IMG/VR virus record: IMGVR_UViG_3300028829_005183
Location: 49,340 to 113,339 of that record
DNA: 64,000 bases
Origin: a virus
Direction: 5' to 3' (one strand)
Numbering within the stretch: position 1 is the first letter of the stretch; every line of letters begins with the position of its first letter. Under the pieces are notes generated by a model, which had not been told where the DNA came from, made no database searches, and saw nothing but the letters and a program-made list of their open reading frames with translations. Both the position numbers and the translations under genes were made by a program. This document shows, one piece after another, positions 1-64,000 of the stretch.

Positions 1-1
1 G

Positions 2-670
2 GGCATCTACTATAAAACTGATGGTGATTCATTTCAGTTTGGAGATGATAAACTCATTGGTTGCGCAATATATGGATTCCCAGTTGGAGCAAGAGCAGCA
101 ACCTCTGTATGTGAGGGATTAACTAAGGATAACGCATTGGAGTTGACCAGATTGTACATCGATGATGGGTATGGTTCGAATATCGAATCATATGCGATGG
201 GACAAACATTCAAATGGTTGAAAGAAAACGATAAGAACATTAAGTTGTTGATATCGTATGCCGATGCGGGACAGGAACACTTAGGTAAGATTTATCAGGC
301 AACTAATTGGATTTATCAAGGGTTATCAACCGACATCGCACTAATGCCAAACTATGGTATCTCACTAACGAAAGACCCGTACAATTGGATTCATAGTAGA
401 ACGGTATATTCACTTTGGGGTAGTTCAAATTTAGACCACCTTAAAAACGAAATTGGTAAAGAGGGGCATAGTGAATTTTGGAGGAGAATGGAGCCACCAA
501 AACACAGATACATCCAACTATTACCACAAAACAAAAAAGAGAAGAAAGATTTGATTAAACGGTTGAAGCATGAAATCAAACCATATCCAAAGAATACGGA
601 TGATTTTAATACAGAGGTTGTGAATCATAAAACAACTTATGTAGCTGAGAGTACCGAAAGTTTTTGGTGA
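2..670 (+). CDS. Mom-like DNA-modification protein (5' partial)
   Basis: The frame is open from base 2, so the N terminus lies outside the window; 222 residues remain. Segments LTRLYIDDGYG (about residue 48), LLISYADAGQ (82-91) and IYQATNWIYQG (97-107) match the GNAT-like fold of phage Mu Mom-type proteins, which modify adenine in phage DNA to block restriction. The family call is from memory of these motifs. It overlaps the HNH gene by one base (TGATG). A generic phage acetyltransferase is the alternative. Confidence 0.65.
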   Translation, partial: GIYYKTDGDSFQFGDDKLIGCAIYGFPVGARAATSVCEGLTKDNALELTRLYIDDGYGSNIESYAMGQTFKWLKENDKNIKLLISYADAGQEHLGKIYQATNWIYQGLSTDIALMPNYGISLTKDPYNWIHSRTVYSLWGSSNLDHLKNEIGKEGHSEFWRRMEPPKHRYIQLLPQNKKEKKDLIKRLKHEIKPYPKNTDDFNTEVVNHKTTYVAESTESFW

Positions 671-1161
671 TGAATAAAGTGTTAGTTCTAAATTCAGATT
701 ACACCCCATTGAACGTAACAAATATGCGGCGTGGATTCATTCTTGTGATGAAAGGCAAGGCTGAAATTGTAAAAGAGGATGTGAACAAAATTGTAACTAC
801 GATTGGAGAGTTCGCTAAACCAATAATCATACGATTACTCAATTATATCGGATATCGGAATATGGGTATAAAGGTAAATCGTAAACGGATTATGAAGCGT
901 GATGGTTTTGAGTGTGGATATTGTGGTTCGAAAAAGAATCTTACAATCGACCATATCATTCCTAAATCTCGTGGTGGTGGTAACACTTGGGATAATTTGG
1001 TGACTTGTTGTAGTAGATGTAACACAATCAAAGATGATAGGACTCCCAAAGAAGCAGATATGGTATTGAGAGTTAAACCACATCAACCATCTATATTTTC
1101 ATCGGTAATTTCAGATGAAGTGGAAACTGAGTGGATTTTGTACAAAAAAAGTTTCCAATAA
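670..1161 (+). CDS. HNH endonuclease (McrA type)
   Basis: A 163-residue protein with a complete HNH/zinc site: CxxC at about 82-85, DHIIPKSRGG from 94, a WDN segment near 107 and a second CxxC at 114-117. It would cut DNA with a divalent metal. TTG and GTG codons just upstream are in frame, but the ATG at 670, overlapping the preceding TGA, is the natural start. Such genes in phages may be free-standing homing nucleases or packaging or recombination nucleases; the sequence does not decide. Confidence 0.85.
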   Translation: MNKVLVLNSDYTPLNVTNMRRGFILVMKGKAEIVKEDVNKIVTTIGEFAKPIIIRLLNYIGYRNMGIKVNRKRIMKRDGFECGYCGSKKNLTIDHIIPKSRGGGNTWDNLVTCCSRCNTIKDDRTPKEADMVLRVKPHQPSIFSSVISDEVETEWILYKKSFQ

Positions 1162-1163
1162 AT

Positions 1164-1194
1164 TTGGTAGATTGAAAAACATTCCTTATATTAG
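1164..1194 (+). promoter_or_regulatory. Bacteroidetes-type promoter for 1225 gene
   Basis: TTTGG with TTG at 1164 and TATATTAG at 1187, 23 bases apart start to start, matching the host -33 TTTG / -7 TAnnTTTG class. It lies in the short gap before the glycosyltransferase gene. Confidence 0.75.
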
Positions 1195-1210
1195 TAGTAT
1201 AAGAGATAAA

Positions 1211-1228
1211 ATGTATGTACCCGTATGA
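1211..1228 (+). other. Five-codon leader ORF
   Basis: ATG at 1211 opens MYVPV and stops at TGA 1226-1228, which overlaps the ATG (1225) of the glycosyltransferase. It sits just downstream of a promoter, so it would be on the mRNA. Coupling is possible but this may be chance. Confidence 0.25.
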
Positions 1229-2358
1229 ACTTTTGGGATAGTGTAGATTATAACAATGCTAGAAAGGTGTTGGTGATACCTAATATCACTAACTCTTCTA
1301 ATATTGAAAAAGATTCGTTTATTGATGTGATACATAATCATATCAAAGGACTGGAGAAGTATGGTGAGTACTATTGGCATGTTTTAGTACCAACTGGAAA
1401 TGTTACGAAGAAACTAAACTTACCAAATGTGAAACAACATCAGATTGATATTCCAGGTGATATGATGAACCAACGTTCGTTCCCATCTGATAAGTTGATG
1501 AAACTTCTAAAGGATATCGATTATGATGTAATCTATTCACACCTGCCCGATTGGCCTCAAGTCGGTAGATACAAAAACGATATCAACACTAAAATAGTTG
1601 GGTATTGCCATTGGTGGGAAATGAAGTCCTGTAATGGTGTAGACCGTAGACCTGGTAAAGCAAAGTGGTTGTGGTTACCCATCGAACTATTAGGTATATC
1701 TCAGATGGAAACCTGTTACTTAAATACACAAGACCAGAAGAATAGGGTGTTGGAAGAGGCGAGAGAAACATTCAATGAAGAGTTTGTTCAGAAGTTGGAT
1801 GATATTCTCACTGTTTGGAACTTAGGATTGGAAGAATCCAAAATAGTATCCGAACCAAAATCAGAAAAGGAAAAGGTGATTGTATTCAACCACCGAGCAG
1901 CTGCATACAAGGGGTATCCTAAGTTTATGGAGTTGATGGAAGAATATCGTAAACAGCGACAGGATTTCAAAGTTTGGATTCCGCAATTAAATGGTAAACC
2001 ACCATATGGGTGGGTAGATACTACCAAAGTACCAAAGCATGAGTACTATAAGAGATTGCAGGATTGTACCGTCGGTGTACAGATGAGGCAAACGAATTAT
2101 GGTTGGAGCGTGAGTGGTACTGATTGTATGATGAATGGAACTCCAATGATTTGGCAGGAATCCGATTGTTATCACGAAATCGACCCGAATGGTATGTTCT
2201 TCAAATACAAAAAAGAATTCTTTGAGTATTTGGATAAGATGTTAGATGATGAACCATTCCGAAAAGAGCAAGAGTTAAAATCAGTAGAGAGGGCAAACGA
2301 GCTATCTAAGAATGAGGGTAAAATGCTTGGAGAACTACACAAAAAGTTGTATATTTAA
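1225..2358 (+). CDS. GT-B fold glycosyltransferase (GT4-like)
   Basis: 377 residues. The second half has the layout of GT4 family retaining glycosyltransferases: VIVFNHRAAAYKGYPKF near 215-231, and SVSGTDCMMNGTPMIWQES near 298-316, the region that binds the nucleotide sugar in this fold. No signal peptide or membrane segment, so it is cytosolic. It sits between the HNH nuclease and DNA polymerase. Donor and acceptor (DNA, protein or glycan) cannot be read from the sequence; placement next to DNA-metabolism genes makes DNA glycosylation possible but unproven. Confidence 0.7.
   Translation: MNFWDSVDYNNARKVLVIPNITNSSNIEKDSFIDVIHNHIKGLEKYGEYYWHVLVPTGNVTKKLNLPNVKQHQIDIPGDMMNQRSFPSDKLMKLLKDIDYDVIYSHLPDWPQVGRYKNDINTKIVGYCHWWEMKSCNGVDRRPGKAKWLWLPIELLGISQMETCYLNTQDQKNRVLEEARETFNEEFVQKLDDILTVWNLGLEESKIVSEPKSEKEKVIVFNHRAAAYKGYPKFMELMEEYRKQRQDFKVWIPQLNGKPPYGWVDTTKVPKHEYYKRLQDCTVGVQMRQTNYGWSVSGTDCMMNGTPMIWQESDCYHEIDPNGMFFKYKKEFFEYLDKMLDDEPFRKEQELKSVERANELSKNEGKMLGELHKKLYI
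2327..2357 (+). promoter_or_regulatory. Promoter for DNA polymerase, inside preceding gene
   Basis: TTG at 2327 and TATATTTA at 2350, spaced 23 bases, within the last codons of the glycosyltransferase gene. The polymerase ATG at 2362 is 12 bases after the first T of the -7 box, which predicts a leaderless transcript. Confidence 0.65.
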
Positions 2359-2361
2359 GGT

Positions 2362-4878
2362 ATGTATCAAAACGCTTATTACGAAAAAGAGGGTGGTATC
2401 ATCCATTGCTGGGATGATGAAAAAGGTTACTTTACCAAAAAGTATCGTAACTATGGTTATGTTAGAGATGGTAATGGTTCTTACGAATCAATCTATGGGG
2501 AACGGTTGAAGAAGATTAACTTTTGGAAAAACGAAGATAATCTAAAACTTTATGAATCGGATGTAAATGAAATGACCCGTTTCTTAATCGATGAATATGG
2601 TGATTCAGACGAGGTATCCACTGGTCATACTGTACTAACCTTTGATATTGAGGTAGAGATGAATAGTGGACTGCCCGATACAGATAAAGCAGAGAATACT
2701 ATGACTTCTGTAGCATTCCACGATTCAGCAACAAACGATTATTATGCTTATGTACTAAGTGAGGGTGAAGAGATAAACAAAACTATCAAAGGGGCTAAAG
2801 TCCGTTCCTTTCGTAGTGAAGAAGATATGTTGATAGCATTTGTAAATGCTTGGGAAGAGATTTCACCGACTATCATTACGGGATGGAACATTGACTTCTT
2901 TGATGTTACATATTTGTACAATCGATTAAAGCGGGTACTTGGGACATCAACAGCAAATAGGCTATCCCCAATCAGAAAAGTACATTGGAACAAATATCGT
3001 AAACGTTACATCATCGCAGGTGTATCTGCATTGGATTACATCGCATTATTTAAGAACTTTACATATACGGAATATCCCAACTATCGCTTGGATACTATCG
3101 CTAAATTAGAATTAGGTAGAGGGAAGATTGAGTACGAAGGAAACTTAGACCAATTATTCAGAGATGATATTGAGAAGTTTGTTGAATATAACTTAGTTGA
3201 TGTTGAGTTGGTGGTAGATATGGATAAGAAACTACAATTCATCGATTTGGCTAGAGCAATATGCCATGCGGGTCATGTGTTCTATGAAGATTTCTTATTC
3301 TCATCGAAATGGTTAGAGGGAGCAATTCTCACATTCCTTAGACGGAGTGGTAGGGTAGCTCCGAACAAACCACAGCGGATGTTTAAAAATGCTGATGGTT
3401 CTGATGGGGAAGGTAAGTTTATAGGTGCATATGTAAAACAACCAAAGCCCGGCCTTTACAAATGGGTATACGATTTGGATTTAACATCACTATACCCATC
3501 AATCATTATGAGTATCAATATCTCACCTGAAACTAAGATTGGTAAGGTGAAGAACTACTCCGCTGAAGAATCTATGAAGGGAAATATTGAATCATATTCT
3601 ATTATAGATAATAATGGTAGTGAATCAAAGCCCGTATCAAAAGAACACTTTACCAACTTTATTGAACAACAAAAGCTATCAATAGCATCAAATGGTGTGT
3701 TGTATTCACAGAATAGGGTTGGTATCATACCTGAGATTCTTAACGTGTGGTTTGATAAGAGAGTAGAGTACAAAGACCTGATGAAAAAATATGGTAAAGA
3801 GGGTAATGATGAACTTTATAAGTTCTACTCTCAGCGCCAGTTGGTACAAAAAATTATGTTGAATTCCCTTTACGGAGTATTGGGATTACCATCATTCAGA
3901 TTCTACGATGTTGATAACGCAGAAGCAGTAACACTTACAGGTCAGACTGTAATTAAAACAACTGAGATGATTGCCAATCAATACTATAGTAAGAACATTG
4001 GTGAAACAAAAGATTACAACATCTATGTTGATACTGATTCTGTATTCTATGAAGCAGCACCATTGGTAAAGGCTAGGAATCCTAATATTGATGTAACATC
4101 TGATAAAGAAATGATTCCAGCTATTCTATCAGTTGCTAAAGAGGTTGAGGACCATATCAATAAAGTATATGATTCAATGGCATTGAAAATGTTCAATATT
4201 AATTCACATAGATTTGATATTAAGCAAGAAACTATCGCTAAGGGTGGGTTTTGGGTATCTAAGAAAAGATACGCTCAATGGATTATCAACGATAACACTG
4301 TAGATTGTGATAAGTTGGATGTGAAAGGATTGGATGTGAAACGTTCATCATTCCCAACTTACTTCAAAGAAGTGATGAGTACTGTGTTGATGGATATCCT
4401 AAAGGATGAGAACAAAGATAAAATTGATGAGTATATTCTTAGGAAGAAAGATGAGATGAAAACTACCAACTTTATCGATATAGCAAAGAATTCAGCAGTT
4501 AAAGGTATGAGTAAGTATACATTTAAGAATCAAGCACTGGGTGAGTTTATGAAAGGAACACCAGCGCATGTTAAAGCAGCACTTACTTACAATCAACTAT
4601 TGAAATATTATAATGCAGCATTTAAATTTGAACCAATGAAAGATGGTGATAAGATTAAGTGGGTGTATTTGAAACCTAATCCATTAGGATTAGACTCCGT
4701 TGGGTTGACGGGATATAACGACCCGAAAGAGATTTTGGATTTGGTAGAACAGCATATAGATTATGAGCTAATTTGGACAAAAGAATTAGAGAATAAGTTA
4801 GATGATTTCTACAAAGCAATGGGGTGGGAAAAGCCAAATCCGAATCTAGCAAAAGCATCACAATTTTTTGGATTTTAA
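2362..4878 (+). CDS. Family B DNA polymerase (T4 gp43-like)
   Basis: 838 residues with all expected motifs in order: exonuclease I FDIEVE (94-99), exonuclease II GWNIDFFDVTYL (174-185), exonuclease III YNLVDVELV (276-284), motif A DLTSLYPS (373-380), motif B QKIMLNSLYG (496-505) and motif C YVDTDS (555-560). Both 3'-5' proofreading and polymerase active sites therefore look intact. Length is close to T4 gp43 (898). It is followed by clamp and clamp-loader genes, the usual T4-type replisome neighbours. The ATG at 2362 is chosen because it agrees with the upstream promoter and follows the previous stop by three bases. Confidence 0.97.
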   Translation: MYQNAYYEKEGGIIHCWDDEKGYFTKKYRNYGYVRDGNGSYESIYGERLKKINFWKNEDNLKLYESDVNEMTRFLIDEYGDSDEVSTGHTVLTFDIEVEMNSGLPDTDKAENTMTSVAFHDSATNDYYAYVLSEGEEINKTIKGAKVRSFRSEEDMLIAFVNAWEEISPTIITGWNIDFFDVTYLYNRLKRVLGTSTANRLSPIRKVHWNKYRKRYIIAGVSALDYIALFKNFTYTEYPNYRLDTIAKLELGRGKIEYEGNLDQLFRDDIEKFVEYNLVDVELVVDMDKKLQFIDLARAICHAGHVFYEDFLFSSKWLEGAILTFLRRSGRVAPNKPQRMFKNADGSDGEGKFIGAYVKQPKPGLYKWVYDLDLTSLYPSIIMSINISPETKIGKVKNYSAEESMKGNIESYSIIDNNGSESKPVSKEHFTNFIEQQKLSIASNGVLYSQNRVGIIPEILNVWFDKRVEYKDLMKKYGKEGNDELYKFYSQRQLVQKIMLNSLYGVLGLPSFRFYDVDNAEAVTLTGQTVIKTTEMIANQYYSKNIGETKDYNIYVDTDSVFYEAAPLVKARNPNIDVTSDKEMIPAILSVAKEVEDHINKVYDSMALKMFNINSHRFDIKQETIAKGGFWVSKKRYAQWIINDNTVDCDKLDVKGLDVKRSSFPTYFKEVMSTVLMDILKDENKDKIDEYILRKKDEMKTTNFIDIAKNSAVKGMSKYTFKNQALGEFMKGTPAHVKAALTYNQLLKYYNAAFKFEPMKDGDKIKWVYLKPNPLGLDSVGLTGYNDPKEILDLVEQHIDYELIWTKELENKLDDFYKAMGWEKPNPNLAKASQFFGF

Positions 4879-4879
4879 T

Positions 4880-4910
4880 TTGGATATTCCAAAATAAATT
4901 CGTATATTTA
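4880..4910 (+). promoter_or_regulatory. Promoter for sliding clamp operon
   Basis: TTTGG (TTG at 4880) and TATATTTA at 4903, 23 bases apart, in the gap between polymerase and clamp genes. An AT-rich leader of about 30 bases precedes the ATG at 4942. Confidence 0.8.
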
Positions 4911-4941
4911 AGACCAATAAACAATAAATAATTAATTTCAT

Positions 4942-5637
4942 ATGAAAAAAGCAAGTATTGAAAGTTTCATTAACCGATACAATCTCGGTGGTGAAGTAGA
5001 ATCGGTAAAGATTACATCTACTGATTCGGAGATGAAGGTAAGTTTTATCTCAGATGATAAAACTTTGTTAGGAGAGGTAACCTCTAAAGAGGGTGATTTT
5101 CCCAATGGTGAGTTTGGTGTTTACACAACTTCTCAGTTAAAAGCACTTTTGGGTGTATTAGAATCTAATGTGGAGGTTGACTCTACTGAATCTTACATCA
5201 AGTTTTCAGATAAGGGTACATCGGTTAATTATATGCTGGCAGACCTTTCTGTGATTCCAGTTGTTCCTGATTTGAAGCAAGTACCACCTTTCAACTCAGA
5301 AGTTACTTTGAACGATGAGTTTACATCTAAGTTTATCAAATCAAAAGGAGCGCTGAGTGAATCAGATACATTTACATTTAGTTGTATTGGTGATAAGGGT
5401 GAGGTTGTTTTAGGATATTCCACAATTAACACTAACCGAATCTCAATCTCAGTAGAATGTAAGTGTGATGGGGATGTACAACCAATCTCATTTTCAGCTA
5501 AGTATCTGAAAGAAATCCTAAATGCTAACAGAGCCTCTAAATCTGCTACATTAAAAATTTCATCGCAGGGGCTTTCTTACATTGAATTTGAAACAGATAC
5601 CATCACATCAAAATACTATTTGGTAGAGATTAAATAA
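4942..5637 (+). CDS. Sliding clamp (T4 gp45-like)
   Basis: 231 residues, almost the same length as T4 gp45 (228). It begins with a helix-like segment and ends in YYLVEIK; the alternating strand pattern and position directly between polymerase and clamp loader fit a trimeric DNA sliding clamp that holds the polymerase on DNA. In T4 this protein also activates late transcription with gp55 and gp33; whether that applies here is unknown. Its stop overlaps the next start (TAATG). Confidence 0.85.
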   Translation: MKKASIESFINRYNLGGEVESVKITSTDSEMKVSFISDDKTLLGEVTSKEGDFPNGEFGVYTTSQLKALLGVLESNVEVDSTESYIKFSDKGTSVNYMLADLSVIPVVPDLKQVPPFNSEVTLNDEFTSKFIKSKGALSESDTFTFSCIGDKGEVVLGYSTINTNRISISVECKCDGDVQPISFSAKYLKEILNANRASKSATLKISSQGLSYIEFETDTITSKYYLVEIK

Positions 5638-6851
5638 TGAGTATGAACTTTTGGGATACAGAACCAGCTAAACCAATCTTTGACTTTGAAACTCAAAAGA
5701 GGGAGTTAATCGAAAATATGGATTATCTATCTTCGATGACAGTTGAAGAACAAACACTTTACAAAAAGTGGGTTGAGTTACAAGAGCCCTCTATGATTAG
5801 GGATAAATCGCACATTGCGGAACTATACCCAACACAGTGGGCTCCGGCTGATATTAACAATTTGGAACAAACCATTTCGGAGATTGAAGCGTTAGAACCT
5901 TATGTTGAGATTGTAGAAGATGCTAAGGATTCTACTAAATGGGCATATCTCAGAAGGATGATTCATACAATGGGGTTTACCGCCAATCCTGGTCGAAACG
6001 TTAAGATTAATGTTAAAGATAGGGTTACTGGAAAGCTTTTAGGGCAGATATCACTAGCATCTGATGTAACCTCTATGAAGGTTAGAGATGACTATATTGG
6101 GTGGAGTAAAGATAATAAGTTCGTAGATAAAAAACTCAACCATACTACAATAGCATCTACAATTGTGTGTACTCAGCCACTTGGATTTAACTTCTTAGGT
6201 GGTAAGTTAGTTGCTATGATGACCACTGTGCCTGAAGTGAGGGAGTTTTGGAAAGATAAATATGGCCAGACCCTTATAGCAGTTGGGACTACATCTCTGT
6301 ATGGAATTCACTCTCAGTACAATGGTATTCCTCACTTCAAAACATTAGGTGAATCGGCCGGAAAGATTTCAATAAAACCAGATGATAAGTACTACGAACC
6401 TTGGCATCAATGGATTAAAGAAAACAGAGCAGATTGGTACGAAACTGCAATTACGAATGAAAGAATCCGTAATGGTAAAAGTATGGGTGTAGCAAGTGGG
6501 CCTGTAAGTGGTATCAAACAAAAGATTCTTGGGCAGATATTCAAAGAATGTGGTATCAAACAATCAGATTATCATCATGGGTTTAAAAGAGGTGTATATC
6601 TCGCTATGATGTATGAGAATGGGCCGGAGTTCCTTAAAGGTGAAATTGGTGAAGATGAGCTAAAGATGAAGCAGAAGTTCGAAGAGGGTGTGGATTACAT
6701 CAGTAGATGGTGGAAGAAAAAGGCAATAAAACGATACACCAAACTACACTCTGAAGGTAGATTGAAGCCAGAGCATTTGTTCTATATCGATGCGATTGGT
6801 ATGAGTTGGGAAGATATGAAAAGTAAGTATTTGAAAGAAGTTGGTAGATAA
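5637..6851 (+). CDS. DUF4338/DruA-like protein
   Basis: 404 residues. The middle of the protein (about 100-250) carries a run recalling DUF4338: MKVRDDYIGWS, then STIVCTQPLGFNFLGGKL, EFWKDKYGQTLIAVGTTSLYG and FKTLGESAG. DUF4338 includes DruA of the Druantia anti-phage system, and related proteins occur in large phages; the biochemical role is not known. It is embedded between the clamp and clamp-loader genes with TAATG-type overlaps at both ends, so it is probably made with the replisome and may act on replicating DNA. Assignment is from motif memory only. Confidence 0.5.
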   Translation: MSMNFWDTEPAKPIFDFETQKRELIENMDYLSSMTVEEQTLYKKWVELQEPSMIRDKSHIAELYPTQWAPADINNLEQTISEIEALEPYVEIVEDAKDSTKWAYLRRMIHTMGFTANPGRNVKINVKDRVTGKLLGQISLASDVTSMKVRDDYIGWSKDNKFVDKKLNHTTIASTIVCTQPLGFNFLGGKLVAMMTTVPEVREFWKDKYGQTLIAVGTTSLYGIHSQYNGIPHFKTLGESAGKISIKPDDKYYEPWHQWIKENRADWYETAITNERIRNGKSMGVASGPVSGIKQKILGQIFKECGIKQSDYHHGFKRGVYLAMMYENGPEFLKGEIGEDELKMKQKFEEGVDYISRWWKKKAIKRYTKLHSEGRLKPEHLFYIDAIGMSWEDMKSKYLKEVGR

Positions 6852-7783
6852 TGAATAACACAGAAAACACACTTTGGGTTGAGAAGTACAGACCCGATAC
6901 ATTGGAAGGGTATGTTGGAAACGAACATATCCTTGAGAAAGTAAAGATTTACATTGAGAATGAGGATGTACCTCACTTGCTACTCTATGGTGTGGCGGGT
7001 ACTGGTAAGACTACCCTCGCTAAAATCATTACCAATCAGATTGATTGTGATGTGATGTACATCAACGCTTCGGATGAAAACAACGTAGATACAGTTAGGG
7101 ATAAGATTAGAGGATTCGCATCATCGATGGGATTCCGTAAGTGGAAAGTGATTATTTTGGATGAGAGCGATTACCTAACTCCGAACGCACAGGCGGCACT
7201 TCGTAATCTAATGGAAACGTTCTCCAAAACAACACGATTCATTTTGACGTGTAACTATGTTGAAAAAATCATCGACCCAATTCAGAGTAGATGCCAAACG
7301 TTTGGTATTACACCACCATCTAAGAAAGAGGTGGCGCTGCGTTTGAAAGAGATTTTGGATTCTGAGAATGTATCATATGAGATGCAGGATTTAGCTATTT
7401 TGGTAAATAGTGGATATCCTGATATTCGTAGAGTTCTGAACGCAGGACAACGGCAGGTTATAAAGGGTGAATTGAAGATTGATAAAACATCAACGATTCA
7501 AGCGAATTATATGGATGAGGTATTGAATGTACTTAAATCTGATGGTAATGTAAAAGAGGTGTTCCTAAAGAGTAGGCAGATTATCGCAGATTCAAAAGTT
7601 AAGGACTTCACACCATTCTACAGATTTTTGTACGATAATGTAGATGATTTCGCAGCTGGAAAAGTGGGTAACACAATAATCAAAATTGCAGATGCTCAAT
7701 ACAAAGATGCATCAGTAGTGGATAAAGAAATCAACATCGTAGCGATGTTATTGGAAATTTTAATTGATATCAAAGGAAAATAA
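6851..7783 (+). CDS. Clamp loader large subunit (T4 gp44/RFC-like)
   Basis: 310-residue AAA+ ATPase: Walker A GVAGTGKT (47-54), Walker B VIILDESD (100-107), sensor 1 in ILTCNY (131-136) and the SRC arginine-finger motif at 146-148, typical of RFC/gp44 loaders. It opens the sliding clamp at primer ends using ATP. It overlaps the preceding gene by one base and is followed by the small-subunit candidate two genes later, as in T4 (44-62). Confidence 0.93.
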   Translation: MNNTENTLWVEKYRPDTLEGYVGNEHILEKVKIYIENEDVPHLLLYGVAGTGKTTLAKIITNQIDCDVMYINASDENNVDTVRDKIRGFASSMGFRKWKVIILDESDYLTPNAQAALRNLMETFSKTTRFILTCNYVEKIIDPIQSRCQTFGITPPSKKEVALRLKEILDSENVSYEMQDLAILVNSGYPDIRRVLNAGQRQVIKGELKIDKTSTIQANYMDEVLNVLKSDGNVKEVFLKSRQIIADSKVKDFTPFYRFLYDNVDDFAAGKVGNTIIKIADAQYKDASVVDKEINIVAMLLEILIDIKGK

Positions 7784-7785
7784 TT

Positions 7786-8055
7786 ATGGCAAAAGGAAAG
7801 GGAAAATCAAAAATAGTTGGAATGGGACAACCAACACAACAAGCACCACAAATGCAGTTAGACCCAACAAAGTTACCAACGGTACATTGTGAGAATTGTG
7901 ATTCTATTTTTTGGGAAGAAGTGACAATGTTCAAAGAAGTTCCAGCGGTTCAATCACCGAATGGGCAGAAATCAATGTTACCAATTCCTGTAGTTAGATG
8001 TGCAGAGTGTGGGCATGTATCGGAAAAGTTTTTACCTAAAGAGTTATTACCTTAA
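7786..8055 (+). CDS. Small zinc-ribbon protein
   Basis: 89 residues with CxxC pairs at 35-38 (CENC) and 72-75 (CAEC), forming a likely zinc ribbon, after a glycine/lysine-rich and proline/glutamine-rich N terminus. It lies between the two clamp-loader subunits and overlaps the next gene by a single base. Function unknown; a role in the replication or late-transcription complex is suggested only by position. Confidence 0.75.
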   Translation: MAKGKGKSKIVGMGQPTQQAPQMQLDPTKLPTVHCENCDSIFWEEVTMFKEVPAVQSPNGQKSMLPIPVVRCAECGHVSEKFLPKELLP

Positions 8056-8510
8056 TGGCAAAAAAGAAAAGTGATAACACTGTAAAGGCTAAGAGTATCT
8101 TCCAACATCTTAGTGGTATAAAGGAGAAAAAAGATTCTTGGGAATCTCTATCTGAGATGGATAAGAAATCATTTACTCCATTTATCATAAATCGTTGGTT
8201 AAGTATGAACTTGGACTTACTACCTATCATAAATGTACTACAGAAGTACACAATCGGCTTGTTATCCGCCAGAGATGTATACAAAGTGTATTTGGATTTT
8301 CTACCAAAGCAAAAAACATTTGATAAGTACATCAAAGGTAAGAAAGATGGTAAGTACAACAAAGAGTTACTACAACACCTATCAACTTGGTATGGTGTAT
8401 CACATAGAGAAGTAATTGATTATTTGGATATACTACCAAAGGATGAGGTGATTTCGATTCTAATGAAGTATGGTATGACCGATAAGGAAGCAAAAAAGTT
8501 ATTGAAATGA
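8055..8510 (+). CDS. Clamp loader small subunit (gp62-like)
   Basis: 151 residues, all-helical in character. The pattern PFIINRWLSMNLDLLPIIN near 37-55, LPKQKTFDKYIKGKK near 79-93, and VSHREVIDYLDIL resembles T4 gp62, the non-ATPase subunit of the gp44/62 loader, though identity is low. Position immediately after gp44-like and zinc-ribbon genes supports the call. It is somewhat shorter than T4 gp62 (187). Confidence 0.72.
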   Translation: MAKKKSDNTVKAKSIFQHLSGIKEKKDSWESLSEMDKKSFTPFIINRWLSMNLDLLPIINVLQKYTIGLLSARDVYKVYLDFLPKQKTFDKYIKGKKDGKYNKELLQHLSTWYGVSHREVIDYLDILPKDEVISILMKYGMTDKEAKKLLK

Positions 8511-8917
8511 GCGAAGTATTAAGAGAATCAAAAACCAAAGTAGTTCACAGAGGTGAGCGAGTGGTTACAACGAATAAAGAAGAAACTGCAGTACAATACT
8601 GCGAACGAATGTATCCTGATACCACAAATGAGTTCAAAGTTATTTTGGATGAGATGTATGATACATTCTGTAAGAAGCAACGTAACTATGGGCCAGGTAA
8701 TATTTCGGTGGGAACTGATTTGAAAACCGATGATGATAAGAAGTTATCATTAACTGGGCTGTGGTTCAGAATCAACGATAAGGTTCAGCGATTGAAGCAA
8801 TTGGTTGTATTAGGTCAACCAGATGAGGTTGGAGAATCAGTACAAGATACATATCAGGATTTGAGTGTATATGGTGTGATTGCTCAGATTGTTCAACGTG
8901 GAAAGTGGGCTAAATGA
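8507..8917 (+). CDS. Nmad1/DUF1599-like protein
   Basis: 136 residues. The core from about 43 (VILDEMYDTFCKKQRNYG) to SLTGLWFRINDKVQRLKQL and the C-terminal helical half match the DUF1599 family, also called nucleotide modification associated domain 1, small proteins found beside base-modification genes in phages. It overlaps the upstream gene by ATGA and the dCMP deaminase downstream by ATGA, placing it in nucleotide metabolism. Enzymatic activity is unknown. Confidence 0.6.
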   Translation: MSEVLRESKTKVVHRGERVVTTNKEETAVQYCERMYPDTTNEFKVILDEMYDTFCKKQRNYGPGNISVGTDLKTDDDKKLSLTGLWFRINDKVQRLKQLVVLGQPDEVGESVQDTYQDLSVYGVIAQIVQRGKWAK

Positions 8918-9351
8918 ACTGGAATGAATATTTCAGAGGTATAGCACACCAAGTAAAACTAAAATCAAAGGATGAACGTACTCAGATAGGTGCTGTTATC
9001 GTTGGAACTGATAACGAAATCGTATCAACTGGGTACAATTCATTTCCCAGAGGTATTGTTGATTCTAAATCAGAAAGACAAGAAAGGCCTGAAAAATACT
9101 ATTGGTTTGAGCACGCAGAACGAAACGCAATCTACAACGCAGCTAGAATTGGAGTATCCACGAAAGGTTGTAGAATGTATCTAACTTGTGGTATTCCGTG
9201 TTCTGATTGTGCTAGGGGTATTATAAACGCAGGTATCATCGAAATCTATTGTGAGCGAGAGGGTGGTGCAACGGGCAGTAAGTGGGATGAATCAGCTATC
9301 CGTTCAATGAAGATGTTCAATGAAACTGGAATAGAAATAAAATTCTATTAA
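8914..9351 (+). CDS. dCMP deaminase
   Basis: 145-residue zinc-dependent deaminase: HAE at 67-69 supplies the zinc ligand and catalytic glutamate, and PCSDC at 95-99 supplies the two cysteine ligands. It converts dCMP to dUMP for thymidylate synthesis, consistent with an AT-rich phage genome. A free-standing cytidine deaminase is the alternative, but the CGIPCSDCARGIINAGI layout is that of dCMP deaminases. It is the last gene of the replication run before a new promoter. Confidence 0.9.
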   Translation: MNWNEYFRGIAHQVKLKSKDERTQIGAVIVGTDNEIVSTGYNSFPRGIVDSKSERQERPEKYYWFEHAERNAIYNAARIGVSTKGCRMYLTCGIPCSDCARGIINAGIIEIYCEREGGATGSKWDESAIRSMKMFNETGIEIKFY

Positions 9352-9374
9352 TTCAAAAAAATTAATCAAAATAG

Positions 9375-9405
9375 TTGGATATTCCAAATAATTTTCTTAT
9401 ATTAG
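9375..9405 (+). promoter_or_regulatory. Promoter for Fe-S nuclease gene
   Basis: GTTGGATATTCC (TTG at 9375) and TATATTAG at 9398, 23 bases apart. The GTG start at 9410 is 12 bases from the first T of the -7 box, predicting leaderless translation. Confidence 0.8.
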
Positions 9406-9409
9406 TGTA

Positions 9410-10357
9410 GTGAAAGATAGTAAGATAAATAACGTATTTTCTCTTGGTATTAGAGAACCCAGTGATGGAGATGTTGGGGTATCATACTCCCAATACACAA
9501 TGTATGCTAATTGCCCACATCAATGGAAGCTGAACTATATGGATGGTAACAGAACGTTTGACCCATCCATACATTTGGTGTTTGGTACAGCAATGCATGA
9601 AACACTACAAGAGTGGTTGGATATACTGTACAACAAATCACCCAAAGAAGCATCTGAGATAGATTTGGGTAAGATGTTGTATGAGTGTATGATTACCGAA
9701 TATACAAAGATGCGTAAACAGACTGGTGTTGAATTTAGTTCACCATCTGAAATGGAGGAGTTCTTAGAAGATGGAATTGAGATTCTGAACTTTGTTACAA
9801 AGAATCGCTTGGATTACTTCAATACACGTCATATGAAACTTCTAGCCATTGAGTTACCAATCTACGCTAAAGCTATGGAATCTCATAATGTATATATGAG
9901 AGGGTTCTTAGATTTGGTGTTTGAGGATACATATGAGAATAAGATTCAGATTTGGGATATCAAAACATCAACAATGGGTTGGAATAAGTGGCAAAAAGCA
10001 GATAAAACCAAAACAGCTCAGTTGGTTCTGTACAAAAAATTCCTATCCGAACAATTTGGTTACCCAATTGATAACATCAGTACCAAATACTTCATCGTAA
10101 AGAGAAAGTTGCACGAAGGTATGATGTTTGCTCAAAAGAGGGTGCAAGAATTTGTACCTTCTAGTGGTAAACCCACACTAAATAAGATAACAAAAAGTTT
10201 TGAAGATTTCATCAGAAATTCATTCAACGAAGATGGTAGCTACCGAAAAGAATCTGAGTTCCCTGCTATGGCGGGTAAGAACAATAAGAATTGTAAGTGG
10301 TGTCCGTTCAAAAATGATTTTGAGAAATGTCCGAAAGAGAATAGACATAAAGTATGA
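9410..10357 (+). CDS. Cas4/RecB-like PD-(D/E)XK exonuclease with Fe-S cysteines
   Basis: 315 residues. Nuclease motifs run in order: GTAMHETLQ (59-67), GFLD (165-168) and WDIKT (182-186, the DxK). One cysteine at 35 and three near the C terminus (295, 298, 307) form the split four-cysteine set that holds a 4Fe-4S cluster in Cas4 and AddB-type nucleases. It probably resects DNA ends in replication or recombination. The start is GTG at 9410: no ATG lies nearby and the conserved cysteine at 35 must be kept. Confidence 0.85.
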   Translation: MKDSKINNVFSLGIREPSDGDVGVSYSQYTMYANCPHQWKLNYMDGNRTFDPSIHLVFGTAMHETLQEWLDILYNKSPKEASEIDLGKMLYECMITEYTKMRKQTGVEFSSPSEMEEFLEDGIEILNFVTKNRLDYFNTRHMKLLAIELPIYAKAMESHNVYMRGFLDLVFEDTYENKIQIWDIKTSTMGWNKWQKADKTKTAQLVLYKKFLSEQFGYPIDNISTKYFIVKRKLHEGMMFAQKRVQEFVPSSGKPTLNKITKSFEDFIRNSFNEDGSYRKESEFPAMAGKNNKNCKWCPFKNDFEKCPKENRHKV

Positions 10358-10896
10358 AGAAGATTTTATTGATTGTACCATTTTTGGTTGCAGCTGGGAT
10401 TTCCAATAATCGGTTCAATTTAGAACCGATTGTGGTATTACAACCAAAAGAAATAAAAGGTGATACACCTAACTCAGCTAAGTTAAAAACTATCACAAAT
10501 TATGTTGATTGGACACCATTAATCCGAGCTATGATTCAAGTCGAAAGTCGAGGTAATGATTCGGCATATAACAAACGTGAGGAAGCTGTGGGATGTTTAC
10601 AAATCAGACCAATTATGCTAAAAGAATGTAATCGTATTCTAACGCTGATTGGTGTTGATAAACAATACACATTAGATGATAGGTGGAATCGAACTAAATC
10701 AATTGAAATATTTTATGTAGTAAACAATCATCATCACAAAAATGGAACATATGAAGAAATCGCGAGGGCCTGGAATGGTGGTCCGAACTGGGCTAAAAAG
10801 GGCGGTACAAAAAGATATTGGAAAAAAGTACAAAAGCAACTCAAAAAACAATTTAAAGAAAATGAACGTAGCGGTGATAGGTTCTCCGAAGTATGA
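10354..10896 (+). CDS. Lytic transglycosylase-like protein (SLT fold)
   Basis: 180 residues with an N-terminal hydrophobic segment (KKILLIVPFLVAAG), then IQVESRGND (the catalytic glutamate position of SLT enzymes), AVGCLQIRP and ARAWNGGPNW, the standard order for goose-type/SLT lysozyme folds. It would cleave the peptidoglycan glycan strand in the periplasm. It could serve in lysis or as a virion entry enzyme. Its last 35 bases overlap the start of the SLOG-like gene. Confidence 0.8.
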   Translation: MKKILLIVPFLVAAGISNNRFNLEPIVVLQPKEIKGDTPNSAKLKTITNYVDWTPLIRAMIQVESRGNDSAYNKREEAVGCLQIRPIMLKECNRILTLIGVDKQYTLDDRWNRTKSIEIFYVVNNHHHKNGTYEEIARAWNGGPNWAKKGGTKRYWKKVQKQLKKQFKENERSGDRFSEV

Positions 10897-11257
10897 GAAT
10901 GTTAGAAAGTTGCGAGAATTTCTGTTCACAATCAAAGAAAAGCTAGGAACTGAAATTAACATTATAAGTAGGGGTAATAAAGATGGTTGTGAAAAATATG
11001 TTCGTAAGTATACATTAGAGTTTGGGTTAAGATACACCGAATACAACGCAGCACATACGAACAGAAATCTATACAGTGGTATGAGTGATGAGTACTATGA
11101 TAAACCATTTCATCCAACACAAACATTACATCAATATGATTGTATAGTAAAACACGCTGATAAATTATTCTACTTTGGTGGTATAAAAGCATCTGAGCAA
11201 AGACACTTCGAAAAATTGCTAAAACGGTATGGAAAGCGTGTTACATATATGGTTTAA
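10862..11257 (+). CDS. SLOG-family nucleotide-binding protein
   Basis: 131 residues from the ATG at 10862, within the end of the preceding gene. MNVAVIGSPKYENVRKL followed by NIISRGNKDGCEKYVRKY resembles the YspA/DUF2493-type SLOG fold, where GS and RGxxDG loops bind nucleotide. The frame remains open upstream to 10742, but only the part from 10862 looks like a domain. Function in phages unknown; SLOG proteins are thought to sense or process nucleotides. Confidence 0.6.
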   Translation: MNVAVIGSPKYENVRKLREFLFTIKEKLGTEINIISRGNKDGCEKYVRKYTLEFGLRYTEYNAAHTNRNLYSGMSDEYYDKPFHPTQTLHQYDCIVKHADKLFYFGGIKASEQRHFEKLLKRYGKRVTYMV

Positions 11258-11299
11258 TTAAATCGATTTAGATACTTATTTAAAAGAAATAAAAGAGTT

Positions 11300-12697
11300 A
11301 TGAGTAAACAAAGAAAAAAACCTCTGATACTTCTGTTATCAGATGATTTAAGATTACATAGTGGTATAGCTACTATGTCAAAACAGATAGTGCTAAATAC
11401 AGCACATAAATATGATTGGTTGCAGGTTGGAGCAGCAGTTAAACATCCCGATGAAGGTAAGTTCTTCGATGTATCTGATTCTGTAAATGAAGAAGCGGGA
11501 ATAGATAATGCGAGTGTTCGTATTATACCTCAGAGTGGATATGGTAATCAACAATTAATCAAACACCTAATTACTACTGAGAATCCAGATGCCATTCTAC
11601 ACTTTACCGACCCTCGTTTTTGGGGATGGTTGTATGCAATGGAAGATGAGATTCGTAGACACATCCCAATTTTTTACTACAACATTTGGGATGATTTGCC
11701 AGACCCAATGTGGAACGCACCATTCTATGGAAGTTGTGATTTGTTGATGGGTATCTCAAAACAAACATATGGTATCAACAAAAGAGTAATGGATAAGTAT
11801 GGTATGCCTATGGACGATTGGCAAATCCAATATGTACCACATGGTGTTTCAGATAAGTTTAAACCAATCGCTAAAGATTCAGAAGAGTATCAGCATGTTT
11901 TAAAAATGAAATCTGATTTGGGCATTGTAGATAAGAAATTTGTGGTTCTGTATAATAACAGAAATATCAGACGTAAAAATCCTGGAGATGTGGTACTAGC
12001 ATACAAAGAGTTTTGTGATACTCTAAGTGAAGATGAAGCAAAGGATGTAGTGCTACTATTCCATACATCAAAAGTAGACCCGAATGGTACTGACCTGCCT
12101 GAAGTGGTTAAGAATGTATGTCCTGATTATGATGTAGTATTCACTAATCAGCAATATTCTACTGAAGAACTTAATCATATTTACAACTTAGCAGATGTTA
12201 CAATTAATATGGCATCAAATGAGGGATTTGGGTTGGCTACATGCGAATCCGCTAATGCTGGAACACCCATTATTGTAAACGTTACTGGTGGGATGCAAGA
12301 CCAGTGTGGATTTACAATTGATGGTAAATACATTGAAGCAGATGAATATGTTAAAATTGGCTCTCTACATGATAAGAAGAAACTACCTCATAATTTAAGT
12401 TGGGGTAGTTGGGTAAACCCAATATGGCCAACGAATCGTTCACTGCAGGGTTCACCAGCAACACCATACATTTTCGATGATAGATGTTCTTTTGAAGATG
12501 CGGGTAAGGCAATACGGCAGTGGTATGATACTACTGAAGAACGTAGAATCGAATGCGGGTTGGAAGGTTCTGAGTGGATGAAATCAAAAGAAAGTGGTAT
12601 GAGTTCTAAGGAGATGGGAACTCGATTTATTGATGCTATGGAAACAGCATTTAAAAAATGGCAACCTATAAATAAAGTAACATTATGGAAGATATAA
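11300..12697 (+). CDS. GT4-like glycosyltransferase
   Basis: 465 residues of GT-B type. KKPLILLLSDDLRLHSGIATMSKQIV at the N terminus is the nucleotide-fold entry with a GIATM loop; LYNNRNIRRKNPGDVVLAYK begins the second domain, and INMASNEGFGLATCESANAGTPIIV carries the donor-binding ExxxG-type motif. Cytosolic. It overlaps the next GT4 gene by 13 bases, so the two are likely co-translated and may act on the same product. Confidence 0.8.
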   Translation: MSKQRKKPLILLLSDDLRLHSGIATMSKQIVLNTAHKYDWLQVGAAVKHPDEGKFFDVSDSVNEEAGIDNASVRIIPQSGYGNQQLIKHLITTENPDAILHFTDPRFWGWLYAMEDEIRRHIPIFYYNIWDDLPDPMWNAPFYGSCDLLMGISKQTYGINKRVMDKYGMPMDDWQIQYVPHGVSDKFKPIAKDSEEYQHVLKMKSDLGIVDKKFVVLYNNRNIRRKNPGDVVLAYKEFCDTLSEDEAKDVVLLFHTSKVDPNGTDLPEVVKNVCPDYDVVFTNQQYSTEELNHIYNLADVTINMASNEGFGLATCESANAGTPIIVNVTGGMQDQCGFTIDGKYIEADEYVKIGSLHDKKKLPHNLSWGSWVNPIWPTNRSLQGSPATPYIFDDRCSFEDAGKAIRQWYDTTEERRIECGLEGSEWMKSKESGMSSKEMGTRFIDAMETAFKKWQPINKVTLWKI

Positions 12698-14013
12698 AAA
12701 AGTTTTGTGTAGTTAGTTGTCCTATTTCAACCAGAAGTGGTTATGGGGCTCGTAGTAGAGATTTTGTAAGGGCTTTGATTAAATCGAAGCCGGACTGGGA
12801 TATCCAAATCTTATCACAGAGATGGGGGCAGACTGCAATGGATGCGTTGGCACCAGGAATCGATGATGATTTGTTAAATAGAATCATTACAAAAAAAGAA
12901 GATAAAAAACCAAATGTTTGGATTCAGATTACTGTTCCAAATGAGTTTCAACCTGTAGGTGATTATAACATCGGTGTAACTGCTGGTGTTGAAACGACTA
13001 TCATGCCTCCTGAGTGTTTAGAGGGTATGAATCGTATGGATAAGGTATTGGTATCATCTAACTTTACCAAAGAGGTTATTCAAAAGACTGTGTTTGATAA
13101 GAAGGATGAGAAAACAAACCAATCGGTCGGTCAGTTGAAATGTGAAACTCCCATTGAGGTACTATTTGAGGGTATTAATTTGGATATCTACAATAATAAG
13201 GCAGAGCGTGAACCAGCGATTGATGATGTTATGCGTGATGTATCGGAATCGTTTTGTTTCCTATTCGTTGGGCATTGGCTGCAAGGAGATTTTATGCAAG
13301 ATAGAAAGAATGTATCAGGTCTAATATGGACATTCTTAAATGCGTTTAAGAACAAAACGAAACAACCAGCACTCATACTAAAAACCAGTAGGGGTAATAC
13401 TTCTTTGGTGGATAGACATGAACTTAGAAAAATAATCCAACAGATAAAATCACAATGTGATTCAACCCGACTTCCTAATATATACCTACTACATTCTGAT
13501 TTGACAGATGAGGAAATGAACGCTCTGTACAACCACCCGAAGGTAAAAGCACACGTATCATTTACTCGTGGTGAGGGATTTGGTAGACCGTTGTTGGAAG
13601 CTACCATTAGTGGTAAACCAATGGTTGTATCAGGATGGTCTGGTCAAACGGATTTTTTGAATCCTGAGTACGTTAATCTTATAAATGGTAAGCTAACACA
13701 GGTACACAAATCCGCATCGGATAAGAAGTTCCTTTTGAATGAAGCTTCTTGGTTTGAGATTGATTACAATATGGCGGGTAGTACTATGAAGGATATGGTT
13801 GATAACTATAAGAAGTACTTAGAGAAGTCCAGAAAGCATAGACAGTACACAAAAGATAGATTTACCTTTAACCATATGGTAGAACTATTGGGTACTCGAC
13901 TTGAGGATGTAAACTCTAAACCACAAACTGTTGGATTAAAACTACCAAAGTTGAAGAAGAAAGAAGAACCGAAAAAAGTAGAACTACCTAAATTGAAAAA
14001 GGTAACTAACTAA
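12685..14013 (+). CDS. GT4-like glycosyltransferase
   Basis: 442 residues. SCPISTRSGYGARSRDFVRAL near the N terminus, LFVGHWLQGDF at the start of the donor domain and HVSFTRGEGFGRPLLEATISGKPMVV, the EGFG...E signature of GT4. The C terminus is a lysine-rich tail with a repeated LPKLKK pattern at about 410-440. It is a different protein from the upstream GT, not a copy, though both share architecture. Confidence 0.8.
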   Translation: MEDIKKFCVVSCPISTRSGYGARSRDFVRALIKSKPDWDIQILSQRWGQTAMDALAPGIDDDLLNRIITKKEDKKPNVWIQITVPNEFQPVGDYNIGVTAGVETTIMPPECLEGMNRMDKVLVSSNFTKEVIQKTVFDKKDEKTNQSVGQLKCETPIEVLFEGINLDIYNNKAEREPAIDDVMRDVSESFCFLFVGHWLQGDFMQDRKNVSGLIWTFLNAFKNKTKQPALILKTSRGNTSLVDRHELRKIIQQIKSQCDSTRLPNIYLLHSDLTDEEMNALYNHPKVKAHVSFTRGEGFGRPLLEATISGKPMVVSGWSGQTDFLNPEYVNLINGKLTQVHKSASDKKFLLNEASWFEIDYNMAGSTMKDMVDNYKKYLEKSRKHRQYTKDRFTFNHMVELLGTRLEDVNSKPQTVGLKLPKLKKKEEPKKVELPKLKKVTN

Positions 14014-14537
14014 TGGCTGGGTATTACAATACACATCTAAGGAAAACATCAGACCCCACTCCAATTACGAAAACTAAAATGGAGAGGGGTATGGTGGTTA
14101 AAATTAAGTACAAAAAAGATACAGGTACAAAGTTGTATTTGGTATTTGTACTACAACCAAAATGGCCAAATACGACTGAAGGTAAGTTACATGGTCTATC
14201 CTTAGATGCAGTATCTCCTGGTAAACTTTTAGAAATAGCAGAAATCTACAATGAAGTGATATCAAAATCATCAAAGGTTAAAAGATTAGATTTAGCTAAG
14301 ATTCAAATCAACGAAGCATCTAAAGTGTTCTATACATCAGAAATCAAAACTGAGAAACAACTGAAGGCATCGTATCGTACATTCAATCTATTAGATATTA
14401 AATCAGTTCAAGCAGTAAACTATGATTGGGGTAAATTTGATTTGGTTCCTGATAGAGATGCTAGAAGAAAACAGATGGAAGAGGAAGCTAAGATGAGAAA
14501 AGAAGCTGCTGAGGCTAAGAAGGAATTGGGTAACTAA
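14013..14537 (+). CDS. Conserved-looking protein of unknown function
   Basis: 174 residues, not recognised. It has a basic N-terminal half with a strand-rich segment (MVVKIKYKKDTGTKLYLVFVLQ) and a C-terminal charged helix rich in E, K and A (about 150-174) likely to be a coiled coil. Overlaps the preceding GT by one base and ends the operon before a new promoter. Confidence 0.7.
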   Translation: MAGYYNTHLRKTSDPTPITKTKMERGMVVKIKYKKDTGTKLYLVFVLQPKWPNTTEGKLHGLSLDAVSPGKLLEIAEIYNEVISKSSKVKRLDLAKIQINEASKVFYTSEIKTEKQLKASYRTFNLLDIKSVQAVNYDWGKFDLVPDRDARRKQMEEEAKMRKEAAEAKKELGN

Positions 14538-14596
14538 CTGATTATCAACACGATAGCTATGATAGTGAGCACAAAAGTAAAAAGTACGGATGATAT

Positions 14597-14627
14597 TTGT
14601 TTAAATGAACATTTTTTCGTATATTAG
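14597..14627 (+). promoter_or_regulatory. Promoter for the glycan cassette
   Basis: TTG at 14597 and TATATTAG at 14620, 23 bases apart, in the 108-base gap before 14646. It is the only such promoter seen between here and 30 kb, so one transcript may cover the cassette. Confidence 0.75.
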
Positions 14628-14645
14628 TAGTAATATAGATACATT

Positions 14646-15269
14646 ATGAAAATAAGTTACGCAGTTACAGTATGTAACGAATTAGTTGAAATACAAAAAT
14701 TGATTCCATTTCTACTGAAGAACAAACGCAGTGAGGATGAGATTGTGGTACTTTTTGATTCTGAGAATGGCTCATCTTCTGTAGAAGAGTATTTAAGAAC
14801 ACATTCTGTAAATGGGCAATATTACTGGTTTAAGTATGGGTTCGATGGCCACTTCGCTGATATGAAGAATGAACTTACCAAACATTGTAATGGTGATTAC
14901 ATTTTTCAGATTGATGCGGATGAGATACCACACGAAACGTTGATAGAGAATTTATCAGATATTTTGGAAGCAAATGATATAGATGTGATTCTCGTACCAC
15001 GAGTAAATACAGTTGAGGGGTTAACTCAAAACCACATTCAAAAGTGGGGATGGAACGTCAATGAGAAAGGTTGGGTAAATTGGCCAGATGTTCAATGGAG
15101 AATCTATAAGAATTCAGAATCCATCCAATGGGAGAATAAGGTACATGAGAAGCTTGTTGGATACAAAACAATATCCCATCTACCAGTTCAAGAGGAACTA
15201 GCACTATACCATCCAAAAAATATAGAGCGACAAGAAAAACAAAATGAATATTACAATACATTAACCTGA
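14646..15269 (+). CDS. GT2 family glycosyltransferase
   Basis: 207 residues with GT-A features: ISYAVTVCNELVEIQKLIPF at the start, EIVVLFDSENGSS, and QIDADEIPHE, the DxD metal-binding motif, near 95-104. WaaE-like inverting transferases share this layout. First gene of the cassette; its stop overlaps the next start. Confidence 0.8.
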   Translation: MKISYAVTVCNELVEIQKLIPFLLKNKRSEDEIVVLFDSENGSSSVEEYLRTHSVNGQYYWFKYGFDGHFADMKNELTKHCNGDYIFQIDADEIPHETLIENLSDILEANDIDVILVPRVNTVEGLTQNHIQKWGWNVNEKGWVNWPDVQWRIYKNSESIQWENKVHEKLVGYKTISHLPVQEELALYHPKNIERQEKQNEYYNTLT

Positions 15270-16111
15270 TGAGCATGAAAAGAAATATTGGGATTATTGG
15301 GCAGGGTTTTGTAGGTAACGCTATTTATCAGAAGTTTAAGAATTACTTTGAGGTATCAACATTTGATTTAGATAAATCTAAGAGAAACACAGATACATTA
15401 GAATCTGTGGTTAAAAATTCAGATGTTGTGTTTGTGTGTGTACCTACACCAATGCGTAGAATTGATGGTACGTGTGATATTAGCATAGTTGAATCAGTTC
15501 TAACCGAAATCAATAATGTGGGTAAGGATGTGATTACCGTAATCAAATCAACAATTCCACCAACTACAACTGAAATGTTTAATGAAACGTTTTCTAACTT
15601 AACGGTAGTTTTCAATCCTGAGTTTTTAACTGAGGCAAACGCAGTTAGTGATTTTGAAAACCAATCTAAGATTATTTTAGGAGGACCGAAAAAAGGAACT
15701 ACACTACTGAAGCAAATTTATCGATTAGTATTTCCAACAACACCCATCATTAAGACGGGCTCGACTCATGCAGAGATGGTAAAGTACCTAACAAATTCAT
15801 TTTTAGCAACAAAAGTATCATTCGCAAACGAGATGTATCAGATTTGTGATAAACTTGGTTTGGATTATGATAAAGTTGTTGAGTATTCAACTTACGATGA
15901 TAGATTAGGAAAATCCCATTGGGCGGTTCCTGGACCAGATGGGGATTTTGGATATGGTGGGCATTGTTTTCCAAAAGATGTTAAAGCATTAATTCATTTA
16001 GCAGAAGAATTAGAATTGTATCCAACTATGTTAAGAGCTACTGATAAGAAAAACAACGTGGTTCGGAAAAATAGGGATTGGGAACAAATGGAAGGTAGAG
16101 CGGTATCATAA
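15269..16111 (+). CDS. NDP-sugar dehydrogenase, short form
   Basis: 280 residues of the UDP-glucose/GDP-mannose dehydrogenase family, which makes uronic acids from NDP-sugars with NAD+. The NAD-binding GIIGQGFVGNAIY is at the N terminus, VFNPEFLTEANA in the middle, and the catalytic cysteine in GYGGHCFPKDVKAL near 231-244. Bacterial enzymes usually run past 400 residues with a C-terminal UDP-binding domain that is absent here, so this may be a minimal form or have changed substrate. Confidence 0.88.
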   Translation: MSMKRNIGIIGQGFVGNAIYQKFKNYFEVSTFDLDKSKRNTDTLESVVKNSDVVFVCVPTPMRRIDGTCDISIVESVLTEINNVGKDVITVIKSTIPPTTTEMFNETFSNLTVVFNPEFLTEANAVSDFENQSKIILGGPKKGTTLLKQIYRLVFPTTPIIKTGSTHAEMVKYLTNSFLATKVSFANEMYQICDKLGLDYDKVVEYSTYDDRLGKSHWAVPGPDGDFGYGGHCFPKDVKALIHLAEELELYPTMLRATDKKNNVVRKNRDWEQMEGRAVS

Positions 16112-16950
16112 TGCAGTTTTGGAGAACATACAATAATAGAGTACATCCCGTAGGTGAGGTTGCACAATTGGGGTTTCCATTATCCGAACCATCGTACATA
16201 CCAGATGAGTATTTGGATGGTCAAAACTTTGTGATTCTACGAACGTGTTTCGGATTGGGTGATTGGGGTATCATATCAGCATTCCCACGTAAATTGAAAG
16301 AGAAGTATCCCGATTGTAAAGTTTGGATACCATCTCCGAAGTTACTGAGAGAAATGTTTGGGGGATTAGCACATAATTGGTCTGCTTGGGATGACCCATT
16401 TCAGGTAGTACATTCTATCTTTGATAACAATCCATATGTAGATGGGTTTATTGATTCTTTTGAGGGGGAAGTGTTCAACGACCACTATCGTATTACAGAT
16501 GGTGGAGATACTCCCCTAATGGAAGAATTGTTGAGGTTTTGGCAATTTGATGAGTTTGAGGATATCGAACCCGAACTATACTTTAGCGATGAAGAAAAAT
16601 CACTTGGTGACCGAATCATCAAAGAACATTGTGATGGGGATTTCGGAACTCTTCTAATCTCAAATAGATTTGATGGCGATGGGGTTGATAAAATCCAACA
16701 AAAAATTAATGAGTATGACCTAACTATGTTCTACTGGACTAAATCTACTGATGTGGGGTTGGATTTCAAAAAAGCATTGGATATGAGACACATCAACACT
16801 CGTATTCAGTTATACATCAAAACAAAGGCAAAGTTTAATGTAGGTAACCAAACTGGGGTGAATGATACCATCGCAAACTATTCACCAACCTATACAATTG
16901 CCAGACCTAATCTTGGGTCAAACTTGGTTAGAAGTGAGATTTATTTATGA
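16111..16950 (+). CDS. GT9-like glycosyltransferase
   Basis: 279 residues. FVILRTCFGLGDWGIISAFPRKLKEKYP near 36-63 resembles the GDxxxxxP loop of heptosyltransferase-like GT9 enzymes, and KFNVGNQTGVNDTIANYSPT near the end resembles their donor-binding segment. Overlaps the next gene by ATGA. The call is by fold pattern only. Confidence 0.5.
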   Translation: MQFWRTYNNRVHPVGEVAQLGFPLSEPSYIPDEYLDGQNFVILRTCFGLGDWGIISAFPRKLKEKYPDCKVWIPSPKLLREMFGGLAHNWSAWDDPFQVVHSIFDNNPYVDGFIDSFEGEVFNDHYRITDGGDTPLMEELLRFWQFDEFEDIEPELYFSDEEKSLGDRIIKEHCDGDFGTLLISNRFDGDGVDKIQQKINEYDLTMFYWTKSTDVGLDFKKALDMRHINTRIQLYIKTKAKFNVGNQTGVNDTIANYSPTYTIARPNLGSNLVRSEIYL

Positions 16951-17621
16951 GAGTAGTAGTATATACAGCGATTATTGGTGGGTATGACACACTTAATGAA
17001 CCACTCGTAAAACCAGATGGTGTGGACTTTGTTTGTTTTACCGATAGGGATATGGAATCTGAAACTTGGGAGATTCAAAAGGTAACCCCATTGTATGATG
17101 ATAACACACGAACTGCACGGAAGTATAAGGTATTACCACATCGGTGGTTTTCAGATTACGATGTGAGTATTTGGGTAGATGGTAATAAGGTTATAGCGGG
17201 TGATGTTTTAGATTACATCTCACAATTGGGAGAGGGTAATCTTTCACTGTTTGACCATATGGAATGTTTCGATAAAAGAAATTGTGTGTATCAAGAAGCA
17301 AATGCTATTTTTAAGTTAGGGCAAGAGCCGGGTAAAACTTACAAAGATAACCCATTAACTATAAAATCCCAAATGGAACGATATCTTTCTGAAGGATATC
17401 CACAAAATAATGGATTGGCATTTACTTGCGTTGTGGTTCGGAAACACAACGACTCAGATACCATCAATCTGATGGAAAATTGGTGGACTGAAATAAAATA
17501 TGGTTCTAAGAGAGACCAGTTAAGTTTTGATTACGTTGCTTGGAAAAATAACTATGATTTTAAGTATCTAAGTGGTGATGGTAGAAATGATGGTATAATA
17601 ACACATAAACCACACCTATGA
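16947..17621 (+). CDS. DUF616 (TOD1/MUCI70-type) glycosyltransferase
   Basis: 224 residues. VVVYTAIIGGYDTLNEP, DFVCFTDRDM, RKYKVLPHRWFSDYDVSIWVDGN and the IWVDGN metal-site region match the DUF616 family, a GT-A type group known from plants and bacteria. Likely adds a sugar in the cassette's glycan. Tight ATGA overlaps on both sides. Confidence 0.7.
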   Translation: MRVVVYTAIIGGYDTLNEPLVKPDGVDFVCFTDRDMESETWEIQKVTPLYDDNTRTARKYKVLPHRWFSDYDVSIWVDGNKVIAGDVLDYISQLGEGNLSLFDHMECFDKRNCVYQEANAIFKLGQEPGKTYKDNPLTIKSQMERYLSEGYPQNNGLAFTCVVVRKHNDSDTINLMENWWTEIKYGSKRDQLSFDYVAWKNNYDFKYLSGDGRNDGIITHKPHL

Positions 17622-18610
17622 AACGTATATTGTTCATAACATCTCAATATAGGGCTGGTGAGCGGATATACCCAATATTACCCCAATTGTGCGGTAAGTA
17701 CTCAGTAGACCTTCTAAAGGTTTATCAGATGAATCAAAAGCATAAATGGGTTGGTGATGTTGATTTACGAGCAGCGTTTGATTCTAAATATCTTCATATG
17801 TTCAATGAGGTGTTAGAGGGTAATTGTGATATATCAAAATATGATTTGATTATATCAGATGATAACCGAAATAGCCACAAAACGAACTTTAAAAAACTAT
17901 ACGATACTAAGGGATGTGATTGGTTGGCATGTTCACATGGTAACTCAGATAAACCATATTTCGATGAAGGGTTGGGTGTTGTATTTGATAAGTGCTTTGT
18001 ATTCGGAGATAAGGATGTAAATCACAATTCAAAAATAGCATTGGGAATCCCATCAAACGATACATTGGGGAACTACATGGATTCTGATAAAAAACACATA
18101 TTAGTGGTTGTTAATTTTTTGGGTAATCGGAAATCACCATTCAGAATCAATTTTGATGAAACCTTCTTTAAGAATCCAAATCTGATTAGACTCCAAAAAC
18201 ACTATGGATTACCAGTAGTATTTAAGTTGAAGAGTAGAGCAGATGAGCGGGGGTATCAACATAACGTAGATTACATCAAAAAAGTAACTCCAAATGAGTT
18301 AGAATTTAGTGTGATTGTAGATGTTGAAAATGATAACAAATTGATATCAGAAAGTGTGTGTGTGATATCCGCACCATCGACGTTCGCATTTAAATCTATT
18401 CAACTCAATATACCAACCATACTAATCAAAGACTCGGGTCAGCTTGGTAGTTTTTATGATTTTGATGGTGTATTTAATTTTGGAGATGGTGTATTTGAGT
18501 ATCTAACAACAAATAAAGATTACACAGATTGGTTAAATCGAACGATAGCAGGTTCCACCACATTTACCTCCACCAATTTGATGATAAATTACATAGATTC
18601 ATTGTTATGA
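17618..18610 (+). CDS. Probable GT-B/CDP-glycerol-transferase-like protein
   Basis: 330 residues. Starts like a GT-B protein (KRILFITSQYRAGERIYPILP) and has CVISAPSTFAFKSIQLNIPTIL near 252-273, similar to the acceptor or donor loop of CDP-glycerol glycerophosphotransferases and related GT-B enzymes. Weak assignment; a role in polymer assembly is inferred from the cassette. Confidence 0.5.
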   Translation: MKRILFITSQYRAGERIYPILPQLCGKYSVDLLKVYQMNQKHKWVGDVDLRAAFDSKYLHMFNEVLEGNCDISKYDLIISDDNRNSHKTNFKKLYDTKGCDWLACSHGNSDKPYFDEGLGVVFDKCFVFGDKDVNHNSKIALGIPSNDTLGNYMDSDKKHILVVVNFLGNRKSPFRINFDETFFKNPNLIRLQKHYGLPVVFKLKSRADERGYQHNVDYIKKVTPNELEFSVIVDVENDNKLISESVCVISAPSTFAFKSIQLNIPTILIKDSGQLGSFYDFDGVFNFGDGVFEYLTTNKDYTDWLNRTIAGSTTFTSTNLMINYIDSLL

Positions 18611-19362
18611 GAATAAGAGTAAAAGAAACGGATACATATCCATTAGTTGTACATGCCAATGGTAAATCAAAACGAAGCGGTAAGTTGTATTCAGAAATCG
18701 AACAAAAGTTCAAAAGCCAAACCACACCAATTACAGATGATGATTCTGATGTAACTATAGTTTCTTGGAAGGGTGGTAAGTATGAAAATACAGAGATGGT
18801 ATTAGAAACCTGTATGGGAATGTACAACCATCCGATGAAAACTCTACCTTGGCCAACAAACACCAATTTTTGGGAAGGTTCTAAGTATAAGATAAATGGT
18901 ACGTTAGAATATCTAAGAGATGTAGATACGAAATACTTTATGTGGTTTGATATCAGCGATGTGATACTATTACAATCCCCATCTGAGGTTTTGAAAACGT
19001 ATAAGGAACACTTTGATGGTAAGTTGGTATTCAACGCGGAGAGAAATCACTACCCTAAAGAAAACAGACAGGGTGGCTGGTCTGAAGAGTTAAAACAACA
19101 ATATAAATCATTAGAAGAATACGATAACACATTCAAATCAACATTCAGATATATGAATACTGGGTGTTGTGTTGGTAAAACTTCAGTTGTTATTGAGTTC
19201 TTAGAAAGATGCCAGAAGTGGATGAACGAACAAATTAACGATACTGTTGCTGGTAGACTTGCACAAAGAGAGATGGAGTCTGATGTTGTGGTTGATAGAG
19301 ATTGTAAGCTGTTCGTTTGTTTGTATGATGTTAACCCAAATGAAATAGAAATATATGAGTAA
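18607..19362 (+). CDS. PLOD-like glycosyltransferase
   Basis: 251 residues from the ATG at 18607; an earlier in-frame ATG at 18529 lies deep in the preceding gene. YFMWFDISDVILLQSP, LVFNAERNHYP and FRYMNTGCCVGKTSVVIEF follow the order seen in the glycosyltransferase domain of procollagen lysyl hydroxylases and relatives. Probable GT-A enzyme acting in the cassette. Confidence 0.65.
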   Translation: MRIRVKETDTYPLVVHANGKSKRSGKLYSEIEQKFKSQTTPITDDDSDVTIVSWKGGKYENTEMVLETCMGMYNHPMKTLPWPTNTNFWEGSKYKINGTLEYLRDVDTKYFMWFDISDVILLQSPSEVLKTYKEHFDGKLVFNAERNHYPKENRQGGWSEELKQQYKSLEEYDNTFKSTFRYMNTGCCVGKTSVVIEFLERCQKWMNEQINDTVAGRLAQREMESDVVVDRDCKLFVCLYDVNPNEIEIYE

Positions 19363-20299
19363 GGTAGCAGTTTATATATCATCAAGAAACAACTATTCGT
19401 TGTTAGAAGAGTTTATTGAGAGAAACAAAGCGGAGTTAGAAAACGTATACTTCGTTAACATAGATGATTTCTCAGATAAAGGTGAAATTATCTTAGGCCG
19501 TTCAATATGTGCTAAGTATAATATCCCATTCATAGAGAATCGGGCCAGAGGACTTCAGAATGCCACAAAAACTATGATTGAACACTTAGATAGAGTTGAT
19601 AAGAGCTATAAGTATATTCTGTGGATGACGCATGATTCACATACGATAACAGATAACTTTGTATCTAAATTTGATAGTATTGTTTCAACGGGTGTTCTCG
19701 ATGAATTTGGTGTTGTTGGGTTCAACATCTTAGGACCTCAGTGTCACGTTAGAAATCAATCTAAAGTTTCACCAAATCAATGTGGTATGTTAGGTAGAGC
19801 ACCACTAACAAAACTACCAGGTCGTGGTGGGTGGTATAGAACTCCTGATATGGTTTTAGATTGGGATATTTGGGGTGGTAGTAGAGCAATAGCTGTAGAA
19901 TCTCCTGTAGATATGACCCTCGCTATCAACATCGATATGTTTAAGAAATATATTGATGTGAGCGGCCAGTATCATTTGTTTTGTGCATTTGATGATATTT
20001 GTATGCAGTTCTTAAATCGTGGTGTGTACAATGTAACCCTACCACATCTACAAATATGGCATGACCAGCATATTAAAGATGGTAAGGTGCCGGTAAAATC
20101 CGCCACTGCCGCAAAGAAAGGTGATTCGAAGCACTTTGGTGATTATGGGCCTCATTTAGTTAAATGGAAATCTTCTTGGGGATGGGATCGTGATGATGTT
20201 AGAAATACATTCCCAACCGATAGATATCCAAATGGACTGATTCGTGAGTTTTACGACCACGACTATACAAACGGACCAATTAAAACATTTGAGTTATGA
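19355..20299 (+). CDS. GT2-like glycosyltransferase
   Basis: 314 residues. KVAVYISSRNNYSLLEEFI at the start and YILWMTHDSHTI near 87-98 (in the place of the DxD motif) suggest a GT-A fold; the second half with FCAFDDICMQFLNRG resembles the acceptor side of GT2 enzymes. The classic DxD reads HDSH, so metal use is uncertain. Confidence 0.6.
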   Translation: MSKVAVYISSRNNYSLLEEFIERNKAELENVYFVNIDDFSDKGEIILGRSICAKYNIPFIENRARGLQNATKTMIEHLDRVDKSYKYILWMTHDSHTITDNFVSKFDSIVSTGVLDEFGVVGFNILGPQCHVRNQSKVSPNQCGMLGRAPLTKLPGRGGWYRTPDMVLDWDIWGGSRAIAVESPVDMTLAINIDMFKKYIDVSGQYHLFCAFDDICMQFLNRGVYNVTLPHLQIWHDQHIKDGKVPVKSATAAKKGDSKHFGDYGPHLVKWKSSWGWDRDDVRNTFPTDRYPNGLIREFYDHDYTNGPIKTFEL

Positions 20300-21216
20300 A
20301 AATAGCAGTAATAACACCAATAAAACACCTAGATGGGGTATATGATTTACTTCAGACAAAGGGTGAAGTTTTTATGTTGGAAGAGGGTGATATAAATGAA
20401 GTAAGGGAGCTTCTTATAAAAGAGCAGATTGACACGATTATTTGTAATCCAAATCAACAAACCTACAAGATTGACTATTCACTATTGTACAATACAAATG
20501 TATCCCTAATCAACACTTGTTCAACTGGTATGAACCACATTGATGTTGACTATTGTAATAAGGAAGGAATTAAAATATACTCACTCACCAAAGACTACGA
20601 CCTCATCAATGACCTACCATCTACTTCAGAGTTGGCATTTGGGTTACTCCTTGATTTGATGAGAAATATCACAATATCAAACAATGTAACCAAAAGAGAC
20701 AAGAGTTGGGACTACCTACCATTCGTAGGTCAGCAAATGAAAGACTATAAAGTTGGCATCGTTGGGTATGGTAGATTAGGTAAGATGATGGCTAAGTTTT
20801 GTAGAGCATTTGATGCCGAGGTTTACATCTACGACCCATATTCAGATGAGTCTAACATTGACACATTAGAAGAGTTGTTTGATATATGTGATGCAGTATC
20901 ACTCCACGTTCACGTGTCCGATGAGACAAAATATATGATTAACTACGACTTACTATCTCGTGGTGTGAAGTTTTTGGTGAACACATCTCGTGGTGAGATT
21001 GTAAACGAATATGATGTAATTCGTGCGTTGAAAGAGAATAAGTTGTGGGGGTATGGAACTGATGTGATTGAAGATGAATTTGGTGGGGATATTGGAATTT
21101 CACCCTTCTTTAATTTGGAAAATAGAGAATTAAATTGTATATTTACACCACATACAGGCGGAATGACTATACAAGGTCAAACAAAAGCGTATAAATGGGC
21201 AGTGAACAAACTATGA
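20296..21216 (+). CDS. D-2-hydroxyacid dehydrogenase family protein
   Basis: 306 residues. The NAD-binding segment VGIVGYGRLGKMMAKFCRAF at about 152-171, VNTSRGEIVNEYDVIRAL and PHTGGMT near 289 (the catalytic histidine region) identify the D-isomer-specific 2-hydroxyacid dehydrogenase family. These reduce or oxidise short keto acids. Its substrate here is unknown; in a cassette with NeuB it may make or recycle a sugar-acid precursor. Confidence 0.8.
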   Translation: MKIAVITPIKHLDGVYDLLQTKGEVFMLEEGDINEVRELLIKEQIDTIICNPNQQTYKIDYSLLYNTNVSLINTCSTGMNHIDVDYCNKEGIKIYSLTKDYDLINDLPSTSELAFGLLLDLMRNITISNNVTKRDKSWDYLPFVGQQMKDYKVGIVGYGRLGKMMAKFCRAFDAEVYIYDPYSDESNIDTLEELFDICDAVSLHVHVSDETKYMINYDLLSRGVKFLVNTSRGEIVNEYDVIRALKENKLWGYGTDVIEDEFGGDIGISPFFNLENRELNCIFTPHTGGMTIQGQTKAYKWAVNKL

Positions 21217-22016
21217 AATATTTTTTAGAAGATTTAGAAAACTATGTAGGTGAAGTCGGTGGACATCATTCAGATAATGATAGCACTACCGAAGATGGAA
21301 ACCACGGAATTGCATTACACATATTCGACAATATTGGCATACAGCACGAATATGTTTTAGATATTGGCGCATTTTCATACAATGCATCAAATGTTACACC
21401 CATTATGGATAAGTATAATATCGATGGGTTGTTATTGGATGGAAAAAATAAATACAGAGATAAGCGAATTACAGAAGTTTGGTTAGAGCCCGATAATGTA
21501 GTAGATATACTTGAGTCTCACAATTGTCCAAAAAACTTAGATTACTTATCAATTGATATTGATAATATGGACTATTGGATTCTTAAATCCGTATTGGAAG
21601 GTGGGTATTCTTCAAATTTAATTGTATTAGAATTCAATCCAATTTTTGATAATCACGAACCATATGCTAAAAAATATCAAAAGGGCGCGAAAAAGAAAGA
21701 TAGTCAAACCGCACTTAGTTCTAACTATGGTGCAAGTTTACACGCATTTCAAAAATTATTGTCAAATTATGGTTATAGATTGATTCACGTTGTTACACAA
21801 AACGAATATGGGCAACCATCATCGAACAACGCATTTTTTATCAAAGATGAGTTTGATACGGATAACCTATTTAAAGATGGTGTTTCCACTATAAATAAAG
21901 TATTCACCACACCATTCGTAGAGAAGTTCAAACAAAAGGGCAATAACTCGAAGTTCAAAACCACCGATGTGGGTGTAGTGAAAGATACTCTAATAAAAAG
22001 TTTTGTAGAAGTATGA
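21213..22016 (+). CDS. FkbM-like SAM methyltransferase
   Basis: 267 residues from the ATG at 21213, which overlaps the upstream TGA. YVLDIGAFSYNASNV near 45-59 is motif I of class I methyltransferases, and LDYLSIDIDNMDYWILKSV resembles the D-x-D/E segment of FkbM-type enzymes. Possibly O-methylates a sugar. The C-terminal third is not recognised. Confidence 0.6.
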   Translation: MKYFLEDLENYVGEVGGHHSDNDSTTEDGNHGIALHIFDNIGIQHEYVLDIGAFSYNASNVTPIMDKYNIDGLLLDGKNKYRDKRITEVWLEPDNVVDILESHNCPKNLDYLSIDIDNMDYWILKSVLEGGYSSNLIVLEFNPIFDNHEPYAKKYQKGAKKKDSQTALSSNYGASLHAFQKLLSNYGYRLIHVVTQNEYGQPSSNNAFFIKDEFDTDNLFKDGVSTINKVFTTPFVEKFKQKGNNSKFKTTDVGVVKDTLIKSFVEV

Positions 22017-22546
22017 GAGTATTAGTGATTATACCAACAAAGTTGGATTCCAAAAGATTGAAGAATAAAAACATTCGTAAGTTAGATGGAAAGCCAATGT
22101 TTCTACATTCAGTAGATTATGCCGATGCTAGTAAACATAATGTAGATATAGTAGTATCTTCAGAAAGTGATGTTGTTAAAGATATCTGTTTAGAGTGGGG
22201 TTGTGCGTTTATGGAACGTTCTACTGAATTATGTGGAGATACTGAAGTTGTTGATGTGTATATCGATGTGGTATCTCAGATAAAAGAGTCCTATGATTTA
22301 GTAGTTGGGCTACAACCAGATAATCCAAATAGAACTCATTCGTTAGATAAGTGTATTCAATATATGCTAGATAACGATTATGATGATTTGATTACTGTAA
22401 ACCCATCGTATAAGAGAAGTGGCTCGGTCCGCATATTTAAGTACGATTACCTAAAGTCAGGCAAAGTAAGTAAACGACTTGGGTGTATCAAAGATGATGC
22501 AACTGATATACACTATGAATCTGATTTGGAAAGTTTGAATAAGTGA
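22013..22546 (+). CDS. NeuA-like cytidylyltransferase, short form
   Basis: 177 residues. VLVIIPTKLDSKRLKNKNIRKLDGKPMF is the nucleotide-binding N terminus of CMP-sugar synthetases (the SKR..KN motif), and VVGLQPDNPNRT fits the LQPTSP loop. The family activates sialic acid or Kdo with CTP. It is shorter than typical NeuA (around 225), lacking part of the C-terminal dimerisation region. The NeuB-like gene lies one gene downstream, so a nonulosonic acid is the likely substrate. Confidence 0.7.
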   Translation: MRVLVIIPTKLDSKRLKNKNIRKLDGKPMFLHSVDYADASKHNVDIVVSSESDVVKDICLEWGCAFMERSTELCGDTEVVDVYIDVVSQIKESYDLVVGLQPDNPNRTHSLDKCIQYMLDNDYDDLITVNPSYKRSGSVRIFKYDYLKSGKVSKRLGCIKDDATDIHYESDLESLNK

Positions 22547-23139
22547 TGGCTATGGAAACTGTAAAAAAACGAGGTGCACTAAAGGCTAAGGCGCTTAAAG
22601 AGGTAAAGCAGATAAAAGAGATGTGGGGTGATTCAACTCCACTAATTGCGGATATCGGTGCAAATATAGGATATTACACAGAATCGTTTTCAGAAATATT
22701 TTCGGATAGTAAAATACACTCATATGAACCACACCCGTATAATTTACAACACCTTTCGAAGTTAAGTAGTAATCTAATCAACATACACGCTTATGGGTTG
22801 TTCGATACTGATACTAAACTAACGATTGGTGTACCTGAAAGTAGGCAGAATAACAATGGATTATTCAGTATCCATCATACCACAAATGGTATTGAGGTAG
22901 ATTTAAAAAATGCTAATGGTGAGGAGATTAGACCAGATATCGTTAAGATTGATGTTGAGGGTTCTGAACCACAAGTGTTAAGTTGTACTGAATTCTTTGA
23001 GAATACAAAGTTGATACTTATCGAAATTGTTATCGATGATAATTTTGGTAGTAACGATGATGTAGTATCCAAATTAAAATCGATGGGATTCACCCATATA
23101 AAAAATACAAGCAAAAACAATCAGTTATGGTCAAGGTAA
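22546..23139 (+). CDS. FkbM family methyltransferase
   Basis: 197 residues. LIADIGANIGYYTESF (33-48) is SAM motif I, HSYEPHPYN follows, and VKIDVEGSEPQVL (about 131-143) is the FkbM signature. Likely methylates a sugar hydroxyl. ATG at 22546 overlaps the previous stop; a second ATG at 22552 is equally possible. Confidence 0.82.
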   Translation: MAMETVKKRGALKAKALKEVKQIKEMWGDSTPLIADIGANIGYYTESFSEIFSDSKIHSYEPHPYNLQHLSKLSSNLINIHAYGLFDTDTKLTIGVPESRQNNNGLFSIHHTTNGIEVDLKNANGEEIRPDIVKIDVEGSEPQVLSCTEFFENTKLILIEIVIDDNFGSNDDVVSKLKSMGFTHIKNTSKNNQLWSR

Positions 23140-23927
23140 TCGCAGAAATAGGTTGGAATCATTGTGGTGATATGGAACTCGCCAAAGAAATGATTCTTGC
23201 AGCAAAAGAAAGTGGAGCAACTTACGCAAAGTTCCAAAGTTGGTCAGTTAGTAGACTCAAGCCGGGTGCTTGGGATGAAGATGGTCGTAGAGAGATTTAC
23301 GAAAAAGCAGAACTTACGAAAGAGCGGCATATTGAATTAATCAATTATTGCGATGAGGTAGGTATCAAATTCATGTCAAGTGTATTCAGTATCAAAGATG
23401 CTGAACTTCTTGTTGAGTTGGGCGTTGAGGACGTGAAGATTCCAAGCTTTGAATCTCGCAACCACAAATTAATTAGGTATTGTGATGATAATTTCAAAAG
23501 AGTGTTCATGTCAACAGGCACATCTACCTTTGATGAGATTAAAGATAGTGTAAAAAATATTTGGAATTCTGAGTTTTATTTATTACATTGTGTATCAACA
23601 TACCCGTGTAATCCATCTATGGCAAATCTTCCTAGAATGAAATTGTTAAGTGAGTTGGGATTCCCTATTGGATACTCAGACCATATTCAAGGAGTTGAAT
23701 CTGCTAAAGTAGCTATTGGGTGGGGTGCATCTGTAATTGAAAAGCACTTTACAATAAATAACGAACTGCCGGGTCGTGATAATAAGTTTGCAGTATTACC
23801 TCACCAAATGAAGGACCTAACTGAATACATAGAAATGATTGAGGAGATGATGGATTCACATGGTAGTGATTACCAACAATCCGAAACAGATTCACGAAAT
23901 AATTACACTGGTAGGTTCGATGGATAA
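23127..23927 (+). CDS. NeuB-like nonulosonate synthase, lacking SAF domain
   Basis: 266 residues. KVIAEIGWNHCGDMELAKEMI, YAKFQSW, FMSSVFSIKDAELL, VFMSTGTSTFDEI, LLHCVSTYPC and IGYSDHIQG follow N-acetylneuraminate synthase in order, ending with IEKHFTINNELPGRDNKFAV. These enzymes condense phosphoenolpyruvate with an amino-sugar to make sialic-type acids. Usual NeuB is about 345 residues because of a C-terminal antifreeze-like SAF domain that is missing here. It overlaps upstream and downstream genes. Confidence 0.88.
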   Translation: MVKVIAEIGWNHCGDMELAKEMILAAKESGATYAKFQSWSVSRLKPGAWDEDGRREIYEKAELTKERHIELINYCDEVGIKFMSSVFSIKDAELLVELGVEDVKIPSFESRNHKLIRYCDDNFKRVFMSTGTSTFDEIKDSVKNIWNSEFYLLHCVSTYPCNPSMANLPRMKLLSELGFPIGYSDHIQGVESAKVAIGWGASVIEKHFTINNELPGRDNKFAVLPHQMKDLTEYIEMIEEMMDSHGSDYQQSETDSRNNYTGRFDG

Positions 23928-24561
23928 CGTGAGTGTAATCATACGAAATCACAATGAGGGTGAGTACATTGGATTCGCTATACAATCGGTGTTGGACTAC
24001 ATACCAAATGCTGAGATATTGGTGATTGATGACCACTCAACAGATGATTCGTTAGAAGTGGTTAGGTTGTTTAACAATCGTGGTGATATAAAGATAACTA
24101 CGATTGATGGTTACACTCCTGGAAAGGCAATCAATTTCGGAGTAGAGCTCGCCAAGCACAATACGATATTAGTACTATCAGCACATTCTCAGATTGTTAA
24201 GATGGATTTGGATTATGTAACCACTCGGCTAAAAACACATTCAGCAGTATTTGGGAATCAAACTCCAATTTATAGAGGAAAGAAAATATCTAAAAGGTAC
24301 ATCTGGTCACACTTTGTAGATAGAGAGGTAGCTGATATGCACTCTATGATTGAAGATAGGGCATTTTTACACAATGCGTTTTGCTTCTACAACAAATCAG
24401 ATTTGGTAAATACCCCATTCGATGAATCTCTTCCAGGGAAAGAAGATAGGTATTGGGCGATTGATATTTTAGAAAACGGTAAAACATATTTATATACACC
24501 AAGTATTGAAGTAAACCACTACTATACGGGCAACGGAGCTACTTGGAAAGGATTAGGATAA
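23920..24561 (+). CDS. GT2 family glycosyltransferase
   Basis: 213 residues from the ATG at 23920 inside the end of the NeuB-like gene. VSVIIRNHNEGEYIGFAI and AEILVIDDHSTDDSLEVV are the standard GT2 opening (nucleotide-binding aspartates), and GKAINFGVELAKHNTILVL leads to the position of the metal motif, here SAHSQ. Likely transfers a sugar within this cassette. Confidence 0.85.
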   Translation: MDNVSVIIRNHNEGEYIGFAIQSVLDYIPNAEILVIDDHSTDDSLEVVRLFNNRGDIKITTIDGYTPGKAINFGVELAKHNTILVLSAHSQIVKMDLDYVTTRLKTHSAVFGNQTPIYRGKKISKRYIWSHFVDREVADMHSMIEDRAFLHNAFCFYNKSDLVNTPFDESLPGKEDRYWAIDILENGKTYLYTPSIEVNHYYTGNGATWKGLG

Positions 24562-25397
24562 TGAAGATATTAGTTACAGGAGGTGCTGGATTCGTAGGAA
24601 CAAACCTCATTAAACGATTATTGGGTGAAGGGCATGATGTAGTTTCGATAGACAACTACTATACTGGTAAGATAGAAAACCATCAGAAAGGGTGTAAATA
24701 TCTGAATCATGACCTCAGAAACCTTACTGAATTTATGGATGTTGATGTTGTATTTCATCTCGCTGCGATTGCACGGATTCAACCTTCATTTAAATTACCA
24801 AAAGAATACTTTACAACAAATGCAAATGCCACACTAAACTTAGTTGATTGGTGCGCTAAGAATAATGTTCCATTAATTTATGCAGGTTCATCATCAAAGC
24901 ATAGTGGTAGATTTAAAAACCCATACACATTTTCTAAAGATGTAGGTGAGGATATTATATCACTCTACCAAGAACACTATGGATTACAATCATCAATTAC
25001 AAGGTTCTACAATGTATATGGGCCACATCATTTGAAAGATGGTGGTTATTGTACTGTAATTGGAAAGTGGGAGAAGTGTATTGAAGAGGGTAGACCTCTT
25101 ACAATCTATGGAGATGGTACAAAGCGAAGAGATTTTACTCACATTGATGATATTGTAGATGCTCTGGTTAAGATTATGGAACAATCAGCATATGGTTATG
25201 ATTTTGAATTAGGTAAAGGTAAGAACTACTCTATCCAAGAAATTGCAGAAATGTTCAATTACAGTGATATCGTATATGAAGATAATAAACCAGGTGAGGC
25301 ACAAATTACACTTTGTGAGGATACACTTGCCAATGAAATTTTGGGATGGACACCCACTAAAAAAATTGAAGATTATATAAAACGATTAAAGTTATGA
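24561..25397 (+). CDS. NAD-dependent epimerase/dehydratase
   Basis: 278 residues from the ATG at 24561 (TAATG overlap). The extended SDR fold is clear: MKILVTGGAGFVGTNLI at the N terminus, FHLAAIARIQPSF, the catalytic YxxxK in NPYTFSKDVGE, RFYNVYGPHH and GDGTKRRDFTHIDDIV. UDP-glucose 4-epimerase-like enzymes have this order. It would supply an epimerised NDP-sugar for the glycan. Confidence 0.9.
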   Translation: MKILVTGGAGFVGTNLIKRLLGEGHDVVSIDNYYTGKIENHQKGCKYLNHDLRNLTEFMDVDVVFHLAAIARIQPSFKLPKEYFTTNANATLNLVDWCAKNNVPLIYAGSSSKHSGRFKNPYTFSKDVGEDIISLYQEHYGLQSSITRFYNVYGPHHLKDGGYCTVIGKWEKCIEEGRPLTIYGDGTKRRDFTHIDDIVDALVKIMEQSAYGYDFELGKGKNYSIQEIAEMFNYSDIVYEDNKPGEAQITLCEDTLANEILGWTPTKKIEDYIKRLKL

Positions 25398-25999
25398 AAA
25401 CAACAAAAGAAATACTTGATGGTATTCCCGATAAGTATGGTTCAGAAAAGAACACAACATCGTTAAAATGGAAAGAAGATGTTATAGAGTTCTTTAGGAA
25501 TAAAGAACTGATATCGTGTCTTGAGTTGGGAACTTGGCATGGTAGAAGTACAAGAATTCTATCCGAGATATTTAAAGATGTGTGGACTGTTGAGCTTGTA
25601 CAACACAGAGTTGATAATGCACGGGAGTTTTGCAAGGATAAATCTAACATCACATTTGTATGTGGAAACGCATACTTAGATAAAACCTACAGAAGATTTC
25701 CACAACACTTTGATGTTGTTGTTATAGACTGCGACCACACCCACAGTTCGGTTATAAAGGATATTGAAAGGGGGTTATCTTATGCACGACCTGGTAGTAT
25801 TCAGTATTTTGTATTTGATGATTATGGGCATTCAGAATTGGAAGGAGTTCACACCGGAATCAAACACTGTATAAAAAAGTATGGGTTACGGGTAGAAAAT
25901 TACATAGGTCATCCTGCGGGAACGACTATAAATCGTGGTAAGAAACCACCATTTACATTATTTGATTATGAAGGTTTAATTGTAAGTTCTGAAAAGTGA
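25394..25999 (+). CDS. Class I SAM-dependent methyltransferase
   Basis: 201 residues. CLELGTWHGRSTRILSEIF (about 37-55) is motif I, VWTVELVQHRVDNAREF follows with the ribose-binding acid, and FDVVVIDCDHTHSSVI is motif II/III, as in the Methyltransf_24 group. The target (sugar or other) is not known. Confidence 0.8.
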   Translation: MKTTKEILDGIPDKYGSEKNTTSLKWKEDVIEFFRNKELISCLELGTWHGRSTRILSEIFKDVWTVELVQHRVDNAREFCKDKSNITFVCGNAYLDKTYRRFPQHFDVVVIDCDHTHSSVIKDIERGLSYARPGSIQYFVFDDYGHSELEGVHTGIKHCIKKYGLRVENYIGHPAGTTINRGKKPPFTLFDYEGLIVSSEK

Positions 26000-26757
26000 A
26001 GAAGAATATAATATTTATTCCAGCAATTGATGCTGGTAGGGGTAGACACCACGCATATAATTACAGTATCCAATCTTGGAAGAATTGGGCTAAGAAGCAT
26101 GATGTGGAAGTTTTAGTTTGGGATACTCCATTGTACACTTGGGATGAGATGACTATTCCGTGGCAAAGGTATCATCTGTTTAAGATTTTAGACCATAATG
26201 AGATTGAGTTCGACCAAGTCCTCATGGTGGATTCAGATACAATAGTCCACCCGGATACACCCAACTTTTTTGAAATGACCGAGCGGAAATACACAGGTGT
26301 TTTGGATTTGGGTTGTTGGGAATGGACAGGTCGCTCGCTACGACACTACAAAGATGTGTTTGATGGGTATAGGCTCGATAGAGGTATGTATTTCAATGGT
26401 GGGTTTCAGATTGTAAATGAATCACATCGTGAATTCTTCGATTTGGTTTTGGATTTCTACTCTAAGAATCAATCTACCTTAGTAGCCAAACAAAAAGCTG
26501 GGTTGGGAACAGACCAGACTCCAATTAACTATCTAGCTCAGATGAATGGTATCGATTTAAAAATGTTACCATCAACATACAATCTACACCATATGGTCAG
26601 TAAGAATCTACTAAACTTTGGGCAGTCTTGGTGGGGGGATAGTATGGAGAATTTGTATGAGCAAGCTTGGGTGTACCACTTCAATGCTATACCTACCAAT
26701 AAGCTAAATCGTAATTCAGAATATTTCCTAAAAAGAGCATACGAAGAACTATGGTAA
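25996..26757 (+). CDS. GT-A glycosyltransferase (GT8-like)
   Basis: 253 residues with a GTG start at 25996 overlapping the preceding TGA. VLMVDSDTIVHPDTPNFFEM near 74-93 holds the DxD motif of retaining GT-A enzymes, and RGMYFNGGFQIVNESH the FNGG acceptor-site loop. The last bases overlap the next gene. Confidence 0.75.
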   Translation: MKKNIIFIPAIDAGRGRHHAYNYSIQSWKNWAKKHDVEVLVWDTPLYTWDEMTIPWQRYHLFKILDHNEIEFDQVLMVDSDTIVHPDTPNFFEMTERKYTGVLDLGCWEWTGRSLRHYKDVFDGYRLDRGMYFNGGFQIVNESHREFFDLVLDFYSKNQSTLVAKQKAGLGTDQTPINYLAQMNGIDLKMLPSTYNLHHMVSKNLLNFGQSWWGDSMENLYEQAWVYHFNAIPTNKLNRNSEYFLKRAYEELW

Positions 26758-27698
26758 GTATAGCATTCATATCAGAACTACCATTCGATGGTAGAGTTCC
26801 GAGAAATCACCCACATATGAGAACAGAATTTGCTCAGATGTGTGCGTTGGGTGCGGACCACTACAACTATAAAAGTATATCAACTATCGAACGTAGTTAT
26901 GACCATATAGTGTTGTTGATATCAAAAAGCGATGCTATCAGAGATTGGTTATACAACTCACCGAATTTGGTTACTGAACTGCGAGGTGTTGGTAGTAAGA
27001 TTTGGTTTATGCAGGAAGCAACTGCACAGGTTTATCAACAATTTGAATTACATCATCAAATTAGACATTACAACCTACTTCAAGAAGTTGATGGTATCCT
27101 CACAGAGAATGTTACAGATTACAACTACTTTAGGGGGTTGGTTGGTGAAAGTAAGGAAATACATACAATACCAACCCTTATCATACCAGATGATTTTTTG
27201 AATCTAAGAAATTCAAATCGTTTGGATAAATCAATGTTGGGTGGTAACTTTACAAAGTGGTATGCTGGGTTTGATTCATATTTGGTAGCTACAGAGTTTG
27301 ATAACCATATATCCATTCCTAAAATGAGAACGGTCGCAAACGAATCAAATCTGGTCGAAGTTCTACCACACGTTCAATTCAATGAGTGGATGAAAATTCT
27401 ATCGGAATACAAATATGCTGTACACCTTATGCCAAATGTAACGGCGGGTACATTCAATCTGAATTGTTCCTTTTTGGGCATACCGTGTATAGGATACGCA
27501 CAATCAGATACACAACGATTATGCCAACCCAAACTATCAGTTGAGAAGTATGATTTAGAATCAGCTAGAGGTTTGGCTAAGATGTTGAGAGATGATAAAG
27601 ATTTTTACAATGAATGTTCTAAAGATGCTATAGAGAATCACGACAAATACTTTAGTGAGGTGGTATTCTTAGAACATATGAATTCAATTTTTAATTAA
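26751..27698 (+). CDS. Probable GT-B glycosyltransferase
   Basis: 315 residues. IAFISELPFDGRVPRNHPHMR at the start and the C-terminal sequence HLMPNVTAGTFNLNCSFLGIPCIGY, with a small-residue loop like the donor site of GT4 enzymes, suggest a GT-B fold. Central IWFMQEATAQVYQQFEL is not diagnostic. Ten bases separate it from the next gene. Confidence 0.55.
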   Translation: MVSIAFISELPFDGRVPRNHPHMRTEFAQMCALGADHYNYKSISTIERSYDHIVLLISKSDAIRDWLYNSPNLVTELRGVGSKIWFMQEATAQVYQQFELHHQIRHYNLLQEVDGILTENVTDYNYFRGLVGESKEIHTIPTLIIPDDFLNLRNSNRLDKSMLGGNFTKWYAGFDSYLVATEFDNHISIPKMRTVANESNLVEVLPHVQFNEWMKILSEYKYAVHLMPNVTAGTFNLNCSFLGIPCIGYAQSDTQRLCQPKLSVEKYDLESARGLAKMLRDDKDFYNECSKDAIENHDKYFSEVVFLEHMNSIFN

Positions 27699-27707
27699 TA
27701 CAAACAA

Positions 27708-28790
27708 ATGAAGTATTCTTCACAAGCGTTAACATATGATGATATTCAACTAATACCATCATTTTCAGAAATAAAATCAAGAAAGAACATCAAACTGAAT
27801 ACACTCCTAAGTAGGAGGTATGGTTTGTTGAATCCGATAGTTGCATCACCAATGGATACGGTGTGTGAGTACAATATGGCACTAAAGATGGCTCAGTTGG
27901 GTGGTGTTGGGTGTATTCACCGATTCATGTCCATAGTGGAACAATGTGATATAGTTAGTATGTTACACCAACGTATCAATGGTGAGCATGAATCACCAAA
28001 CATTAATCAGCTGTGGGGTGTGATGTATGATGATTGGCACGCCGAACAACGTTCAGTTCCGATTATGGCAGCGATTGGTGTTCAGCAAGAGGATAGAGAG
28101 CGAGCTAAAAGTTTGGTTTATGCTGGAGCAAACGTTCTATTGATTGATGTAGCACACGGTGACCATCAAAATGTTATCGATATGGTAGAGTGGTGTAAGA
28201 GTAATCTTAATGAGAACGTCGATATCATCGCAGGGAACATAGCAACAGCGGAAGCAGCAGAGAGGTTAGAAGCAGCTGGTGCCGATGGGTTGAGAGTTGG
28301 TATCGGTGGTGGTTCGCTATGTACAACTAGAATCAAAACAGGATTCGGAGTACCAAATGTAACATCGATTCAAGAAGTTGATTTAGTAGCAACCACGCCA
28401 ATTATGGCAGATGGTGGAATCCGTACCAGTGGTGATATCTCAAAAGCACTTGCCATCGGAGCTGATAATGTGATGTTGGGTTCTCTTTTGGCTGGAACCG
28501 ATGAATCGCCAGGAAAGATTTTGGAAACATCCAGAGGATTGTATAAGAGGTACAGAGGCTCTGCTTCGCTGGAAACGAAAACAACACATGGACAAGAAGC
28601 TAGAAACGTAGAGGGTGAATCTACTACAATTCCATATAAGGGCGGTGTTAGATTCATTATCAGCGGTTTGTTAGATGGTGTTAAATCAGCACTGAGTTAT
28701 GCGGGAGCTAACACTTTGTTGGAGTATTCGCCGAAATATGTAGTAGTAACAAATAGTGGTATTAGAGAAGCTAAACCACACTTAATTTAA
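27708..28790 (+). CDS. IMP dehydrogenase/GMP reductase family enzyme, no CBS domains
   Basis: 360 residues. [14 protein letters not shown] at the N terminus, [20 protein letters not shown], and the active-site loop [18 protein letters not shown] near 198-215 with its catalytic cysteine define the family. Bacterial IMPDH is about 490 residues with two CBS domains, absent here; GMP reductases are about 345. The flap region ([23 protein letters not shown]) is not clearly either one. It would act in guanine nucleotide supply; GDP-sugar supply for the neighbouring glycosyltransferases is an alternative idea. Confidence 0.88.
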
Positions 28791-28798
28791 GGTAAGTT

Positions 28799-30010
28799 AT
28801 GTTGAGTAAGAAAGATATATCATTCATTCAACCAAGCAGAAACAATCTGAAGTATCTGAAATGGTCGTATGAATCAATTAGAAAGAATGGTGGAGATGAG
28901 CCAACCATTTGTGTAGCTGATGATTTCAGCAATGATGGAACTTGGGAGTGGTGTCAGGAGATGATGGAGAAGGACTCAAACTTCAAAGCAATCCGAAACG
29001 AAGGGCCTAAACGATTAGGACATACAATCCTATATGATAGATTGATTAATGAGGTAGCAACTACACCCATCGTAGGAATTTATCATGCGGATATGTACCT
29101 TTGTCCTGGCGCATTAGAATCTGTATTGGAACACATAACACCATTGAGTGTTGTTTCATTGACTCGTATTGAACCACCACTCCATCCCGATGGGCCTGAG
29201 AAGATTCTGATGGATTTTGGAATTGAGCCGGAGGAGTTTGTGGAGTTGGAAGAGGATTTACTACATCAGATTCCATCATTAAAGCAGGGTAGGACTACAG
29301 AGGGTATCTTTGCACCTTGGTTTTTGTTCAAAGAAGATTTTACATCAATTGGTGGGCACGACCCTCTATTCGCACCACAATCAAAAGAGGATACTGATAT
29401 CTTCAATCGATTCCTTCTTAATGGATACAAACTAATTCAGACGTGGGATGGGTTTGTGTACCATATGACTTGTAGGGGGAGTAGATTCGCAGATGGTGCT
29501 AAAAGAAACCCAAATGGTGAAGTGTTTATGAAGAACAGAGAAACCAACGAATGGCTAACTCAGAACCAACGCTCTACTCGAAACTTTCTAAGAAAGTGGG
29601 GACATTATTGTAAGCACGATAGTTTAATGAAACCAATTGTACCACCTAAGTATGATGTACAATTCAGAATATTTAACGCTAATGAACGCTTGTTACAATT
29701 GTTAGAACCGTGGTGTGATAACATCTATGTAGATATAGAACAAAGTAAAATAGATGAGTATATTCAGAAAGAACAACCCGATACAGATTATGATTTAACT
29801 GAGAGAATCAACAAAGATGGGATAGATTCTGATATAATTTTGAGGTTTGATGGAAGTAAATTTACACAAAATTCTTTTAATATCATACAACAGCTCTCTG
29901 CCATACTTGAGTCCAATAAAATTGAGGTTGGTGAGTTCGAATTAGATATATTGAACATACAGATAAACAAAGTAAAAACATATGAACATAAGCTAATTCG
30001 ATTGGATTGA
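28799..30010 (+). CDS. GT2 family glycosyltransferase
   Basis: 403 residues. ISFIQPSRNNLKYLKWSYESI and PTICVADDFSNDGTWEW give the GT2 nucleotide-binding region; VGIYHADMYLCPGALE holds a HAD-M in place of DxD, and FTSIGGHDPLFAPQSKEDTD is the GGxD...ED acceptor and base segment. A C-terminal extension of about 120 residues is not recognised. Last gene of the cassette. Confidence 0.82.
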   Translation: MLSKKDISFIQPSRNNLKYLKWSYESIRKNGGDEPTICVADDFSNDGTWEWCQEMMEKDSNFKAIRNEGPKRLGHTILYDRLINEVATTPIVGIYHADMYLCPGALESVLEHITPLSVVSLTRIEPPLHPDGPEKILMDFGIEPEEFVELEEDLLHQIPSLKQGRTTEGIFAPWFLFKEDFTSIGGHDPLFAPQSKEDTDIFNRFLLNGYKLIQTWDGFVYHMTCRGSRFADGAKRNPNGEVFMKNRETNEWLTQNQRSTRNFLRKWGHYCKHDSLMKPIVPPKYDVQFRIFNANERLLQLLEPWCDNIYVDIEQSKIDEYIQKEQPDTDYDLTERINKDGIDSDIILRFDGSKFTQNSFNIIQQLSAILESNKIEVGEFELDILNIQINKVKTYEHKLIRLD

Positions 30011-30026
30011 TATAGTTATATGTGTT

Positions 30027-30266
30027 ATGATGTACTATATTTTACTTCCAGATGATACGGATAATGGGGTTCAATACTCAACCAATGTGTTGGGTGAAAC
30101 CTCATTTAAAAACTTTTGGGCAGAGCAAGGATTTGAAATATTCAGTAGAATGGTTGCTCTGTATCCGGATACATTAGAACAAATAAAAATAAAAGATGAA
30201 AAGAGTAAGGAATATACACCAGAGGAATTTTTGGATGTGATATCCAAGCTAAACATAATCCGATAA
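30027..30266 (+). CDS. Small conserved phage-type protein
   Basis: 79 residues, starting YYILLPDDTDNGVQYSTN and with FKNFWAEQGFEIFSRMV. I recall similar short proteins in T4-like marine phages, but no function is known to me. Two adjacent ATGs (30027, 30030) could start it. Confidence 0.65.
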   Translation: MMYYILLPDDTDNGVQYSTNVLGETSFKNFWAEQGFEIFSRMVALYPDTLEQIKIKDEKSKEYTPEEFLDVISKLNIIR

Positions 30267-30286
30267 ACACACAAAAAAAGGAACAC

Positions 30287-30493
30287 ATGGGAAAGATTAG
30301 GATGAACGATTATGCATCCGATGAGTGGGATGACTTAGATGAATTACATGGTGGGCGTGAAAAAATAAAAAGAAAGAATGATGGAAAGTCAAAGAACAAC
30401 AATGAAGATGAGCTTCACCAATCACAACGGCTGCCTGCCGGTTGGAGAGAGGGTGATAGTTTTATCGGTAGACGAAAAAAGGCAAGAAATTAA
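30287..30493 (+). CDS. Small charged protein of unknown function
   Basis: 68 residues, strongly charged, with a basic middle (REKIKRKNDGKSKNN) and QRLPAGWREGDSFIGRRKK at the end. Not recognised. Its 3' half overlaps a second short reading frame in another phase. Confidence 0.55.
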   Translation: MGKIRMNDYASDEWDDLDELHGGREKIKRKNDGKSKNNNEDELHQSQRLPAGWREGDSFIGRRKKARN

Positions 30494-30557
30494 AGTTGCA
30501 GACCCATTTGATAGAACTTGGGTAGTACCAACTTCATATGTTTTCTATCCTTTATGA
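30402..30557 (+). CDS. Small SH3-like protein in overlapping frame
   Basis: 51 residues from the ATG at 30402 (an ATG at 30378 is also in frame). GERVIVLSVDEKRQEI and VADPFDRTWVVPTSYV look like a short beta-barrel, not random translation. It overlaps the end of the 30287 gene by 92 bases and continues to 30557 where no other frame is used. Confidence 0.5.
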   Translation: MKMSFTNHNGCLPVGERVIVLSVDEKRQEIKVADPFDRTWVVPTSYVFYPL

Positions 30558-30579
30558 TATTTATTTGTGAGGAGAGTTC

Positions 30580-30771
30580 ATGTCAACAAAACTAAACAAT
30601 AGTAAATCATTACCAATCATTACCCGAAAGGTGGAGATTGAATTAGAAGAGTTGATAAAATCAATTGATGAGAAATGGTCCGACAAATACAAAAAATCTA
30701 TAAATTGTAGTAATCCAAAGGGATTCTCACAAAAAGCACATTGTGCTGGAAGGAAAAAGAAGGGGAAGTAA
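30580..30771 (+). CDS. Small basic protein with NPKGFSQKAHC motif
   Basis: 63 residues: a helical, acidic N terminus and a C-terminal NCSNPKGFSQKAHCAGRKKK, a motif I recall from the ends of various T4-like phage proteins. Two cysteines in the motif may bind metal. GAGGAG lies nine bases before the ATG. Confidence 0.65.
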   Translation: MSTKLNNSKSLPIITRKVEIELEELIKSIDEKWSDKYKKSINCSNPKGFSQKAHCAGRKKKGK

Positions 30772-30773
30772 TT

Positions 30774-31385
30774 ATGCGTTACACAAAAGAACAAATTGAA
30801 ACAGTTGTTAAATCCAAAGGTTACAAATGGTTCACATCAAATAACTACGATGTAAATATCGTTGGTGTTAGAAATGGTGATACAAATGGTGAAGTTACCA
30901 ATAAGTTTGATGACCACCTTACTATCTCATATAGAGATAATAATGGTAATTGGAACTTTCACTGCTTTGAAGCAACAACGGATCCCGGCTCGCACTGGAC
31001 TGAAAAGCAACTACTAAATGAAAATGGAGTAGCTATTCTAAAAGAAGGGCAATACAGAGGTTCACATAAGATTGGACTTCATCAGGGTAAGTACGAAGCA
31101 CTCAGACAGAAGAAACCATTGAAAGTGTATCGTGATAAGAATATGGATGTATGCTATGATTTTATCGAAGAGAATGTACACGAAGGTATCTATGGTATCA
31201 ATATTCACAGAGCAACGGCACGAAAGGGTGGTAAATCCGTTCAGGTTGATAAGTGGTCTGCTGGGTGTCAAGTGATTGCAGCGAATGATGATTTCAATTT
31301 ATTTATGGATATCTGTAGAAAGGCTAAGAATGTATGGGGCAACTCATTTACATATACACTAATTAACTCAGATGATATTTCGTAA
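30774..31385 (+). CDS. YkuD/DUF5675-like cell-wall protein
   Basis: 203 residues from the ATG at 30774. YGINIHRATARKGG and DKWSAGCQVIAANDDF resemble the His and SxGC(x)xI motif shared by L,D-transpeptidases and DUF5675 phage proteins; the cysteine in SAGC would be the nucleophile. No signal peptide is visible. A lysis or peptidoglycan role is likely, and membrane (holin-like) genes follow downstream. Weak family call. Confidence 0.5.
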   Translation: MRYTKEQIETVVKSKGYKWFTSNNYDVNIVGVRNGDTNGEVTNKFDDHLTISYRDNNGNWNFHCFEATTDPGSHWTEKQLLNENGVAILKEGQYRGSHKIGLHQGKYEALRQKKPLKVYRDKNMDVCYDFIEENVHEGIYGINIHRATARKGGKSVQVDKWSAGCQVIAANDDFNLFMDICRKAKNVWGNSFTYTLINSDDIS

Positions 31386-31435
31386 ATCGTTCTATTTATA
31401 TCTGAAAACGTACATAACATAATTTTGGAAGTTCT

Positions 31436-34400
31436 ATGAAAAAATACATATTAGGTCTACTAATATCAATACCATATATTGTATTAGGTCAAAATTCGTG
31501 GGTAAATATTACCCTGTTAACCGATAATTATCCAAGTGAAACGACTTGGAAAATAACACCTCCAGGTGGTTCGCCAATAATAGCAAGTAATGATACTAAT
31601 ATGATACCATTGACTGTGTATCAACAGTATTTAGAAGTGGGTGGTGATATTGTTGTTGAGATTGAAGATTCCTTTGGGGATGGGTTAGATGCAACCGCAT
31701 TTGGTGGCTCAATAGGATATTTTCTTATTGAGAATTCATGCCAAGATACAATATTATTTGTAGAAGGTAACTTTGGTTCATTCTACACAGATACCTTAAC
31801 TATCGCACCATGCGCACCACCAATTGGGGGATGTATAGACCCACTGGCAGTAAATTACGACCCAAACGCAACACTATCCGATAGCAGCTGTCTCTATGAA
31901 GTTGACTTCACATTAAATATGAATTCGTATCCTGGCACTTTCACAACACCATATGTTGCTGGTACTTTTAATGGTTGGACTGACCAACACCCAATGACCG
32001 ATGTGGATGGGGATAATATATGGGAAGTAACAATCCCAATACCAAATGGACCACACCTTTGGAAATTTATGTTAGATAATTGGGTAGCTCAGGAATTACC
32101 CCCAAATGTACAAAATAACCCATTGGCGAGTTGTTTCGTATTAGACCAATTTGGATTTACAAACAGAGCGTTATTAGTTTTAGGGCCAACTACATTAGAT
32201 GATTATTGTTGGGAAAGTTGCTACGATTGTGGTACTATTTTAGGATGTACCGACTCCACATCCAATGTATATAATCCGTGGGCTACAGATGATGATGGTT
32301 CTTGTGTATCAGCAGGTCCATCCGCTTGTGATACTGATGAGACATATATCCAAATAGTATTTACTCCCGATAACTACCCATCTGAGAGTGGGTATAAGGT
32401 GTATGATGACTTCGGATTATTGTTAGAATATCTGCCAGGTTCACTTAGTGGGTCAACTCCTGGCGTACCTATCACCGATTATGTGTGTGTTGATTCAAAT
32501 GTATTGGTAGACATAGTTCTTGAAGATGTTTATGGAGATGGACTATGTGGTACTTGTTTTGGTGGTACGGTGAATGGTAATATTCAGGTGTTGGATTGTG
32601 ATGGTAACGAACTATACAACCTACAAGATACAATATTAGATGGTAACTTTGGATATCAGTTTACAACACCACAATTCAATACAGGTGATATTTGTTCAGG
32701 TGGTGGTACAACCGATGTATATGGGTGTATGAATCCATTTTCTACAACATATGATTCTACTGCAACCGTTGATGATGGAAGTTGTGGCCCACTAAGAGTA
32801 GTAGGATGTACTGATACATCAGCATTTAACTATGACCCTAACGGAAATACAAGTGAGGTTATGACCGGAGACTACACCTTAGAAATCTTAGATGGTGCAT
32901 CAAATGGTTGGGGTGGAACGTGGTTAGGAATTAAGCAAGGTGATTGGTTATCACCACAATATAAATTAGGACCAAACGATGGAAACTCATTAACTTTCAA
33001 TGTTCCTCTGAACATATATGAGCCAATCCAAATCTATTTGTTTACAACACCACAATCAGCAACCTCAATTGCACAGGTCGCTTACAACCTAACAGGACCT
33101 GAGGGTGATACAATTTTAGATGTACCTTATTGGGGGGCACAATCATTACAATTCCCAATCGTTCAAACAACTACGACACAGCCAACTTTTGGTGATGTGT
33201 GTATTCCTACAATTATTGGATGTACAGATACTAACTCTTTGAACTACGACCCACTCGCTAACACCGATGACGGTAATTGTGTTCAGATAGTGTATGGTTG
33301 TACAAACCCACTCGCATTTAACTATGATTCCAGCGCTAACACAGATGATGGTTCTTGCATCTCTGTAGTTGTTGGATGTATGGATTCTACGGCATACAAT
33401 TTTGACCCGAACGCAAACACACCGGGAGCGTGTATTCCAATTATCTACGGGTGTACAGACCCTAACTCATTCAACTACAACCCAAGCGCAAATACGGATG
33501 ATAGCTCGTGTATTCCAATTATCTACGGGTGTACAGATGTAACGTCGTTCAATTACGATTCAACGGCGAACACAGATGATGGTTCTTGTATCGCAAGAGT
33601 ATATGGGTGTACAGATACATCATCGTTTAACTACGACCCTCTTGCTAATACTGATAATGGTTCTTGTGTTGCCATTGTATTGGGATGTATGACACCAACA
33701 TCAATCAACTATGACCCACTTGCGAACGTAAACGATGGTTCTTGTATCCCAATCATATATGGTTGTACAGACTCGACTTCGTTCAACTATAACCCATTAG
33801 CTAATACGGATGATAGCTCGTGTGTACCTATTGTGTTAGGGTGTACTACTCCGACCTCAATCAACTATGACCCACTCGCTAACACCGATGATGGTACTTG
33901 TATTCAACCAATTTATGGATGTACGGACTCGACTTCGTTTAACTACAACCCATTGGCTAATACTGATAATGGCTCTTGTATACCCATCGTATTAGGGTGT
34001 ACCACCCCAAGCTCCATTAATTACAATCCCTCAGCTAATACGGATGATGGGAGTTGTATTCCAATCATCTATGGGTGTACGGATTCGACCTCATTTAATT
34101 ACAACCCATTGGCTAATACTGATAATGGTTCTTGTGTTGCCATTGTATTGGGATGTACAACACCTACTTCAATAAACTACAATCCGAATGCCAACACCGA
34201 TGATGGTTCGTGTATTCCATTTATTTATGGATGTACTGATTCAACCTCATTTAATTACAATCCATTGGCTAATACGGATGATGGCAGTTGTGCTCCATTT
34301 ATTTATGGATGTACCGACCCCAATGCATTTAACTATGACCCTAATGCGAACACAAACCAAGTATCAGCAACTGATTTATCCAACCCATGCATTCCGATTG

Positions 34401-34948
34401 TATATGGTTGTACCGATTCTACTGCTGTGAACTACGACCCTAATGCGAACGTAGATAATGGTAGTTGTATCGCTTCGGTGGTGGGTTGTACGGATGTAGC
34501 CGCTTGGAATTGGAATCCAGCAGCGAACGTATCTGATTCGACAGTGTGTTTATATGATGCAGGATGTATTGATGGGCCAGGAAATCCATATTGGTTGAAT
34601 GACCCGTGCTATGCGTGGGTAATTGATATAGATAACTATTGCTGTAATAACGAATGGGATAGTGATTGTCAAAATCTTTATGATTATTGTGAAAATGGAT
34701 GGCCATTGGATGTTGATGAGCTTGCATTTAACAATATCATAATTTATCCAAACCCAACTAAAAACGTAGTTAACGTAAGAAGTAATTTGGATATCACATA
34801 TAGTGTGTATGATTTCTCAGGAAAATTATTGATTGAGAACTCCAAAGATGAGGTAATTGATATGAACCCATATCCAAGTGGTGTATATCTGATACAAATA
34901 AGTTTCAACAACAAAATTTATCGAAGAAAAATTGTGAAGGAGAACTAA
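31436..34948 (+). CDS. Giant secreted repeat protein with T9SS type A sorting domain
   Basis: 1170 residues. A signal peptide (KKYILGLLISIPYIVLGQ) is followed by a CBM48-like beta-sandwich near 156-250 (VAGTFNGWT, then DGDNIWEVTIPIPNG), isolated GCTD-type units, and from about 592 a tandem array of cysteine-containing units with consensus GCTD..SFNY.P.ANTDDGSC. The last 75 residues, with IIYPNPTKNVVNV, YDFSGKLL and PSGVYLIQI ending in basic residues, form a type A C-terminal sorting domain read by the Bacteroidetes type IX secretion system. It is thus built for export to the host surface. Adhesion or glycan binding is inferred; a phage home is unusual. Confidence 0.9.
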   Translation: MKKYILGLLISIPYIVLGQNSWVNITLLTDNYPSETTWKITPPGGSPIIASNDTNMIPLTVYQQYLEVGGDIVVEIEDSFGDGLDATAFGGSIGYFLIENSCQDTILFVEGNFGSFYTDTLTIAPCAPPIGGCIDPLAVNYDPNATLSDSSCLYEVDFTLNMNSYPGTFTTPYVAGTFNGWTDQHPMTDVDGDNIWEVTIPIPNGPHLWKFMLDNWVAQELPPNVQNNPLASCFVLDQFGFTNRALLVLGPTTLDDYCWESCYDCGTILGCTDSTSNVYNPWATDDDGSCVSAGPSACDTDETYIQIVFTPDNYPSESGYKVYDDFGLLLEYLPGSLSGSTPGVPITDYVCVDSNVLVDIVLEDVYGDGLCGTCFGGTVNGNIQVLDCDGNELYNLQDTILDGNFGYQFTTPQFNTGDICSGGGTTDVYGCMNPFSTTYDSTATVDDGSCGPLRVVGCTDTSAFNYDPNGNTSEVMTGDYTLEILDGASNGWGGTWLGIKQGDWLSPQYKLGPNDGNSLTFNVPLNIYEPIQIYLFTTPQSATSIAQVAYNLTGPEGDTILDVPYWGAQSLQFPIVQTTTTQPTFGDVCIPTIIGCTDTNSLNYDPLANTDDGNCVQIVYGCTNPLAFNYDSSANTDDGSCISVVVGCMDSTAYNFDPNANTPGACIPIIYGCTDPNSFNYNPSANTDDSSCIPIIYGCTDVTSFNYDSTANTDDGSCIARVYGCTDTSSFNYDPLANTDNGSCVAIVLGCMTPTSINYDPLANVNDGSCIPIIYGCTDSTSFNYNPLANTDDSSCVPIVLGCTTPTSINYDPLANTDDGTCIQPIYGCTDSTSFNYNPLANTDNGSCIPIVLGCTTPSSINYNPSANTDDGSCIPIIYGCTDSTSFNYNPLANTDNGSCVAIVLGCTTPTSINYNPNANTDDGSCIPFIYGCTDSTSFNYNPLANTDDGSCAPFIYGCTDPNAFNYDPNANTNQVSATDLSNPCIPIVYGCTDSTAVNYDPNANVDNGSCIASVVGCTDVAAWNWNPAANVSDSTVCLYDAGCIDGPGNPYWLNDPCYAWVIDIDNYCCNNEWDSDCQNLYDYCENGWPLDVDELAFNNIIIYPNPTKNVVNVRSNLDITYSVYDFSGKLLIENSKDEVIDMNPYPSGVYLIQISFNNKIYRRKIVKEN
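33214..34560 (+). repeat. Coding tandem repeats, GCTD...DDGSC units
   Basis: About 17 units of roughly 78 bases (26 residues). Through the middle they alternate between YGCTDSTSFNYNPLANTD and LGCTTPTSINY types, giving a higher-order period of about 156 bases. Synonymous sites differ between copies, so the array is not a fresh duplication throughout. Confidence 0.9.
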
Positions 34949-34949
34949 G

Positions 34950-36059
34950 ATGAGAAGTGTATTACTTTTATTGTGTGTACTACCTTTGATGGTACATGCC
35001 CAGCAACCTAAGTTTGGTGAAGAACCATCAAAAAGGTGGACAGAAAGTGAGTTCTCAAAAAAGTTCAAAAGAGAATTTAAGTTTTCAACATTTTACCTTG
35101 CGTATAATGGTAACAACTCGGTTTCTGACGTAACAACATATTCAGTAACCAATGGGTTAACCACAACAACCTCATCTACACCATATGATTATTCAGGTGT
35201 ATTTGGTATCAGAAAAATTCAACGATTCGGATACGAACCAAACATTCAGAACCGATTCAAAAATGGTACTGAGAACTCATTCTCTGATGCTGCGACAATT
35301 GGTAGTAAATCGAGAGGATTTGAATATCTTTTTGAGTTTGATTATAGAAGGCAGCAGGGTAGAGAGTTTTTGAGTCAAGACCACTTCCTTAGATACATTG
35401 CTGATAGATATGTTTTGAAGGTAGAGTATCTTGAGGACGGAATCGCAGATATTGGTTACTTCGAAGCATCACAAAGATTTAGACATAAGTTCAACAGAAA
35501 GTTTTCAATAAACGCTGGAGCGGTTCAGAGAATCTCAGAACCATATGGATACGACCCACTGGATGAGTGGTTATTGGCTAATGGTAATATTCACTTTACC
35601 AATCTTGCTATCAATGAAATGGGTTATAGTATTGATTTCTCAGATGGATTAGATGGTATTCAATACATAGACCCCAACGGAGTAGTAGTTGCTACCAATA
35701 GAGAGGTTTGGGAAGCAGTTACAATCCCAAAAGTACTATCAGATTATGTTGATTTAAAAAGAAGTGAGCTACCAGATAAGTGGGAATACTCTTTAGTTAT
35801 TGGTTTCGATTACTACCACTACTCAAAAGATTTTTGGTTACATTCTTGGGCTAATGTACTACCATATCATGTAGATATAGATAATGAGTATAGCTATCAT
35901 ACATTCAATAACGGACAGTGGATTGATTATTCGGGTGGATTAATATTCGGATACAGATTCACAAAATCACTTGGGGTATTTACTGAAGGGAGATATCACA
36001 AGTACTGGAATCGCAGTTGGTACGAATTTTCAACTGGAATTAACTTCATAATATTATAA
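34950..36059 (+). CDS. Probable outer-membrane beta-barrel protein
   Basis: 369 residues with a signal peptide (RSVLLLLCVLPLMVHAQ) ending in AQQ, then alternating hydrophobic/polar strands rich in F, Y and W and a C terminus (YEFSTGINFIIL) of outer-membrane barrel type. No enzyme motif. Starts one base after the T9SS repeat protein with AAGGAG seven bases upstream of its ATG. It may be inserted in the host outer membrane. Confidence 0.55.
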   Translation: MRSVLLLLCVLPLMVHAQQPKFGEEPSKRWTESEFSKKFKREFKFSTFYLAYNGNNSVSDVTTYSVTNGLTTTTSSTPYDYSGVFGIRKIQRFGYEPNIQNRFKNGTENSFSDAATIGSKSRGFEYLFEFDYRRQQGREFLSQDHFLRYIADRYVLKVEYLEDGIADIGYFEASQRFRHKFNRKFSINAGAVQRISEPYGYDPLDEWLLANGNIHFTNLAINEMGYSIDFSDGLDGIQYIDPNGVVVATNREVWEAVTIPKVLSDYVDLKRSELPDKWEYSLVIGFDYYHYSKDFWLHSWANVLPYHVDIDNEYSYHTFNNGQWIDYSGGLIFGYRFTKSLGVFTEGRYHKYWNRSWYEFSTGINFIIL

Positions 36060-36068
36060 GGATACGAA

Positions 36069-36353
36069 ATGGCAAAGCAGTTAAGCGAAGAAACTAAAAT
36101 CACATTAGACTTAAAAACTATTGGCTTAATTTTAGTAGGAGTAGCAACAGTTGTGGGAATGTGGTTCGCACTTCAAGCGGATATAGAAGAAGCAAAGGAA
36201 TTACCAGTACCACCTGAGCCGGATGTTACACGAATGGAATACGATATGAAAGACCAACTGATTAGGCAAACAATTATGACTACTCAAGAGGATGTGGGTG
36301 AGCTGAAAGAAGATATAAAGCGTATTGAAGAAAAAATAGATAGATTAAAGTAA
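36069..36353 (+). CDS. Small membrane protein with coiled coil
   Basis: 94 residues: one transmembrane segment (TIGLILVGVATVVGMWFAL, about 17-35), then a proline-rich stretch and a charged coiled coil from about 70 (ELKEDIKRIEEKIDRLK). The layout fits an inner-membrane spanin-like or structural protein; neighbours are holin-like genes. Confidence 0.7.
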   Translation: MAKQLSEETKITLDLKTIGLILVGVATVVGMWFALQADIEEAKELPVPPEPDVTRMEYDMKDQLIRQTIMTTQEDVGELKEDIKRIEEKIDRLK

Positions 36354-36362
36354 GGAGAACCC

Positions 36363-36689
36363 ATGAAAAAGTTTTTACTGATTCCGTTCCTACTTTTGAG
36401 TAATCTCGCCGGAGCTCAGATTGTAGTAATGCATTTCAACGCTGGTTGGAACGAACCAAACGATGTTGAGTGGGTAAGTGATTTAGAAGATTGTGAAATC
36501 GACTTCATTGATATCGCCAAAAAACCCAAACTACAACAAAAATGGAATGTGGTGGTTGTACCAACAGTCATACTCATTCAGTACGATGAAGAAAAGAAGA
36601 GATATCAAGCGGATTTGAGTTTCAAATTATCCGCTACAAAAGAAGAAATTCAAGATAAAATAGATGAGCTAATATTAGATGGATTCTAA
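36363..36689 (+). CDS. Exported thioredoxin-fold protein lacking CxxC
   Basis: 108 residues with a signal peptide (KKFLLIPFLLLSNLAGAQ) and thioredoxin order: VVMHFNAGWNEPN in place of the WCxxC active site and VVVVPTVILIQ with the cis-proline. Redox activity is therefore unlikely; binding or a structural role is more probable. AAGGAG lies five bases upstream. Confidence 0.7.
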   Translation: MKKFLLIPFLLLSNLAGAQIVVMHFNAGWNEPNDVEWVSDLEDCEIDFIDIAKKPKLQQKWNVVVVPTVILIQYDEEKKRYQADLSFKLSATKEEIQDKIDELILDGF

Positions 36690-36738
36690 TATCTCAAGAT
36701 ACTTATAGAAGTATAAACAAACAAAAATAGTTGCGGTT

Positions 36739-36984
36739 ATGAAAAAAATTTGGAGTAGAATTATGGCATTTAAAGATATTTTCAAAGATGAAAATGATAT
36801 GAATGAGAAAAATGTAATTGGTTTCATATCATTCACAGTAATGGTATTATTTGCTGCAGCAGATTTGGTAACTGGCTACGTTGGAAAGGACTTGGTTGTT
36901 CAGGAGTTTATTTATAACTCATTTGTTATCGTAACACTTGGTTGTTTTGGAATCGCAGGAATTGAAAAGTTCGCGAAGAAGTGA
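36739..36984 (+). CDS. Small two-pass membrane protein (holin-like)
   Basis: 81 residues, or 73 from ATG 36763. Two hydrophobic segments (VIGFISFTVMVLFAAADLV and FVIVTLGCFGIAGI) with a charged N terminus. A holin or membrane accessory is plausible beside the next gene, with which it overlaps by one base. Confidence 0.6.
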   Translation: MKKIWSRIMAFKDIFKDENDMNEKNVIGFISFTVMVLFAAADLVTGYVGKDLVVQEFIYNSFVIVTLGCFGIAGIEKFAKK

Positions 36985-37415
36985 TGTTCACTTTTAAAAA
37001 TACATATATGGCAATAGTACTTGGCATAGGTTCATCCATGGGGTTTTTATGTACATATCTAATGGATGTGGCTATGGGGAATGCTGAACAATATTTAGCC
37101 GTAGTTTCAGTTCTATTATTGGATGGGTTCTTTGGTATTATCGCTGGTGCTAGGCGTGAGGGGTTCAAAACATACAAAGCACTTAGAGTGTTGAAAAACA
37201 TATTTGCGTGGGAATTAATACTCACAGCAATCCTATCAATCGAATTGGGATTCAAAGGAACTTCTTGGTTATCCGAAACAATATTAGCACCATTTATGGT
37301 ATTCCAGATGATATCAGCGTTAAAGAACGCATCAATGGCGGGATTCATTAAGAATGAACTTCTAAACGAAATCTTAGATAGAATCGACTCTCACAAAGGA
37401 AATCGCCAAAAATAA
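36984..37415 (+). CDS. Phage holin-like membrane protein
   Basis: 143 residues with three to four hydrophobic segments (YMAIVLGIGSSMGFLC, VVSVLLLDGFFGIIAGA, WELILTAILSIEL, ILAPFMVFQMISAL) and a short basic tail. The LLDGFFGIIAGA..REG pattern recalls the Holin_4/toxin-secretion holin family. It would form the membrane lesion that releases the lysin. Confidence 0.65.
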   Translation: MFTFKNTYMAIVLGIGSSMGFLCTYLMDVAMGNAEQYLAVVSVLLLDGFFGIIAGARREGFKTYKALRVLKNIFAWELILTAILSIELGFKGTSWLSETILAPFMVFQMISALKNASMAGFIKNELLNEILDRIDSHKGNRQK

Positions 37416-37448
37416 TCATTTATTAGCGCTACTACCATATTTATTTAT

Positions 37449-37616
37449 ATGAATGGTATAAGAGAATATGGTTGGAGAGATTGGATTAGCGTTCCTAAGA
37501 ATAAGGAACTATACAATAAGGATATGTCCGAAGGATTACGGCAATTTAAACTTGAGCAACAACGAAGAGCTAGACAGTCGCAAGCGGCTGTGTTCAAACA
37601 CAGAGGGTTGTACTAA
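37449..37616 (+). CDS. 55-residue protein of unknown function
   Basis: A short frame beginning MNGIREYGWRDWISVPK and ending in a basic, glutamine-rich tail. Its TAA overlaps the next ATG (TAATG), which is the usual linkage in this genome and supports it as a gene. Confidence 0.65.
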   Translation: MNGIREYGWRDWISVPKNKELYNKDMSEGLRQFKLEQQRRARQSQAAVFKHRGLY

Positions 37617-37975
37617 TGGATAGATTAAATACATTGATAGAACTTCTTGAAAAAAAGTATAATGATGTTCCAGTCAACGGAGCTGATAAATTACGAATCA
37701 GAGAAATAGTACGTGAAGAGATAGAAAGGGTCGCAGAATCCCTTAAAGAAGTAGATGATTCGCAAATCTCGATGGCATACTCATCACTCGAACGAGCAAT
37801 GAAGTACTCAAAAGGTACTTATAAAAAAATGAAAGAGAGTGGTGCAAGGGATGTTGATGGTTGGGTATTTGCTAAAATTACTCTTGCTGAAGATTATCTG
37901 AAATCGGTTTACAGCTACTTAGATGGTACAGATGGTTTGGATGATACCCCAAACACACCAGATGATGTGGAGTAA
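37616..37975 (+). CDS. Conserved-looking helical protein
   Basis: 119 residues, largely helical: a charged region (RIREIVREEIERVAESL), then SQISMAYSSLERAMKYSKGTY and an acidic tail. Not recognised. Sits just before the internal-virion candidates. Confidence 0.65.
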   Translation: MDRLNTLIELLEKKYNDVPVNGADKLRIREIVREEIERVAESLKEVDDSQISMAYSSLERAMKYSKGTYKKMKESGARDVDGWVFAKITLAEDYLKSVYSYLDGTDGLDDTPNTPDDVE

Positions 37976-37977
37976 TT

Positions 37978-38994
37978 ATGCCAAATTACAATAGAAAAGA
38001 TATGCCACAAATTAAAACCCAAAATTTGGCTAAAGCATTGGATGCTGTGGCTGATAGGGTCAGGGTATCTAAAGAGATGGTTTCCACATCTAAACTGAAG
38101 AGTTCTCAAAAAGAACTTTACAACGATAAGGTAAAGGCTATTGCTGATAAGCTAACTTCACCTAAAAAAATGAAACCGATAATTATATCTAAAGATAATT
38201 ACATTGTCGATGGCCATCATAGATGGGCAGCCGCAGCCTATAAATTTGGTGATGGGGTTAAAATACCAGCCCACAAAATTCACTTAAATGTAAATTCATC
38301 TATAAAGTTGTATAAGATGGTAGCTCAATCTATCGGAGAGATGGTTAGTGAACTAAAGGAAGCTATCAACATTCCGATTGAGATTGGTGATACTGTTTTG
38401 GGTGGTAAGTTCAAAAACAAAAGAATTGTTGTTAAATCAATCAGTAAAAATGAAAAGGGTGATATTACAATCAATGGTAGACCTCTTCTAAAGTATAGAT
38501 TGTTAGATGAGTCCACCGCACCAAATCATAATGGTAAATCAGCACCATATGGTAGTGGGTACGATGAACTCAAAGAAGCTTGCTGGAAGGGCTATAAACA
38601 AGTTGGTGGTAAGATGAAAAATGGTAAGATGGTGCCAAATTGTGTACCAATCAACGAAATCCCAATGCCAGACTTGAAAAAGATTGATACATTTGCTGAT
38701 AAGAAACTTAATCCAGTTGATGTAGTAATCACAGATAAACACTTCTTTGATAGGTTAAACGACCCTAGAAATGGGAAAGAGATTACATCAGCAGAGTTAA
38801 TTGGATTCTTCAAACGATTATCCAAACACAAAAAAACGTTCGTTAATTTTCTCGATAAATACAAATCAGTAGTTGCCGTAGATGATAGAACTGATATTAA
38901 CATTCCGTTTATGAAGCGCGCGAATAAAGCAATCGCTAAAACGGTAATGCGTAAAAAAGATTTTAAAACACCCGACAAAAAGTTGGATATTTGA
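37978..38994 (+). CDS. ParB/sulfiredoxin-like nuclease-domain protein
   Basis: 338 residues. The N-terminal domain contains MKPIIISKDNYIVDGHHRWAA, the ParB/Srx (GHHR) motif. The middle has ACWKGYKQVGGKMKNGK...PNCVP with two cysteines, and the C terminus VITDKHFFDRLNDPRNGKEI to AKTVMRKKDF, both of which I recall as shared segments of T4-like marine phage proteins. It may be a packaged virion protein with nucleotide or DNA-processing activity. Two bases separate it from the gene upstream. Confidence 0.75.
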   Translation: MPNYNRKDMPQIKTQNLAKALDAVADRVRVSKEMVSTSKLKSSQKELYNDKVKAIADKLTSPKKMKPIIISKDNYIVDGHHRWAAAAYKFGDGVKIPAHKIHLNVNSSIKLYKMVAQSIGEMVSELKEAINIPIEIGDTVLGGKFKNKRIVVKSISKNEKGDITINGRPLLKYRLLDESTAPNHNGKSAPYGSGYDELKEACWKGYKQVGGKMKNGKMVPNCVPINEIPMPDLKKIDTFADKKLNPVDVVITDKHFFDRLNDPRNGKEITSAELIGFFKRLSKHKKTFVNFLDKYKSVVAVDDRTDINIPFMKRANKAIAKTVMRKKDFKTPDKKLDI

Positions 38995-39013
38995 TAAAAA
39001 GTTCGTATATTAA
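38983..39013 (+). promoter_or_regulatory. Promoter for metalloprotease gene
   Basis: GTTGGATATTTG (TTG at 38983) and TATATTAA at 39006, 23 bases apart, in the last codons of the ParB-like gene. The likely GTG start (39015) is nine bases after the first T of the -7 box. Confidence 0.6.
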
Positions 39014-39014
39014 A

Positions 39015-39779
39015 GTGATAAAGTTAAAGAACATACTATTGGAAGGGAAATACGATAGACTCGTTGGTAATATTAACAAAGCAATTTTCAAATCAATGAG
39101 GAGTGCTATTGGGGGAAGTGGTACGCAGGAAAAACCTAAGAAGTATAAGGGATACGAAGTTCGTAAAGACCCTATACCATTTCAGGAGTTATCTGATATG
39201 TTTCAAGCAGAGAGTAGAGCTATATATGTGGGGGAGTTTTCAGACGATAAAGCTGGTGTTGATGTAGATGTTGATTTGAAGTTGGCAATCTCATCAGATG
39301 GTGTTATGCCAGGAAAGTTTTACATTGATGGAAATGCTGAAGATGATGAGTTCCCACAAATGGAAGTTATTATTGGTATCCATCCAGAAGATGCGAGTAG
39401 TGGTAAGGTTTTTTCAAAAATACAACCTGTATTGAGAGATTTGGTTAGACATGAAATAGAACACCTAACACATGGCAGAGGTTCTGGTTCAGTAAAACCA
39501 TCTAAGATAATGAGAGGTGATAAGGCAATGCGGCAAAAGATTCGTTCGAATCCAAAGTTGTACTACAAATACTTCTTACTACCAAAAGAGGTGGATGCTA
39601 ACATACATGGGTTGTACTCAAAGGCCAAAACTATGAAACAACCATATCAGAAGGTAGTTGATGATTATTTAGATTCATTGAGGGATGATGGTATCATTAC
39701 CGATAAGAATCGTAAACAGATATACACTAAGTGGAAGAATCGAATTCCAAAGATTGGTGGTATCCCAAAGTTGAAGTGA
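39015..39779 (+). CDS. Zinc metalloprotease, candidate internal virion protein
   Basis: 254 residues. RHEIEHLTHGRGSG near 148-161 has the HExxH zinc motif. The first residues, VIKLKNILLEGKYDR, resemble a T4 capsid-targeting sequence followed by a prohead-protease site (L-L-E/G). The upstream TTG at 38991 is also in frame, but the GTG at 39015 fits the promoter. Substrate unknown. Confidence 0.75.
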   Translation: MIKLKNILLEGKYDRLVGNINKAIFKSMRSAIGGSGTQEKPKKYKGYEVRKDPIPFQELSDMFQAESRAIYVGEFSDDKAGVDVDVDLKLAISSDGVMPGKFYIDGNAEDDEFPQMEVIIGIHPEDASSGKVFSKIQPVLRDLVRHEIEHLTHGRGSGSVKPSKIMRGDKAMRQKIRSNPKLYYKYFLLPKEVDANIHGLYSKAKTMKQPYQKVVDDYLDSLRDDGIITDKNRKQIYTKWKNRIPKIGGIPKLK

Positions 39780-39780
39780 T

Positions 39781-40368
39781 ATGAAGAAAGAGGATTTCGT
39801 AAATAAGATATTCAATCTGAATGAGGGTAAGATACTCAGAGTATTTGATTTTGATGATACTTTGGCTACAACCACATCGAACATCTATGTGAAACACAAA
39901 GATGGTACTGAAACTAAGATGGACCCTGCCAAATACGCAAAGTATAATGAGAAGCCAGGTGATGAATACGACTTCAGAGAGTTCAACGGAATGTTGAACA
40001 ACCCAAAGGTAATCAAAAAGAATTTGAAACTGCTACAACGTATGTTGGATAACCCACAGAAAAAAGTTACCATACTAACGGCTCGTAAGTTGGGATTCCC
40101 AGTCAGAAAGTTTTTTAAGGATGAGTATGGTTTGGATGTTTACGTTGTAGCATTGGGTAGTAACAATCCAAAAGATAAATCTGATTGGATTGAAAAGCAT
40201 ATCAAAAAGGGATACACCGATATCGCATTTATGGATGATTCATCTAAGAACATCAAAGCTGTAGATAGACTGAAGTCAAAATACCCAAACGTTCGTATCA
40301 AAACCCATTTGGTGCGTGAATTTATCGAAGAAGATGTACAAAAATATGTACAAAAGCTAATTCAGTAA
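39781..40368 (+). CDS. HAD-superfamily phosphatase, candidate internal virion protein
   Basis: 195 residues. LRVFDFDDTLA (catalytic aspartates, about 19-29), VTILTARKLG (motif II) and IAFMDDSSKNIKA (motif IV) give a complete HAD phosphatase of polynucleotide-kinase-phosphatase type. The first 18 residues (KKEDFVNKIFNLNEGK) look like a capsid-targeting sequence with a cleavage site after NLNE. It may dephosphorylate nucleic-acid 3' ends or a small molecule. Confidence 0.85.
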   Translation: MKKEDFVNKIFNLNEGKILRVFDFDDTLATTTSNIYVKHKDGTETKMDPAKYAKYNEKPGDEYDFREFNGMLNNPKVIKKNLKLLQRMLDNPQKKVTILTARKLGFPVRKFFKDEYGLDVYVVALGSNNPKDKSDWIEKHIKKGYTDIAFMDDSSKNIKAVDRLKSKYPNVRIKTHLVREFIEEDVQKYVQKLIQ

Positions 40369-40392
40369 CTTAAAATCAATATTTATAATCAA

Positions 40393-40635
40393 ATGAACTA
40401 CGAAAAGAAAGTAATGGAAATGGCATATGGGGCCCTTATGAAAAGGGATTTCCAATGGAGTCCAGAGTTTAGTGTGGAGATGCGCAATCAACTACTAAAC
40501 TTACTTCTTGAATACTTTACTGATATTGAACATTATGAAAAGTGTGCCAATATTGTAAAGTTACAAAACAAAAGTTGGGAGATTATGAATGGAAATATTA
40601 GCAAAGCAAATACCACAGGAAGTTCAATCAGTTAA
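40393..40635 (+). CDS. Small protein of unknown function
   Basis: 80 residues, helical in the middle (MRNQLLNLLLEYFTDIEHY). Not recognised. A short AT-rich motif (ATATTTATAATC) precedes it. Confidence 0.55.
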   Translation: MNYEKKVMEMAYGALMKRDFQWSPEFSVEMRNQLLNLLLEYFTDIEHYEKCANIVKLQNKSWEIMNGNISKANTTGSSIS

Positions 40636-40750
40636 AGGTTGGATTGTATATGTGATGGATGTTACGGGAAGGCCCATCACAGCAGAGATTTGTGATTTAG
40701 ATTACCTTGTCCCAACTATACTCAAATTCGAATCGATTTTTGATTTATGA
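40589..40750 (+). CDS. 53-residue protein of unknown function
   Basis: Begins MEILAKQIPQEVQSVKGW within the end of the preceding gene and ends with TGA overlapping the ATG of the next. The sequence (VYVMDVTGRPITAEICDLDYL) looks like a folded strand-rich peptide. The overlap pattern favours a real gene. Confidence 0.55.
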   Translation: MEILAKQIPQEVQSVKGWIVYVMDVTGRPITAEICDLDYLVPTILKFESIFDL

Positions 40751-40968
40751 AACTATTTATACTAAATGATAATGTTAATTCGTTTGACCACGTTGTAAGG
40801 TGTATTCAGAGATATTTGAATTACCCATATATGCAAGGTTGTTCAATCGCAGATATTGTACATAACACTGGAAAGTGTTTGGTAAAAGAATCTGATGATG
40901 AGGAGCTAATTAAAAGTGTATATGAGATGTTGGTCGAAGAGGGTTTACATCTGAGAATAGAAGGATAA
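40747..40968 (+). CDS. Small protein of unknown function
   Basis: 73 residues (MKLFILNDNVNSFDHVVRCI...). I recall loosely similar openings (NDxxNSFxHV) in ClpS-type adaptors, where the strand-helix start binds substrate; HVVRCIQRYLNYP and GKCLVKESDDEEL keep that order. A ClpS-like adaptor is possible, not established. Confidence 0.6.
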   Translation: MKLFILNDNVNSFDHVVRCIQRYLNYPYMQGCSIADIVHNTGKCLVKESDDEELIKSVYEMLVEEGLHLRIEG

Positions 40969-40969
40969 T

Positions 40970-41146
40970 ATGGCAAACTCTAATAAAAAATCAAAAGGTT
41001 TAGGTGATTCAATCGCCAAAGTAACCGCTGCAGCAAAACTTGATATTATTGCTGAGAAGATTGCACACAAATTGGGCAAAGAAGATTGCGGTTGTTCAGA
41101 GCGACAGGAGAAGCTAAACAACCTATTCCCATACAAAGGAAGGTAA
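40970..41146 (+). CDS. 58-residue phage-type protein with CGC motif
   Basis: Opens MANSNKKSKGLGDSIAKVTAA and ends with EDCGCSERQEKLNNLFPY, a cysteine-containing motif I recall in many short phage proteins. It is separated from the next gene by one base. Function unknown. Confidence 0.65.
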   Translation: MANSNKKSKGLGDSIAKVTAAAKLDIIAEKIAHKLGKEDCGCSERQEKLNNLFPYKGR

Positions 41147-41147
41147 T

Positions 41148-43049
41148 ATGAACCTAAAAGAATTCATACAAAACGAAATCAAGTCCACACTATTAGAAGA
41201 TGTAGAGTTGGACCAGATGTTCAACAAAGCTGAGCCAGTATCAGAATCTACCATTGAGTGGAAAGATGCGGAAGAAGGTGATTCGGCATTGGTGGTGAAA
41301 GATAACAAAATGGGTTTGATTATCAGAGCATATGGTAGAAAGTTCCATTTGAAGTTTGTTGATGGTACAATGAAAACCTATGATGCTAAAGAACTGAAGT
41401 TCTACAAATTCGAATCTGTTAATGAGGGACCTGGTTGGTCTAAATCAGCACTAGCAGCATTCAATCGTAAACCAATGCCAGGTCGTTACTTCATTTCAGA
41501 TGAAAATGGTAATATATTAGAAAAGGGTTTGAAAACCAGTAGGTCTTGGGTTACATACTTACAGCGATTCGGTAAGGCTAGTTATGGTTACTTAGGCGGT
41601 CAAAAGCCAACGGTAGTTAACATTCACGATGGTAAGAAAAACAATGAAGTTGTTGACCAATACTATTGGAGAGATAAGTCTGGTAAGGGTAACTACTCTA
41701 TCGATATCGATGACCCAACTCTTGGAAGCTTCGATAAGATTGACCCTAAGTATGTAAACTACAAAGAGATTGAGAAACAATTGGGTATCAAAAAAGAATC
41801 GGTTAGCGAAGGAATGGTTTCACCGTCTCGTGGCCACAACTACTATGAGTTAACCAAAGATACTCCAATCAAATATATCTCTGGTCATTCGGGTCTCGGT
41901 TTAGAAGTTCCTGGTGTGTTACTCCATAATGAATATAGTACGTTCAAAGGTAAGAAAGGTGCATATATCATAGATTACTTTGGGGCATACTTCTATGTAG
42001 ACCTTAAAAACAAATTTGCATCAAAAATTGCCAATCCAAGAAGTAGTGAACAAACTAAAGGCTTGATGAAAAATGTAAAGGTTATTGATAAAGCACCTCA
42101 ACACTCAGATTGGAAGAAATTTATGAAGGAATCAGTAAACGAAGAGCAAATTGATGAAAAACTAATCACATTCTCTAACAGAGCACCATATGGGCAAATC
42201 GTATTTATGGCAGGTGGTGCTGGTAGTGGTAAGGGATTCGCAATTGGTAACTTCATAGATTCAGCTGGATTCAAAGTGAGAGATGTTGATGAGATGAAAA
42301 ATGCTGTTGCTAAGTTAGACCAGTTGGGTAAGTTCTCAGTAGATGATTGGATGAAGAAGTATGGTGATAAGTTGCCAGAGGACCAGAAAGCACACGTTGA
42401 AGAATTCGTTGTGGGTAGAGGTTTAAATATCGAAGATGTTGCAGCTGATTTGAAAAATCCAAACAATGTAGCATCACTACACTATATTGTTGATGCTATG
42501 GGATTAAAAGATAAGTGGTTAATCAATATGTTAAAAGGTAAAGAGAACAAAGAAACACTACCTAACCTATTGTTTGATATCACAGCTAAGAAAGTAAAAT
42601 CTATCACATCTGTAATCAAACCATTGGTTGATGCTGGATACGATGCTAATAACATTCACCTTATTTGGGTACTAACCAACTACCACTTAGCGGTAGCTCA
42701 GAATAAGAGTAGAAGCAGAGTTGTGCCGGATGATATTCTATTACAAACACATGAAGGTGCTGCAAAAACAATTTGGAGTATTCTAACTGGTGGGCTTCCG
42801 AAGGGATTAAATGGTAGGGTTGATGTGATTCTGAACAACAGAGAGAACACTGTGATGTTCAAAGATAAAGATGGGAACGTGCTGACCGGCGCAGTTAAAG
42901 GATTTAAATCACTTCCTATTAAGAAGCAAGGTGGTGGTATTCTACCTGAGAAAATTTGGAAGAAGATTCTCTATAGCTGGATTGATAGTAACGGACCAAA
43001 AACTATCAGTTTGAAAAAACCATTGGATAGACAAATAAACAAAAAATAA
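41148..43049 (+). CDS. P-loop kinase-like protein with capsid-targeting-like N terminus
   Basis: 633 residues. The first 20 residues (NLKEFIQNEIKSTLLEDVE) resemble a capsid-targeting sequence. Domains are joined by similar linkers ESVNEGP (about 90), ESVSEGM (218) and ESVNEEQ (327). From about 345, IVFMAGGAGSGKGFAIGNF is a Walker A loop, with RDVDEM downstream, IHLIWVLTNYHLAVAQNKSRSR and a His near 528; the order recalls zeta-toxin-type kinases. It may be a packaged enzyme whose linkers are cut by the prohead protease. Target unknown. Confidence 0.75.
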   Translation: MNLKEFIQNEIKSTLLEDVELDQMFNKAEPVSESTIEWKDAEEGDSALVVKDNKMGLIIRAYGRKFHLKFVDGTMKTYDAKELKFYKFESVNEGPGWSKSALAAFNRKPMPGRYFISDENGNILEKGLKTSRSWVTYLQRFGKASYGYLGGQKPTVVNIHDGKKNNEVVDQYYWRDKSGKGNYSIDIDDPTLGSFDKIDPKYVNYKEIEKQLGIKKESVSEGMVSPSRGHNYYELTKDTPIKYISGHSGLGLEVPGVLLHNEYSTFKGKKGAYIIDYFGAYFYVDLKNKFASKIANPRSSEQTKGLMKNVKVIDKAPQHSDWKKFMKESVNEEQIDEKLITFSNRAPYGQIVFMAGGAGSGKGFAIGNFIDSAGFKVRDVDEMKNAVAKLDQLGKFSVDDWMKKYGDKLPEDQKAHVEEFVVGRGLNIEDVAADLKNPNNVASLHYIVDAMGLKDKWLINMLKGKENKETLPNLLFDITAKKVKSITSVIKPLVDAGYDANNIHLIWVLTNYHLAVAQNKSRSRVVPDDILLQTHEGAAKTIWSILTGGLPKGLNGRVDVILNNRENTVMFKDKDGNVLTGAVKGFKSLPIKKQGGGILPEKIWKKILYSWIDSNGPKTISLKKPLDRQINKK

Positions 43050-43052
43050 ATT

Positions 43053-43187
43053 ATGGCAAAATTAACATTATCGTTGTACGGCGGAAGCTCCAAAAAAAAG
43101 AGACCGGGTGTTCACTCTAAAACTAAATCTTCTAAACTAAAAAGTTCGAAGAAATACAAAAAGAAATACAGAGGGCAGGGTAGATAA
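43053..43187 (+). CDS. 44-residue very basic protein
   Basis: MAKLTLSLYGGSSKKKRPG then SKLKSSKKYKKKYRGQGR: more than a third lysine or arginine, so probably nucleic-acid binding. Similar basic tails occur in short proteins of Bacteroidetes phages, as I recall. Followed directly by a strong terminator. Confidence 0.65.
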   Translation: MAKLTLSLYGGSSKKKRPGVHSKTKSSKLKSSKKYKKKYRGQGR

Positions 43188-43203
43188 TTAACATAAATTT
43201 AAC

Positions 43204-43233
43204 AAAGGGGACTTGAAAAAGTTCCCTTTTTTT
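43204..43233 (+). terminator. Rho-independent terminator
   Basis: Stem AAAGGGGACTT / AAGTTCCCTTT (one G-U pair) closed by a GAAA tetraloop at 43215-43218, followed by a T run. It closes the internal-virion gene block and overlaps the next promoter. Confidence 0.9.
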
Positions 43234-43243
43234 ATTATATTGT
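43213..43243 (+). promoter_or_regulatory. Promoter overlapping the terminator
   Basis: TTG at 43213 (within the hairpin loop side) and TATATTGT at 43236, 23 bases apart, before the 54-residue gene at 43254. Confidence 0.6.
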
Positions 43244-43253
43244 AGTATAAGTG

Positions 43254-43418
43254 ATGGGAAAGAAAAAGAAACATACAGAATCAACCGAAGTAGCTGGTTT
43301 CCAAAATATAGGCGAGGCCTCACATCACGTCGGTAAGCGTATGACTCAACAAACTATAGATAGTAAGAAGGTGTACAATCGAAAAGAGAAACATAAAAAA
43401 GATTTTACAATTTCTTAA
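43254..43418 (+). CDS. 54-residue basic protein of unknown function
   Basis: MGKKKKHTESTEVAGFQNIGE followed by histidines and a lysine-rich end. A GTG at 43251 is also in frame. It lies between a promoter and the first early-type promoter module. Confidence 0.55.
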   Translation: MGKKKKHTESTEVAGFQNIGEASHHVGKRMTQQTIDSKKVYNRKEKHKKDFTIS

Positions 43419-43428
43419 CATTAAAAGT

Positions 43429-43459
43429 TTGGAAATATCAGATATATTCCGTACTTTAG
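43429..43459 (+). promoter_or_regulatory. Early-type promoter with upstream TTAACATT element
   Basis: TTTGGAAATATCAG (TTG at 43429) and TACTTTAG at 43452, 23 bases apart, preceded by TTTCTTAACATTAAAA. The same upstream block recurs before 44.5, 61.2 and 61.8 kb. Confidence 0.8.
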
Positions 43460-43495
43460 TAGGGTAAGGTTAAGAAAGAAATAAAACAAAGATAT

Positions 43496-43768
43496 ATGAA
43501 TTATTCAGAATTGAATCAAATGAGTATTGAGGACCTCCGTTCTTTGAACAAGATGGTGGTTGAGGTGATTAAGAGTAAGAGAACCTTAGATGGTTACGAA
43601 AAGAAACAACAACTTTACATTGGTGCTAATGTGAGTGTTAACCACCCTAAGATGAAGGGTAAACAACTTCGTGTTGAGAAAATCAACCGAACCAAAGCCA
43701 AACTACGACTTTTAAATGGTGGTGGTATTTGGAATGTTCCATTGGAGATGATTGAAGTAAACAACTAA
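43496..43768 (+). CDS. Small protein of unknown function (KOW-like end)
   Basis: 90 residues: a helical N terminus (SIEDLRSLNKMVVEVIKSKR) and a beta-rich C-terminal half (GANVSVNHPKMKGKQLRVEK, KLRLLNGGGIWNVP) that resembles a small KOW/SH3 barrel. First gene of an early-type group. Confidence 0.65.
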   Translation: MNYSELNQMSIEDLRSLNKMVVEVIKSKRTLDGYEKKQQLYIGANVSVNHPKMKGKQLRVEKINRTKAKLRLLNGGGIWNVPLEMIEVNN

Positions 43769-43773
43769 GAGAT

Positions 43774-44319
43774 ATGAAAAATAACCCAAACATCGAAGTA
43801 GATTTTCAGGGAATTCGTTACAATGTTCGGAAGAAAGCTCTCCGAAAATACACTTATGGTGAGAACGAAGGTAAGAATTACCTCAACATTGGACCAACTG
43901 AGGGTGGTCAGATGGTTAAACAATATGTGAAGACCATCAACAAAAACTACCTGTGTAAGGTGAAGGCTGACCATTTTAGTATGGGTAACTCCCTCAACGT
44001 AAATGTTTGTAAGAAGGATGGGTCACCACTTCCTCAAAGTGACTACGATTTGATTCGTAACTTTGTTGAGTTGTTCAAATATGGTCGTTTCGATGGTATG
44101 ACTGATATGTACGAAACCCGAAACGCAAGTTACGAAACAGATAATGGTAATTTCATTACTGGTGGTTGTAAGTATGTTAGTATTGATAACCGACCTAAGT
44201 TTGGAACAGTTGAATGGATTGTGAATGAAATAAAGAATAATGGTCGTACTTTAGAGGATACCACCCGATTTATTACCGACCAAAAAGTAATTGATAAAGC
44301 AAAACTTCAGTTGAATTAA
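43774..44319 (+). CDS. Unknown protein, early-type operon
   Basis: 181 residues, not recognised. Basic N-terminal half (IRYNVRKKALRKYTYGENEG) and KYVSIDNRPKFGTVEWIVNEI near the end. It overlaps the next gene by TAATG. Its placement with strong early promoters suggests a host-takeover or regulatory role. Confidence 0.65.
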   Translation: MKNNPNIEVDFQGIRYNVRKKALRKYTYGENEGKNYLNIGPTEGGQMVKQYVKTINKNYLCKVKADHFSMGNSLNVNVCKKDGSPLPQSDYDLIRNFVELFKYGRFDGMTDMYETRNASYETDNGNFITGGCKYVSIDNRPKFGTVEWIVNEIKNNGRTLEDTTRFITDQKVIDKAKLQLN

Positions 44320-44534
44320 TGAGTTGGTATCGAAATCCACCAGGAACAACGTGGTACTATCGTGAAATGGGTAGTAGGAACAAAAAGACTGGAAAGTTAT
44401 CCTACTACAATGTGAGAGTAACTGATTACAATATTGTGGATTGTGAGTGTAAAGCCAGAGAATTCCGTAGATACACACCATGCAAACATATGAAAAGATT
44501 GCATGAGAAATGTACACATTTAACCATTTCTTAA
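44319..44534 (+). CDS. SWIM-like zinc finger mini-protein
   Basis: 71 residues. Short strands (WYYREMGSRNKKTGKLSYYNV) precede DCECKAREFRRYTPCKHMKRL, the CxC...CxH pattern of SWIM zinc fingers, which bind DNA or protein. At this size it is little more than the finger itself. Confidence 0.65.
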   Translation: MSWYRNPPGTTWYYREMGSRNKKTGKLSYYNVRVTDYNIVDCECKAREFRRYTPCKHMKRLHEKCTHLTIS

Positions 44535-44543
44535 CATAGAAAT

Positions 44544-44574
44544 TTGGATATATCCATATTATTTCGTATATTGT
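44544..44574 (+). promoter_or_regulatory. Early-type promoter with shared leader
   Basis: TTTGGATATATCC (TTG at 44544) and TATATTGT at 44567, 23 bases apart, after TTTCTTAACAT. The leader holds ATGATTGAGAGAGATATG, here a seven-codon frame (44582-44605) overlapping the gene start. Confidence 0.85.
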
Positions 44575-44601
44575 ACCTGTAATGATTGAGAGAGATATGA
44601 T

Positions 44602-44958
44602 ATGAAACAAAAAACTATTTTCACCGACATTGATGGAACTTTGGTTCATCAAGTACAATTTGAAAACATTAACCCACTCACCAGTAAGGCTCTGCCAGGT
44701 GCGGTAGAATACTTAACGAAGATGTTCAAAGAAGGCCATCACATCGTCCTAACAACCGCCCGTCCTGAGTATTTGCGTGATACAACTATTCAGGAGATGG
44801 ATTTGTTGGGGATTCCATTCCATCAATTGGTGATGGGTATTGGACGTAGTGAACGTATTATCATCAACAACCAAAGTGATAAGAATCCTCGTGAGAAGCG
44901 AGCTACCGCTATTGAGGTTGGTAAGAATCGTGGTTTGATAGGTTACGTTGAGTACTAA
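44602..44958 (+). CDS. HAD-superfamily phosphatase
   Basis: 118 residues. TIFTDIDGTLVHQ (catalytic aspartates) and HIVLTTARPEYL (motif II) mark a small HAD hydrolase; lysine or aspartate motifs further on (NREKRATAIE region, then GLIGYVEY) are less clear. Possibly a 5'-nucleotidase or polynucleotide phosphatase. Confidence 0.8.
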   Translation: MKQKTIFTDIDGTLVHQVQFENINPLTSKALPGAVEYLTKMFKEGHHIVLTTARPEYLRDTTIQEMDLLGIPFHQLVMGIGRSERIIINNQSDKNPREKRATAIEVGKNRGLIGYVEY

Positions 44959-44960
44959 GT

Positions 44961-45266
44961 ATGAAAACAATTGTAGTTCACAAACCACCTCGATGTAGGA
45001 AACCCAGATTAGAAATATTTGATGACCACATTGATAAGGTAAACAACGCAAGGTCTAAAAAGTATTTGCCTGAGAAAACCGACATCCTAGCTATGGGTAT
45101 GGGTGGTGAAGGTCTAATTGCACTCTACAAAGAAAAGTACTTTGGAGTAAAGAGAACGTTAACAACCACACCCAAAGCGGAAAAGGTAAACAAATCAGAA
45201 CTCAAACGAGCTATTCAGAAACAAAAGAAGTTTTTGAGAGGAAAAGCTGGGAAAGATTTTTGGTAA
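44961..45266 (+). CDS. Basic protein of unknown function
   Basis: 101 residues, rich in K and R throughout, with ILAMGMGGEGLIALYKEKYFG near the middle and a charged helical end. Not recognised. Confidence 0.6.
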   Translation: MKTIVVHKPPRCRKPRLEIFDDHIDKVNNARSKKYLPEKTDILAMGMGGEGLIALYKEKYFGVKRTLTTTPKAEKVNKSELKRAIQKQKKFLRGKAGKDFW

Positions 45267-45290
45267 TTCAAAAAATTATTTGTATATTAG
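45260..45290 (+). promoter_or_regulatory. Promoter for 45295 gene
   Basis: TTTTGG (TTG at 45260) and TATATTAG at 45283, 23 bases apart. The ATG at 45295 is 12 bases after the first T of the -7 box, predicting a leaderless mRNA. Confidence 0.75.
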
Positions 45291-45294
45291 TAGT

Positions 45295-45453
45295 ATGAGT
45301 TTAACTAAACGTTGGATAGATGATGAGAAGTTGAAGGGAAACGACCCTTTGAACGAAGAACATGATGATATGTTGGATGATGAGTATTGGTACAATAATC
45401 ATTGTCATTATTCGGGACTCCCATCTATCAATGTATATAACGATGAAGAATGA
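45295..45453 (+). CDS. 52-residue acidic protein
   Basis: MSLTKRWIDDEKLKGND followed by many D and E residues and two histidines. Too short to classify. Its TGA overlaps the next ATG. Confidence 0.6.
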   Translation: MSLTKRWIDDEKLKGNDPLNEEHDDMLDDEYWYNNHCHYSGLPSINVYNDEE

Positions 45454-45797
45454 TAATTAGAGATATATTGTATGGTATCTGGTGGTTTCTGATAGCTCAC
45501 ATTTTGGTGTTCTTTCAGCTGAACGGTCAGTTTAAATGGGATTGGTTTAAAACCAATGAGTGGGTGCTCGCATTGGCGGGTGTACCAATATCATTTCTGT
45601 ATCTATGGGGAACTAAATACACTGTACAGGGATTTGAAGGAGTAATGTGGCCCGCTAGATTCATTGGATTTGGAATTGGAATGTTAGTTTATGGAATTGG
45701 AGTATCATATTTCTTCAATCAAGGTATTACACCAAAAACGTTGGTATCTTTGATTTTGGCAGTTGGGCTCATTTCCGTACAATTATTTTGGAAGTGA
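45450..45797 (+). CDS. Four-pass membrane protein of unknown function
   Basis: 115 residues with hydrophobic stretches IIRDILYGIWWFLIAHILVFF, WVLALAGVPISFLYLWG, FIGFGIGMLVYGIGVSYFF and LVSLILAVGLISVQLF. Probable inner-membrane protein; a lysis or superinfection role is possible. Confidence 0.65.
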   Translation: MIIRDILYGIWWFLIAHILVFFQLNGQFKWDWFKTNEWVLALAGVPISFLYLWGTKYTVQGFEGVMWPARFIGFGIGMLVYGIGVSYFFNQGITPKTLVSLILAVGLISVQLFWK

Positions 45798-46024
45798 TGG
45801 ATAGTGTAAGAAGCGTATTTGTAAGTATACGACATCAGCAGAAACGGGTGTTGGACTTGATATATGATGCTGTTTATAGTAGTGGTAATATGAGGGGTAT
45901 TCCACAATGGCGTGATAGAAACCGATTATTCAAACTGATGAAGAAATTTCACGAAACACAGTACCTACTAAGTGAAAAAGATTTCCAATTTTTACAAAGT
46001 TTGTATTTTAAATATAAAGCTTAA
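45797..46024 (+). CDS. Small helical protein of unknown function
   Basis: 75 residues from the ATG at 45797 (overlapping the preceding stop); basic, with RLFKLMKKFHETQYLLSEKD. Not recognised. Confidence 0.55.
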   Translation: MDSVRSVFVSIRHQQKRVLDLIYDAVYSSGNMRGIPQWRDRNRLFKLMKKFHETQYLLSEKDFQFLQSLYFKYKA

Positions 46025-46050
46025 TACTTATATATAAATGGAAAATAGTT

Positions 46051-46278
46051 ATGAAGGAAAGTATTAATATTACACTTGGTGTACTCGCAACATTAGGTAT
46101 ATTTTTGTTATGGGTATTGGTGTTCACAATCCCATTCTGGTTGGTTTGGGGTTGTATTATATCACCAAAGTTTGAATTACCAACATTCACATTCGCAGAA
46201 TCATTTTTCGTAGCACTTACAATCAAGTGGTTATTTACATCTAATAATACCTTTGGAAAATCAAATGAAAAAGGGTGA
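46051..46278 (+). CDS. Small membrane protein
   Basis: 75 residues with a long hydrophobic region (NITLGVLATLGIFLLWVLVF, then TIPFWLVWGCII) and a second segment (ESFFVALTIKWLF). Preceded by ATACTTATATATAAATG. Function unknown. Confidence 0.6.
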   Translation: MKESINITLGVLATLGIFLLWVLVFTIPFWLVWGCIISPKFELPTFTFAESFFVALTIKWLFTSNNTFGKSNEKG

Positions 46279-46867
46279 TGTGATGCCAAATGGATTTGTG
46301 TTGGGTAAGGGTAGAACCCCACTCAACCTAACTGAAGCTCAAATTCGTTATGCGATGAAGAACTCTAAATCCAACAGCGGCGCCGCACGATTCCTTAACA
46401 TTTCATTAACCACATATGAAAAGTATGCCCGACGGTATATTGATTCGGAGACATCTAAAGATTTGTGGGATTTACAAAAGAATAAAAGAGGTAAGGGTGT
46501 AAAGAAACCATACAATGTAACAAAAGGTAAATACGCACTCAAAGATATATTGGAAGGTAAGTATCCTAAATATTCAGTACATCAACTAAAGAATCGATTA
46601 CTGAATAATTCAGATAAAGTTAATTTCAAACCATGTTGCCACAATTGTGGGTATGAGGAGAAACGTATTACAGATGGTAAAGTACCATTGATATTAGACC
46701 ACATCGATGATGATTGGACTAATCACATACTAAAAAATCTACGATTCCTATGTTATAATTGTTTCCACAATCTGAAAGGAAACATTAGGGGTGGGCAACC
46801 ACAATGGAGAGTAGAACAAATTCAAAAAGCAAAAGAAACCTTAAAATCAAAAACAAAGGATATATAA
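46265..46867 (+). CDS. HNH-like endonuclease
   Basis: 200 residues from the ATG at 46265 (ATG 46283 also possible). The N-terminal third looks like a DNA-binding helix-turn-helix segment (MKNSKSNSGAARFLNISLTTY). A zinc/HNH-like core follows: CCHNCGYEEKRITDGK, PLILDHIDDDWTNH and LRFLCYNCFHNLKGN. Probably a homing or free-standing nuclease. Confidence 0.75.
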   Translation: MKKGDVMPNGFVLGKGRTPLNLTEAQIRYAMKNSKSNSGAARFLNISLTTYEKYARRYIDSETSKDLWDLQKNKRGKGVKKPYNVTKGKYALKDILEGKYPKYSVHQLKNRLLNNSDKVNFKPCCHNCGYEEKRITDGKVPLILDHIDDDWTNHILKNLRFLCYNCFHNLKGNIRGGQPQWRVEQIQKAKETLKSKTKDI

Positions 46868-46870
46868 GTT

Positions 46871-47035
46871 ATGGAAAAAAAAGTAAAAAGTAGTGATGAG
46901 CCAACGGTTCACTTCACACAAAAAGAAATTGGAATATTGTATCAACTTTCACAATCAGCAACTATCTCTGTTAAAGATATGCAAGCTGTGGCAGAGGTGT
47001 TGAACAAATGTTTAGACTACATCAATAAAAAGTAA
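46871..47035 (+). CDS. 54-residue protein of unknown function
   Basis: MEKKVKSSDEPTVHFTQKEI with a helical end (MQAVAEVLNKCLDYINKK). Ends 15 bases before groEL, with which it probably shares an mRNA. Confidence 0.6.
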   Translation: MEKKVKSSDEPTVHFTQKEIGILYQLSQSATISVKDMQAVAEVLNKCLDYINKK

Positions 47036-47047
47036 AGGAGTAAATAA

Positions 47048-49201
<2,154 letters not shown>

Positions 49202-49205
<4 letters not shown>

Positions 49206-50362
49206 CGAATATTGAATATGATAGCTTATTGAAATGGGCTAATGATAGGGGATATAATTTACACCCAGCGATTGAATACAAAATTGTAGATGGTATTGGT
49301 GGTATGTACGCTACAGAAGATATCCCAAAATCAACTACATTGTACACTGGGCCTGTTTCTCTTTTTAGTGAATGGGGTAATAAGTTGGTTAACAATGATT
49401 ACATATCACGTATGTTCGATGAATACAAAAAGGGTGAAGATTCTGATATACATCAGATGTTTTTAGCACATGAATCGTTGGATTCGTTCAAAAAAAGTAG
49501 TATCTTCTTCGCCACAGCTGATGAGTTGAGTAAGTTGGAAGAAATATCACCAACGGATTACGCAATCGCACTCACTACTATTGATAGAATAAAACACAGA
49601 AGTGAGTGGTGGTCGGATAAAGAACCTGAACTATCTCGTGATGAAATCGTATGGATGCTACTTAATTTTGATACTAGGTCTTGGTCTGATGGTGGGTTTA
49701 ATCCAATATTAGATTTGTTTAACCATTCAAATAATGTGGGAGCATCTAGATTTAATAGCGAAGATGGTAATAAATCCAAATTAATTGCTGTGGTAGATTA
49801 TAAGGCCGGTGACCAAATTTATGATTCATATGGAATCCACGATATGAGTAAGTTCTTATCAAGCTACAACTTCTTCGATAGAACTGATATGCACTATGTG
49901 GATTTGATTAGTAGGGTTGATTTTCCACTTAGTAGTGATGTTGATTTGAAATTGTACGAAGAAGTCAAACGCAGATTCACCACCAAAGAAATTGAGGTTG
50001 ATGGGGTTAAGAAGTATAAAATAATTGATGCCGGAGCATTTCTAACTGAATACGGACCAAATACACAATTTTTGGTTCTGGTTGATATATTCGCACGTAG
50101 GGATATTGAAACAATAGACAACCCAACACAAACCAATCAGATGAATGCTGCTGTGGTATATTTCGAATGGTTGAATATGTTTTACGATTCTATGAAACCA
50201 AATTTGAAATCAAAAGATGAATTAACCGATAGGTTGAAACCTTGGCATGATGTGATTGTGAAAGAAAAGTTGATAATAGAAAACTGCCTTCAATGGCTTA
50301 AGTATACATCTACAAGTGCACTTGAAATAAAGTTGAACGAAAATTTGGAAAATAGTAAATAA
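49202..50362 (+). CDS. SET-domain methyltransferase (SETD/RLSMT-like)
   Basis: 386 residues. GMYATEDIPKSTTLYTGP (34-51) is the SET N-terminal strand region, NPILDLFNHS (167-176) is the N-H-S signature, and DQIYDSYGIHDMSKFLSSYNFF (204-225) holds the catalytic SYG tyrosine. The order and an inserted helical region match the SETD3/SETD6/RuBisCO-methyltransferase type, which methylate lysine or histidine with SAM. It overlaps the J-domain gene by ATGA. The C-terminal third would be the substrate-binding part. Target protein unknown. Confidence 0.8.
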
Positions 50363-50374
50363 GTTCGTATATTT
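50344..50374 (+). promoter_or_regulatory. Promoter for 50404 gene
   Basis: TTTGG (TTG at 50344) and TATATTTG at 50367, 23 bases apart; the -7 box is an exact TAnnTTTG. It lies in the end of the SET gene. Confidence 0.8.
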
Positions 50375-50403
50375 GTGTAACAAAACAATTAACAAAAAGC
50401 AAA

Positions 50404-50685
50404 ATGAAAAGCACTATTAAGAAGTGGGGTAAGGAAATCAGCTACTCAATCACCAACGAAGCATCTTGGATGGTTGTTAAGGATGGGCGATTTAGCTGGA
50501 TTTATGTTACCAAAAAAGATATTGATGATTCTGCCTTAGTGAAGGCAATCAGAACAACTGGAACTCGTCCTGACTTCGTTAAACGACGTGGTATGTTAGA
50601 TTTATTGATTCACTTTGGAATCGATGGCGGTGCTCGTGAAGAGTTGTTTGATAAAAAGGAACCGGATGTTTCCGTTAATGTTTAA
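50404..50685 (+). CDS. Small protein of unknown function
   Basis: 93 residues: MKSTIKKWGKEISYSITNEA with ASWMVVKDGRFSWIYV and a mixed C terminus. Not recognised. Confidence 0.65.
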   Translation: MKSTIKKWGKEISYSITNEASWMVVKDGRFSWIYVTKKDIDDSALVKAIRTTGTRPDFVKRRGMLDLLIHFGIDGGAREELFDKKEPDVSVNV

Positions 50686-50854
50686 AAATACCATATTTGA
50701 TAATTCAAAACCCGTATCTCAAAATACGATGTTTGAATATCTACACATCTTACTACCATTGAACACTAGAACGGAATTAACATTGATGGTGTGGGAACGG
50801 ATATTTAACATAATGGATGATGAAAGTAGTTTGCGGGATATTGATATGGAATGA
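50678..50854 (+). CDS. Small protein of unknown function
   Basis: 58 residues from the ATG at 50678, starting in the last codons of the gene before; earlier in-frame ATGs lie deeper inside that gene. Contains FEYLHILLPLNTRTELTLMV. Overlaps the Nudix gene. Confidence 0.5.
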   Translation: MFKNTIFDNSKPVSQNTMFEYLHILLPLNTRTELTLMVWERIFNIMDDESSLRDIDME

Positions 50855-51218
50855 TAAGGTTTTGATTGGTAAGAGAAAATCAACGAACCCTACATTTCCA
50901 AATAAGTGGGAGTTTCCTGGTGGAAAGGTGGAAGAAGGTGAAACTATCGATGAAGCAGTAACGCGTGAGTTCAAAGAAGAATTGGATATCGAAGTGTATC
51001 CATTCCACGAACTAAGAACACTTTCAGATGATGAAATGGAGTTCACCGCAATGACTGTGAAGTTAGTTAGTGGTAAAGCAAAACTAATTGAACATGACGA
51101 GATAAAATTTGTATCGGAAAGTGAATTTTTTGATATGGATTTAACTACCTATAGTAAAGAGGTTGGGAAAATACTCTTTGGTTCATATGGTATATTTTTG
51201 AAAAAAAAGAATGATTGA
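50817..51218 (+). CDS. Nudix hydrolase (MutT-like)
   Basis: 133 residues. GGKVEEGETIDEAVTREFKEE (about 37-57) with ELDI is a full Nudix box (GxxxxxExxxxxxxREUxEExGU). ATG 50817 is followed by ATG 50820. It likely hydrolyses oxidised dGTP or another nucleotide. Confidence 0.9.
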   Translation: MMKVVCGILIWNDKVLIGKRKSTNPTFPNKWEFPGGKVEEGETIDEAVTREFKEELDIEVYPFHELRTLSDDEMEFTAMTVKLVSGKAKLIEHDEIKFVSESEFFDMDLTTYSKEVGKILFGSYGIFLKKKND

Positions 51219-51474
51219 AAAAATGATGAATGATATTGAAAATATAATAGTTGAGGATGAGTTTATCATAATCATAACAACTGGCGGCGACCGTAGGACC
51301 ATACGGATTGATAATGTTAACACCACCCACAAACAGTATGTAGTTAATATACTATCAATGGCAGATTCACTTGTGGATGAAATTAAACCTGATATCACAG
51401 ACGGTACATCTGATTCGATATGGCCATCCGATGATTATGGTGATGTCGATTACAACGGAGATGATGTGTGGTAA
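51211..51474 (+). CDS. Small acidic protein of unknown function
   Basis: 87 residues, N-terminal IENIIVEDEFIIIITTGGDR and an acidic C-terminal tail with many D residues. Overlaps the Nudix gene by eight bases. Confidence 0.6.
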   Translation: MIEKMMNDIENIIVEDEFIIIITTGGDRRTIRIDNVNTTHKQYVVNILSMADSLVDEIKPDITDGTSDSIWPSDDYGDVDYNGDDVW

Positions 51475-51536
51475 TTAGTGTAAAAACTATTATCTACATA
51501 TTTATATTGGAAATACATACTTAAAAGGACTAGATT

Positions 51537-52052
51537 ATGTTAGACACAAAAGAATTAGTATTCTCAGAGTACCAAGCCCAGGTATTCAACCAAGTGGAGA
51601 ATGCATTTAAAACAAACGGATATCTTGGAACACCATTGTTTGAAGATACATATGTTTTATCTAAAGCCGTCGCAGAATTAATTATTGAAGAAATTCCTGT
51701 GACCGGAACTAGGGCCTCTATTAGTAGAGTTGCCAGAGAGATTTATCAAGATATATTAGATATTGCACCAGTGGTGGCACCAGCACCTCCACCCCCAGCA
51801 CCTATCACTGCCACAACAGCAGCATCAGATACGACATCACCCACACCAGCAACAACTCCAACTCGATTTGGACCTCCTGTAGTACAACCAAGACCAGCAG
51901 TAGATTCTCGTGGTGATGCTGTGAGTAGTGTTAGACCCGCAGGTGGTAGCGACGATAGAGTATCTCGAACCTCACGACTATCCAGTGATAGAAGTGATAG
52001 ATTGGCATCCCTCCGAGCAGCTATTCAGCGTGGTGGGCTAGGCACAAGATAA
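51537..52052 (+). CDS. Protein with proline/alanine-rich linker
   Basis: 171 residues: a helical N terminus (about 1-75), then a stretch of P, A and T (VAPAPPPPAPITA region, 79-110) and an R/S/D-rich tail with RVSRTSRLSSDRSDRL. Low-complexity linkers like this occur in phage structural or scaffold proteins; no domain is recognised. ATAYTTATWT-type motif upstream. Confidence 0.6.
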   Translation: MLDTKELVFSEYQAQVFNQVENAFKTNGYLGTPLFEDTYVLSKAVAELIIEEIPVTGTRASISRVAREIYQDILDIAPVVAPAPPPPAPITATTAASDTTSPTPATTPTRFGPPVVQPRPAVDSRGDAVSSVRPAGGSDDRVSRTSRLSSDRSDRLASLRAAIQRGGLGTR

Positions 52053-52081
52053 CTAAAAACTAACCAAAAAAGTTTCGATGT

Positions 52082-53020
52082 ATGATTACGGCTGTATGGT
52101 CCTTTAGGAACTGTAAAGGGGAAGAACTATCTCGATTGGATATAATCCTTCCCCTTTTCTCTGCGATAATGTGGAGAAGATTCCACCCCCAACACAAAAT
52201 GGTTCTATATGTTGATTCGGATTATATGACCGAATTTGATAAGTTCGGTTTGTTAGAATTTTGGGATGAAGTAAAGCATCTCCCAAAGAGAACTGATATT
52301 GATATATCACATTTCTGGTCGATTTCTAAAATAGAAGCGATTGAGAACGAAGTGGGCCCGATTGTGCACGTCGATGGTGATTTTGTACCATATACATCTC
52401 TTGAGCTAAATACTGATGTGTTCGATGGTGGGATGGGTGTTACATTATTAGAAGAGATTTTGGATGCTGAACATTTAGCATACATCGATAGTTCAGAAGC
52501 AGCTGAGTTTGGTGGGATATCACCCACATTGTTTGAGTGGGATGATTTCGCAGACCAAACATCATTAATGTATTTAAACAATGATGAACTCAAATCTAAA
52601 TTTATTGAGGAGTTCTACAAATACGCAAAGGTGGTATCTGATAAGAAGATAGACCACAGATTGGCATACATCTTATTTATTGAACAAAAGTACCTCAGAG
52701 AGTTGGCGATGGATATGGGTATCGACAAGCGATATTTAATCAAAGATGCATATAAGGTGAGTAATTCAGGCACATTACCCAATTTAGCCAATGGTGAACT
52801 TCCAATCGAAGAAGCTTGGGGATATTTTTATCACTATGGGCCACATAAAAACGGATTTAATCGTGATTTAGAGATGGCTAATCATTTAGGTACATATATA
52901 TTACCAATTGTGAATGATGAAGAGTTAGCTAAGCTTTTTTGGAACATATACGCTCAGAAACCCTACAAAAAAAAGAAAGTTTCTTTTTGGAAGAGAATAA
53001 TGAATAAGTTAACACAATGA
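52082..53020 (+). CDS. Glycosyltransferase-like protein (DUF6734-type)
   Basis: 312 residues. MVLYVDSDYMTEFDKFG and IVHVDGDFVPYTSLE (DxD-like) near 40-55 and 90-104 fit a GT-A fold; HHGPHKNG-type segments (YFYHYGPHKNGFNRD) follow, and the protein ends in a basic tail. Family recalled as DUF6734. Overlaps the nuclease gene by ATGA. Confidence 0.6.
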   Translation: MITAVWSFRNCKGEELSRLDIILPLFSAIMWRRFHPQHKMVLYVDSDYMTEFDKFGLLEFWDEVKHLPKRTDIDISHFWSISKIEAIENEVGPIVHVDGDFVPYTSLELNTDVFDGGMGVTLLEEILDAEHLAYIDSSEAAEFGGISPTLFEWDDFADQTSLMYLNNDELKSKFIEEFYKYAKVVSDKKIDHRLAYILFIEQKYLRELAMDMGIDKRYLIKDAYKVSNSGTLPNLANGELPIEEAWGYFYHYGPHKNGFNRDLEMANHLGTYILPIVNDEELAKLFWNIYAQKPYKKKKVSFWKRIMNKLTQ

Positions 53021-53601
53021 AGAAGATTTTAACAACAATGGTATGTGTGTTATTTACACTAACCACATACTCACAAAGTAAGATTTGGGAAATAACAACT
53101 GATGTATTCCAAGTCAGATACTCAGAACCCCTACAACAGCCATTAAAAGTTACCTATAAGGTAATGTGTCCGAATGGGGATGCTAAGAGAAGTGGTATGG
53201 ATTTCTATGGACACAGCGATGTATACACCTCAGATGTTGATGATTACAGAAACAACGTATGGGATAGGGGACATCTTGCTCCCGCAGCAGCATTCAATTG
53301 CGATAGAGAAACTTTGAAGAAAACATTCTCCTATCTAAATTGCGCACTCCAACACGAAGGACTCAATAGAGGTCCGTGGAAAGAGTTGGAACGATTCGAG
53401 CGTAACCTCGCTAAAATCTATGATGAGGTTTCAGTAAAGGTTGATATAATTTTCGAACGTAATGAGAAGGTCGCCGGAGGTGCGACTATTCCCACATATT
53501 TTGATAAAGAAATCTCATTTGGTAATCGAACGATTAAGTTTCGATTTCCGAACGAAGATTGTTCAGGAACCGATTGGTATAATTATCTAATCGAAGAATG
53601 A
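53017..53601 (+). CDS. Secreted DNA/RNA non-specific endonuclease
   Basis: 194 residues with a signal peptide (KKILTTMVCVLFTLTTYSQ). NNVWDRGHLAPAAAFNCD near 86-103 contains the DRGH catalytic motif of the Serratia-type NUC family, and LNCALQHEGLNRGPWKELE holds the conserved Asn and Glu. It would cut DNA and RNA outside the cytoplasm. It ends at a terminator. Confidence 0.88.
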   Translation: MKKILTTMVCVLFTLTTYSQSKIWEITTDVFQVRYSEPLQQPLKVTYKVMCPNGDAKRSGMDFYGHSDVYTSDVDDYRNNVWDRGHLAPAAAFNCDRETLKKTFSYLNCALQHEGLNRGPWKELERFERNLAKIYDEVSVKVDIIFERNEKVAGGATIPTYFDKEISFGNRTIKFRFPNEDCSGTDWYNYLIEE

Positions 53602-53610
53602 TAAAGAAAA

Positions 53611-53649
53611 CCCCATTGATAGAGACGGTGACTGTTGATGGGGATTTTT
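53611..53649 (+). terminator. Probable Rho-independent terminator after nuclease gene
   Basis: CCCCAT (53611-53616) pairs with ATGGGG (53638-53643), extended by several wobble and A-T pairs, and ATTTTT follows. It separates the nuclease gene from the TonB-dependent receptor. Confidence 0.65.
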
Positions 53650-53684
53650 ATGCTCACCGAAAAAACAATAATCAATAATAGGAT

Positions 53685-56399
53685 ATGATGATGAAAAAAC
53701 TATTATTTGCAGTAATGATGGCGGGTTTGCCATTTGTGAATACTTTTGCGCAAGTTAGCGGAAAAGTTTTAGGAGAAGGTAGTAAAGATGGACTTCCAGG
53801 GGCAACCGTATTAATTAAAGGAACTGCGGTTGGTTCAGTAACAGATACGGAAGGAAACTTTACAATCCCTTCAGCAACTAAAACTGATACTCTTACGGTA
53901 TCATTTTTGGGGTATCTACAATCAGAAAACATTGGTGGAGGCACCATAGTTTTACAACCTGATGTAGAATTGATAGGAGAGGTAATTGTTACCTCTGGCG
54001 TTATTGATATCGCTAAGGTGCGAGAAACACCTGTTGCGGTATCAAAAATCTCCCCACAGGAGATTGCACTAAAGACGGGAAACCAAGAGTTTCCTGAAAT
54101 TATGAACCGAACTCCTGGCGTATATGCTACGAAGCAAGGTGGTGGTTATGGTGATTCCCGACTATCTCTACGTGGATTCGACCAACGTAACACTTCATTT
54201 CTTATCAACGGACAACCCGTTAATGATATGGAAAATGGTTGGGTGTATTGGTCGAACTGGCAAGGTCTAACAGATGTTGCTAGTGGTATCCAAATTCAAC
54301 GTGGCTTGGGTGCATCTCGATTGGCAGTTCCATCTGTTGGTGGTACTGTATCCATTTTCACCAAAGCAGCACAGCTCGATGAGGGTGGTTCAGTTGCACA
54401 AACTATGGGTAACGATGGTTATCTAAAAACAACAGTCAACTATAACTCAGGTAAAGATGAGAATGGTTGGGCTACATCATTCCTATTAAGTAAGTGGGGT
54501 GGTGATGGTTATGTGTACAATACTTCAGGTGAAGGTTGGACTTACTTTGGTGCGGTTGGGTATGAGCCAGAGGGTTCATCTCATAAAATGAATCTATCCG
54601 TATTAGGTGCTGGGCAGTGGCATCACCAACGTGATGTTTGGGTATCTATACGTGATTTCCAAAACTTTGGTGAAGCAAACGCCGATGGTATCGATGCTCG
54701 ATGGAATTCAAACGGTGGAACGCGTGATGGAGAAGAGTTCAATATGAGAAGAAACTTCTACAACAAACCACTTGCTACATTCAACTGGGATTGGGATATT
54801 ACTGAAAACCTCACTTTGAACACATCTCTATATGGTTCTGCTGGTCGTGGTGGTGGTACTGGACCTCGTGGTAGAAACTATGATGTACTTCCATACAGAA
54901 AAGATTTGTATGAGTTTATGTACGAAGATAGTGTAACTACATTCCGTAACGATGATGGAACTATCAACTATGATGCAATTGTTGATGCTAACCAAGCAGG
55001 CGCTCAGCCATATGGTGTAGCCGATTCATTGGTTGACTCACCATTCTATGGTCAGTTGATTGGTTCCAATGGATTCTCAGATAATGGAGTGTACAGTGGC
55101 GGTATGATTCGTAGAGCATCTATGAACTCACATGATTGGGTTGGGGCAATCTCTAACTTAGAAGGTGAGTGGGGTAATTGGAAAACATCATTGGGTGTTG
55201 ACCTTCGTAGATACAAAGGGTATCATTATCGTGTAGTTAACGATTTGATGGGACTTGATGCATACTACTCTACTGGTAATGATAACTCAAATGGTCAGTT
55301 CATCAATACAACTGTAAACGCATCACCATTCAATAACACAGGATTAAACGGTCCTAAGATTGATTACTATAATGTTGGTAAAGTTGGATGGGCTGGTTTA
55401 AATGGTATGGTTGAGTACAACAAAGATGATAAATTCAACGCTGTTGTCCAAACAGGTGTATCGAATCAATCTTACCAAAGAGAAGATTACTTCGACCAAC
55501 CAGAAAACCCAATTTCAGAAACATCTAACTTGTTAGGTGGTTATGTGAAGGGTGGTGCTAACTTCAACATCGATGAAAAGAACAATGTGTTCTTCAACGC
55601 GGGTTTGATTTCACGCCAACCAATGTTTGATGCGGTGTTCCCTAACTATGGAAACTCAATTAACGATGATTTACAGAACGAAGAAATCCGTTCAATCGAA
55701 TTGGGGTATGGTTATAATACTCGTGATTTGACTGTGAATGTGAACGCATACTCTACAAACTGGGGTAATCGTTTTATCACTCGTTCATTGGCTAACCAAC
55801 AAGGTGTTGATGGATTCGCTCAGTTCCGTGATATCGACGTACAACACAATGGTATCGAATTGGAAGCGAAGTACTACACTACCGATAAGTTGACTCTAAC
55901 GGGTATGGTATCTGCTGGTGATTGGAAGTACACTAAGGACTTCACTTCAACGTTATACGATGAGAACCAAACTGAGATTGGTACTGGTACATTGTACTTA
56001 GAAGGTGCTAAAGTGGGTGATGCTGCACAATTTGTGGCTAACTTGGGTGCTGACTACAAAGTTACCAAAAACATCTCTATGGATGCTGGATATCGTTTTG
56101 TTGATGGATTATACGCTGATTACTCAATTCTTGATGATGTGTTCACTCAGGATGATAATGCTGGCGCATTGAAGCTACCTTCTTATGGTTTATTGGACTT
56201 GGGTATTACTGCTAGGGTTGGTAACTTCCAATTCAGAACCAATATGAACAACGCACTAAACACTACATATATTGCAGAATCTAACACAAACATTCACACT
56301 ACTGAAACTTCAGATACGTGGAATGGTGTTGATACACAAAACTTTGTATGGTTTGGGTTTGGTAGAACTTGGAATGCTAGTTTGAAATACACTTTCTGA
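53685..56399 (+). CDS. TonB-dependent receptor (SusC-like)
   Basis: 904 residues. A signal peptide (KKLLFAVMMAGLPFVNTFAQ) is followed by a carboxypeptidase-regulatory-like domain (GKVLGEGSKDGLPGATVLIK; about 24-95), then a plug (TPVAVSKISPQEI, EIMNRTPGVYATKQGG, LSLRGFDQRNTSFLINGQP) and a long aromatic beta-barrel ending FGRTWNASLKYTF, the last-strand pattern for outer-membrane insertion. Length is normal for the family, which imports vitamins, metals or glycans with TonB energy. Terminators flank it on both sides. Its codon choice resembles its neighbours. Confidence 0.95.
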   Translation: MMMKKLLFAVMMAGLPFVNTFAQVSGKVLGEGSKDGLPGATVLIKGTAVGSVTDTEGNFTIPSATKTDTLTVSFLGYLQSENIGGGTIVLQPDVELIGEVIVTSGVIDIAKVRETPVAVSKISPQEIALKTGNQEFPEIMNRTPGVYATKQGGGYGDSRLSLRGFDQRNTSFLINGQPVNDMENGWVYWSNWQGLTDVASGIQIQRGLGASRLAVPSVGGTVSIFTKAAQLDEGGSVAQTMGNDGYLKTTVNYNSGKDENGWATSFLLSKWGGDGYVYNTSGEGWTYFGAVGYEPEGSSHKMNLSVLGAGQWHHQRDVWVSIRDFQNFGEANADGIDARWNSNGGTRDGEEFNMRRNFYNKPLATFNWDWDITENLTLNTSLYGSAGRGGGTGPRGRNYDVLPYRKDLYEFMYEDSVTTFRNDDGTINYDAIVDANQAGAQPYGVADSLVDSPFYGQLIGSNGFSDNGVYSGGMIRRASMNSHDWVGAISNLEGEWGNWKTSLGVDLRRYKGYHYRVVNDLMGLDAYYSTGNDNSNGQFINTTVNASPFNNTGLNGPKIDYYNVGKVGWAGLNGMVEYNKDDKFNAVVQTGVSNQSYQREDYFDQPENPISETSNLLGGYVKGGANFNIDEKNNVFFNAGLISRQPMFDAVFPNYGNSINDDLQNEEIRSIELGYGYNTRDLTVNVNAYSTNWGNRFITRSLANQQGVDGFAQFRDIDVQHNGIELEAKYYTTDKLTLTGMVSAGDWKYTKDFTSTLYDENQTEIGTGTLYLEGAKVGDAAQFVANLGADYKVTKNISMDAGYRFVDGLYADYSILDDVFTQDDNAGALKLPSYGLLDLGITARVGNFQFRTNMNNALNTTYIAESNTNIHTTETSDTWNGVDTQNFVWFGFGRTWNASLKYTF

Positions 56400-56431
56400 G
56401 TGTAGCTACATACTTATATAAAATAGATGAT

Positions 56432-56470
56432 GGAGGGGTGATTACAGAGGTAATCATCCCTTCGTTGTTT
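56432..56470 (+). terminator. Terminator hairpin after TonB receptor gene
   Basis: GGAGGGGTGATTAC (56432-56445) pairs with GTAATCATCCCTTC (56450-56463) through an AGAG loop, with one G-U pair. A T-rich stretch (GTTGTTT) follows. Confidence 0.8.
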
Positions 56471-56538
56471 AGAATCACAACATAGGTAACATAATATTTT
56501 TTATATGCCTTCACTCGAATGAAACCCAAGGAGCTTGT

Positions 56539-58437
56539 ATGCGTCTAATATCTTTTTTCTCTGTACTATTCTTTCTACACTTCACAATCAAAGGTCAATG
56601 TGATGTAGCTATAACTGATGTGAATCTCAATACATATGAGGTTACAGTTGAAGTAATTAACTCAGCGGGATGTACCGCAAATGGACCAGGTGGTGTTAAT
56701 GGGGCAGTAACCATGCTACAAATAGGTTATCACTTGCCAGAAGCCATCGATCCAGATAATGAGGTAGTTGACCTATTAACACTACCAAATGCTCCATGCA
56801 GTCCACAATGGGTAGATAATGGGTACAACTTAGGTATGAATCCTACTAGCTTTCATCCTGGTTGGTGGTATAGTCCATCTACATCAGTAACTTTTCAATC
56901 AGATATTATGGGTGATGGGTTAATTACTGGCGATGTGGTTACCATCCCTCTTAATCCACCAGGTGATTATATTACTTACCCCAACCCCGTTGCCGAATGT
57001 GGGGATGATTTAATTGATTATTGGTTATCAGAAGATGAATGTATTGAATTTGTAGTATGGCAATTAAATTATGGTTCAACTTGGTATGAAAACAATGGGG
57101 GCTGGGCAACGGGTGAAGGGCCTGGAACATATCAAGATCAAAATTGTAACAATTCGTGGTATCTATGTAGAGATGAGAATCCCGGTGCGGCTGTAGCATC
57201 TCCTGATTTTGCTTGCCCGCCAGATGCACCAGATGCAGTAGTTGGTGATATTGAGTTTGATATAGGTTGTATAGGTGATATACCTACATATCAACTAACA
57301 TACACAGTATTTAATTATGGTAATGCACCAATAACCGATTATTGTATTGAAATATGGAATGAAGATTATTATCAATGTTTTGATTCAGAACTTTTTGGTT
57401 CATATGAAATTGGAGTAGGTGAGGGTCAACAATTCACTACACCTTTTTTTGAATATGATGGCGGTGCTAGTATTTTTGTAGTTTCTGTTGATAATGTTAA
57501 TGATGAAGTTATTACAGGTAATAACAATACTTCAGTTTACTATCCTGATGAGTTAGATGAATTAGTATGTCCTGAAGTGTGCGAACCAGATACTGTTGAA
57601 ATTGAAACAATCACTTACATAACTCAAATAGATTCAATATTCATAACTGATACAGCATACGATACCATCTATATTCAATTACCACCTGAAATAATCTATG
57701 ATACTTTAGTAGTCATTGATGTTGTAGATAACTTCATCTATGATACCATTTATGTTGATAACTTCATCTATGATACCGTCTATGTAGATAACTTCATCTA
57801 TGATACCGTCTATGTAGATAACTTCATCTATGATACTACTTACATTTACGTCGAACTACCACCGGATACACTAATAGTTACTGAGGTGGAATATGTAACA
57901 GATACCATTTATATTGATAATTACATTTACGAATACGATACTGTGTATGTGGATGTTCCAATAGTGGATACCCTTTATATTACAGAAACCGAATACATAG
58001 TAGATACATTATTTGTAACAGAATACATAACTATAACAGATACGATAACAGAATACATAGTTCAGGAGATGTGGATTGATTGTATTACAGGTTTACCATG
58101 TGATGAAGAACCACCTGGAATGCAATGTCCTGATTGGACTACGATTCATATACCAAATACATTTACTCCAAATAATGATGGACACAATGATGTTTGGAAA
58201 GTGATTTATGATTTGAGCTGTTGGGAAGATGTGGAGTTTAAAATATTCAATCGGTGGGGTAATCAGATATATGAGGGATATGGTGATTACTACGAATCAT
58301 ATCCATTTTGGGATGGAAGTGTGAATGGGGGAGATTATTACGCTCAAGATGGGGTATACTTCTATTTATTCAAAGCAAAGAAAGTGGGAATGGTAGAGGT
58401 TATCGAAAAGCAAGGACACATAACAATTTTCAGATAA
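56539..58437 (+). CDS. Secreted protein with T9SS type B sorting domain
   Basis: 632 residues: signal peptide (RLISFFSVLFFLHFTIKGQ), several beta-sandwich-like regions, a linker of repeated DNFIYDTVYV units (about 395-434), and a C-terminal 90-residue domain with IPNTFTPNNDGHNDVWKV, FNRWGNQIYEG, WDGSVNGG and DGVYFYLFKAK, the gliding-motility-associated (type B) sorting signal. It should pass through the host type IX system. AAGGAG lies five bases upstream. Two of the five GATC sites are in this gene. Confidence 0.88.
   Translation: MRLISFFSVLFFLHFTIKGQCDVAITDVNLNTYEVTVEVINSAGCTANGPGGVNGAVTMLQIGYHLPEAIDPDNEVVDLLTLPNAPCSPQWVDNGYNLGMNPTSFHPGWWYSPSTSVTFQSDIMGDGLITGDVVTIPLNPPGDYITYPNPVAECGDDLIDYWLSEDECIEFVVWQLNYGSTWYENNGGWATGEGPGTYQDQNCNNSWYLCRDENPGAAVASPDFACPPDAPDAVVGDIEFDIGCIGDIPTYQLTYTVFNYGNAPITDYCIEIWNEDYYQCFDSELFGSYEIGVGEGQQFTTPFFEYDGGASIFVVSVDNVNDEVITGNNNTSVYYPDELDELVCPEVCEPDTVEIETITYITQIDSIFITDTAYDTIYIQLPPEIIYDTLVVIDVVDNFIYDTIYVDNFIYDTVYVDNFIYDTVYVDNFIYDTTYIYVELPPDTLIVTEVEYVTDTIYIDNYIYEYDTVYVDVPIVDTLYITETEYIVDTLFVTEYITITDTITEYIVQEMWIDCITGLPCDEEPPGMQCPDWTTIHIPNTFTPNNDGHNDVWKVIYDLSCWEDVEFKIFNRWGNQIYEGYGDYYESYPFWDGSVNGGDYYAQDGVYFYLFKAKKVGMVEVIEKQGHITIFR
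57724..57843 (+). repeat. Four 30-base direct repeats encoding DNFIYDTVYV
   Basis: Four head-to-tail units of GTAGATAACTTCATCTATGA plus ten bases, nearly identical at DNA level, unlike the diverged repeats at 33-34.5 kb. Such recent repeats can change copy number by slippage. Confidence 0.92.
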
Positions 58438-58446
58438 AAAGGTCAT

Positions 58447-60483
58447 ATGAAAAAATTAATTACAATTCTTATAGTTGCGTTAAGTACATCAATCTATGCG
58501 CAAGAACAATGTGGTACTGATGCGTTGATGATGGGTATACCACGAAATCAACGAATGATGCCACCACCTGAGGTAGATTTGGATACTGCTGAAGTTATCA
58601 CAATCCCATTAGTGTTTCACATCGTACATTTGGGTGAACCAATCGGTGAAGGAACGAATATCAGCGATGAGCAGATTCAAAGTTCCGTAGATGCGTTGAA
58701 CGAAGATTTCAGAAAGATAGAAGGAACAAATGGTGATGGGTTGGGAGTTGATACCAAAATTGAGTTTTGTTTGGCATCTCGCTCGCCAGATAATCTACCT
58801 ACCACTGGGATACTCAGACACGATGGTTCAGACCTCATTTACTCAGATACATTCGCAGGTCAATCCATATACGAAGAATATGTTACGACTGGAGTAACAT
58901 CTATGAGTGGATTCTCAAATCCAAATGGTGTACCAGCTACTCATATGAAGGATGTATATGGGTGTTGGGACTTGGATGATTATCTGAACATTTGGGTTGT
59001 AAGTGAGATTGAGGGTAATAATGGTGGTAATGGTATTCAGGGGTTTTCATACATTGGGTTTAACAATATACAATGTGATGGGGGACCCGTTGTTCTGTAC
59101 AACAGAGTTGGTACTATTGGTAACATAAAAAGTGGAACTCTCAACAGAACAGTTACCCACGAATTAGGCCACAACTTTCTGCTATATCATACGTTTGGAT
59201 TCGGTGGTTCATCGTGTACAGAAACTAATTGTGAAACGCAGGGAGACCAAGTCTGTGATACACCACCAACAACACCAAACTATGGGTGTTCACCAAATAG
59301 TTGCCCGGATGCTCAAGTGAACAACTATATGGATTACACATCTCCAACTTGCCGTAATACATTCACTCAAGGGCAAACGGAGAGAATGCGTAATGAGATT
59401 TGGACGAGCAAGGGTGGATACACTCAAAGTTTAGGATGTATCCCCGTTACAGATGTGGATGGTGGTATATCAAATATGGCGATATTAAATCCAAATTGTA
59501 ACACTACTTTTGATGTAACGATAACATTGGCTAATTTTGGTATTGAAGAATTAACAAACCCTACTATAACACTAACAAATGGTAGTTCTCAGCAAACTTC
59601 AGATATTGAACTTAGTTTATTGGGTGGTGAAACATTTACTACTACAATTGAATTTACATCGTTATTTTCATCAACCATTGAAGCAGATGTGGTTTTTGAA
59701 CAATCAGAGGATTTCATCACAAACAATACAAATAGTACGGATTTCATCTATGAAGATGGTAACACATTGAAAATCGAACTAAGTCCTGATGTGTGGTCGA
59801 ATGAGTTGGATTGGGAACTTTTAGATGAAGATGGTGAGATTGTGATGTTCGGTGGTGATTATCCCGTCTTTTCACAAGATAGTACCTTTGTTGATGAGGT
59901 TTGCTTATTTGGTAGTTGTTATACATTCAATCTCTACGATAGTAATGGAGATGGGATGTGTTCGATTGATTTGGATGGTGATGGTAATTGTGATATATTC
60001 TATGATGCATTTCTACGAATCACATTGAACGATGAGGTAATATTTGAACTAACTGATGTTGATGATATGGATTTTGGTTCACAACTAACTTTCGAATTTT
60101 GTGATGAGGTTGTTGATTGTGTAGGAGATGTGGATGGGGATAATAAGGTAAGTGTAACCGATGTTATGACTATGTTATCTCAAATAGGATGTGTTCAGAT
60201 TCAAAATCCATGTCCTGCTGATTTGAACGGAGATGGTGTGGTAAATAGTGATGATTTGTTCATTGTATTATCGAACTATGGAAACAATTGTTCAGCAGCT
60301 GTATTGATTGAAGAATTCACAGAAATGAATGTGATGAAAGTATATTCTGATGTTCCTGTGGGATTCTATGATTTATCTGGTCGTTGGGTATCATCTGATG
60401 AAGGTACGTTAAGAAGTGGTATCTACATATTGATAGAAAAGCGTGATGGTTCGGTGGTACAATCGAAAATATTCATTCAGTAA
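58447..60483 (+). CDS. Secreted M43-type metalloprotease with dockerin-like region and T9SS tail
   Basis: 678 residues. Signal peptide (KKLITILIVALSTSIYAQ), then a pappalysin-type catalytic domain with HELGHNFLLYH (238-248; zinc histidines and glutamate) and the Met-turn NYMDYTS (293-299). A CARDB-like region follows, then two dockerin-like calcium repeats (DVDGDNKVSVTDVMTML and DLNGDGVVNSDDLFIVL, about 555-615) and a short C-terminal sorting domain ending GSVVQSKIFIQ. Extracellular protease or matrix enzyme. Confidence 0.92.
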   Translation: MKKLITILIVALSTSIYAQEQCGTDALMMGIPRNQRMMPPPEVDLDTAEVITIPLVFHIVHLGEPIGEGTNISDEQIQSSVDALNEDFRKIEGTNGDGLGVDTKIEFCLASRSPDNLPTTGILRHDGSDLIYSDTFAGQSIYEEYVTTGVTSMSGFSNPNGVPATHMKDVYGCWDLDDYLNIWVVSEIEGNNGGNGIQGFSYIGFNNIQCDGGPVVLYNRVGTIGNIKSGTLNRTVTHELGHNFLLYHTFGFGGSSCTETNCETQGDQVCDTPPTTPNYGCSPNSCPDAQVNNYMDYTSPTCRNTFTQGQTERMRNEIWTSKGGYTQSLGCIPVTDVDGGISNMAILNPNCNTTFDVTITLANFGIEELTNPTITLTNGSSQQTSDIELSLLGGETFTTTIEFTSLFSSTIEADVVFEQSEDFITNNTNSTDFIYEDGNTLKIELSPDVWSNELDWELLDEDGEIVMFGGDYPVFSQDSTFVDEVCLFGSCYTFNLYDSNGDGMCSIDLDGDGNCDIFYDAFLRITLNDEVIFELTDVDDMDFGSQLTFEFCDEVVDCVGDVDGDNKVSVTDVMTMLSQIGCVQIQNPCPADLNGDGVVNSDDLFIVLSNYGNNCSAAVLIEEFTEMNVMKVYSDVPVGFYDLSGRWVSSDEGTLRSGIYILIEKRDGSVVQSKIFIQ

Positions 60484-60508
60484 ATTAACATTTTTTAACA
60501 TTTGAGAT

Positions 60509-60539
60509 TTGGAGATTCATCAATTCCTCACTATATTTA
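60509..60539 (+). promoter_or_regulatory. Early-type promoter with shared leader
   Basis: TTTGGAGATTC (TTG at 60509) and TATATTTA at 60532, 23 bases apart, preceded by TTAACATTTTTTAACATTTG. The leader carries ATGATTGAGAGAG from 60547. Confidence 0.8.
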
Positions 60540-60567
60540 CTATGTAATGATTGAGAGAGTTAAAGAG

Positions 60568-60828
60568 ATGAGAAACGAAATTCAGTTGACGAGTGTGGTT
60601 GGTACGATGTTAAAAGTTATCGATGGTGACCGAACTCACCGATTGAAAGTTCTCTCTGAAACTCCAACGGGTCGATACCGAATCAACAAAACGATTATGG
60701 GAATCAGTCCTGAGACTGGTTTACCAATTGAGATTGATTATGCTCGAACAATCAACCACCGAACGATGATTAAAGAACAAATCCAACTTCAACGTTGTGG
60801 TGGTGTTGCTGTGATTGAAAAGATTTAA
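60568..60828 (+). CDS. Small early-type protein of unknown function
   Basis: 86 residues from the ATG at 60568, beginning MRNEIQLTSVVGTM; starting at the leader ATG 60547 would add MIERVKE. Contains basic segments (DRTHRLKVLSETPTGRY). Not recognised. Confidence 0.6.
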   Translation: MRNEIQLTSVVGTMLKVIDGDRTHRLKVLSETPTGRYRINKTIMGISPETGLPIEIDYARTINHRTMIKEQIQLQRCGGVAVIEKI

Positions 60829-60839
60829 ACCCCAAATAA

Positions 60840-61034
60840 ATGGTTGAAACAATTAACCCCTATACTCCTCAATACGAAGATGATACTCTTCGTGATTGCC
60901 TCTGTAATATCGCTATGGAGATGGAAAACCTCTCCCCAATGGCACAACTTTCTCTTCAGATGTTGATGGACCACTACGAAGTGGAAGATGATACGGTTTA
61001 CGATGTTGAGAATACTGAAATCCACGAAGGATGA
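60840..61034 (+). CDS. Small protein of unknown function
   Basis: 64 residues, acidic, with a helical segment MENLSPMAQLSLQMLMDHY. Overlaps the next short gene by ATGA. Confidence 0.55.
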   Translation: MVETINPYTPQYEDDTLRDCLCNIAMEMENLSPMAQLSLQMLMDHYEVEDDTVYDVENTEIHEG

Positions 61035-61168
61035 ATAAGTACGAAGTAGAAATCCTTTTGGAAGCCGGTTACGCATTGAATCAGCTCCAACAAATGACTC
61101 CTCAACAACGCCGAAATCTCGCTATGGAGTGCCAGGCGGCGGAGGATGAGTATTATGAAAATCTATGA
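61031..61168 (+). CDS. 45-residue protein of unknown function
   Basis: MNKYEVEILLEAGYALNQLQ, glutamine-rich and helical, ending YYENL. A further ten-codon frame starts at 61165 in its last codon and ends at 61197; that one is not supported. Confidence 0.5.
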   Translation: MNKYEVEILLEAGYALNQLQQMTPQQRRNLAMECQAAEDEYYENL

Positions 61169-61218
61169 TGTGGGGAAACGACGAATACGAAGATTAACAC
61201 TTTCTTAACATTAAAAAT

Positions 61219-61249
61219 TTGGATATATCAGAATTTATTCCGATATTAG
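61219..61249 (+). promoter_or_regulatory. Early-type promoter with upstream element and shared leader
   Basis: TTTGGATATATCAG (TTG at 61219) and GATATTAG at 61242, 23 bases apart, after TTTCTTAACATTAAAAA. Leader ATGATTGAGAGAGATATG runs into the gene at 61272. Confidence 0.85.
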
Positions 61250-61271
61250 TACTGTAATGATTGAGAGAGAT

Positions 61272-61598
61272 ATGAAAAACGAAAAAACCCTTCAGGCCCT
61301 TCGAAAGAAAGCTGGCCTCAAATACGGAGAAACGGCTCGGATGCCGAATCTAAACAAAGTTGCTGACCTTCTCAAAGAGGTTGGAATCGCGTGTGATGTT
61401 ACGACTTGGAGTTGTATGAAGTACGGAAGCGCGGCGGGTTGTCGATACATCACTAATGGTGGAACTCGTGATTACGATGGTTATCGATTGAAAGTTCCTC
61501 AGATTGGAATGAACATTAATTCTACCGATACCTACTATAGTTGGAATAACCAACGATACGCTCAACGATTGGTTGAGTTGGTTGAAGAAACTCCCTAA
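61272..61598 (+). CDS. Small early-type protein of unknown function
   Basis: 108 residues from the ATG at 61272 (adding MIERD if the leader ATG 61257 is used). MKNEKTLQALRKKAGL, then CMKYGSAAGCRYITNGG and SWNNQRYAQRLVELVEE. Not recognised. Confidence 0.65.
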   Translation: MKNEKTLQALRKKAGLKYGETARMPNLNKVADLLKEVGIACDVTTWSCMKYGSAAGCRYITNGGTRDYDGYRLKVPQIGMNINSTDTYYSWNNQRYAQRLVELVEETP

Positions 61599-61603
61599 GA
61601 GAT

Positions 61604-61729
61604 ATGAATCAAGGTAGAAGTAATAAACAAATAGAAGATAGTTATTGGATGATTACGATGGCTATAAAATGTTTCACTATAGCTATTGGATGTTGGTTAT
61701 TTGTGAAAGTATTGGATGTATTCATTTAA
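61604..61729 (+). CDS. 41-residue single-pass membrane peptide
   Basis: MNQGRSNKQIEDSYWMITMA followed by IKCFTIAIGCWLFVKVLDVF: a short polar N terminus and one membrane segment. May be a small inhibitor or lysis accessory. Confidence 0.55.
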   Translation: MNQGRSNKQIEDSYWMITMAIKCFTIAIGCWLFVKVLDVFI

Positions 61730-61750
61730 CAATTTCTTAACATTAAAAGT

Positions 61751-61781
61751 TTGGAAGTTACCGAAATTATCCGTATTTTAG
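61751..61781 (+). promoter_or_regulatory. Early-type promoter with upstream TTAACATT element
   Basis: TTTGGAAGTTACC (TTG at 61751) and TATTTTAG at 61774, 23 bases apart, after TTTCTTAACATTAAAAG. Confidence 0.85.
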
Positions 61782-61800
61782 TACTGTAAGATTAAGAGAT

Positions 61801-62031
61801 ATGATTAAACCAAAAGAACAACAAGCGACGCGAGGTCTTGAGATTGATTTGACCGGACCGCAAGGAAATGCCTTCTATCTGTTGGGGTATGCCCGAAACA
61901 TCGGAAAACAACTTGGAATGACTGAAAAGAACATTCAGAAGTTGAATGATGAGATGACCAGTGGTGATTATGAGAACCTTCTTCAGGTGTTCGATAAGAA
62001 CTTCGGAAGTATTGTTACCCTCTACCGATAA
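61801..62031 (+). CDS. Small protein of unknown function
   Basis: 76 residues, with GNAFYLLGYARNIGKQLGM and LLQVFDKNFGSIVTLYR. Not recognised; its leader is GTAAGATTAAGAGATATG. Confidence 0.6.
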   Translation: MIKPKEQQATRGLEIDLTGPQGNAFYLLGYARNIGKQLGMTEKNIQKLNDEMTSGDYENLLQVFDKNFGSIVTLYR

Positions 62032-62034
62032 GAT

Positions 62035-62148
62035 ATGGAAAATATTGTTTACATCGAAGGTGTGGGTCATTGTAAAGAAATTACCATCAACCGATTGAAT
62101 GAAGATGGAGTTAATGAACCCTACAATATCTATGAACCAGTAGAATAG
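62035..62148 (+). CDS. 37-residue protein of unknown function
   Basis: MENIVYIEGVGHCKEITINR and an acidic end. Short but placed three bases after the preceding stop and three before the next gene. Confidence 0.5.
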   Translation: MENIVYIEGVGHCKEITINRLNEDGVNEPYNIYEPVE

Positions 62149-62151
62149 CGT

Positions 62152-62451
62152 ATGAAAGTAAAAGTAGTAGTGAACTGCCAATATTATGAGAACTATAACG
62201 TCGACACCACTGGTTTCGGCGAAGTTCCGTATTGGAAACCCAAAGGTGGACATACCTTCGAAATGCCGATTGATTCGGATGTGGTGATGTATTGTGATGA
62301 TGGGGTATTGGTAGAAGCTATCAATAATTTGGTGAAGAAGCAGAATCGGATTTGGGAAAAGTTCGAAGTGATTGATTATGAGGTGGTATTTACAGAACCA
62401 TCAGTAGTGGTGGGGTTGGAATCTGAGATAAATGATTTAACATTAAATTAA
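62152..62451 (+). CDS. Small protein of unknown function
   Basis: 99 residues: KVKVVVNCQYYENYNVDT, KPKGGHTFEMPIDSDVVMYC and a C-terminal IEVVFTEPSVVVGLE-like strand region. Not recognised. Confidence 0.6.
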   Translation: MKVKVVVNCQYYENYNVDTTGFGEVPYWKPKGGHTFEMPIDSDVVMYCDDGVLVEAINNLVKKQNRIWEKFEVIDYEVVFTEPSVVVGLESEINDLTLN

Positions 62452-62461
62452 CATTTCAGAT

Positions 62462-62492
62462 TTGGATATATCAGATATTTTCACCATATTAG
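62462..62492 (+). promoter_or_regulatory. Early-type promoter
   Basis: TTTGGATATATCAG (TTG at 62462) and CATATTAG at 62485, 23 bases apart, after TTAACATTTCAGA. Confidence 0.8.
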
Positions 62493-62509
62493 TACTGTAA
62501 GATTGAGAG

Positions 62510-62848
62510 ATGAGAAAAGTAATTAACAAAGAGAAAGCGGGCCGGATGATTGGTGGAACTTCCCTCTGTGGATATGTTGAGGGTTTCACTTATGAAGAGC
62601 TCGTAGATTTGATGGGTGAACCAACGTTCCACGAAGAGGACGGCCATGATGGTAAGATTAACAAAGAGTGGACTATCATCCACTATGGTAACGTTTACAC
62701 CATCTACGATTGGAAAACCTACGATACCAACTACACTATGACTAAGCTCAAAAAGTGGAACGTTGGTGGAAAAACCAACGCTGCTGATTTCATCAATGAA
62801 CTCACTTGGAAGTTGGAGAAGAACCGTGAAGAATATTACACATTTTGA
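62510..62848 (+). CDS. Conserved-looking phage protein of unknown function
   Basis: 112 residues. GTSLCGYVEGFTYEELVDLMGEP and KEWTIIHYGNVYTIYDWK form a pattern I recall in short proteins of many large phages, without a known role. Ends one base before the next gene. Confidence 0.7.
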   Translation: MRKVINKEKAGRMIGGTSLCGYVEGFTYEELVDLMGEPTFHEEDGHDGKINKEWTIIHYGNVYTIYDWKTYDTNYTMTKLKKWNVGGKTNAADFINELTWKLEKNREEYYTF

Positions 62849-62849
62849 T

Positions 62850-63074
62850 ATGGAAGAGATAAAAACACTTAAACAGAGATTGAAGCCAGAGATTTTGGCT
62901 AACATTGAGGCGGAGAAGGATACCTACCCAAATTCCTACAACTACATTATGGATGAATTGAATGGGAATGTTGCGGTTACTCAGTTGACTTTGGAAACAA
63001 TCAATTCAATCACAACGTATTCACCGACGTACATCAATAAAATTACGGATATCTACGATATGTTCGACCAATAA
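62850..63074 (+). CDS. Small helical protein of unknown function
   Basis: 74 residues from the ATG at 62850: MEEIKTLKQRLKPEILANIE and helical to the end. Upstream in-frame ATGs lie inside the previous gene. Confidence 0.6.
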   Translation: MEEIKTLKQRLKPEILANIEAEKDTYPNSYNYIMDELNGNVAVTQLTLETINSITTYSPTYINKITDIYDMFDQ

Positions 63075-63084
63075 ATTCAAAAAT

Positions 63085-63270
63085 ATGTTAATAGTTTTAG
63101 AATCAGTAGGAAGTGTGTTCGATACTTCCAGTATGTGTATCTATCCACAGAAAGTGGATGGAAGTTATGATAAAGAAGTTAGTATCTCAATCGAAGAAGA
63201 AGAGGTATCAAAAGATTGGTGGGATTCCCTATCAGTTGAGGATTATGATACTGTAACTTGTTGTATGTAA
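63085..63270 (+). CDS. Small protein of unknown function
   Basis: 61 residues, MLIVLESVGSVFDTSSMCIY with an acidic middle and CCM at the end. Not recognised. Confidence 0.55.
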   Translation: MLIVLESVGSVFDTSSMCIYPQKVDGSYDKEVSISIEEEEVSKDWWDSLSVEDYDTVTCCM

Positions 63271-63271
63271 T

Positions 63272-63733
63272 ATGGGATATAACAAATTTAGATGGTATAC
63301 CAAAGGTAACCGAAAGAAACCATTAAAGAAATCAGAACCACTTCTATTGAGAATCAGAAATGGTGATTTTGAGTATTCACCATATTTCGATGAAGCAAAA
63401 GAAGAAAGAGCAAAGGGGAAGGAGATATATGATGATTATATGAAAACCACATATATCCGTGATGAGATAGAGAAAAAAAAAGAAGCACTTCAACGTAGTA
63501 AGATGAAGAGAGTGAAAGCTCTAAAGTTGAATGAAGAGGCAGATAAGGAAGAAAAGAAACGATTGAAGGAACTAAAACTCGCCTTAGAGAAGGAGTTTGG
63601 GAAAGACCTTTGGGATAAGGCAATGAAGAGGCAAAGGGGGAAGGGAACTACCGAAGATTTGTATTGGTGGTATAAGAAGCAATGTAAACTCACATATACT
63701 CCTTCAGAACTAAAAATCTTCTTGAAACGATAA
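63272..63733 (+). CDS. Basic coiled-coil protein of unknown function
   Basis: 153 residues. Basic N terminus (YTKGNRKKPLKKSEPLLL), then a long charged helix rich in K, E and R from about 65 to 115. It may bind DNA or RNA. Last longer gene in the window. Confidence 0.6.
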   Translation: MGYNKFRWYTKGNRKKPLKKSEPLLLRIRNGDFEYSPYFDEAKEERAKGKEIYDDYMKTTYIRDEIEKKKEALQRSKMKRVKALKLNEEADKEEKKRLKELKLALEKEFGKDLWDKAMKRQRGKGTTEDLYWWYKKQCKLTYTPSELKIFLKR

Positions 63734-63887
63734 CCCAACGATGGGAACTCCGTAGGTTGGAAACCGAAGGTGTGTAGAGAAAAAATTCCAGGGGAATTTC
63801 TTTAAGCCGTGTTCATATGAATGGATACGGTTTAATTATGCCGTGGGGTGATATATATGAATAGAACTTTGGTGGTGAGGTGAACAA
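63734..63887 (+). other. Gene-free, hairpin-rich stretch
   Basis: 154 bases with no convincing gene. CCAAC / GTTGG arms near 63735 and 63754, an AAATTCC-AGG-GGAATTT hairpin near 63784-63802 and CCGTG...ACGG with TTCATATGAA inside near 63810-63831. The second could end transcription of the 63272 gene; the others suggest folded RNA. Confidence 0.4.
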
Positions 63888-63998
63888 ATGAATGAGATAA
63901 TTATAAATCAGCAAATGTTGAAAGAGATAGAAGTAACAATAGTATTCCTATTAGTGTATATGATACTATGGTATGTATGGTCAGATAAGGAACTCTAA
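63888..63998 (+). CDS. 36-residue single-pass membrane peptide
   Basis: MNEIIINQQMLKEIE then VTIVFLLVYMILWYVW and a charged end. Ends two bases from the window edge. A small phage membrane peptide is likely. Confidence 0.5.
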   Translation: MNEIIINQQMLKEIEVTIVFLLVYMILWYVWSDKEL

Positions 63999-64000
63999 CC

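Follow-up and report, generated by a model that had tools for sequence, protein, structure and literature searches.

The DNA described here raises the question of why one short palindrome, GATC, should be almost absent. The window, meaning the whole stretch analysed, is 64,000 nt of a 113-kb record (IMG/VR IMGVR_UViG_3300028829_005183, positions 49,340–113,339). From its predicted genes the record is a T4-like phage. It has matches to a family B DNA polymerase (PolB), our clade marker, and to a contractile tail sheath; a clamp-loader A subunit match falls just below the cut-off (26.9 of 27 bits). Features of the window are listed in Table 1.

Table 1. Features of the window (window coordinates).
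Feature	Position	Strand	Basis
GATC-depleted stretch, 5 sites	1..64000		Markov count, Burge bias, codon shuffle
Second of two tandem predicted Mom-family DNA-modification genes, 3' part	1..670	+	PF25680, phrog_1384
HNH nuclease ORF	664..1161	+	Directly 3' of Mom pair
Family B DNA polymerase, clade marker	2362..4878	+	PolB match
DruA-domain protein	5637..6851	+	PF14236, 78.8 bits
PD-(D/E)XK exonuclease-like protein	9410..10357	+	Profile match
Residual GATC, context GATCGTG	20186..20189		Site count
Residual GATC, spared context GATCCCG	30981..30984		Context count
Residual GATC, context GATCGTG	48978..48981		Site count
TonB-linked outer-membrane receptor-like gene	53685..56399	+	NCBIfam SusC/RagA, residues 23-178, below cut-off
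Residual GATC, spared context GATCCAG	56749..56752		Context count
Residual GATC, context GATCAAA	57136..57139		Site count

GATC is nearly eliminated by selection on the DNA word

The first-pass annotation had placed five GATC sites in the window, where a couple of hundred might be expected. The count bears out all five positions exactly. Base composition alone predicts ~207 sites and a second-order Markov model, based on trinucleotides, predicts 349. In the 4-mer Markov count, the check proposed with that claim, the GATC ratio (0.014) is the lowest among all 4-mers in the window; CATG (0.26) and CTAG (0.29) are next. The whole record contains 11 sites (620 expected). The Burge compositional bias is 0.034 for the window and 0.043 for the record. 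In the accessible text of Rusinov et al. (2018, PMC6286503), a site is 'eliminated' if its compositional bias is below 0.1 and its expected number above 15. With a bias of 0.034, and 349 sites expected, GATC in the window falls within this definition. The annotation also described CCGG, GGCC, GTAC, TCGA, CATG and AATT as present. This needs qualifying for CATG, which is low too (codon-shuffle ratio 0.43), and CTAG is also low by the same measure (0.29).

We then permuted synonymous codons within the 82 mechanical ORFs of the window, keeping proteins and codon usage. The 300 shuffles gave a mean of 226.5 GATC sites (SD 10.7, minimum 189), compared with 5 observed. Codon counts for the 113-kb record agree. 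Aspartate followed by C is written GAC at 163 of 174 codons, as the annotation had proposed; before other bases the figure is 4 to 12%. Isoleucine after G is never ATC (0 of 454) and glycine before TC is never GGA (0 of 145). Each of the 11 GATC sites that the record retains is read as Asp GAT|C, and these account for 11 of its 174 Asp codons before C. Codon counts, codon shuffles and frame-wise expectations all show selection on the DNA word, in every frame, rather than on the protein.

Loss of GATC is clade-wide but changes among sister phages

Among the first 80 polymerase relatives fetched, some of which are copies of one virus, 39 GATC sites were found in total (6211 expected). The word is absent altogether from 62 of the 80. 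GATC is missing entirely from three records, of 148, 181 and 190 kb; about 671 sites would be expected in the 181-kb one. Ratios below 0.1 for other palindromes are confined to part of the 80 loci (TCGA 4, CATG 11, CTAG 22). In some relatives another word is lost completely (observed/expected: CATG 0/530, TCGA 0/298, CTAG 0/156). Sisters differ. Thus, Mel-JY01 and L310–L314 form one clade (support 1.0), in which Mel-JY01 has 0 of 92 expected GATC sites in 50 kb and L310–L314 have ratios of 0.46 to 0.78.

The pooled GATC ratio was 0.82 for 79 loci from Bacteroidota genomes. Six other phages of seawater Bacteroidota, compared over 30-kb stretches, include four partial avoiders (0.20 to 0.67) and two that show no avoidance (0.94 and 1.01). 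Contigs L164, L293 and L309, apparently different in kind but with the same receptor, and possibly with PolB, have ratios of 0.09 to 0.12. The receptor-like gene of the window contains no GATC, and its homologues in bacterial genomes contain a median of 8 per 2.7 kb. GATC-free homologues number 0 of 77 in bacterial genomes versus 57 of 79 in viral contigs. Since the site is almost completely lost in the clade and kept in neighbouring lineages, a comparison of their hosts could reveal the cause. None of the paper titles and abstract openings surveyed describes the disappearance of GATC from this clade, or the sparing reported below; this is not proof of absence.

Surviving GATC sites are concentrated in one context

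The GATC sites that survive in six strict avoiders are not random. The sequence GATCC[A/C/T]G (hereafter GATCCHG) holds 49 of the 53 survivors, against a base rate of about 8.5%. Counting independent survivors only, 42 of 46 are in this context and none is in GATCCGG, for which the shuffles predict 32. In genome G007, 20 GATCCHG sites remain of 31 expected, and 0 of 466 elsewhere. This concentration is a new observation. The same sparing was sought in two relaxed genomes, G022 and G035, and was not seen.

We considered a conflict between forbidden words as the cause. The sequence CCCNG is low in several genomes, and such a conflict could contribute at Asp-Pro. In the GA|TC frame, with other codons freely available for both Gly and Ser, GATCCHG is still found at 9 of 145 expected sites, and other GATC at 0 of 601. 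Because sparing occurs here despite free alternatives, forbidden-word conflict is insufficient.

Plain restriction leaves the spared 7-mer unexplained. The spared neighbourhood may mark where GATC cuts fail. From these counts we tentatively suggest a possible reason, an escape in two layers: the site would be lost everywhere, and a sequence-limited protection of the DNA would make GATCCHG safe. Protection could perhaps come from the Mom-type pair or from a methylase of the host; alternatively, the nuclease itself may spare this context.

Two predicted DNA-modification genes lie in tandem

Two tandem genes, predicted to encode Mom-type DNA-modification enzymes and newly recognised here, lie at the left edge of the window. 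The first copy occupies record positions 48467–49225. The mechanical ORF of the second occupies 49170–50009, starting 170 bases left of the window. PF25680 scores 148.5 bits for copy 1 and 98.7 bits for window positions 137–670 (curated cut-off 27.1), and the PHROG match is Mom-like. These are the 2 PF25680 matches in the whole record; many relatives have two or three copies. Acyl modification of adenine in phage DNA is the activity that defines the Mom family, and the predicted enzymes of this phage may have it.

We compared 154 PolB loci. For the 64 with Mom nearby, the GATC ratio is below 0.2 in 61, below 0.45 in 3 and higher in 0. For the 90 without Mom nearby, the corresponding numbers are 58, 5 and 27. 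The association (Fisher 1e-7) ignores kinship, and not every locus is long enough to include the Mom position. Mom was also considered, and set aside, as the cause of sparing: G029 spares GATCCHG and its 276 kb contain no match to Mom; in G030 Mom is present and not one GATC survives.

The HNH ORF beside the Mom pair was compared with eight other genomes or stretches and matched none of them. The DruA-domain gene sits between a post-polymerase ORF, probably the clamp from its position, and a clamp-loader-like ORF.

Predicted GATC-cutting enzymes occur in some candidate hosts

The first-pass annotation had proposed a search for MboI/Sau3AI-type systems in candidate hosts. We searched 296 genomes, all from the order to which G080 (a MAG titled Flavobacteriales) belongs. 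Matches over the cut-off were found in 13 genomes (MutH/Sau3AI family 8, DpnI (PF06044) 5 and DpnII 1); for HaeIII, which recognises GGCC, the figure was 2 of 296. One of the five DpnI matches carries an internal stop. No DpnII was found in 44 receptor-bearing genomes. The MutH/Sau3AI matches are in ORFs of 417 to 481 aa, with a second match in 7 of the 8 genomes. Sau3AI is a two-domain form and MutH is short; long ORFs with a second match are thus expected of Sau3AI. Predicted Sau3AI-type enzymes are present in some of these candidate-host genomes. In one genome of the Flavobacteriales order, an ORF that we take from its motifs to be a probable C5 methylase stands in a row with Sau3AI-type and DpnI-type ORFs. 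FcyTI, a DpnI-like enzyme of Flavobacterium cyanobacteriorum, cuts Gm6ATC according to the accessible part of PMC11037411.

Among isolates of the polymerase family, Mel-JY01 alone has a named host, and it is recorded from the cyanobacterium Microcystis elabens. This counts against the restriction reading, in which Bacteroidota are the probable hosts, and so do the six seawater Bacteroidota phages above, with their partial or absent avoidance. GATC nuclease families were matched in so few genomes (13 of 296, and DpnII in 0 of the 44 with the receptor) that the pressure would have to come from enzymes that are scarcer, different or unrecognised, or from hosts of some other group.

Even so, escape from restriction at GATC is the best-supported cause, given inferred hosts, and selection by host restriction has probably purged GATC from this phage lineage. 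No known GATC nuclease family was matched in the phage records searched, and such families occur in some genomes of the Flavobacteriales order. In the accessible text of PMC6286503, each of the 46 phages with a host that encodes Type IIM GATC enzymes has a GATC bias below 1.

A different GATC-directed defence, whose true target would be longer and leave out GATCCHG, is unlikely but would fit both the scarcity of known GATC nucleases in the sampled genomes and the distribution of independent survivors in the six strict avoiders. Phosphorothioation-dependent restriction, a GATC-directed defence of non-classical type, is one example; an unrecognised system is another. Against this, G022 and G035 lack sparing and no such system was identified.

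Known GATC nucleases were not matched in the phages

A phage that encoded its own GATC nuclease, directed against host or rival DNA, would lose the site as self-protection. This would suit a loss that is nearly absolute and clade-wide, and the window does carry HNH, PD-(D/E)XK and nonspecific endonuclease genes. The profile searches make it improbable. No MutH/Sau3AI match exceeded the cut-off in 28 phage records (one match at E 0.21), and neither DpnI nor DpnII was matched in 41; in both sets the records may be fragments. The PD-(D/E)XK protein was considered as the nuclease and rejected because it is also present in non-avoiders, as is a 204-aa HNH gene. Of the gene families (BLAST clusters) shared by the 12 avoider genomes compared, a single one is absent from each of the 6 non-avoider sequences, three of which are 50-kb stretches and the others possibly fragments. 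It encodes a 214-aa protein (record 34574–35218), among tail-region genes, with no Pfam or PHROG match.

D12 (Dam-like) methylase was not matched in the record itself, nor in the avoiders among 64 records. Matches below the cut-off were found in G045 (L366, GATC 0.26) and G047 (L310, 0.51, two matches), and one over the cut-off in LR756508 (0.95). With no D12 match in the record, and no MutH/Sau3AI over the cut-off in 28 phage records, the 'Dam-type signal' once offered as an alternative is not upheld. A regular-expression search for methylase motifs picked up five loose candidates, two of them in G029 and one each in G007, G027 and G035. It missed a methylase annotated in Mel-JY01 and so is insensitive. 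Mel-JY01, which carries this annotated DNA modification methylase, has no GATC.

Counterselection through mismatch repair, by MutH-like nicking at unmethylated GATC, is discussed for phiX174 and other enterobacteriophages in the accessible part of PMC5014478. It is very improbable here: the MutH/Sau3AI family exceeds the cut-off in few of the sampled genomes, with ORFs Sau3AI-like in size, and other palindromes are also lost in the same clade, by lineage. A library artefact or mutation bias (e.g. deamination of methylated GATC sites) is scarcely credible and already contradicted. No evidence was found for either. At Asp codons, GAT gives way to GAC almost exclusively when C follows, and this preference for C over T runs counter to deamination. 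Contigs of one metagenome (3300025849) also differ (L265 0/69, L301 52/86).

Discussion

For host restriction, the following steps can be proposed. Some Bacteroidota, the inferred hosts, would cut unmethylated GATC in phage DNA, and others would cut adenine-methylated GATC. If neither methylation state is safe, giving up the site is the surest way to escape. Changes between synonymous codons would be enough, because GATC can be avoided in this way in every frame. Many members also carry genes for a DNA modification, namely two or three predicted Mom-type acyltransferases.

The pattern among the surviving sites gives a testable route, through sequence, to the specificity with which uncultured systems protect or cut DNA. 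If the reading as a protected context is true, the specificity of a modification or nuclease could be read from viral genomes alone.

Host restriction is an explanation known in kind, here unusually complete and clade-wide. As in the phage restriction-site avoidance described in the accessible text of PMC6286503, a short palindrome, here presumably under Type II attack, is almost gone. What differs is that a single word has disappeared across a PolB clade of large phages, and that six genomes keep a structured remainder. The word, and its complete loss, are the same as in phiX174-type enterobacterial phages, for which the available part of PMC5014478 discusses Dam/MutH repair; here the hosts are probably Bacteroidota and no Dam/MutH link was found. 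DpnI-like Gm6ATC endonucleases such as FcyTI (PMC11037411, accessible part) are candidate selective agents in Flavobacteriia. Finally, the two tandem PF25680 genes resemble Mom of phage Mu. In this lineage, the predicted Mom-type enzymes are combined with near-total loss of a site.

GATC is depleted from the window and selected against in codons

The depletion of GATC is real and strong. The first-pass annotation had counted five GATC sites in the 64 kb, and a recount returned the identical five positions. The expected number is ~207 by base composition, 349 by trinucleotides and 226.5 (SD 10.7) with ORF proteins and codon usage fixed. GATC has the lowest observed/expected ratio of all 4-mers in the window, with a Burge bias of 0.034. 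The window is the right-hand part of the IMG/VR record, itself possibly a fragment; over the full 113,339 bases there are 11 GATC for 620 expected.

Codon choice in the record follows the neighbouring bases. Asp is written GAC in 163 of 174 codons before C, and in 31/826, 35/920 and 72/621 before A, G and T respectively. Ile is never ATC after G (0/454; about one third elsewhere) and Gly is never GGA before TC (0/145). The same pattern is absent from a 40-kb stretch of cyanophage S-SSM4, where GATC stands at 202/218.

The record is that of a T4-like phage

The genes of the record show a T4-like phage. Its family B polymerase is closest, among annotated phages, to that of Microcystis phage Mel-JY01 (48%), with cyanophages next; Mel-JY01 is also nearest for the tail sheath (59%), and a ribonucleotide reductase gene is present. 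T9SS sorting tails (type A and type B) score above cut-off in two proteins, and a partial match that stays under its cut-off marks another as a TonB-linked outer-membrane protein. These three proteins suggest that the hosts are Bacteroidota, although the recorded host of Mel-JY01 is Microcystis elabens.

Avoidance extends over a polymerase clade

Eighty loci with related polymerases (best-segment identity 67-92%), several of them copies of one virus, hold 39 GATC for 6211 expected; 62 have none and the maximum ratio is 0.107. Observed/expected counts for longer records are 0/671 (G016), 1/699 (G020), 2/612 (G027), 13/658 (G017), 20/661 (G007), 6/1020 (G029), 0/357 (Mel-JY01), 0/552 (G030) and 0/424 (G034), with weaker avoidance in G022 (34/499) and G035 (122/647). 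In G035 the partial avoidance is uneven along the genome, and TCGA is wholly absent. Words besides GATC that are wholly lost among G020, G027, G035 and Mel-JY01 are CATG (0/530), TCGA (0/298 and 0/194) and CTAG (0/156); Mel-JY01 also lacks GGACC (0/107) and GAATTC (0/96).

Polymerase alignment gave 74 further loci (80 found minus 6 already in the set), with ratios below 0.15 in 37, at least 0.5 in 25 and between these values in 12. A FastTree phylogeny was built with 157 tips, three of the 160 sequences lacking a usable polymerase. The clade that holds the window is uniform in this tree; elsewhere, sister pairings of avoiders with non-avoiders occur, as for the avoider Mel-JY01 among L310-L314. 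Hence, avoidance changes with conditions, which is what pressure from hosts would produce. Three phages that are T4-like or have a related sheath (immuto, RM378 and LR756508) showed no avoidance in 50-kb stretches.

The TonB-linked receptor-like gene contains no GATC here; for 77 homologues in bacterial genomes, a set excluding short alignments and the phage-like contig L164, the median is 8 sites in 2.7 kb. Bacterial assemblies yielded 80 loci with this gene. With L164 set apart, the other 79, presumed bacterial, have a pooled ratio of 0.82 (76 above 0.5; minimum 0.31). L164 was binned with a Crocinitomicaceae MAG but has the look of a phage contig, judging from its ORFs and from a protein with a 100% match in IMG/VR; with its viral kin it has ratios of 0.09 to 0.12. 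Of 80 viral contigs encoding the receptor-like gene, many of which may be polymerase-clade members, 59 have ratios under 0.15, 19 reach 0.5 or more and 2 lie in the gap. Relatives are encoded in 406 viral-contig stretches, including those of an apparently different phage (L164/L309). That the gene acts as a receptor decoy or in superinfection is only a guess.

Surviving GATCs in strict avoiders mostly share a context

Six strict avoiders with survivors retain 53 GATC, 49 of them within GATCC[A/C/T]G on one strand: 7/11 in the window's own record (G000), 13/13 in G017, 20/20 in G007, 6/6 in G029, 1/1 in G020 and 2/2 in G027. In the window, 2 of 5 fit. Four survivors of the record do not fit, and at three of these, two of them in the window, the sequence is GATCGTG. 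The two weaker avoiders do not show sparing (G022, 5/34; G035, 26/122). When every fetched locus that retains one or more GATC at a ratio under 0.2 is counted, including relaxed lineages and near-copies, 45/149 survivors fit; the strict clade fits strongly, and no fit is seen in L288-L309 or, bar one site, in L063-L069. The base rate in non-avoiders is 92/1082. After grouping homologous protein sites, 54 ORF entries in the six genomes reduce to 46 positions, of which 42 are in context (binomial 1e-40 at 0.085).

Codon shuffles, on mechanically called ORFs of which some are probably spurious, gave 20 of 31 expected sites kept in context and 0 of 466 elsewhere for G007, 13 of 41 and 0 of 470 for G017, and 7 of 27 and 4 of 379 for G000. 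In G029, G027 and G020, 7 of 84, 2 of 37 and 1 of 38 were kept in context, and none elsewhere; G016, G030, G034 and Mel-JY01 kept none in either class. Sparing occurs on both strands and in more than one frame, most strongly at Asp-Pro.

Locations of features
Feature	Location	Strand
Two tandem Mom-family genes	just before and at window start	
HNH ORF	window 664-1161	
DruA-domain protein	window 5637-6851	
GATCGTG survivors	window 20186; window 48978; record 19091	
Receptor-like gene	window 53685-56399	
Bacterial gene row: probable C5 DNA methylase, Sau3AI-type and DpnI-type ORFs, consecutive	L401 98-3160	

Mom may contribute to sparing

According to PMC7824862, Mom acylates adenine N6 and protects phage DNA. 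It may account for the context that is spared. Mom-family genes exceed the cut-off in 26/80 records. Among 154 polymerase loci, those with Mom comprise 61 avoiders, 3 intermediates and no non-avoiders; those without, where short loci may miss the gene, comprise 58, 5 and 27. Pooled codon shuffles give 43 of 261 expected sites kept in context for Mom-bearing genomes versus 7 of 218 for Mom-less ones, with G022 and G035 omitted because their avoidance is relaxed. Against this role for Mom, G029 shows sparing without Mom, and G030 has Mom and zero survivors.

The HNH ORF beside the Mom pair best matches, below cut-off, the HNH part of IscB in NCBIfam, and had no match in eight other genomes or stretches compared. 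The DruA-domain protein lies within the replication block; its BLAST cluster occurs in 7/12 avoider genomes and one non-avoider.

Host restriction as the most likely cause

Host restriction at GATC is the most likely cause of the loss. Profile searches for families with GATC-cutting members covered 296 genomes from the order to which G080, a MAG titled Flavobacteriales, belongs. MutH/Sau3AI was over cut-off in 8 genomes, DpnI in 5 of 7 matches (one with an internal stop) and DpnII in 1 of 2 matches; HaeIII, a GGCC enzyme, exceeded its cut-off in 2. D12 methylases occur in 72 genomes, many matches being weak. In the bacterial gene row in L401, the C5 methylase is probable, as judged by its motifs. 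According to PMC11037411, Sau3AI cuts GATC irrespective of m6A and DpnI cuts Gm6ATC; thus, adenine methylation would not protect GATC in that genome.

Neither GATC loss in this clade nor the spared context was described in the literature searched, as judged by titles and abstract openings, which is no proof of absence. Restriction-site avoidance of this kind is already known; as far as these searches go, its completeness and clade-wide spread, together with the spared 7-mer, are new.

What the first reader, a model, noticed from the sequence alone, without database searches (positions are those of the whole stretch)
37978..43049. Candidate packaged enzymes with capsid-targeting-like N termini
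The metalloprotease (VIKLKNILLEG), HAD phosphatase (MKKEDFVNKIFNLNEG) and P-loop kinase (MNLKEFIQNEIKSTLLED) all begin with a short amphipathic helix followed by an L/I/N-x-E site. T4 internal proteins are carried into the head by such sequences and cut by the prohead protease at similar sites. A nuclease-like ParB protein is the neighbour. The block may be a set of enzymes injected with the DNA.
Basis: inference. Interest (0 to 1): 0.7.

Follow-up and report, generated by a model that had tools for sequence, protein, structure and literature searches.

The report
Swappable phage-head cargo cassettes
A virus of bacteria seems to make enzymes and small swappable protein modules joined in chains, with likely cutting sites for the virus's own capsid protease at the joints, probably so that they ride inside the capsid and are released as separate parts.

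Summary
The three N-terminal leaders are there. By itself only the HExxH protein's leader stands out: most similar of 116 N-termini to the leaders of this phage's own head proteins (HAD 16th, kinase 32nd). The comparison is stronger. The 113-kb record encodes an S77 prohead protease (6e-38) and a Gp23 capsid protein. In three related records (two of them 96% identical) the kinase gene lies between that protease and the scaffold and capsid genes. A leader precedes the kinase in distant T4-like phages too. Between leader and kinase, relatives carry different small modules; the same modules recur in the neighbouring ParB protein and in core proteins beside the protease. Homology breaks in the kinase and ParB families fall at [LIVM]xE, the T4 type of prohead-protease site, in 182 of 311 cases against 59.7 +- 6.4 at random; D and K controls are depleted. 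One swap looks recent. I read this as head-targeted precursors, some of them polyprotein-like cassette arrays, cut in the prohead. The kinase fold is zeta-toxin/AvrRxo1/polynucleotide-kinase-like. Packaging, cleavage and injection are inferred. ParB lacks a leader and HAD's is not conserved.

The parts
37978..38994 (+). ParB-like protein (338 aa) with a cassette region; no N-terminal leader
   Evidence: phrog_2859 E 1.5e-22 over aa 3-128; Pfam ParBc_2 E 0.021, under cut-off; [LI]xE after residues 128, 178, 200, 227
38362..38511 (+). middle module of the ParB protein (aa 129-178)
   Evidence: ParB aa 126-176 match L024 kinase-protein aa 95-145 at 78%
38512..38658 (+). two small cassettes in the ParB protein (aa 179-200 and 201-227, the second with the CWKGY...NCVP motif)
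   Evidence: same modules in kinase proteins of L019 and L024 at 78%; the second found in 238 of 50,697 phage records, 223 of them named as Synechococcus, Prochlorococcus or cyanophage
39015..39779 (+). HExxH protein, possible metalloprotease, from the GTG start
   Evidence: 11 homologues aligned, HExxH motif conserved; no PDB sequence or fold match
39015..39044 (+). leader of the HExxH protein, predicted cut after Glu10
   Evidence: rank 1 of 116 N-termini by similarity to head leaders; L4 and E10 invariant in 11 of 11; pLDDT 32 over residues 1-10
39781..40368 (+). HAD-family phosphatase
   Evidence: DUF2608 over cut-off (E 2.9e-5), phrog_415 polynucleotide kinase E 6.4e-8
39781..39825 (+). 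leader-like N terminus of HAD, Glu15-Gly16
   Evidence: present in close homologues, absent from 4 of 13
40747..40968 (+). ClpS-like adaptor, in the block, without leader
   Evidence: PF02617 E 4.2e-10, over cut-off
41148..43049 (+). kinase cassette protein (633 aa)
   Evidence: phrog_5268 E 5.3e-45 over aa 332-595; relatives
41148..41198 (+). leader of the kinase protein, predicted cut after Glu17
   Evidence: a [LIVMF]xE precedes the kinase core within the first 30 aa in 61 of 66 distinct complete homologues
41199..41426 (+). cassette 1 of the kinase protein, ends at ESVNE
   Evidence: site after residue 93; by eye the same cassette in L015, there ending ESITE and followed by another module
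41427..41810 (+). cassette 2 of the kinase protein, ends at ESVSE
   Evidence: site after residue 221; by eye the same words inside the ParB protein of L015
41811..42143 (+). cassette 3 of the kinase protein, ends at ESVNE
   Evidence: site after residue 332; residues 217-333, that is cassette 3 with its two border sites, match a protein of L122 at 72%, E 1e-53, in which no kinase domain was reported
42159..43046 (+). P-loop kinase domain (aa 338-633)
   Evidence: model pLDDT 78.4, pTM 0.73; AvrRxo1-ORF1 Z 12.7, zeta toxin Z 12.4, polynucleotide kinase Z 12.2

Best explanation
The kinase protein, and probably the HExxH protein, are head cargo of a T4-like phage. Their N-terminal leaders bind them into the prohead core; the phage's S77 protease then cuts after [LIVM]-x-E, removing the leader. 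In the kinase protein the internal ESV(N/S)E sites would also be cut, so that one precursor yields a free kinase and several small modules. Because modules begin and end at protease sites, they can be exchanged between proteins and phages without harming their neighbours, which gives a changeable payload. On infection the payload would enter the cell with the DNA. Shown here: leaders, protease gene, head-cluster position of the kinase in three related records, module exchange, and breakpoints at [LIVM]xE. Inferred: targeting, cleavage, retention in the head, injection. The cellular target of the kinase is unknown; from its fold I guess a nucleotide, a sugar-nucleotide, NAD or a nucleic-acid end.
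For: S77 protease 6e-38 in the record. Gp23 capsid protein with [LIV]xE|A just before its core in 10 of 10 proteins compared and a leader site in 9 of 10 (own row counted once). Kinase gene between protease and scaffold/capsid genes in L029, L032, L033 (the L032 protease, identical to that of L029 and so dropped from that table, confirmed). Leader directly before the kinase core in RB16, VmeM32, Mm5, CC2 and many contigs. Modules shared with ParB proteins and with core proteins next to the protease, e.g. L007 kinase protein against L032 core protein 79%. Breakpoint test 182 of 311 against 59.7 +- 6.4; with support of two or more, 117 of 173 against 33.0 +- 5.1; all other proteins 107 of 498 against 88.8 +- 8.1. 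Cassette 3 of the window matches L122 from site to site. Recent swap, L017 against L007. Two leader-bearing core genes of L113 match parts of the single gene 5 here, which keeps an internal leader-like MKLKDILKE. S77 in 8 of 13 kinase-bearing records tested; three of the other five have their capsid gene so near the contig end that the protease would lie off it, and two show neither gene.
Against: No virion proteomics was available. The kinase and HAD leaders are not remarkable alone (ranks 32 and 16 of 116). HAD lacks the leader in 4 of 13 homologues. ParB has none. Five of 66 kinase homologues have a cassette at the N terminus instead of a leader, among them the head-cluster ones L029, L032, L033. 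L029 and L032 are 96% identical over 8.9 kb, so the three head-cluster cases are two lineages. In SPN3US long propeptides with several cleavage sites are cut up and mostly leave the head (PMC10052503, passages), so cassettes might be discarded. The control motif [ADGKNST]xE is also raised at breakpoints, though less (125 against 81.1 +- 7.9), and [LIVM]xN slightly (69 against 54.6 +- 6.3). Cassettes are only mildly basic.
Confidence: 0.6

Rival explanations
1. The cassettes are a long propeptide: filler of the prohead core that is cut at several sites and leaves the head, only the kinase being retained. (The odds given here overlap with those of the main reading, which this shares except for the fate of the modules.)
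For: SPN3US propeptides of 111-254 residues are cut at several motifs (PMC10052503, passages); T4 core proteins are cut to fragments that mostly leave (PMC9026906, passages).
Against: Cassettes are conserved and reused in unrelated backbones. A cassette of the L007 ParB protein resembles a GNAT acetyltransferase (below Pfam cut-off); the N-terminal cassette of the L033 kinase protein is Pfam DUF3008. Some lie after the kinase, as in L006 (by eye).
Confidence: 0.3
2. The [LIVM]xE stretches are flexible linkers and recombination seeds, not protease sites; the long proteins act as uncut multidomain proteins, in the head or in the infected cell.
For: Border DNA can be well conserved: L016 and L017, with unrelated cassettes, share 25 identical bases that encode the border just before the kinase. 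Multidomain 'polyvalent' proteins of phages are known (PMC5512222, passages).
Against: Borders use varied sequences (LLDE, ELKE, PINE, SVNE) that share only a [LIV]xE, the type seen before the capsid core; D and K variants are not enriched at breakpoints and N only slightly.
Confidence: 0.22
3. The leaders are chance or ordinary N-terminal helices; the block is metabolism (HAD phosphatase, kinase, ClpS, ParB) expressed in the infected cell.
For: HAD and kinase leaders do not stand out alone; HAD leader absent in 4 of 13; the gene block lies away from the head cluster in this phage.
Against: Head-cluster position in three related records, module sharing with core proteins, leader kept in Straboviridae homologues.
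Confidence: 0.15

Closest known systems
T4 internal proteins IPI-IPIII and Alt, with capsid targeting sequences cut by gp21
   Same: Short N-terminal leader ending in L/I-x-E, S77 protease in the genome, enzyme cargo (Alt), variability between related phages (PMC9026906, passages and section 2.6)
   Different: As described there, T4 cargo is one protein per gene; here modules are fused in tandem, with sites between them, and are exchanged between proteins. Packaging is not shown here.
Giant-phage (phiKZ, SPN3US) head proteins with multiply cleaved propeptides
   Same: Several glutamate sites in one precursor (PMC10052503, passages)
   Different: There the long N-terminal part is a propeptide, with comparable lengths in related phages; here it is made of exchangeable modules
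Polyvalent proteins of phages and conjugative elements; P1 Dar proteins
   Same: Multidomain proteins thought to enter the cell with the DNA; ParB and GNAT domains; P1 DarB has an N-terminal packaging signal (PMC5512222 and PMC9024508, passages)
   Different: In the passages seen, processing is ascribed to built-in peptidase domains, and no prohead-protease sites between domains are named
Zeta toxin / AvrRxo1 / polynucleotide kinase P-loop kinases
   Same: Fold, Z 12.2-12.7; Pfam Zeta_toxin just over its 22.3-bit cut-off in two homologues, L024 (22.8) and L033 (23.1)
   Different: 12-16% identity in those rows; the window protein itself is under the Pfam cut-off (13.8 bits); substrate unknown

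Membership tests
T4-type CTS cargo cut by an S77 prohead protease | S77 protease in the same genome | tested here: met
   PF03420, 6.4e-38, G000 1928-2437
T4-type CTS cargo cut by an S77 prohead protease | short N-terminal leader ending in L/I-x-E, like that of other head proteins of the phage | tested here: inconclusive
   HExxH met (rank 1 of 116); kinase and HAD carry a site but ranks 32 and 16; ParB has none
T4-type CTS cargo cut by an S77 prohead protease | gene among or beside head genes | tested here: inconclusive
   not in this phage; met for the kinase in L029, L032, L033; near hoc/inh, hoc or gp24 in RB16, Mm5, CC2, VmeM32
T4-type CTS cargo cut by an S77 prohead protease | leader removed at the glutamate; protein present in virions | not testable with these tools
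   needs virion proteomics
Polyvalent proteins | several effector domains in one polypeptide | tested here: inconclusive
   kinase plus cassettes mostly without Pfam family; GNAT-like cassette in the L007 ParB protein; no LPD or peptidase domain reported in the window's kinase or ParB proteins
Zeta toxin (PF06414) | family profile over cut-off | tested here: not met
   window protein 13.8 bits against 22.3; homologues L024 and L033 reach 22.8 and 23.1
Zeta toxin / AvrRxo1 / PNK kinase fold | fold | tested here: met
   Z 12.7, 12.4, 12.2; aligned 207, 192, 163; rmsd 3.6, 3.8, 3.0
Zinc metalloprotease (HExxH) | conserved HExxH motif | tested here: met
   H146, E147 and H150 invariant in 11 of 11
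Zinc metalloprotease (HExxH) | zincin fold | tested here: inconclusive
   model pLDDT 68; Foldseek best E 0.46, HtpX only Z 2.8

The most novel reading that the evidence does not exclude
T4-like phages use their capsid protease as a polyprotein processor: one gene encodes a leader, a string of exchangeable mini-effectors and an enzyme, all released inside the head. The [LIVM]xE joints make a cassette exchange system, so payloads are reshuffled between cargo, core and ParB proteins of phages of distant hosts.
Probability: 0.4. Interest if true: 0.87.

Novelty: new variant of a known kind. Interest (0 to 1): 0.72.

Why it matters
Several small unknown proteins of phages (DUF3008, the CWKGY...NCVP motif, the KKYKKSIDC...HCAG motif) would get a common explanation: head cargo modules. 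It would show how phages change their injected payload quickly, give a sequence rule for finding further injected proteins, and offer natural multi-cargo designs for phage-based protein delivery. It can be tested with one virion proteomics experiment.

Tried and rejected
Leader similarity alone: remarkable only for HExxH. A stricter leader pattern gave 4 of 119 N-termini in the record (genes 5, 9, HAD, and gene 128 of unknown meaning) against 8 of 619 internal Met; over all loci 27 of 733 against 44 of 4581; it misses the kinase and the GTG-started HExxH protein of the window. Gathering ESVNEA proteins did not clearly enrich an N-terminal site: 15 of 65 closed ORFs against 232 of 1262 controls. 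Basic charge as a mark of DNA-binding internal proteins: weak. PDB sequence searches for HExxH, HAD and kinase profiles: nothing useful. No match of HExxH to a known fold. I had taken a protein of Mel-JY01 between protease and scaffold for an ADP-ribosyltransferase by eye; Pfam reports no family for it at E 0.01, so I do not use it. Papers: no virion proteomics found for a close relative; the Flavobacterium phage paper tried does not mention immuto; the cyanophage proteome tables (PMC3037559, passages) could not be opened. Ten paper searches in all listed no title or abstract that I recognised as describing prohead-protease-bounded exchangeable cassettes; subscription journals are mostly not held, so this is weak evidence of novelty. 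The breakpoint test treats related proteins as separate after removal of near-identical contexts; its 311 junctions are not all independent. Rows dropped: loci L001, L005, L006, L008, L009 and loci up to 3 kb were left out of the 90 loci compared, and identical proteins were counted once (1974 to 1601).
Full report
1. Setting. The window is bases 49340-113339 of a 113,339-base virus record, G000. I called ORFs over the whole record in overlapping pieces (144 kept, 128 on the plus strand). The head genes lie outside the window, at G000 0.6-7.6 kb: S77 prohead protease (1901-2527; PF03420 1.3e-36), a 606-aa protein without family (2508-4328, 'gene 5'), a scaffold-like acidic protein (4970-5977, my assignment from position and composition) and a Gp23 major capsid protein (6003-7640; PF07068 1.2e-78). 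By its capsid protein the nearest isolates in the phage collection are Microcystis phage Mel-JY01 (60%) and Flavobacterium phage immuto (56%).

2. The observation. The three leaders exist. The predicted cut sites are Glu10 of the HExxH protein from a GTG start, Glu15 of HAD and Glu17 of the kinase protein. Capsid and core proteins of the same phage start alike: MNLSNILNE|G (capsid), MKLTNLLNLNE|A (gene 5, from its internal ATG), MARRKDLLSE|A (scaffold). Ranked by similarity to these three, HExxH is 1st of 116, HAD 16th, kinase 32nd. In the model of the HExxH protein residues 1-10 have pLDDT 32, which fits a separate leader. In 10 of 10 capsid proteins compared a [LIV]xE|A stands just before the conserved core, and 9 of 10 have an N-terminal site too (the table has 11 rows because the own protein appears twice).

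3. The kinase family. In RB16 and a Klebsiella phage the protein starts MKSFKDF(V/T)SLDEALITFGG, in Vibrio phage VmeM32 MLQSFKEFSKQIDEALITFGK, in Morganella phage Mm5 MTLKSFKEFITLDEALITFGG, in Aeromonas phage CC2 MKMKFSEFVQLEEKLMVFG: a leader, then a [LI]xE, then the kinase. Among 66 distinct complete contig homologues, 61 have [LIVMF]xE within the first 30 residues ahead of the core (these are related proteins, not independent cases); the other five begin with a cassette. In L029, L032 and L033 the kinase gene stands between the S77 protease and the scaffold and capsid genes; L029 and L032 are 96% identical over 8.9 kb, so these are two lineages. Of 13 kinase-bearing records 8 have S77. Of the five without, three have the capsid gene 2.6-3.3 kb from the contig end on the side where S77 would lie, and two lack both genes.

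4. Cassettes. The kinase core starts at residue 87 in L016, 88 in L017, 112 in L021, 377 in L022, 474 in L019, 505 in L007 and 338 in the window. What precedes it is a leader and a varying set of small modules, many of them ending in a sequence such as ESVNE; L006/L017 has further modules after the kinase. A crude split of the upstream parts gave 29 segments with a median of 85 aa. The same modules occur in the ParB protein next door, in an ORF just upstream of ParB, and in the core proteins beside S77: for example L007 kinase protein residues 359-442 against the L032 core protein at 79%, L024 kinase protein 149-236 against L021 4439-5035 at 93%, window ParB 178-233 against L019 and L024 kinase proteins at 78%. 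Cassette 3 of the window with its two border sites (residues 217-333) matches a protein of L122 at 72%. Some modules are wider spread: CWKGY...NCVP in 238 phage records, mostly cyanophages, and the KKYKKSIDC...HCAG module at 91% over 32 residues in Prochlorococcus phage P-TIM68. L006 and L007 have a CCA-adding/poly(A)-polymerase-type protein in the HAD slot (Pfam PolyA_pol 7.5e-31 in L006; L007 by eye); in L006 it is fused to HAD, with HAD's leader sequence now internal.

5. Breakpoint test. From an all-against-all comparison of 1601 proteins of 90 loci I took the positions where homology stops although both proteins go on. In the kinase and ParB families (73 and 28 members by the rule; one search used a stricter ParB rule, 18), 182 of 311 distinct breakpoints lie at [LIVM]xE against 59.7 +- 6.4 for random positions in the same proteins (largest of 300 draws: 80). 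With two or more supporting comparisons it is 117 of 173 against 33.0 +- 5.1. The controls [LIVM]xD (51 against 70.4) and [LIVM]xK (91 against 126.3) are depleted and [LIVM]xN (69 against 54.6) is slightly raised; [ADGKNST]xE is raised too, but less (125 against 81.1 +- 7.9). All other proteins: 107 of 498 against 88.8 +- 8.1. One exchange looks recent: L017 and L007 share 98.8% of the 500 bases upstream, 61 of 63 leader bases and 92% of the kinase, while their cassettes do not align beyond 21 bases; the cassette of L016 is 98.9% identical over 183 bases to a stretch of L007's cassette region, by eye its last cassette.

6. Fusion history. In L113 two leader-bearing ORFs of 192 and 63 aa match parts of gene 5 of this phage, which carries internal leader-like sequences MKLKDILKE, MKLTSMLKE and MSFAELMSE. 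So in this phage the core protein itself looks like a fusion of separate leader-bearing proteins, or the separate genes are a split.

7. What the enzymes are. The kinase domain model (pLDDT 78.4) is closest to AvrRxo1-ORF1 (Z 12.7), zeta toxin (12.4) and a bacterial polynucleotide kinase (12.2), tied within 1; T4 polynucleotide kinase gives 10.4. HAD matches a PHROG named polynucleotide kinase (phrog_415, 6e-8), and in RB16 and Mm5 a nucleotidase gene follows the kinase gene. A kinase and phosphatase pair acting on nucleotides or nucleic-acid ends is therefore plausible but untested. The HExxH protein has no recognised fold.

8. How it may work (inferred unless said). Leaders hold the precursors in the core; S77 cuts when the prohead is complete; leaders leave, kinase and perhaps modules stay with the DNA and enter the next cell. 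T4 supplies these steps for its internal proteins (PMC9026906, passages and section 2.6; PMC10229621, passages). What the passages that I saw do not describe is the tandem, exchangeable arrangement. The main rival is that modules are disposable propeptide, as in SPN3US (PMC10052503, passages).

9. Verdict. The cassette arrays are the real find.

Noticed in passing
window 40747-40968 and 47051-48658: ClpS-like adaptor (PF02617, 4e-10) between HAD and kinase, kept in this place in close relatives, and a Cpn60/GroEL gene (1.8e-72) 4 kb downstream of the kinase. A phage-encoded N-degron adaptor next to proteins with predicted new N termini is suggestive.
   Followed up: partly
window 31436-34948: 1170-aa protein with many GCTD..NYNP.AN.DDGSC repeats and a C-terminal Por secretion sorting domain (PF18962, 8e-10), a host-type secretion tail in a phage gene; relatives in L018 and L023 differ in length.
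   Followed up: partly
window 11300-28790: Run of metabolic genes: the three tested are a glycosyltransferase (11300), a 2-hydroxyacid dehydrogenase (20296) and IMP dehydrogenase/GMP reductase (27708, 4e-100).
   Followed up: partly
L006 5332-6993 and L007 4600-5742: CCA-adding/poly(A)-polymerase-type protein (PolyA_pol 7.5e-31 in L006) in or fused to the HAD slot.
   Followed up: partly
L010 11668-11898 (RB16 uvsW.1): Small UvsW.1 protein whose domain starts at residue 20 after a leader-like MKSFTEFVNE; possible further head cargo in a T4-like coliphage.
   Followed up: no
L096 9431-10597 (Mel-JY01): 388-aa protein between prohead protease and scaffold-like gene; looked like an ADP-ribosyltransferase by eye, but Pfam reports no family.
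   Followed up: partly
G000 4540-4815 (outside the window): Ribosomal protein S21 homologue (PF01165, 6.7e-10) inside the head gene cluster; Mel-JY01 has an annotated S21 gene at a similar place.
   Followed up: no
L012 (LR756508.1), record positions 156507-158102: In this 484-kb phage the S77 match comes in two pieces about 1 kb apart, each reported in a 576-aa open frame; possible insertion in the protease.
   Followed up: no

Follow-up and report, generated by a model that had tools for sequence, protein, structure and literature searches.

The locus raises the question what a virus gains from encoding a complete TonB-dependent receptor (TBDR), for which an earlier note on this DNA had left open feeding of the infected cell, replacement of a receptor or a decoy role. 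The explanation we favour overall, at somewhat less than even confidence, is that the phage carries a functional copy of one host TonB-dependent transporter, which would import a nucleic-acid-derived ligand in infection. Taken separately, a function as importer during infection is probable from the gene and its relatives, and a nucleic-acid-derived ligand is a tentative proposal. The gene lies in a stretch of 64,000 nucleotides (the window) corresponding to bases 49340–113339 of a 113,339-bp virus record. The latter encodes a T4-type major head protein (phrog_138; PF07068, E 5e-79) and tail sheath as well as T4-type clamp loader, DNA polymerase, DnaB-like helicase and ribonucleotide reductase (RNR), and hence can be assigned to a T4-like myovirus; judging from the genes it carries and from its relatives, the host is presumably a member of the Bacteroidota.

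The open reading frame is intact and all domains score above the Pfam cut-offs (CarbopepD_reg_2 at residues 24–81, Plug at 112–220, barrel at 377–856), with 48 bits for PF07715 (plug) and 44.2 bits for PF00593 (barrel), in agreement with the earlier description as a full-length phage-borne receptor. The same description had called the protein SusC-type, which has to be abandoned. It shares CarboxypepD_reg, plug and barrel with SusC/RagA proteins, but with its 904 aa reaches only 69.6 bits with the SusC/RagA profile TIGR04056 (cut-off 368.25), and no SusD gene is adjoining, the neighbours being nuclease, CHU_C and M43 proteins. An AlphaFold2 model based on 52 sequences (pLDDT 84.9, pTM 0.79) comprises the plug and 22 barrel strands. 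Among solved structures, it is closest in fold to Fiu, PqqU, FhuA and OprC (TM-score 0.72–0.79 by target for FhuA/Fiu/PqqU), i.e., siderophore, PQQ and copper transporters with an identity of only 11–15%; these folds are generic, and reading the ligand off them was dismissed. An identity as BAM-complex subunit was rejected as well, BamG being FadL-like and unrelated (PMC12611786). The protein begins with MMMKKLLFAVMMAGLPFVNTFAQ and ends with ...LKYTF, and both termini as well as the EVIVTSGV segment, a TonB contact predicted from sequence alone, are conserved in phage and host copies. A subset of the phage and host TBDRs (L011, L013, L057, L058, L060, L061, L071–L078) is devoid of the CarboxypepD_reg domain and has kept the TonB box; this domain appears to have been repeatedly lost or gained.

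Features of the TBDR locus; positions refer to the window or, where marked aa, to residues of the TBDR
Feature	Position	Strand	Basis or remark
Secreted DNA/RNA non-specific (NS) endonuclease, PF01223, signal peptide, DRGH motif	53017–53601	+	Syntenic in TBDR-free relatives
Terminator-like hairpin with T-tract, between nuclease and TBDR genes	53611–53644	+	Folding versus shuffles
TBDR, complete ORF, 904 aa	53685–56399	+	Pfam, AlphaFold2, fold search
TBDR, signal peptide	aa 1–23		
TBDR, CarboxypepD_reg N-terminal extension	aa 24–91		
TBDR, TonB-box region (EVIVTSGV)	aa ~97–104		
TBDR, plug	aa 112–233		
TBDR, 22-strand barrel			
TBDR, C-terminal Phe			
Very stable hairpin directly 3' of TBDR	about 56424–56471	+	Weak T-tract; canonical terminators there in relatives
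Secreted protein, T9SS type B sorting domain (CHU_C, TIGR04131)	56539–58437	+	Missing in TBDR-free relatives
Secreted M43 (pappalysin-like) metallopeptidase, dockerin-like repeat	58447–60483	+	Missing in TBDR-free relatives

Two hairpins flank the gene, which the earlier note had taken for terminators enclosing a moron with its own expression. Both hairpins are real. The upstream one, at the end of the nuclease gene, folds at –15.7 to –18 kcal/mol (z –3.6) and is followed by ATTTTT. The downstream one attains –27 to –29 kcal/mol (z –5.8 to –7.6; equally stable shuffles 0/200), but its T-tract is weak (TTCGTTGTTT) so that in the window it qualifies as a strong hairpin but not as a classical terminator; a consensus terminator scan listed neither of the two. 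Within 100 bp of the TBDR stop codon, a hairpin of –15 kcal/mol or lower is present in 44 of 46 non-redundant phage copies, in many cases as a GC stem plus T-run, versus 13% of 114 other phage genes, supporting that the TBDR ends its own transcription unit. Hence, of the moron claim the separate unit is retained, as is the status of a gene extra to close relatives, whereas promoter-like matches around the TBDR are no more frequent than in shuffles; promoters of these phages may differ from those scored.

Clues to the ligand come from the gene neighbours. Among the best 80 of 406 viral loci, a secreted S1/P1 nuclease is encoded beside the TBDR in 18 and an IMPDH/GMP-reductase directly upstream of it in 17. 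With the S1/P1 nuclease as independent bait, the TBDR was found adjoining in 8 of 11 loci, one of the remaining loci being cut off within 109 bp. A secreted NS endonuclease directly precedes the TBDR in the window and in seven other phage loci. On the cellular side, a Candidatus Arcticimaribacter MAG encodes TBDR, S1/P1 nuclease, Na+-nucleoside symporter, LOG-family protein and NS endonuclease consecutively on a contig with ordinary chromosomal genes, and a second, related MAG shows TBDR, S1/P1 nuclease and Na+-nucleoside symporter; the symporter locus was seen in these two MAGs only. In a midpoint-rooted tree of a small sample, the phage S1/P1 nucleases form one clade by the TBDR-linked Arcticimaribacter enzyme, apart from free-standing host enzymes. 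The common host locus has the order DUF3108, tryptophan-2,3-dioxygenase-like gene, M23 peptidase, pgi, TBDR and small membrane protein, followed in many genomes by a secreted EEP nuclease; some genomes possess a pair of CarboxypepD_reg barrel and DUF5689 proteins at this locus. Two Riemerella proteins of this description, to which the likeness of the host pair is one of family description only, are essential for DNA uptake in natural transformation (PMC8459023).

In other near-clade hosts, recA, sugar enzymes or SusCD genes adjoin the TBDR, and with such unrelated neighbours the gene context is no sure guide to the ligand. The NS endonuclease with its signal peptide is near-universal in the window lineage (11 of 13 records searched), and a core gene for a periplasmic or extracellular nuclease in a lytic phage is remarkable in itself; as it is present with or without TBDR, it may lie next to the TBDR of the window by chance. 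An S1/P1 nuclease is encoded neither by the window phage nor by most TBDR phages. A nucleic-acid ligand is accordingly put forward with reserve, since the NS endonuclease is core without TBDR, the S1/P1 enzyme is mostly missing and some host neighbours are unrelated.

In the import reading, the TBDR would be made from its own transcript in the infected cell, exported by Sec and placed in the outer membrane with the help of the host BAM complex, and host TonB-ExbBD would drive it, the infected cell thereby taking in more ligand. The likeliest ligand would be an oligonucleotide, nucleotide or nucleoside from extracellular nucleic acid, supplying phage DNA synthesis with nucleotides and phosphorus. 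Phage secreted nucleases may cut DNA and RNA in the periplasm or outside the cell, and the TBDR may carry the pieces over the outer membrane. That secreted nuclease and repeatedly captured TonB-driven transporter constitute a nucleic-acid feeding module in large T4-like phages of marine Bacteroidota is a rather doubtful extension of this reading; if true, the infected cell would digest surrounding DNA and RNA, for example, of lysed neighbours, into phage genomes. Import in general has to face that the closest relatives by DNA polymerase live without a TBDR (0 of 40; polymerase 67–92% identical, records up to 187 kb and maybe incomplete).

Alternatively, the TBDR might take up iron-siderophore or similar and feed the class I, iron-dependent RNR of the phage, which we consider unlikely. 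The closest folds are indeed FhuA/Fiu-type transporters, the phage possesses class I RNR genes, and in 4 viral loci the gene immediately preceding the TBDR is that of the RNR large subunit, which in further loci lies no more than two to three genes away. However, this fold is common to all TBDRs and the identity to the solved structures is just 11–15%, TBDR-free relatives have RNR too, and neither siderophore genes nor iron-linked neighbours were seen at the host loci examined.

Selection on the working parts of the protein bears on a transport function as well as on a role in superinfection control. Pairwise dN/dS values of 0.07–0.22 in 19 phage TBDR pairs demonstrate purifying selection. With loops and strands assigned from the AlphaFold2 model, the mean pair identity among phage TBDRs amounts to 0.90 in the plug and to 0.74 in both strands and extracellular loops. 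A search for phage-specific residues that could mark a decoy yielded a single site, 417, which is the only one separating phage from near cellular copies, and at positions conserved to more than 97% the window TBDR shows one departure, the conservative I97 for L. As the loops are as conserved as the strands and only site 417 distinguishes phage copies, the ligand face can be considered unchanged, and conserved loops and plug argue for a presumably retained transport function and against a phage-modified receptor. Among the three roles initially left open, import is thus favoured by unchanged loops, plug and TonB box together with the nuclease neighbours, and no sign of a phage-modified receptor was found.

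Enterobacterial phages encode porins and FhuA-blocking lipoproteins that protect the infected cell against other phages, and the porin of phage PA-2 and Llp of T5 are phage products that block or replace a host receptor. Like these, the TBDR would be a phage product residing at the outer membrane of the host, and it might replace or saturate a host receptor or compete with it, be it for TonB or for phages arriving at the cell. TBDRs often serve as phage receptors, and the insertion adds surface or exported proteins (CHU_C, M43) by a secreted nuclease which might destroy incoming DNA. Nevertheless, such a control of superinfection is improbable, as a blocking receptor should have altered loops, whereas the phage loops match those of the hosts and are no more variable than the strands. 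Unlike the PA-2 porin and Llp, the window TBDR is predicted to be an unmodified 22-strand active transporter, and an additional unmodified receptor would attract phages rather than exclude them.

Relatives of the TBDR are encoded on 406 IMG/VR stretches, the best 80 of which (63–78% identity) lie nearly all amid phage genes common to the window record or to each other, while these phage neighbour families are absent from 77 of 80 cellular TBDR loci. The search for homologues in other phages proposed in the earlier note was therefore successful, and the gene is not restricted to host chromosomes. T4-type capsid genes are present in the large carriers G041, G042, G043, G045 and G047 (89–276 kb). 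In a second T4-like lineage, defined by the polymerase of L036, the TBDR is found in 16 of 18 loci (polymerase identity of at least 83% and enough flank), and one of the two exceptions (L306) shares its contig with the TBDR locus L062. Phage and cellular copies interleave in trees. Constraining 16 phage rows to monophyly costs 345 log-likelihood units, and a single-origin phage clade is rejected by the AU test (p-AU 2e-83). Label changes between phage and cell on starred branches number at least 7 in the reduced and 12 in the full tree, as unrooted counts from which the direction of single exchanges is not readable. Each of 16 cultured or sequenced host genomes possesses one close orthologue (43–67% identity) among 30–130 TBDR candidates, the runner-up showing at most 36% identity. 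From the interleaving copies and the single close orthologue per host it follows that phages have exchanged one specific TBDR with their hosts on many occasions. Not all hosts possess the gene, which was found in 37 of 201 genomes of one host family at E ≤ 1e-150, and its designation as a core gene of Bacteroidota was consequently dropped.

Such mobility might also be that of a passenger, a host gene ferried between hosts and useless in lytic infection. Its patchy presence, the lack in all 40 close relatives and the position in a variable accessory region are in line with this. Long-term purifying selection, near-fixation in the L036 lineage, full adaptation to GATC avoidance, the conserved terminator and the limitation of repeated exchange to one TBDR type, on the other hand, make it very unlikely. 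In favour of retention for a use are the intact frame, purifying selection, the usual own terminator-like hairpin and the many host–phage exchanges.

Over much of its length, through GroEL, the record shows the same gene order as five relatives selected via their DNA polymerase, and this order includes the secreted nuclease in four of these. None of the five has TBDR, CHU_C or M43 genes, and on the far side (61.8–63.7 kb) genes are again matched in two. Hence, these three genes look like an insertion behind the conserved secreted nuclease, with the TBDR as its putative first gene, and the self-contained single-gene cassette proposed before is to be revised in this respect, full length and hairpins being retained. 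As none of the 40 polymerase relatives has a TBDR, its gain is specific to the lineage of the window phage; together with the syntenic insertion, this characterizes a putative auxiliary gene, as an extra gene missing in close relatives. CHU_C relatives are also encoded close to the TBDR in L005, L021 and L032, and an M43 relative in L005.

The TBDR gene contains no GATC versus 9.7 expected from composition; synonymous shuffles have a mean of 8.1, with none of 2000 free of GATC. The whole window has 5 versus 207 expected, and near cellular TBDR copies sampled have 5–11 each. Codon use is inside the range of the other genes of the window phage, so both codon use and GATC absence fit the phage as claimed. 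Hence, although the gene is bacterial-looking and close to the end of a metagenomic contig, an assembly chimera or host contamination is extremely improbable and was rejected by this GATC depletion, by the order of nuclease and phage genes on both flanks as in relatives, and by dozens of further phage contigs with the TBDR beside phage genes, confirming that the gene is no assembly artefact.

The closest known system is the host TBDR encoded at the pgi locus in Flavobacteriaceae and further Bacteroidota, which is full-length, 42–70% identical, has the same domains with loops and plug conserved, and among whose nearer members the phage copies nest. The phage copies differ in residing in T4-like phages, in having other neighbours and, in the window phage, in being GATC-depleted. 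No literature on a phage-receptor role of a TBDR of the pgi-locus type in Flavobacterium was found. A putative 'SusC' TBDR has been described for the marine megaphage Mar_Mega_1 and LR745206 and proposed to raise uptake in infection (PMC9723777). This is also a full-length TBDR of large marine phages, reported for single genomes and not as a conserved, repeatedly exchanged gene. The marine-phage 'SusC' A0A8D9FQQ5 (BFVD), by name and source probably the Mar_Mega_1 protein, is the sole good TBDR match in the viral structure library and, with about 13% identity in the structural match, belongs to a different TBDR family. For Polarivirus skadi, a small pelagiphage, a 'TonB-dependent receptor protein' is annotated between tail-tube and capsid genes and read as pointing to the adsorption receptor (PMC10504331); the likeness, known by description, is that of a marine-phage TBDR annotation only. 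T4-like phages of marine Bacteroidota have been reported (PMC7198788), and in the part of this source covered by the terms looked for no TBDR was found. A prior report of a widespread, repeatedly exchanged phage TBDR was not found in the open-access literature. Novel here are, therefore, the TBDR family, its spread and repeated exchange, with import as the likely function predicted from sequence.

Phage auxiliary genes described to date mostly alter intracellular metabolism. The present gene suggests that viruses reprogram the uptake of the infected cell from seawater; if true, viruses of a major marine group of polymer degraders would change what their hosts take up. A defined gene and natural pairs of related phages with and without it offer a way to test the effect of infection on ocean nutrient uptake, and the finding highlights an uncharacterised host TBDR worth a ligand search.

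Several further observations were made on these phages. Avoidance of GATC is strong in the whole record (about 12 versus about 370 expected; window positions 1–64000 plus L162–L164), the count is zero in relatives G020 and G006, and the TBDR phages L003, L058 and L074 show no avoidance. At window positions 47051–49205, a phage GroEL (phrog_5725, E 1e-156) precedes a 192-aa protein whose HPD motif is J-domain-like, and at 49202–50362 a SET-domain protein (PF00856) is encoded which is missing in all five relatives compared. With the two secreted proteins at 56539–60483, the window phage appears to export cargo via host type IX secretion, and CHU_C proteins are also encoded by G043, G046, G048, G059, G061 and G072, each a TBDR carrier. 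Finally, another plug-domain protein is encoded by the 252-kb phage G041 in an open frame of 661 aa (L245, G041:C1 about 231,174–233,494), less than 2 kb away from the NS endonuclease of this phage.
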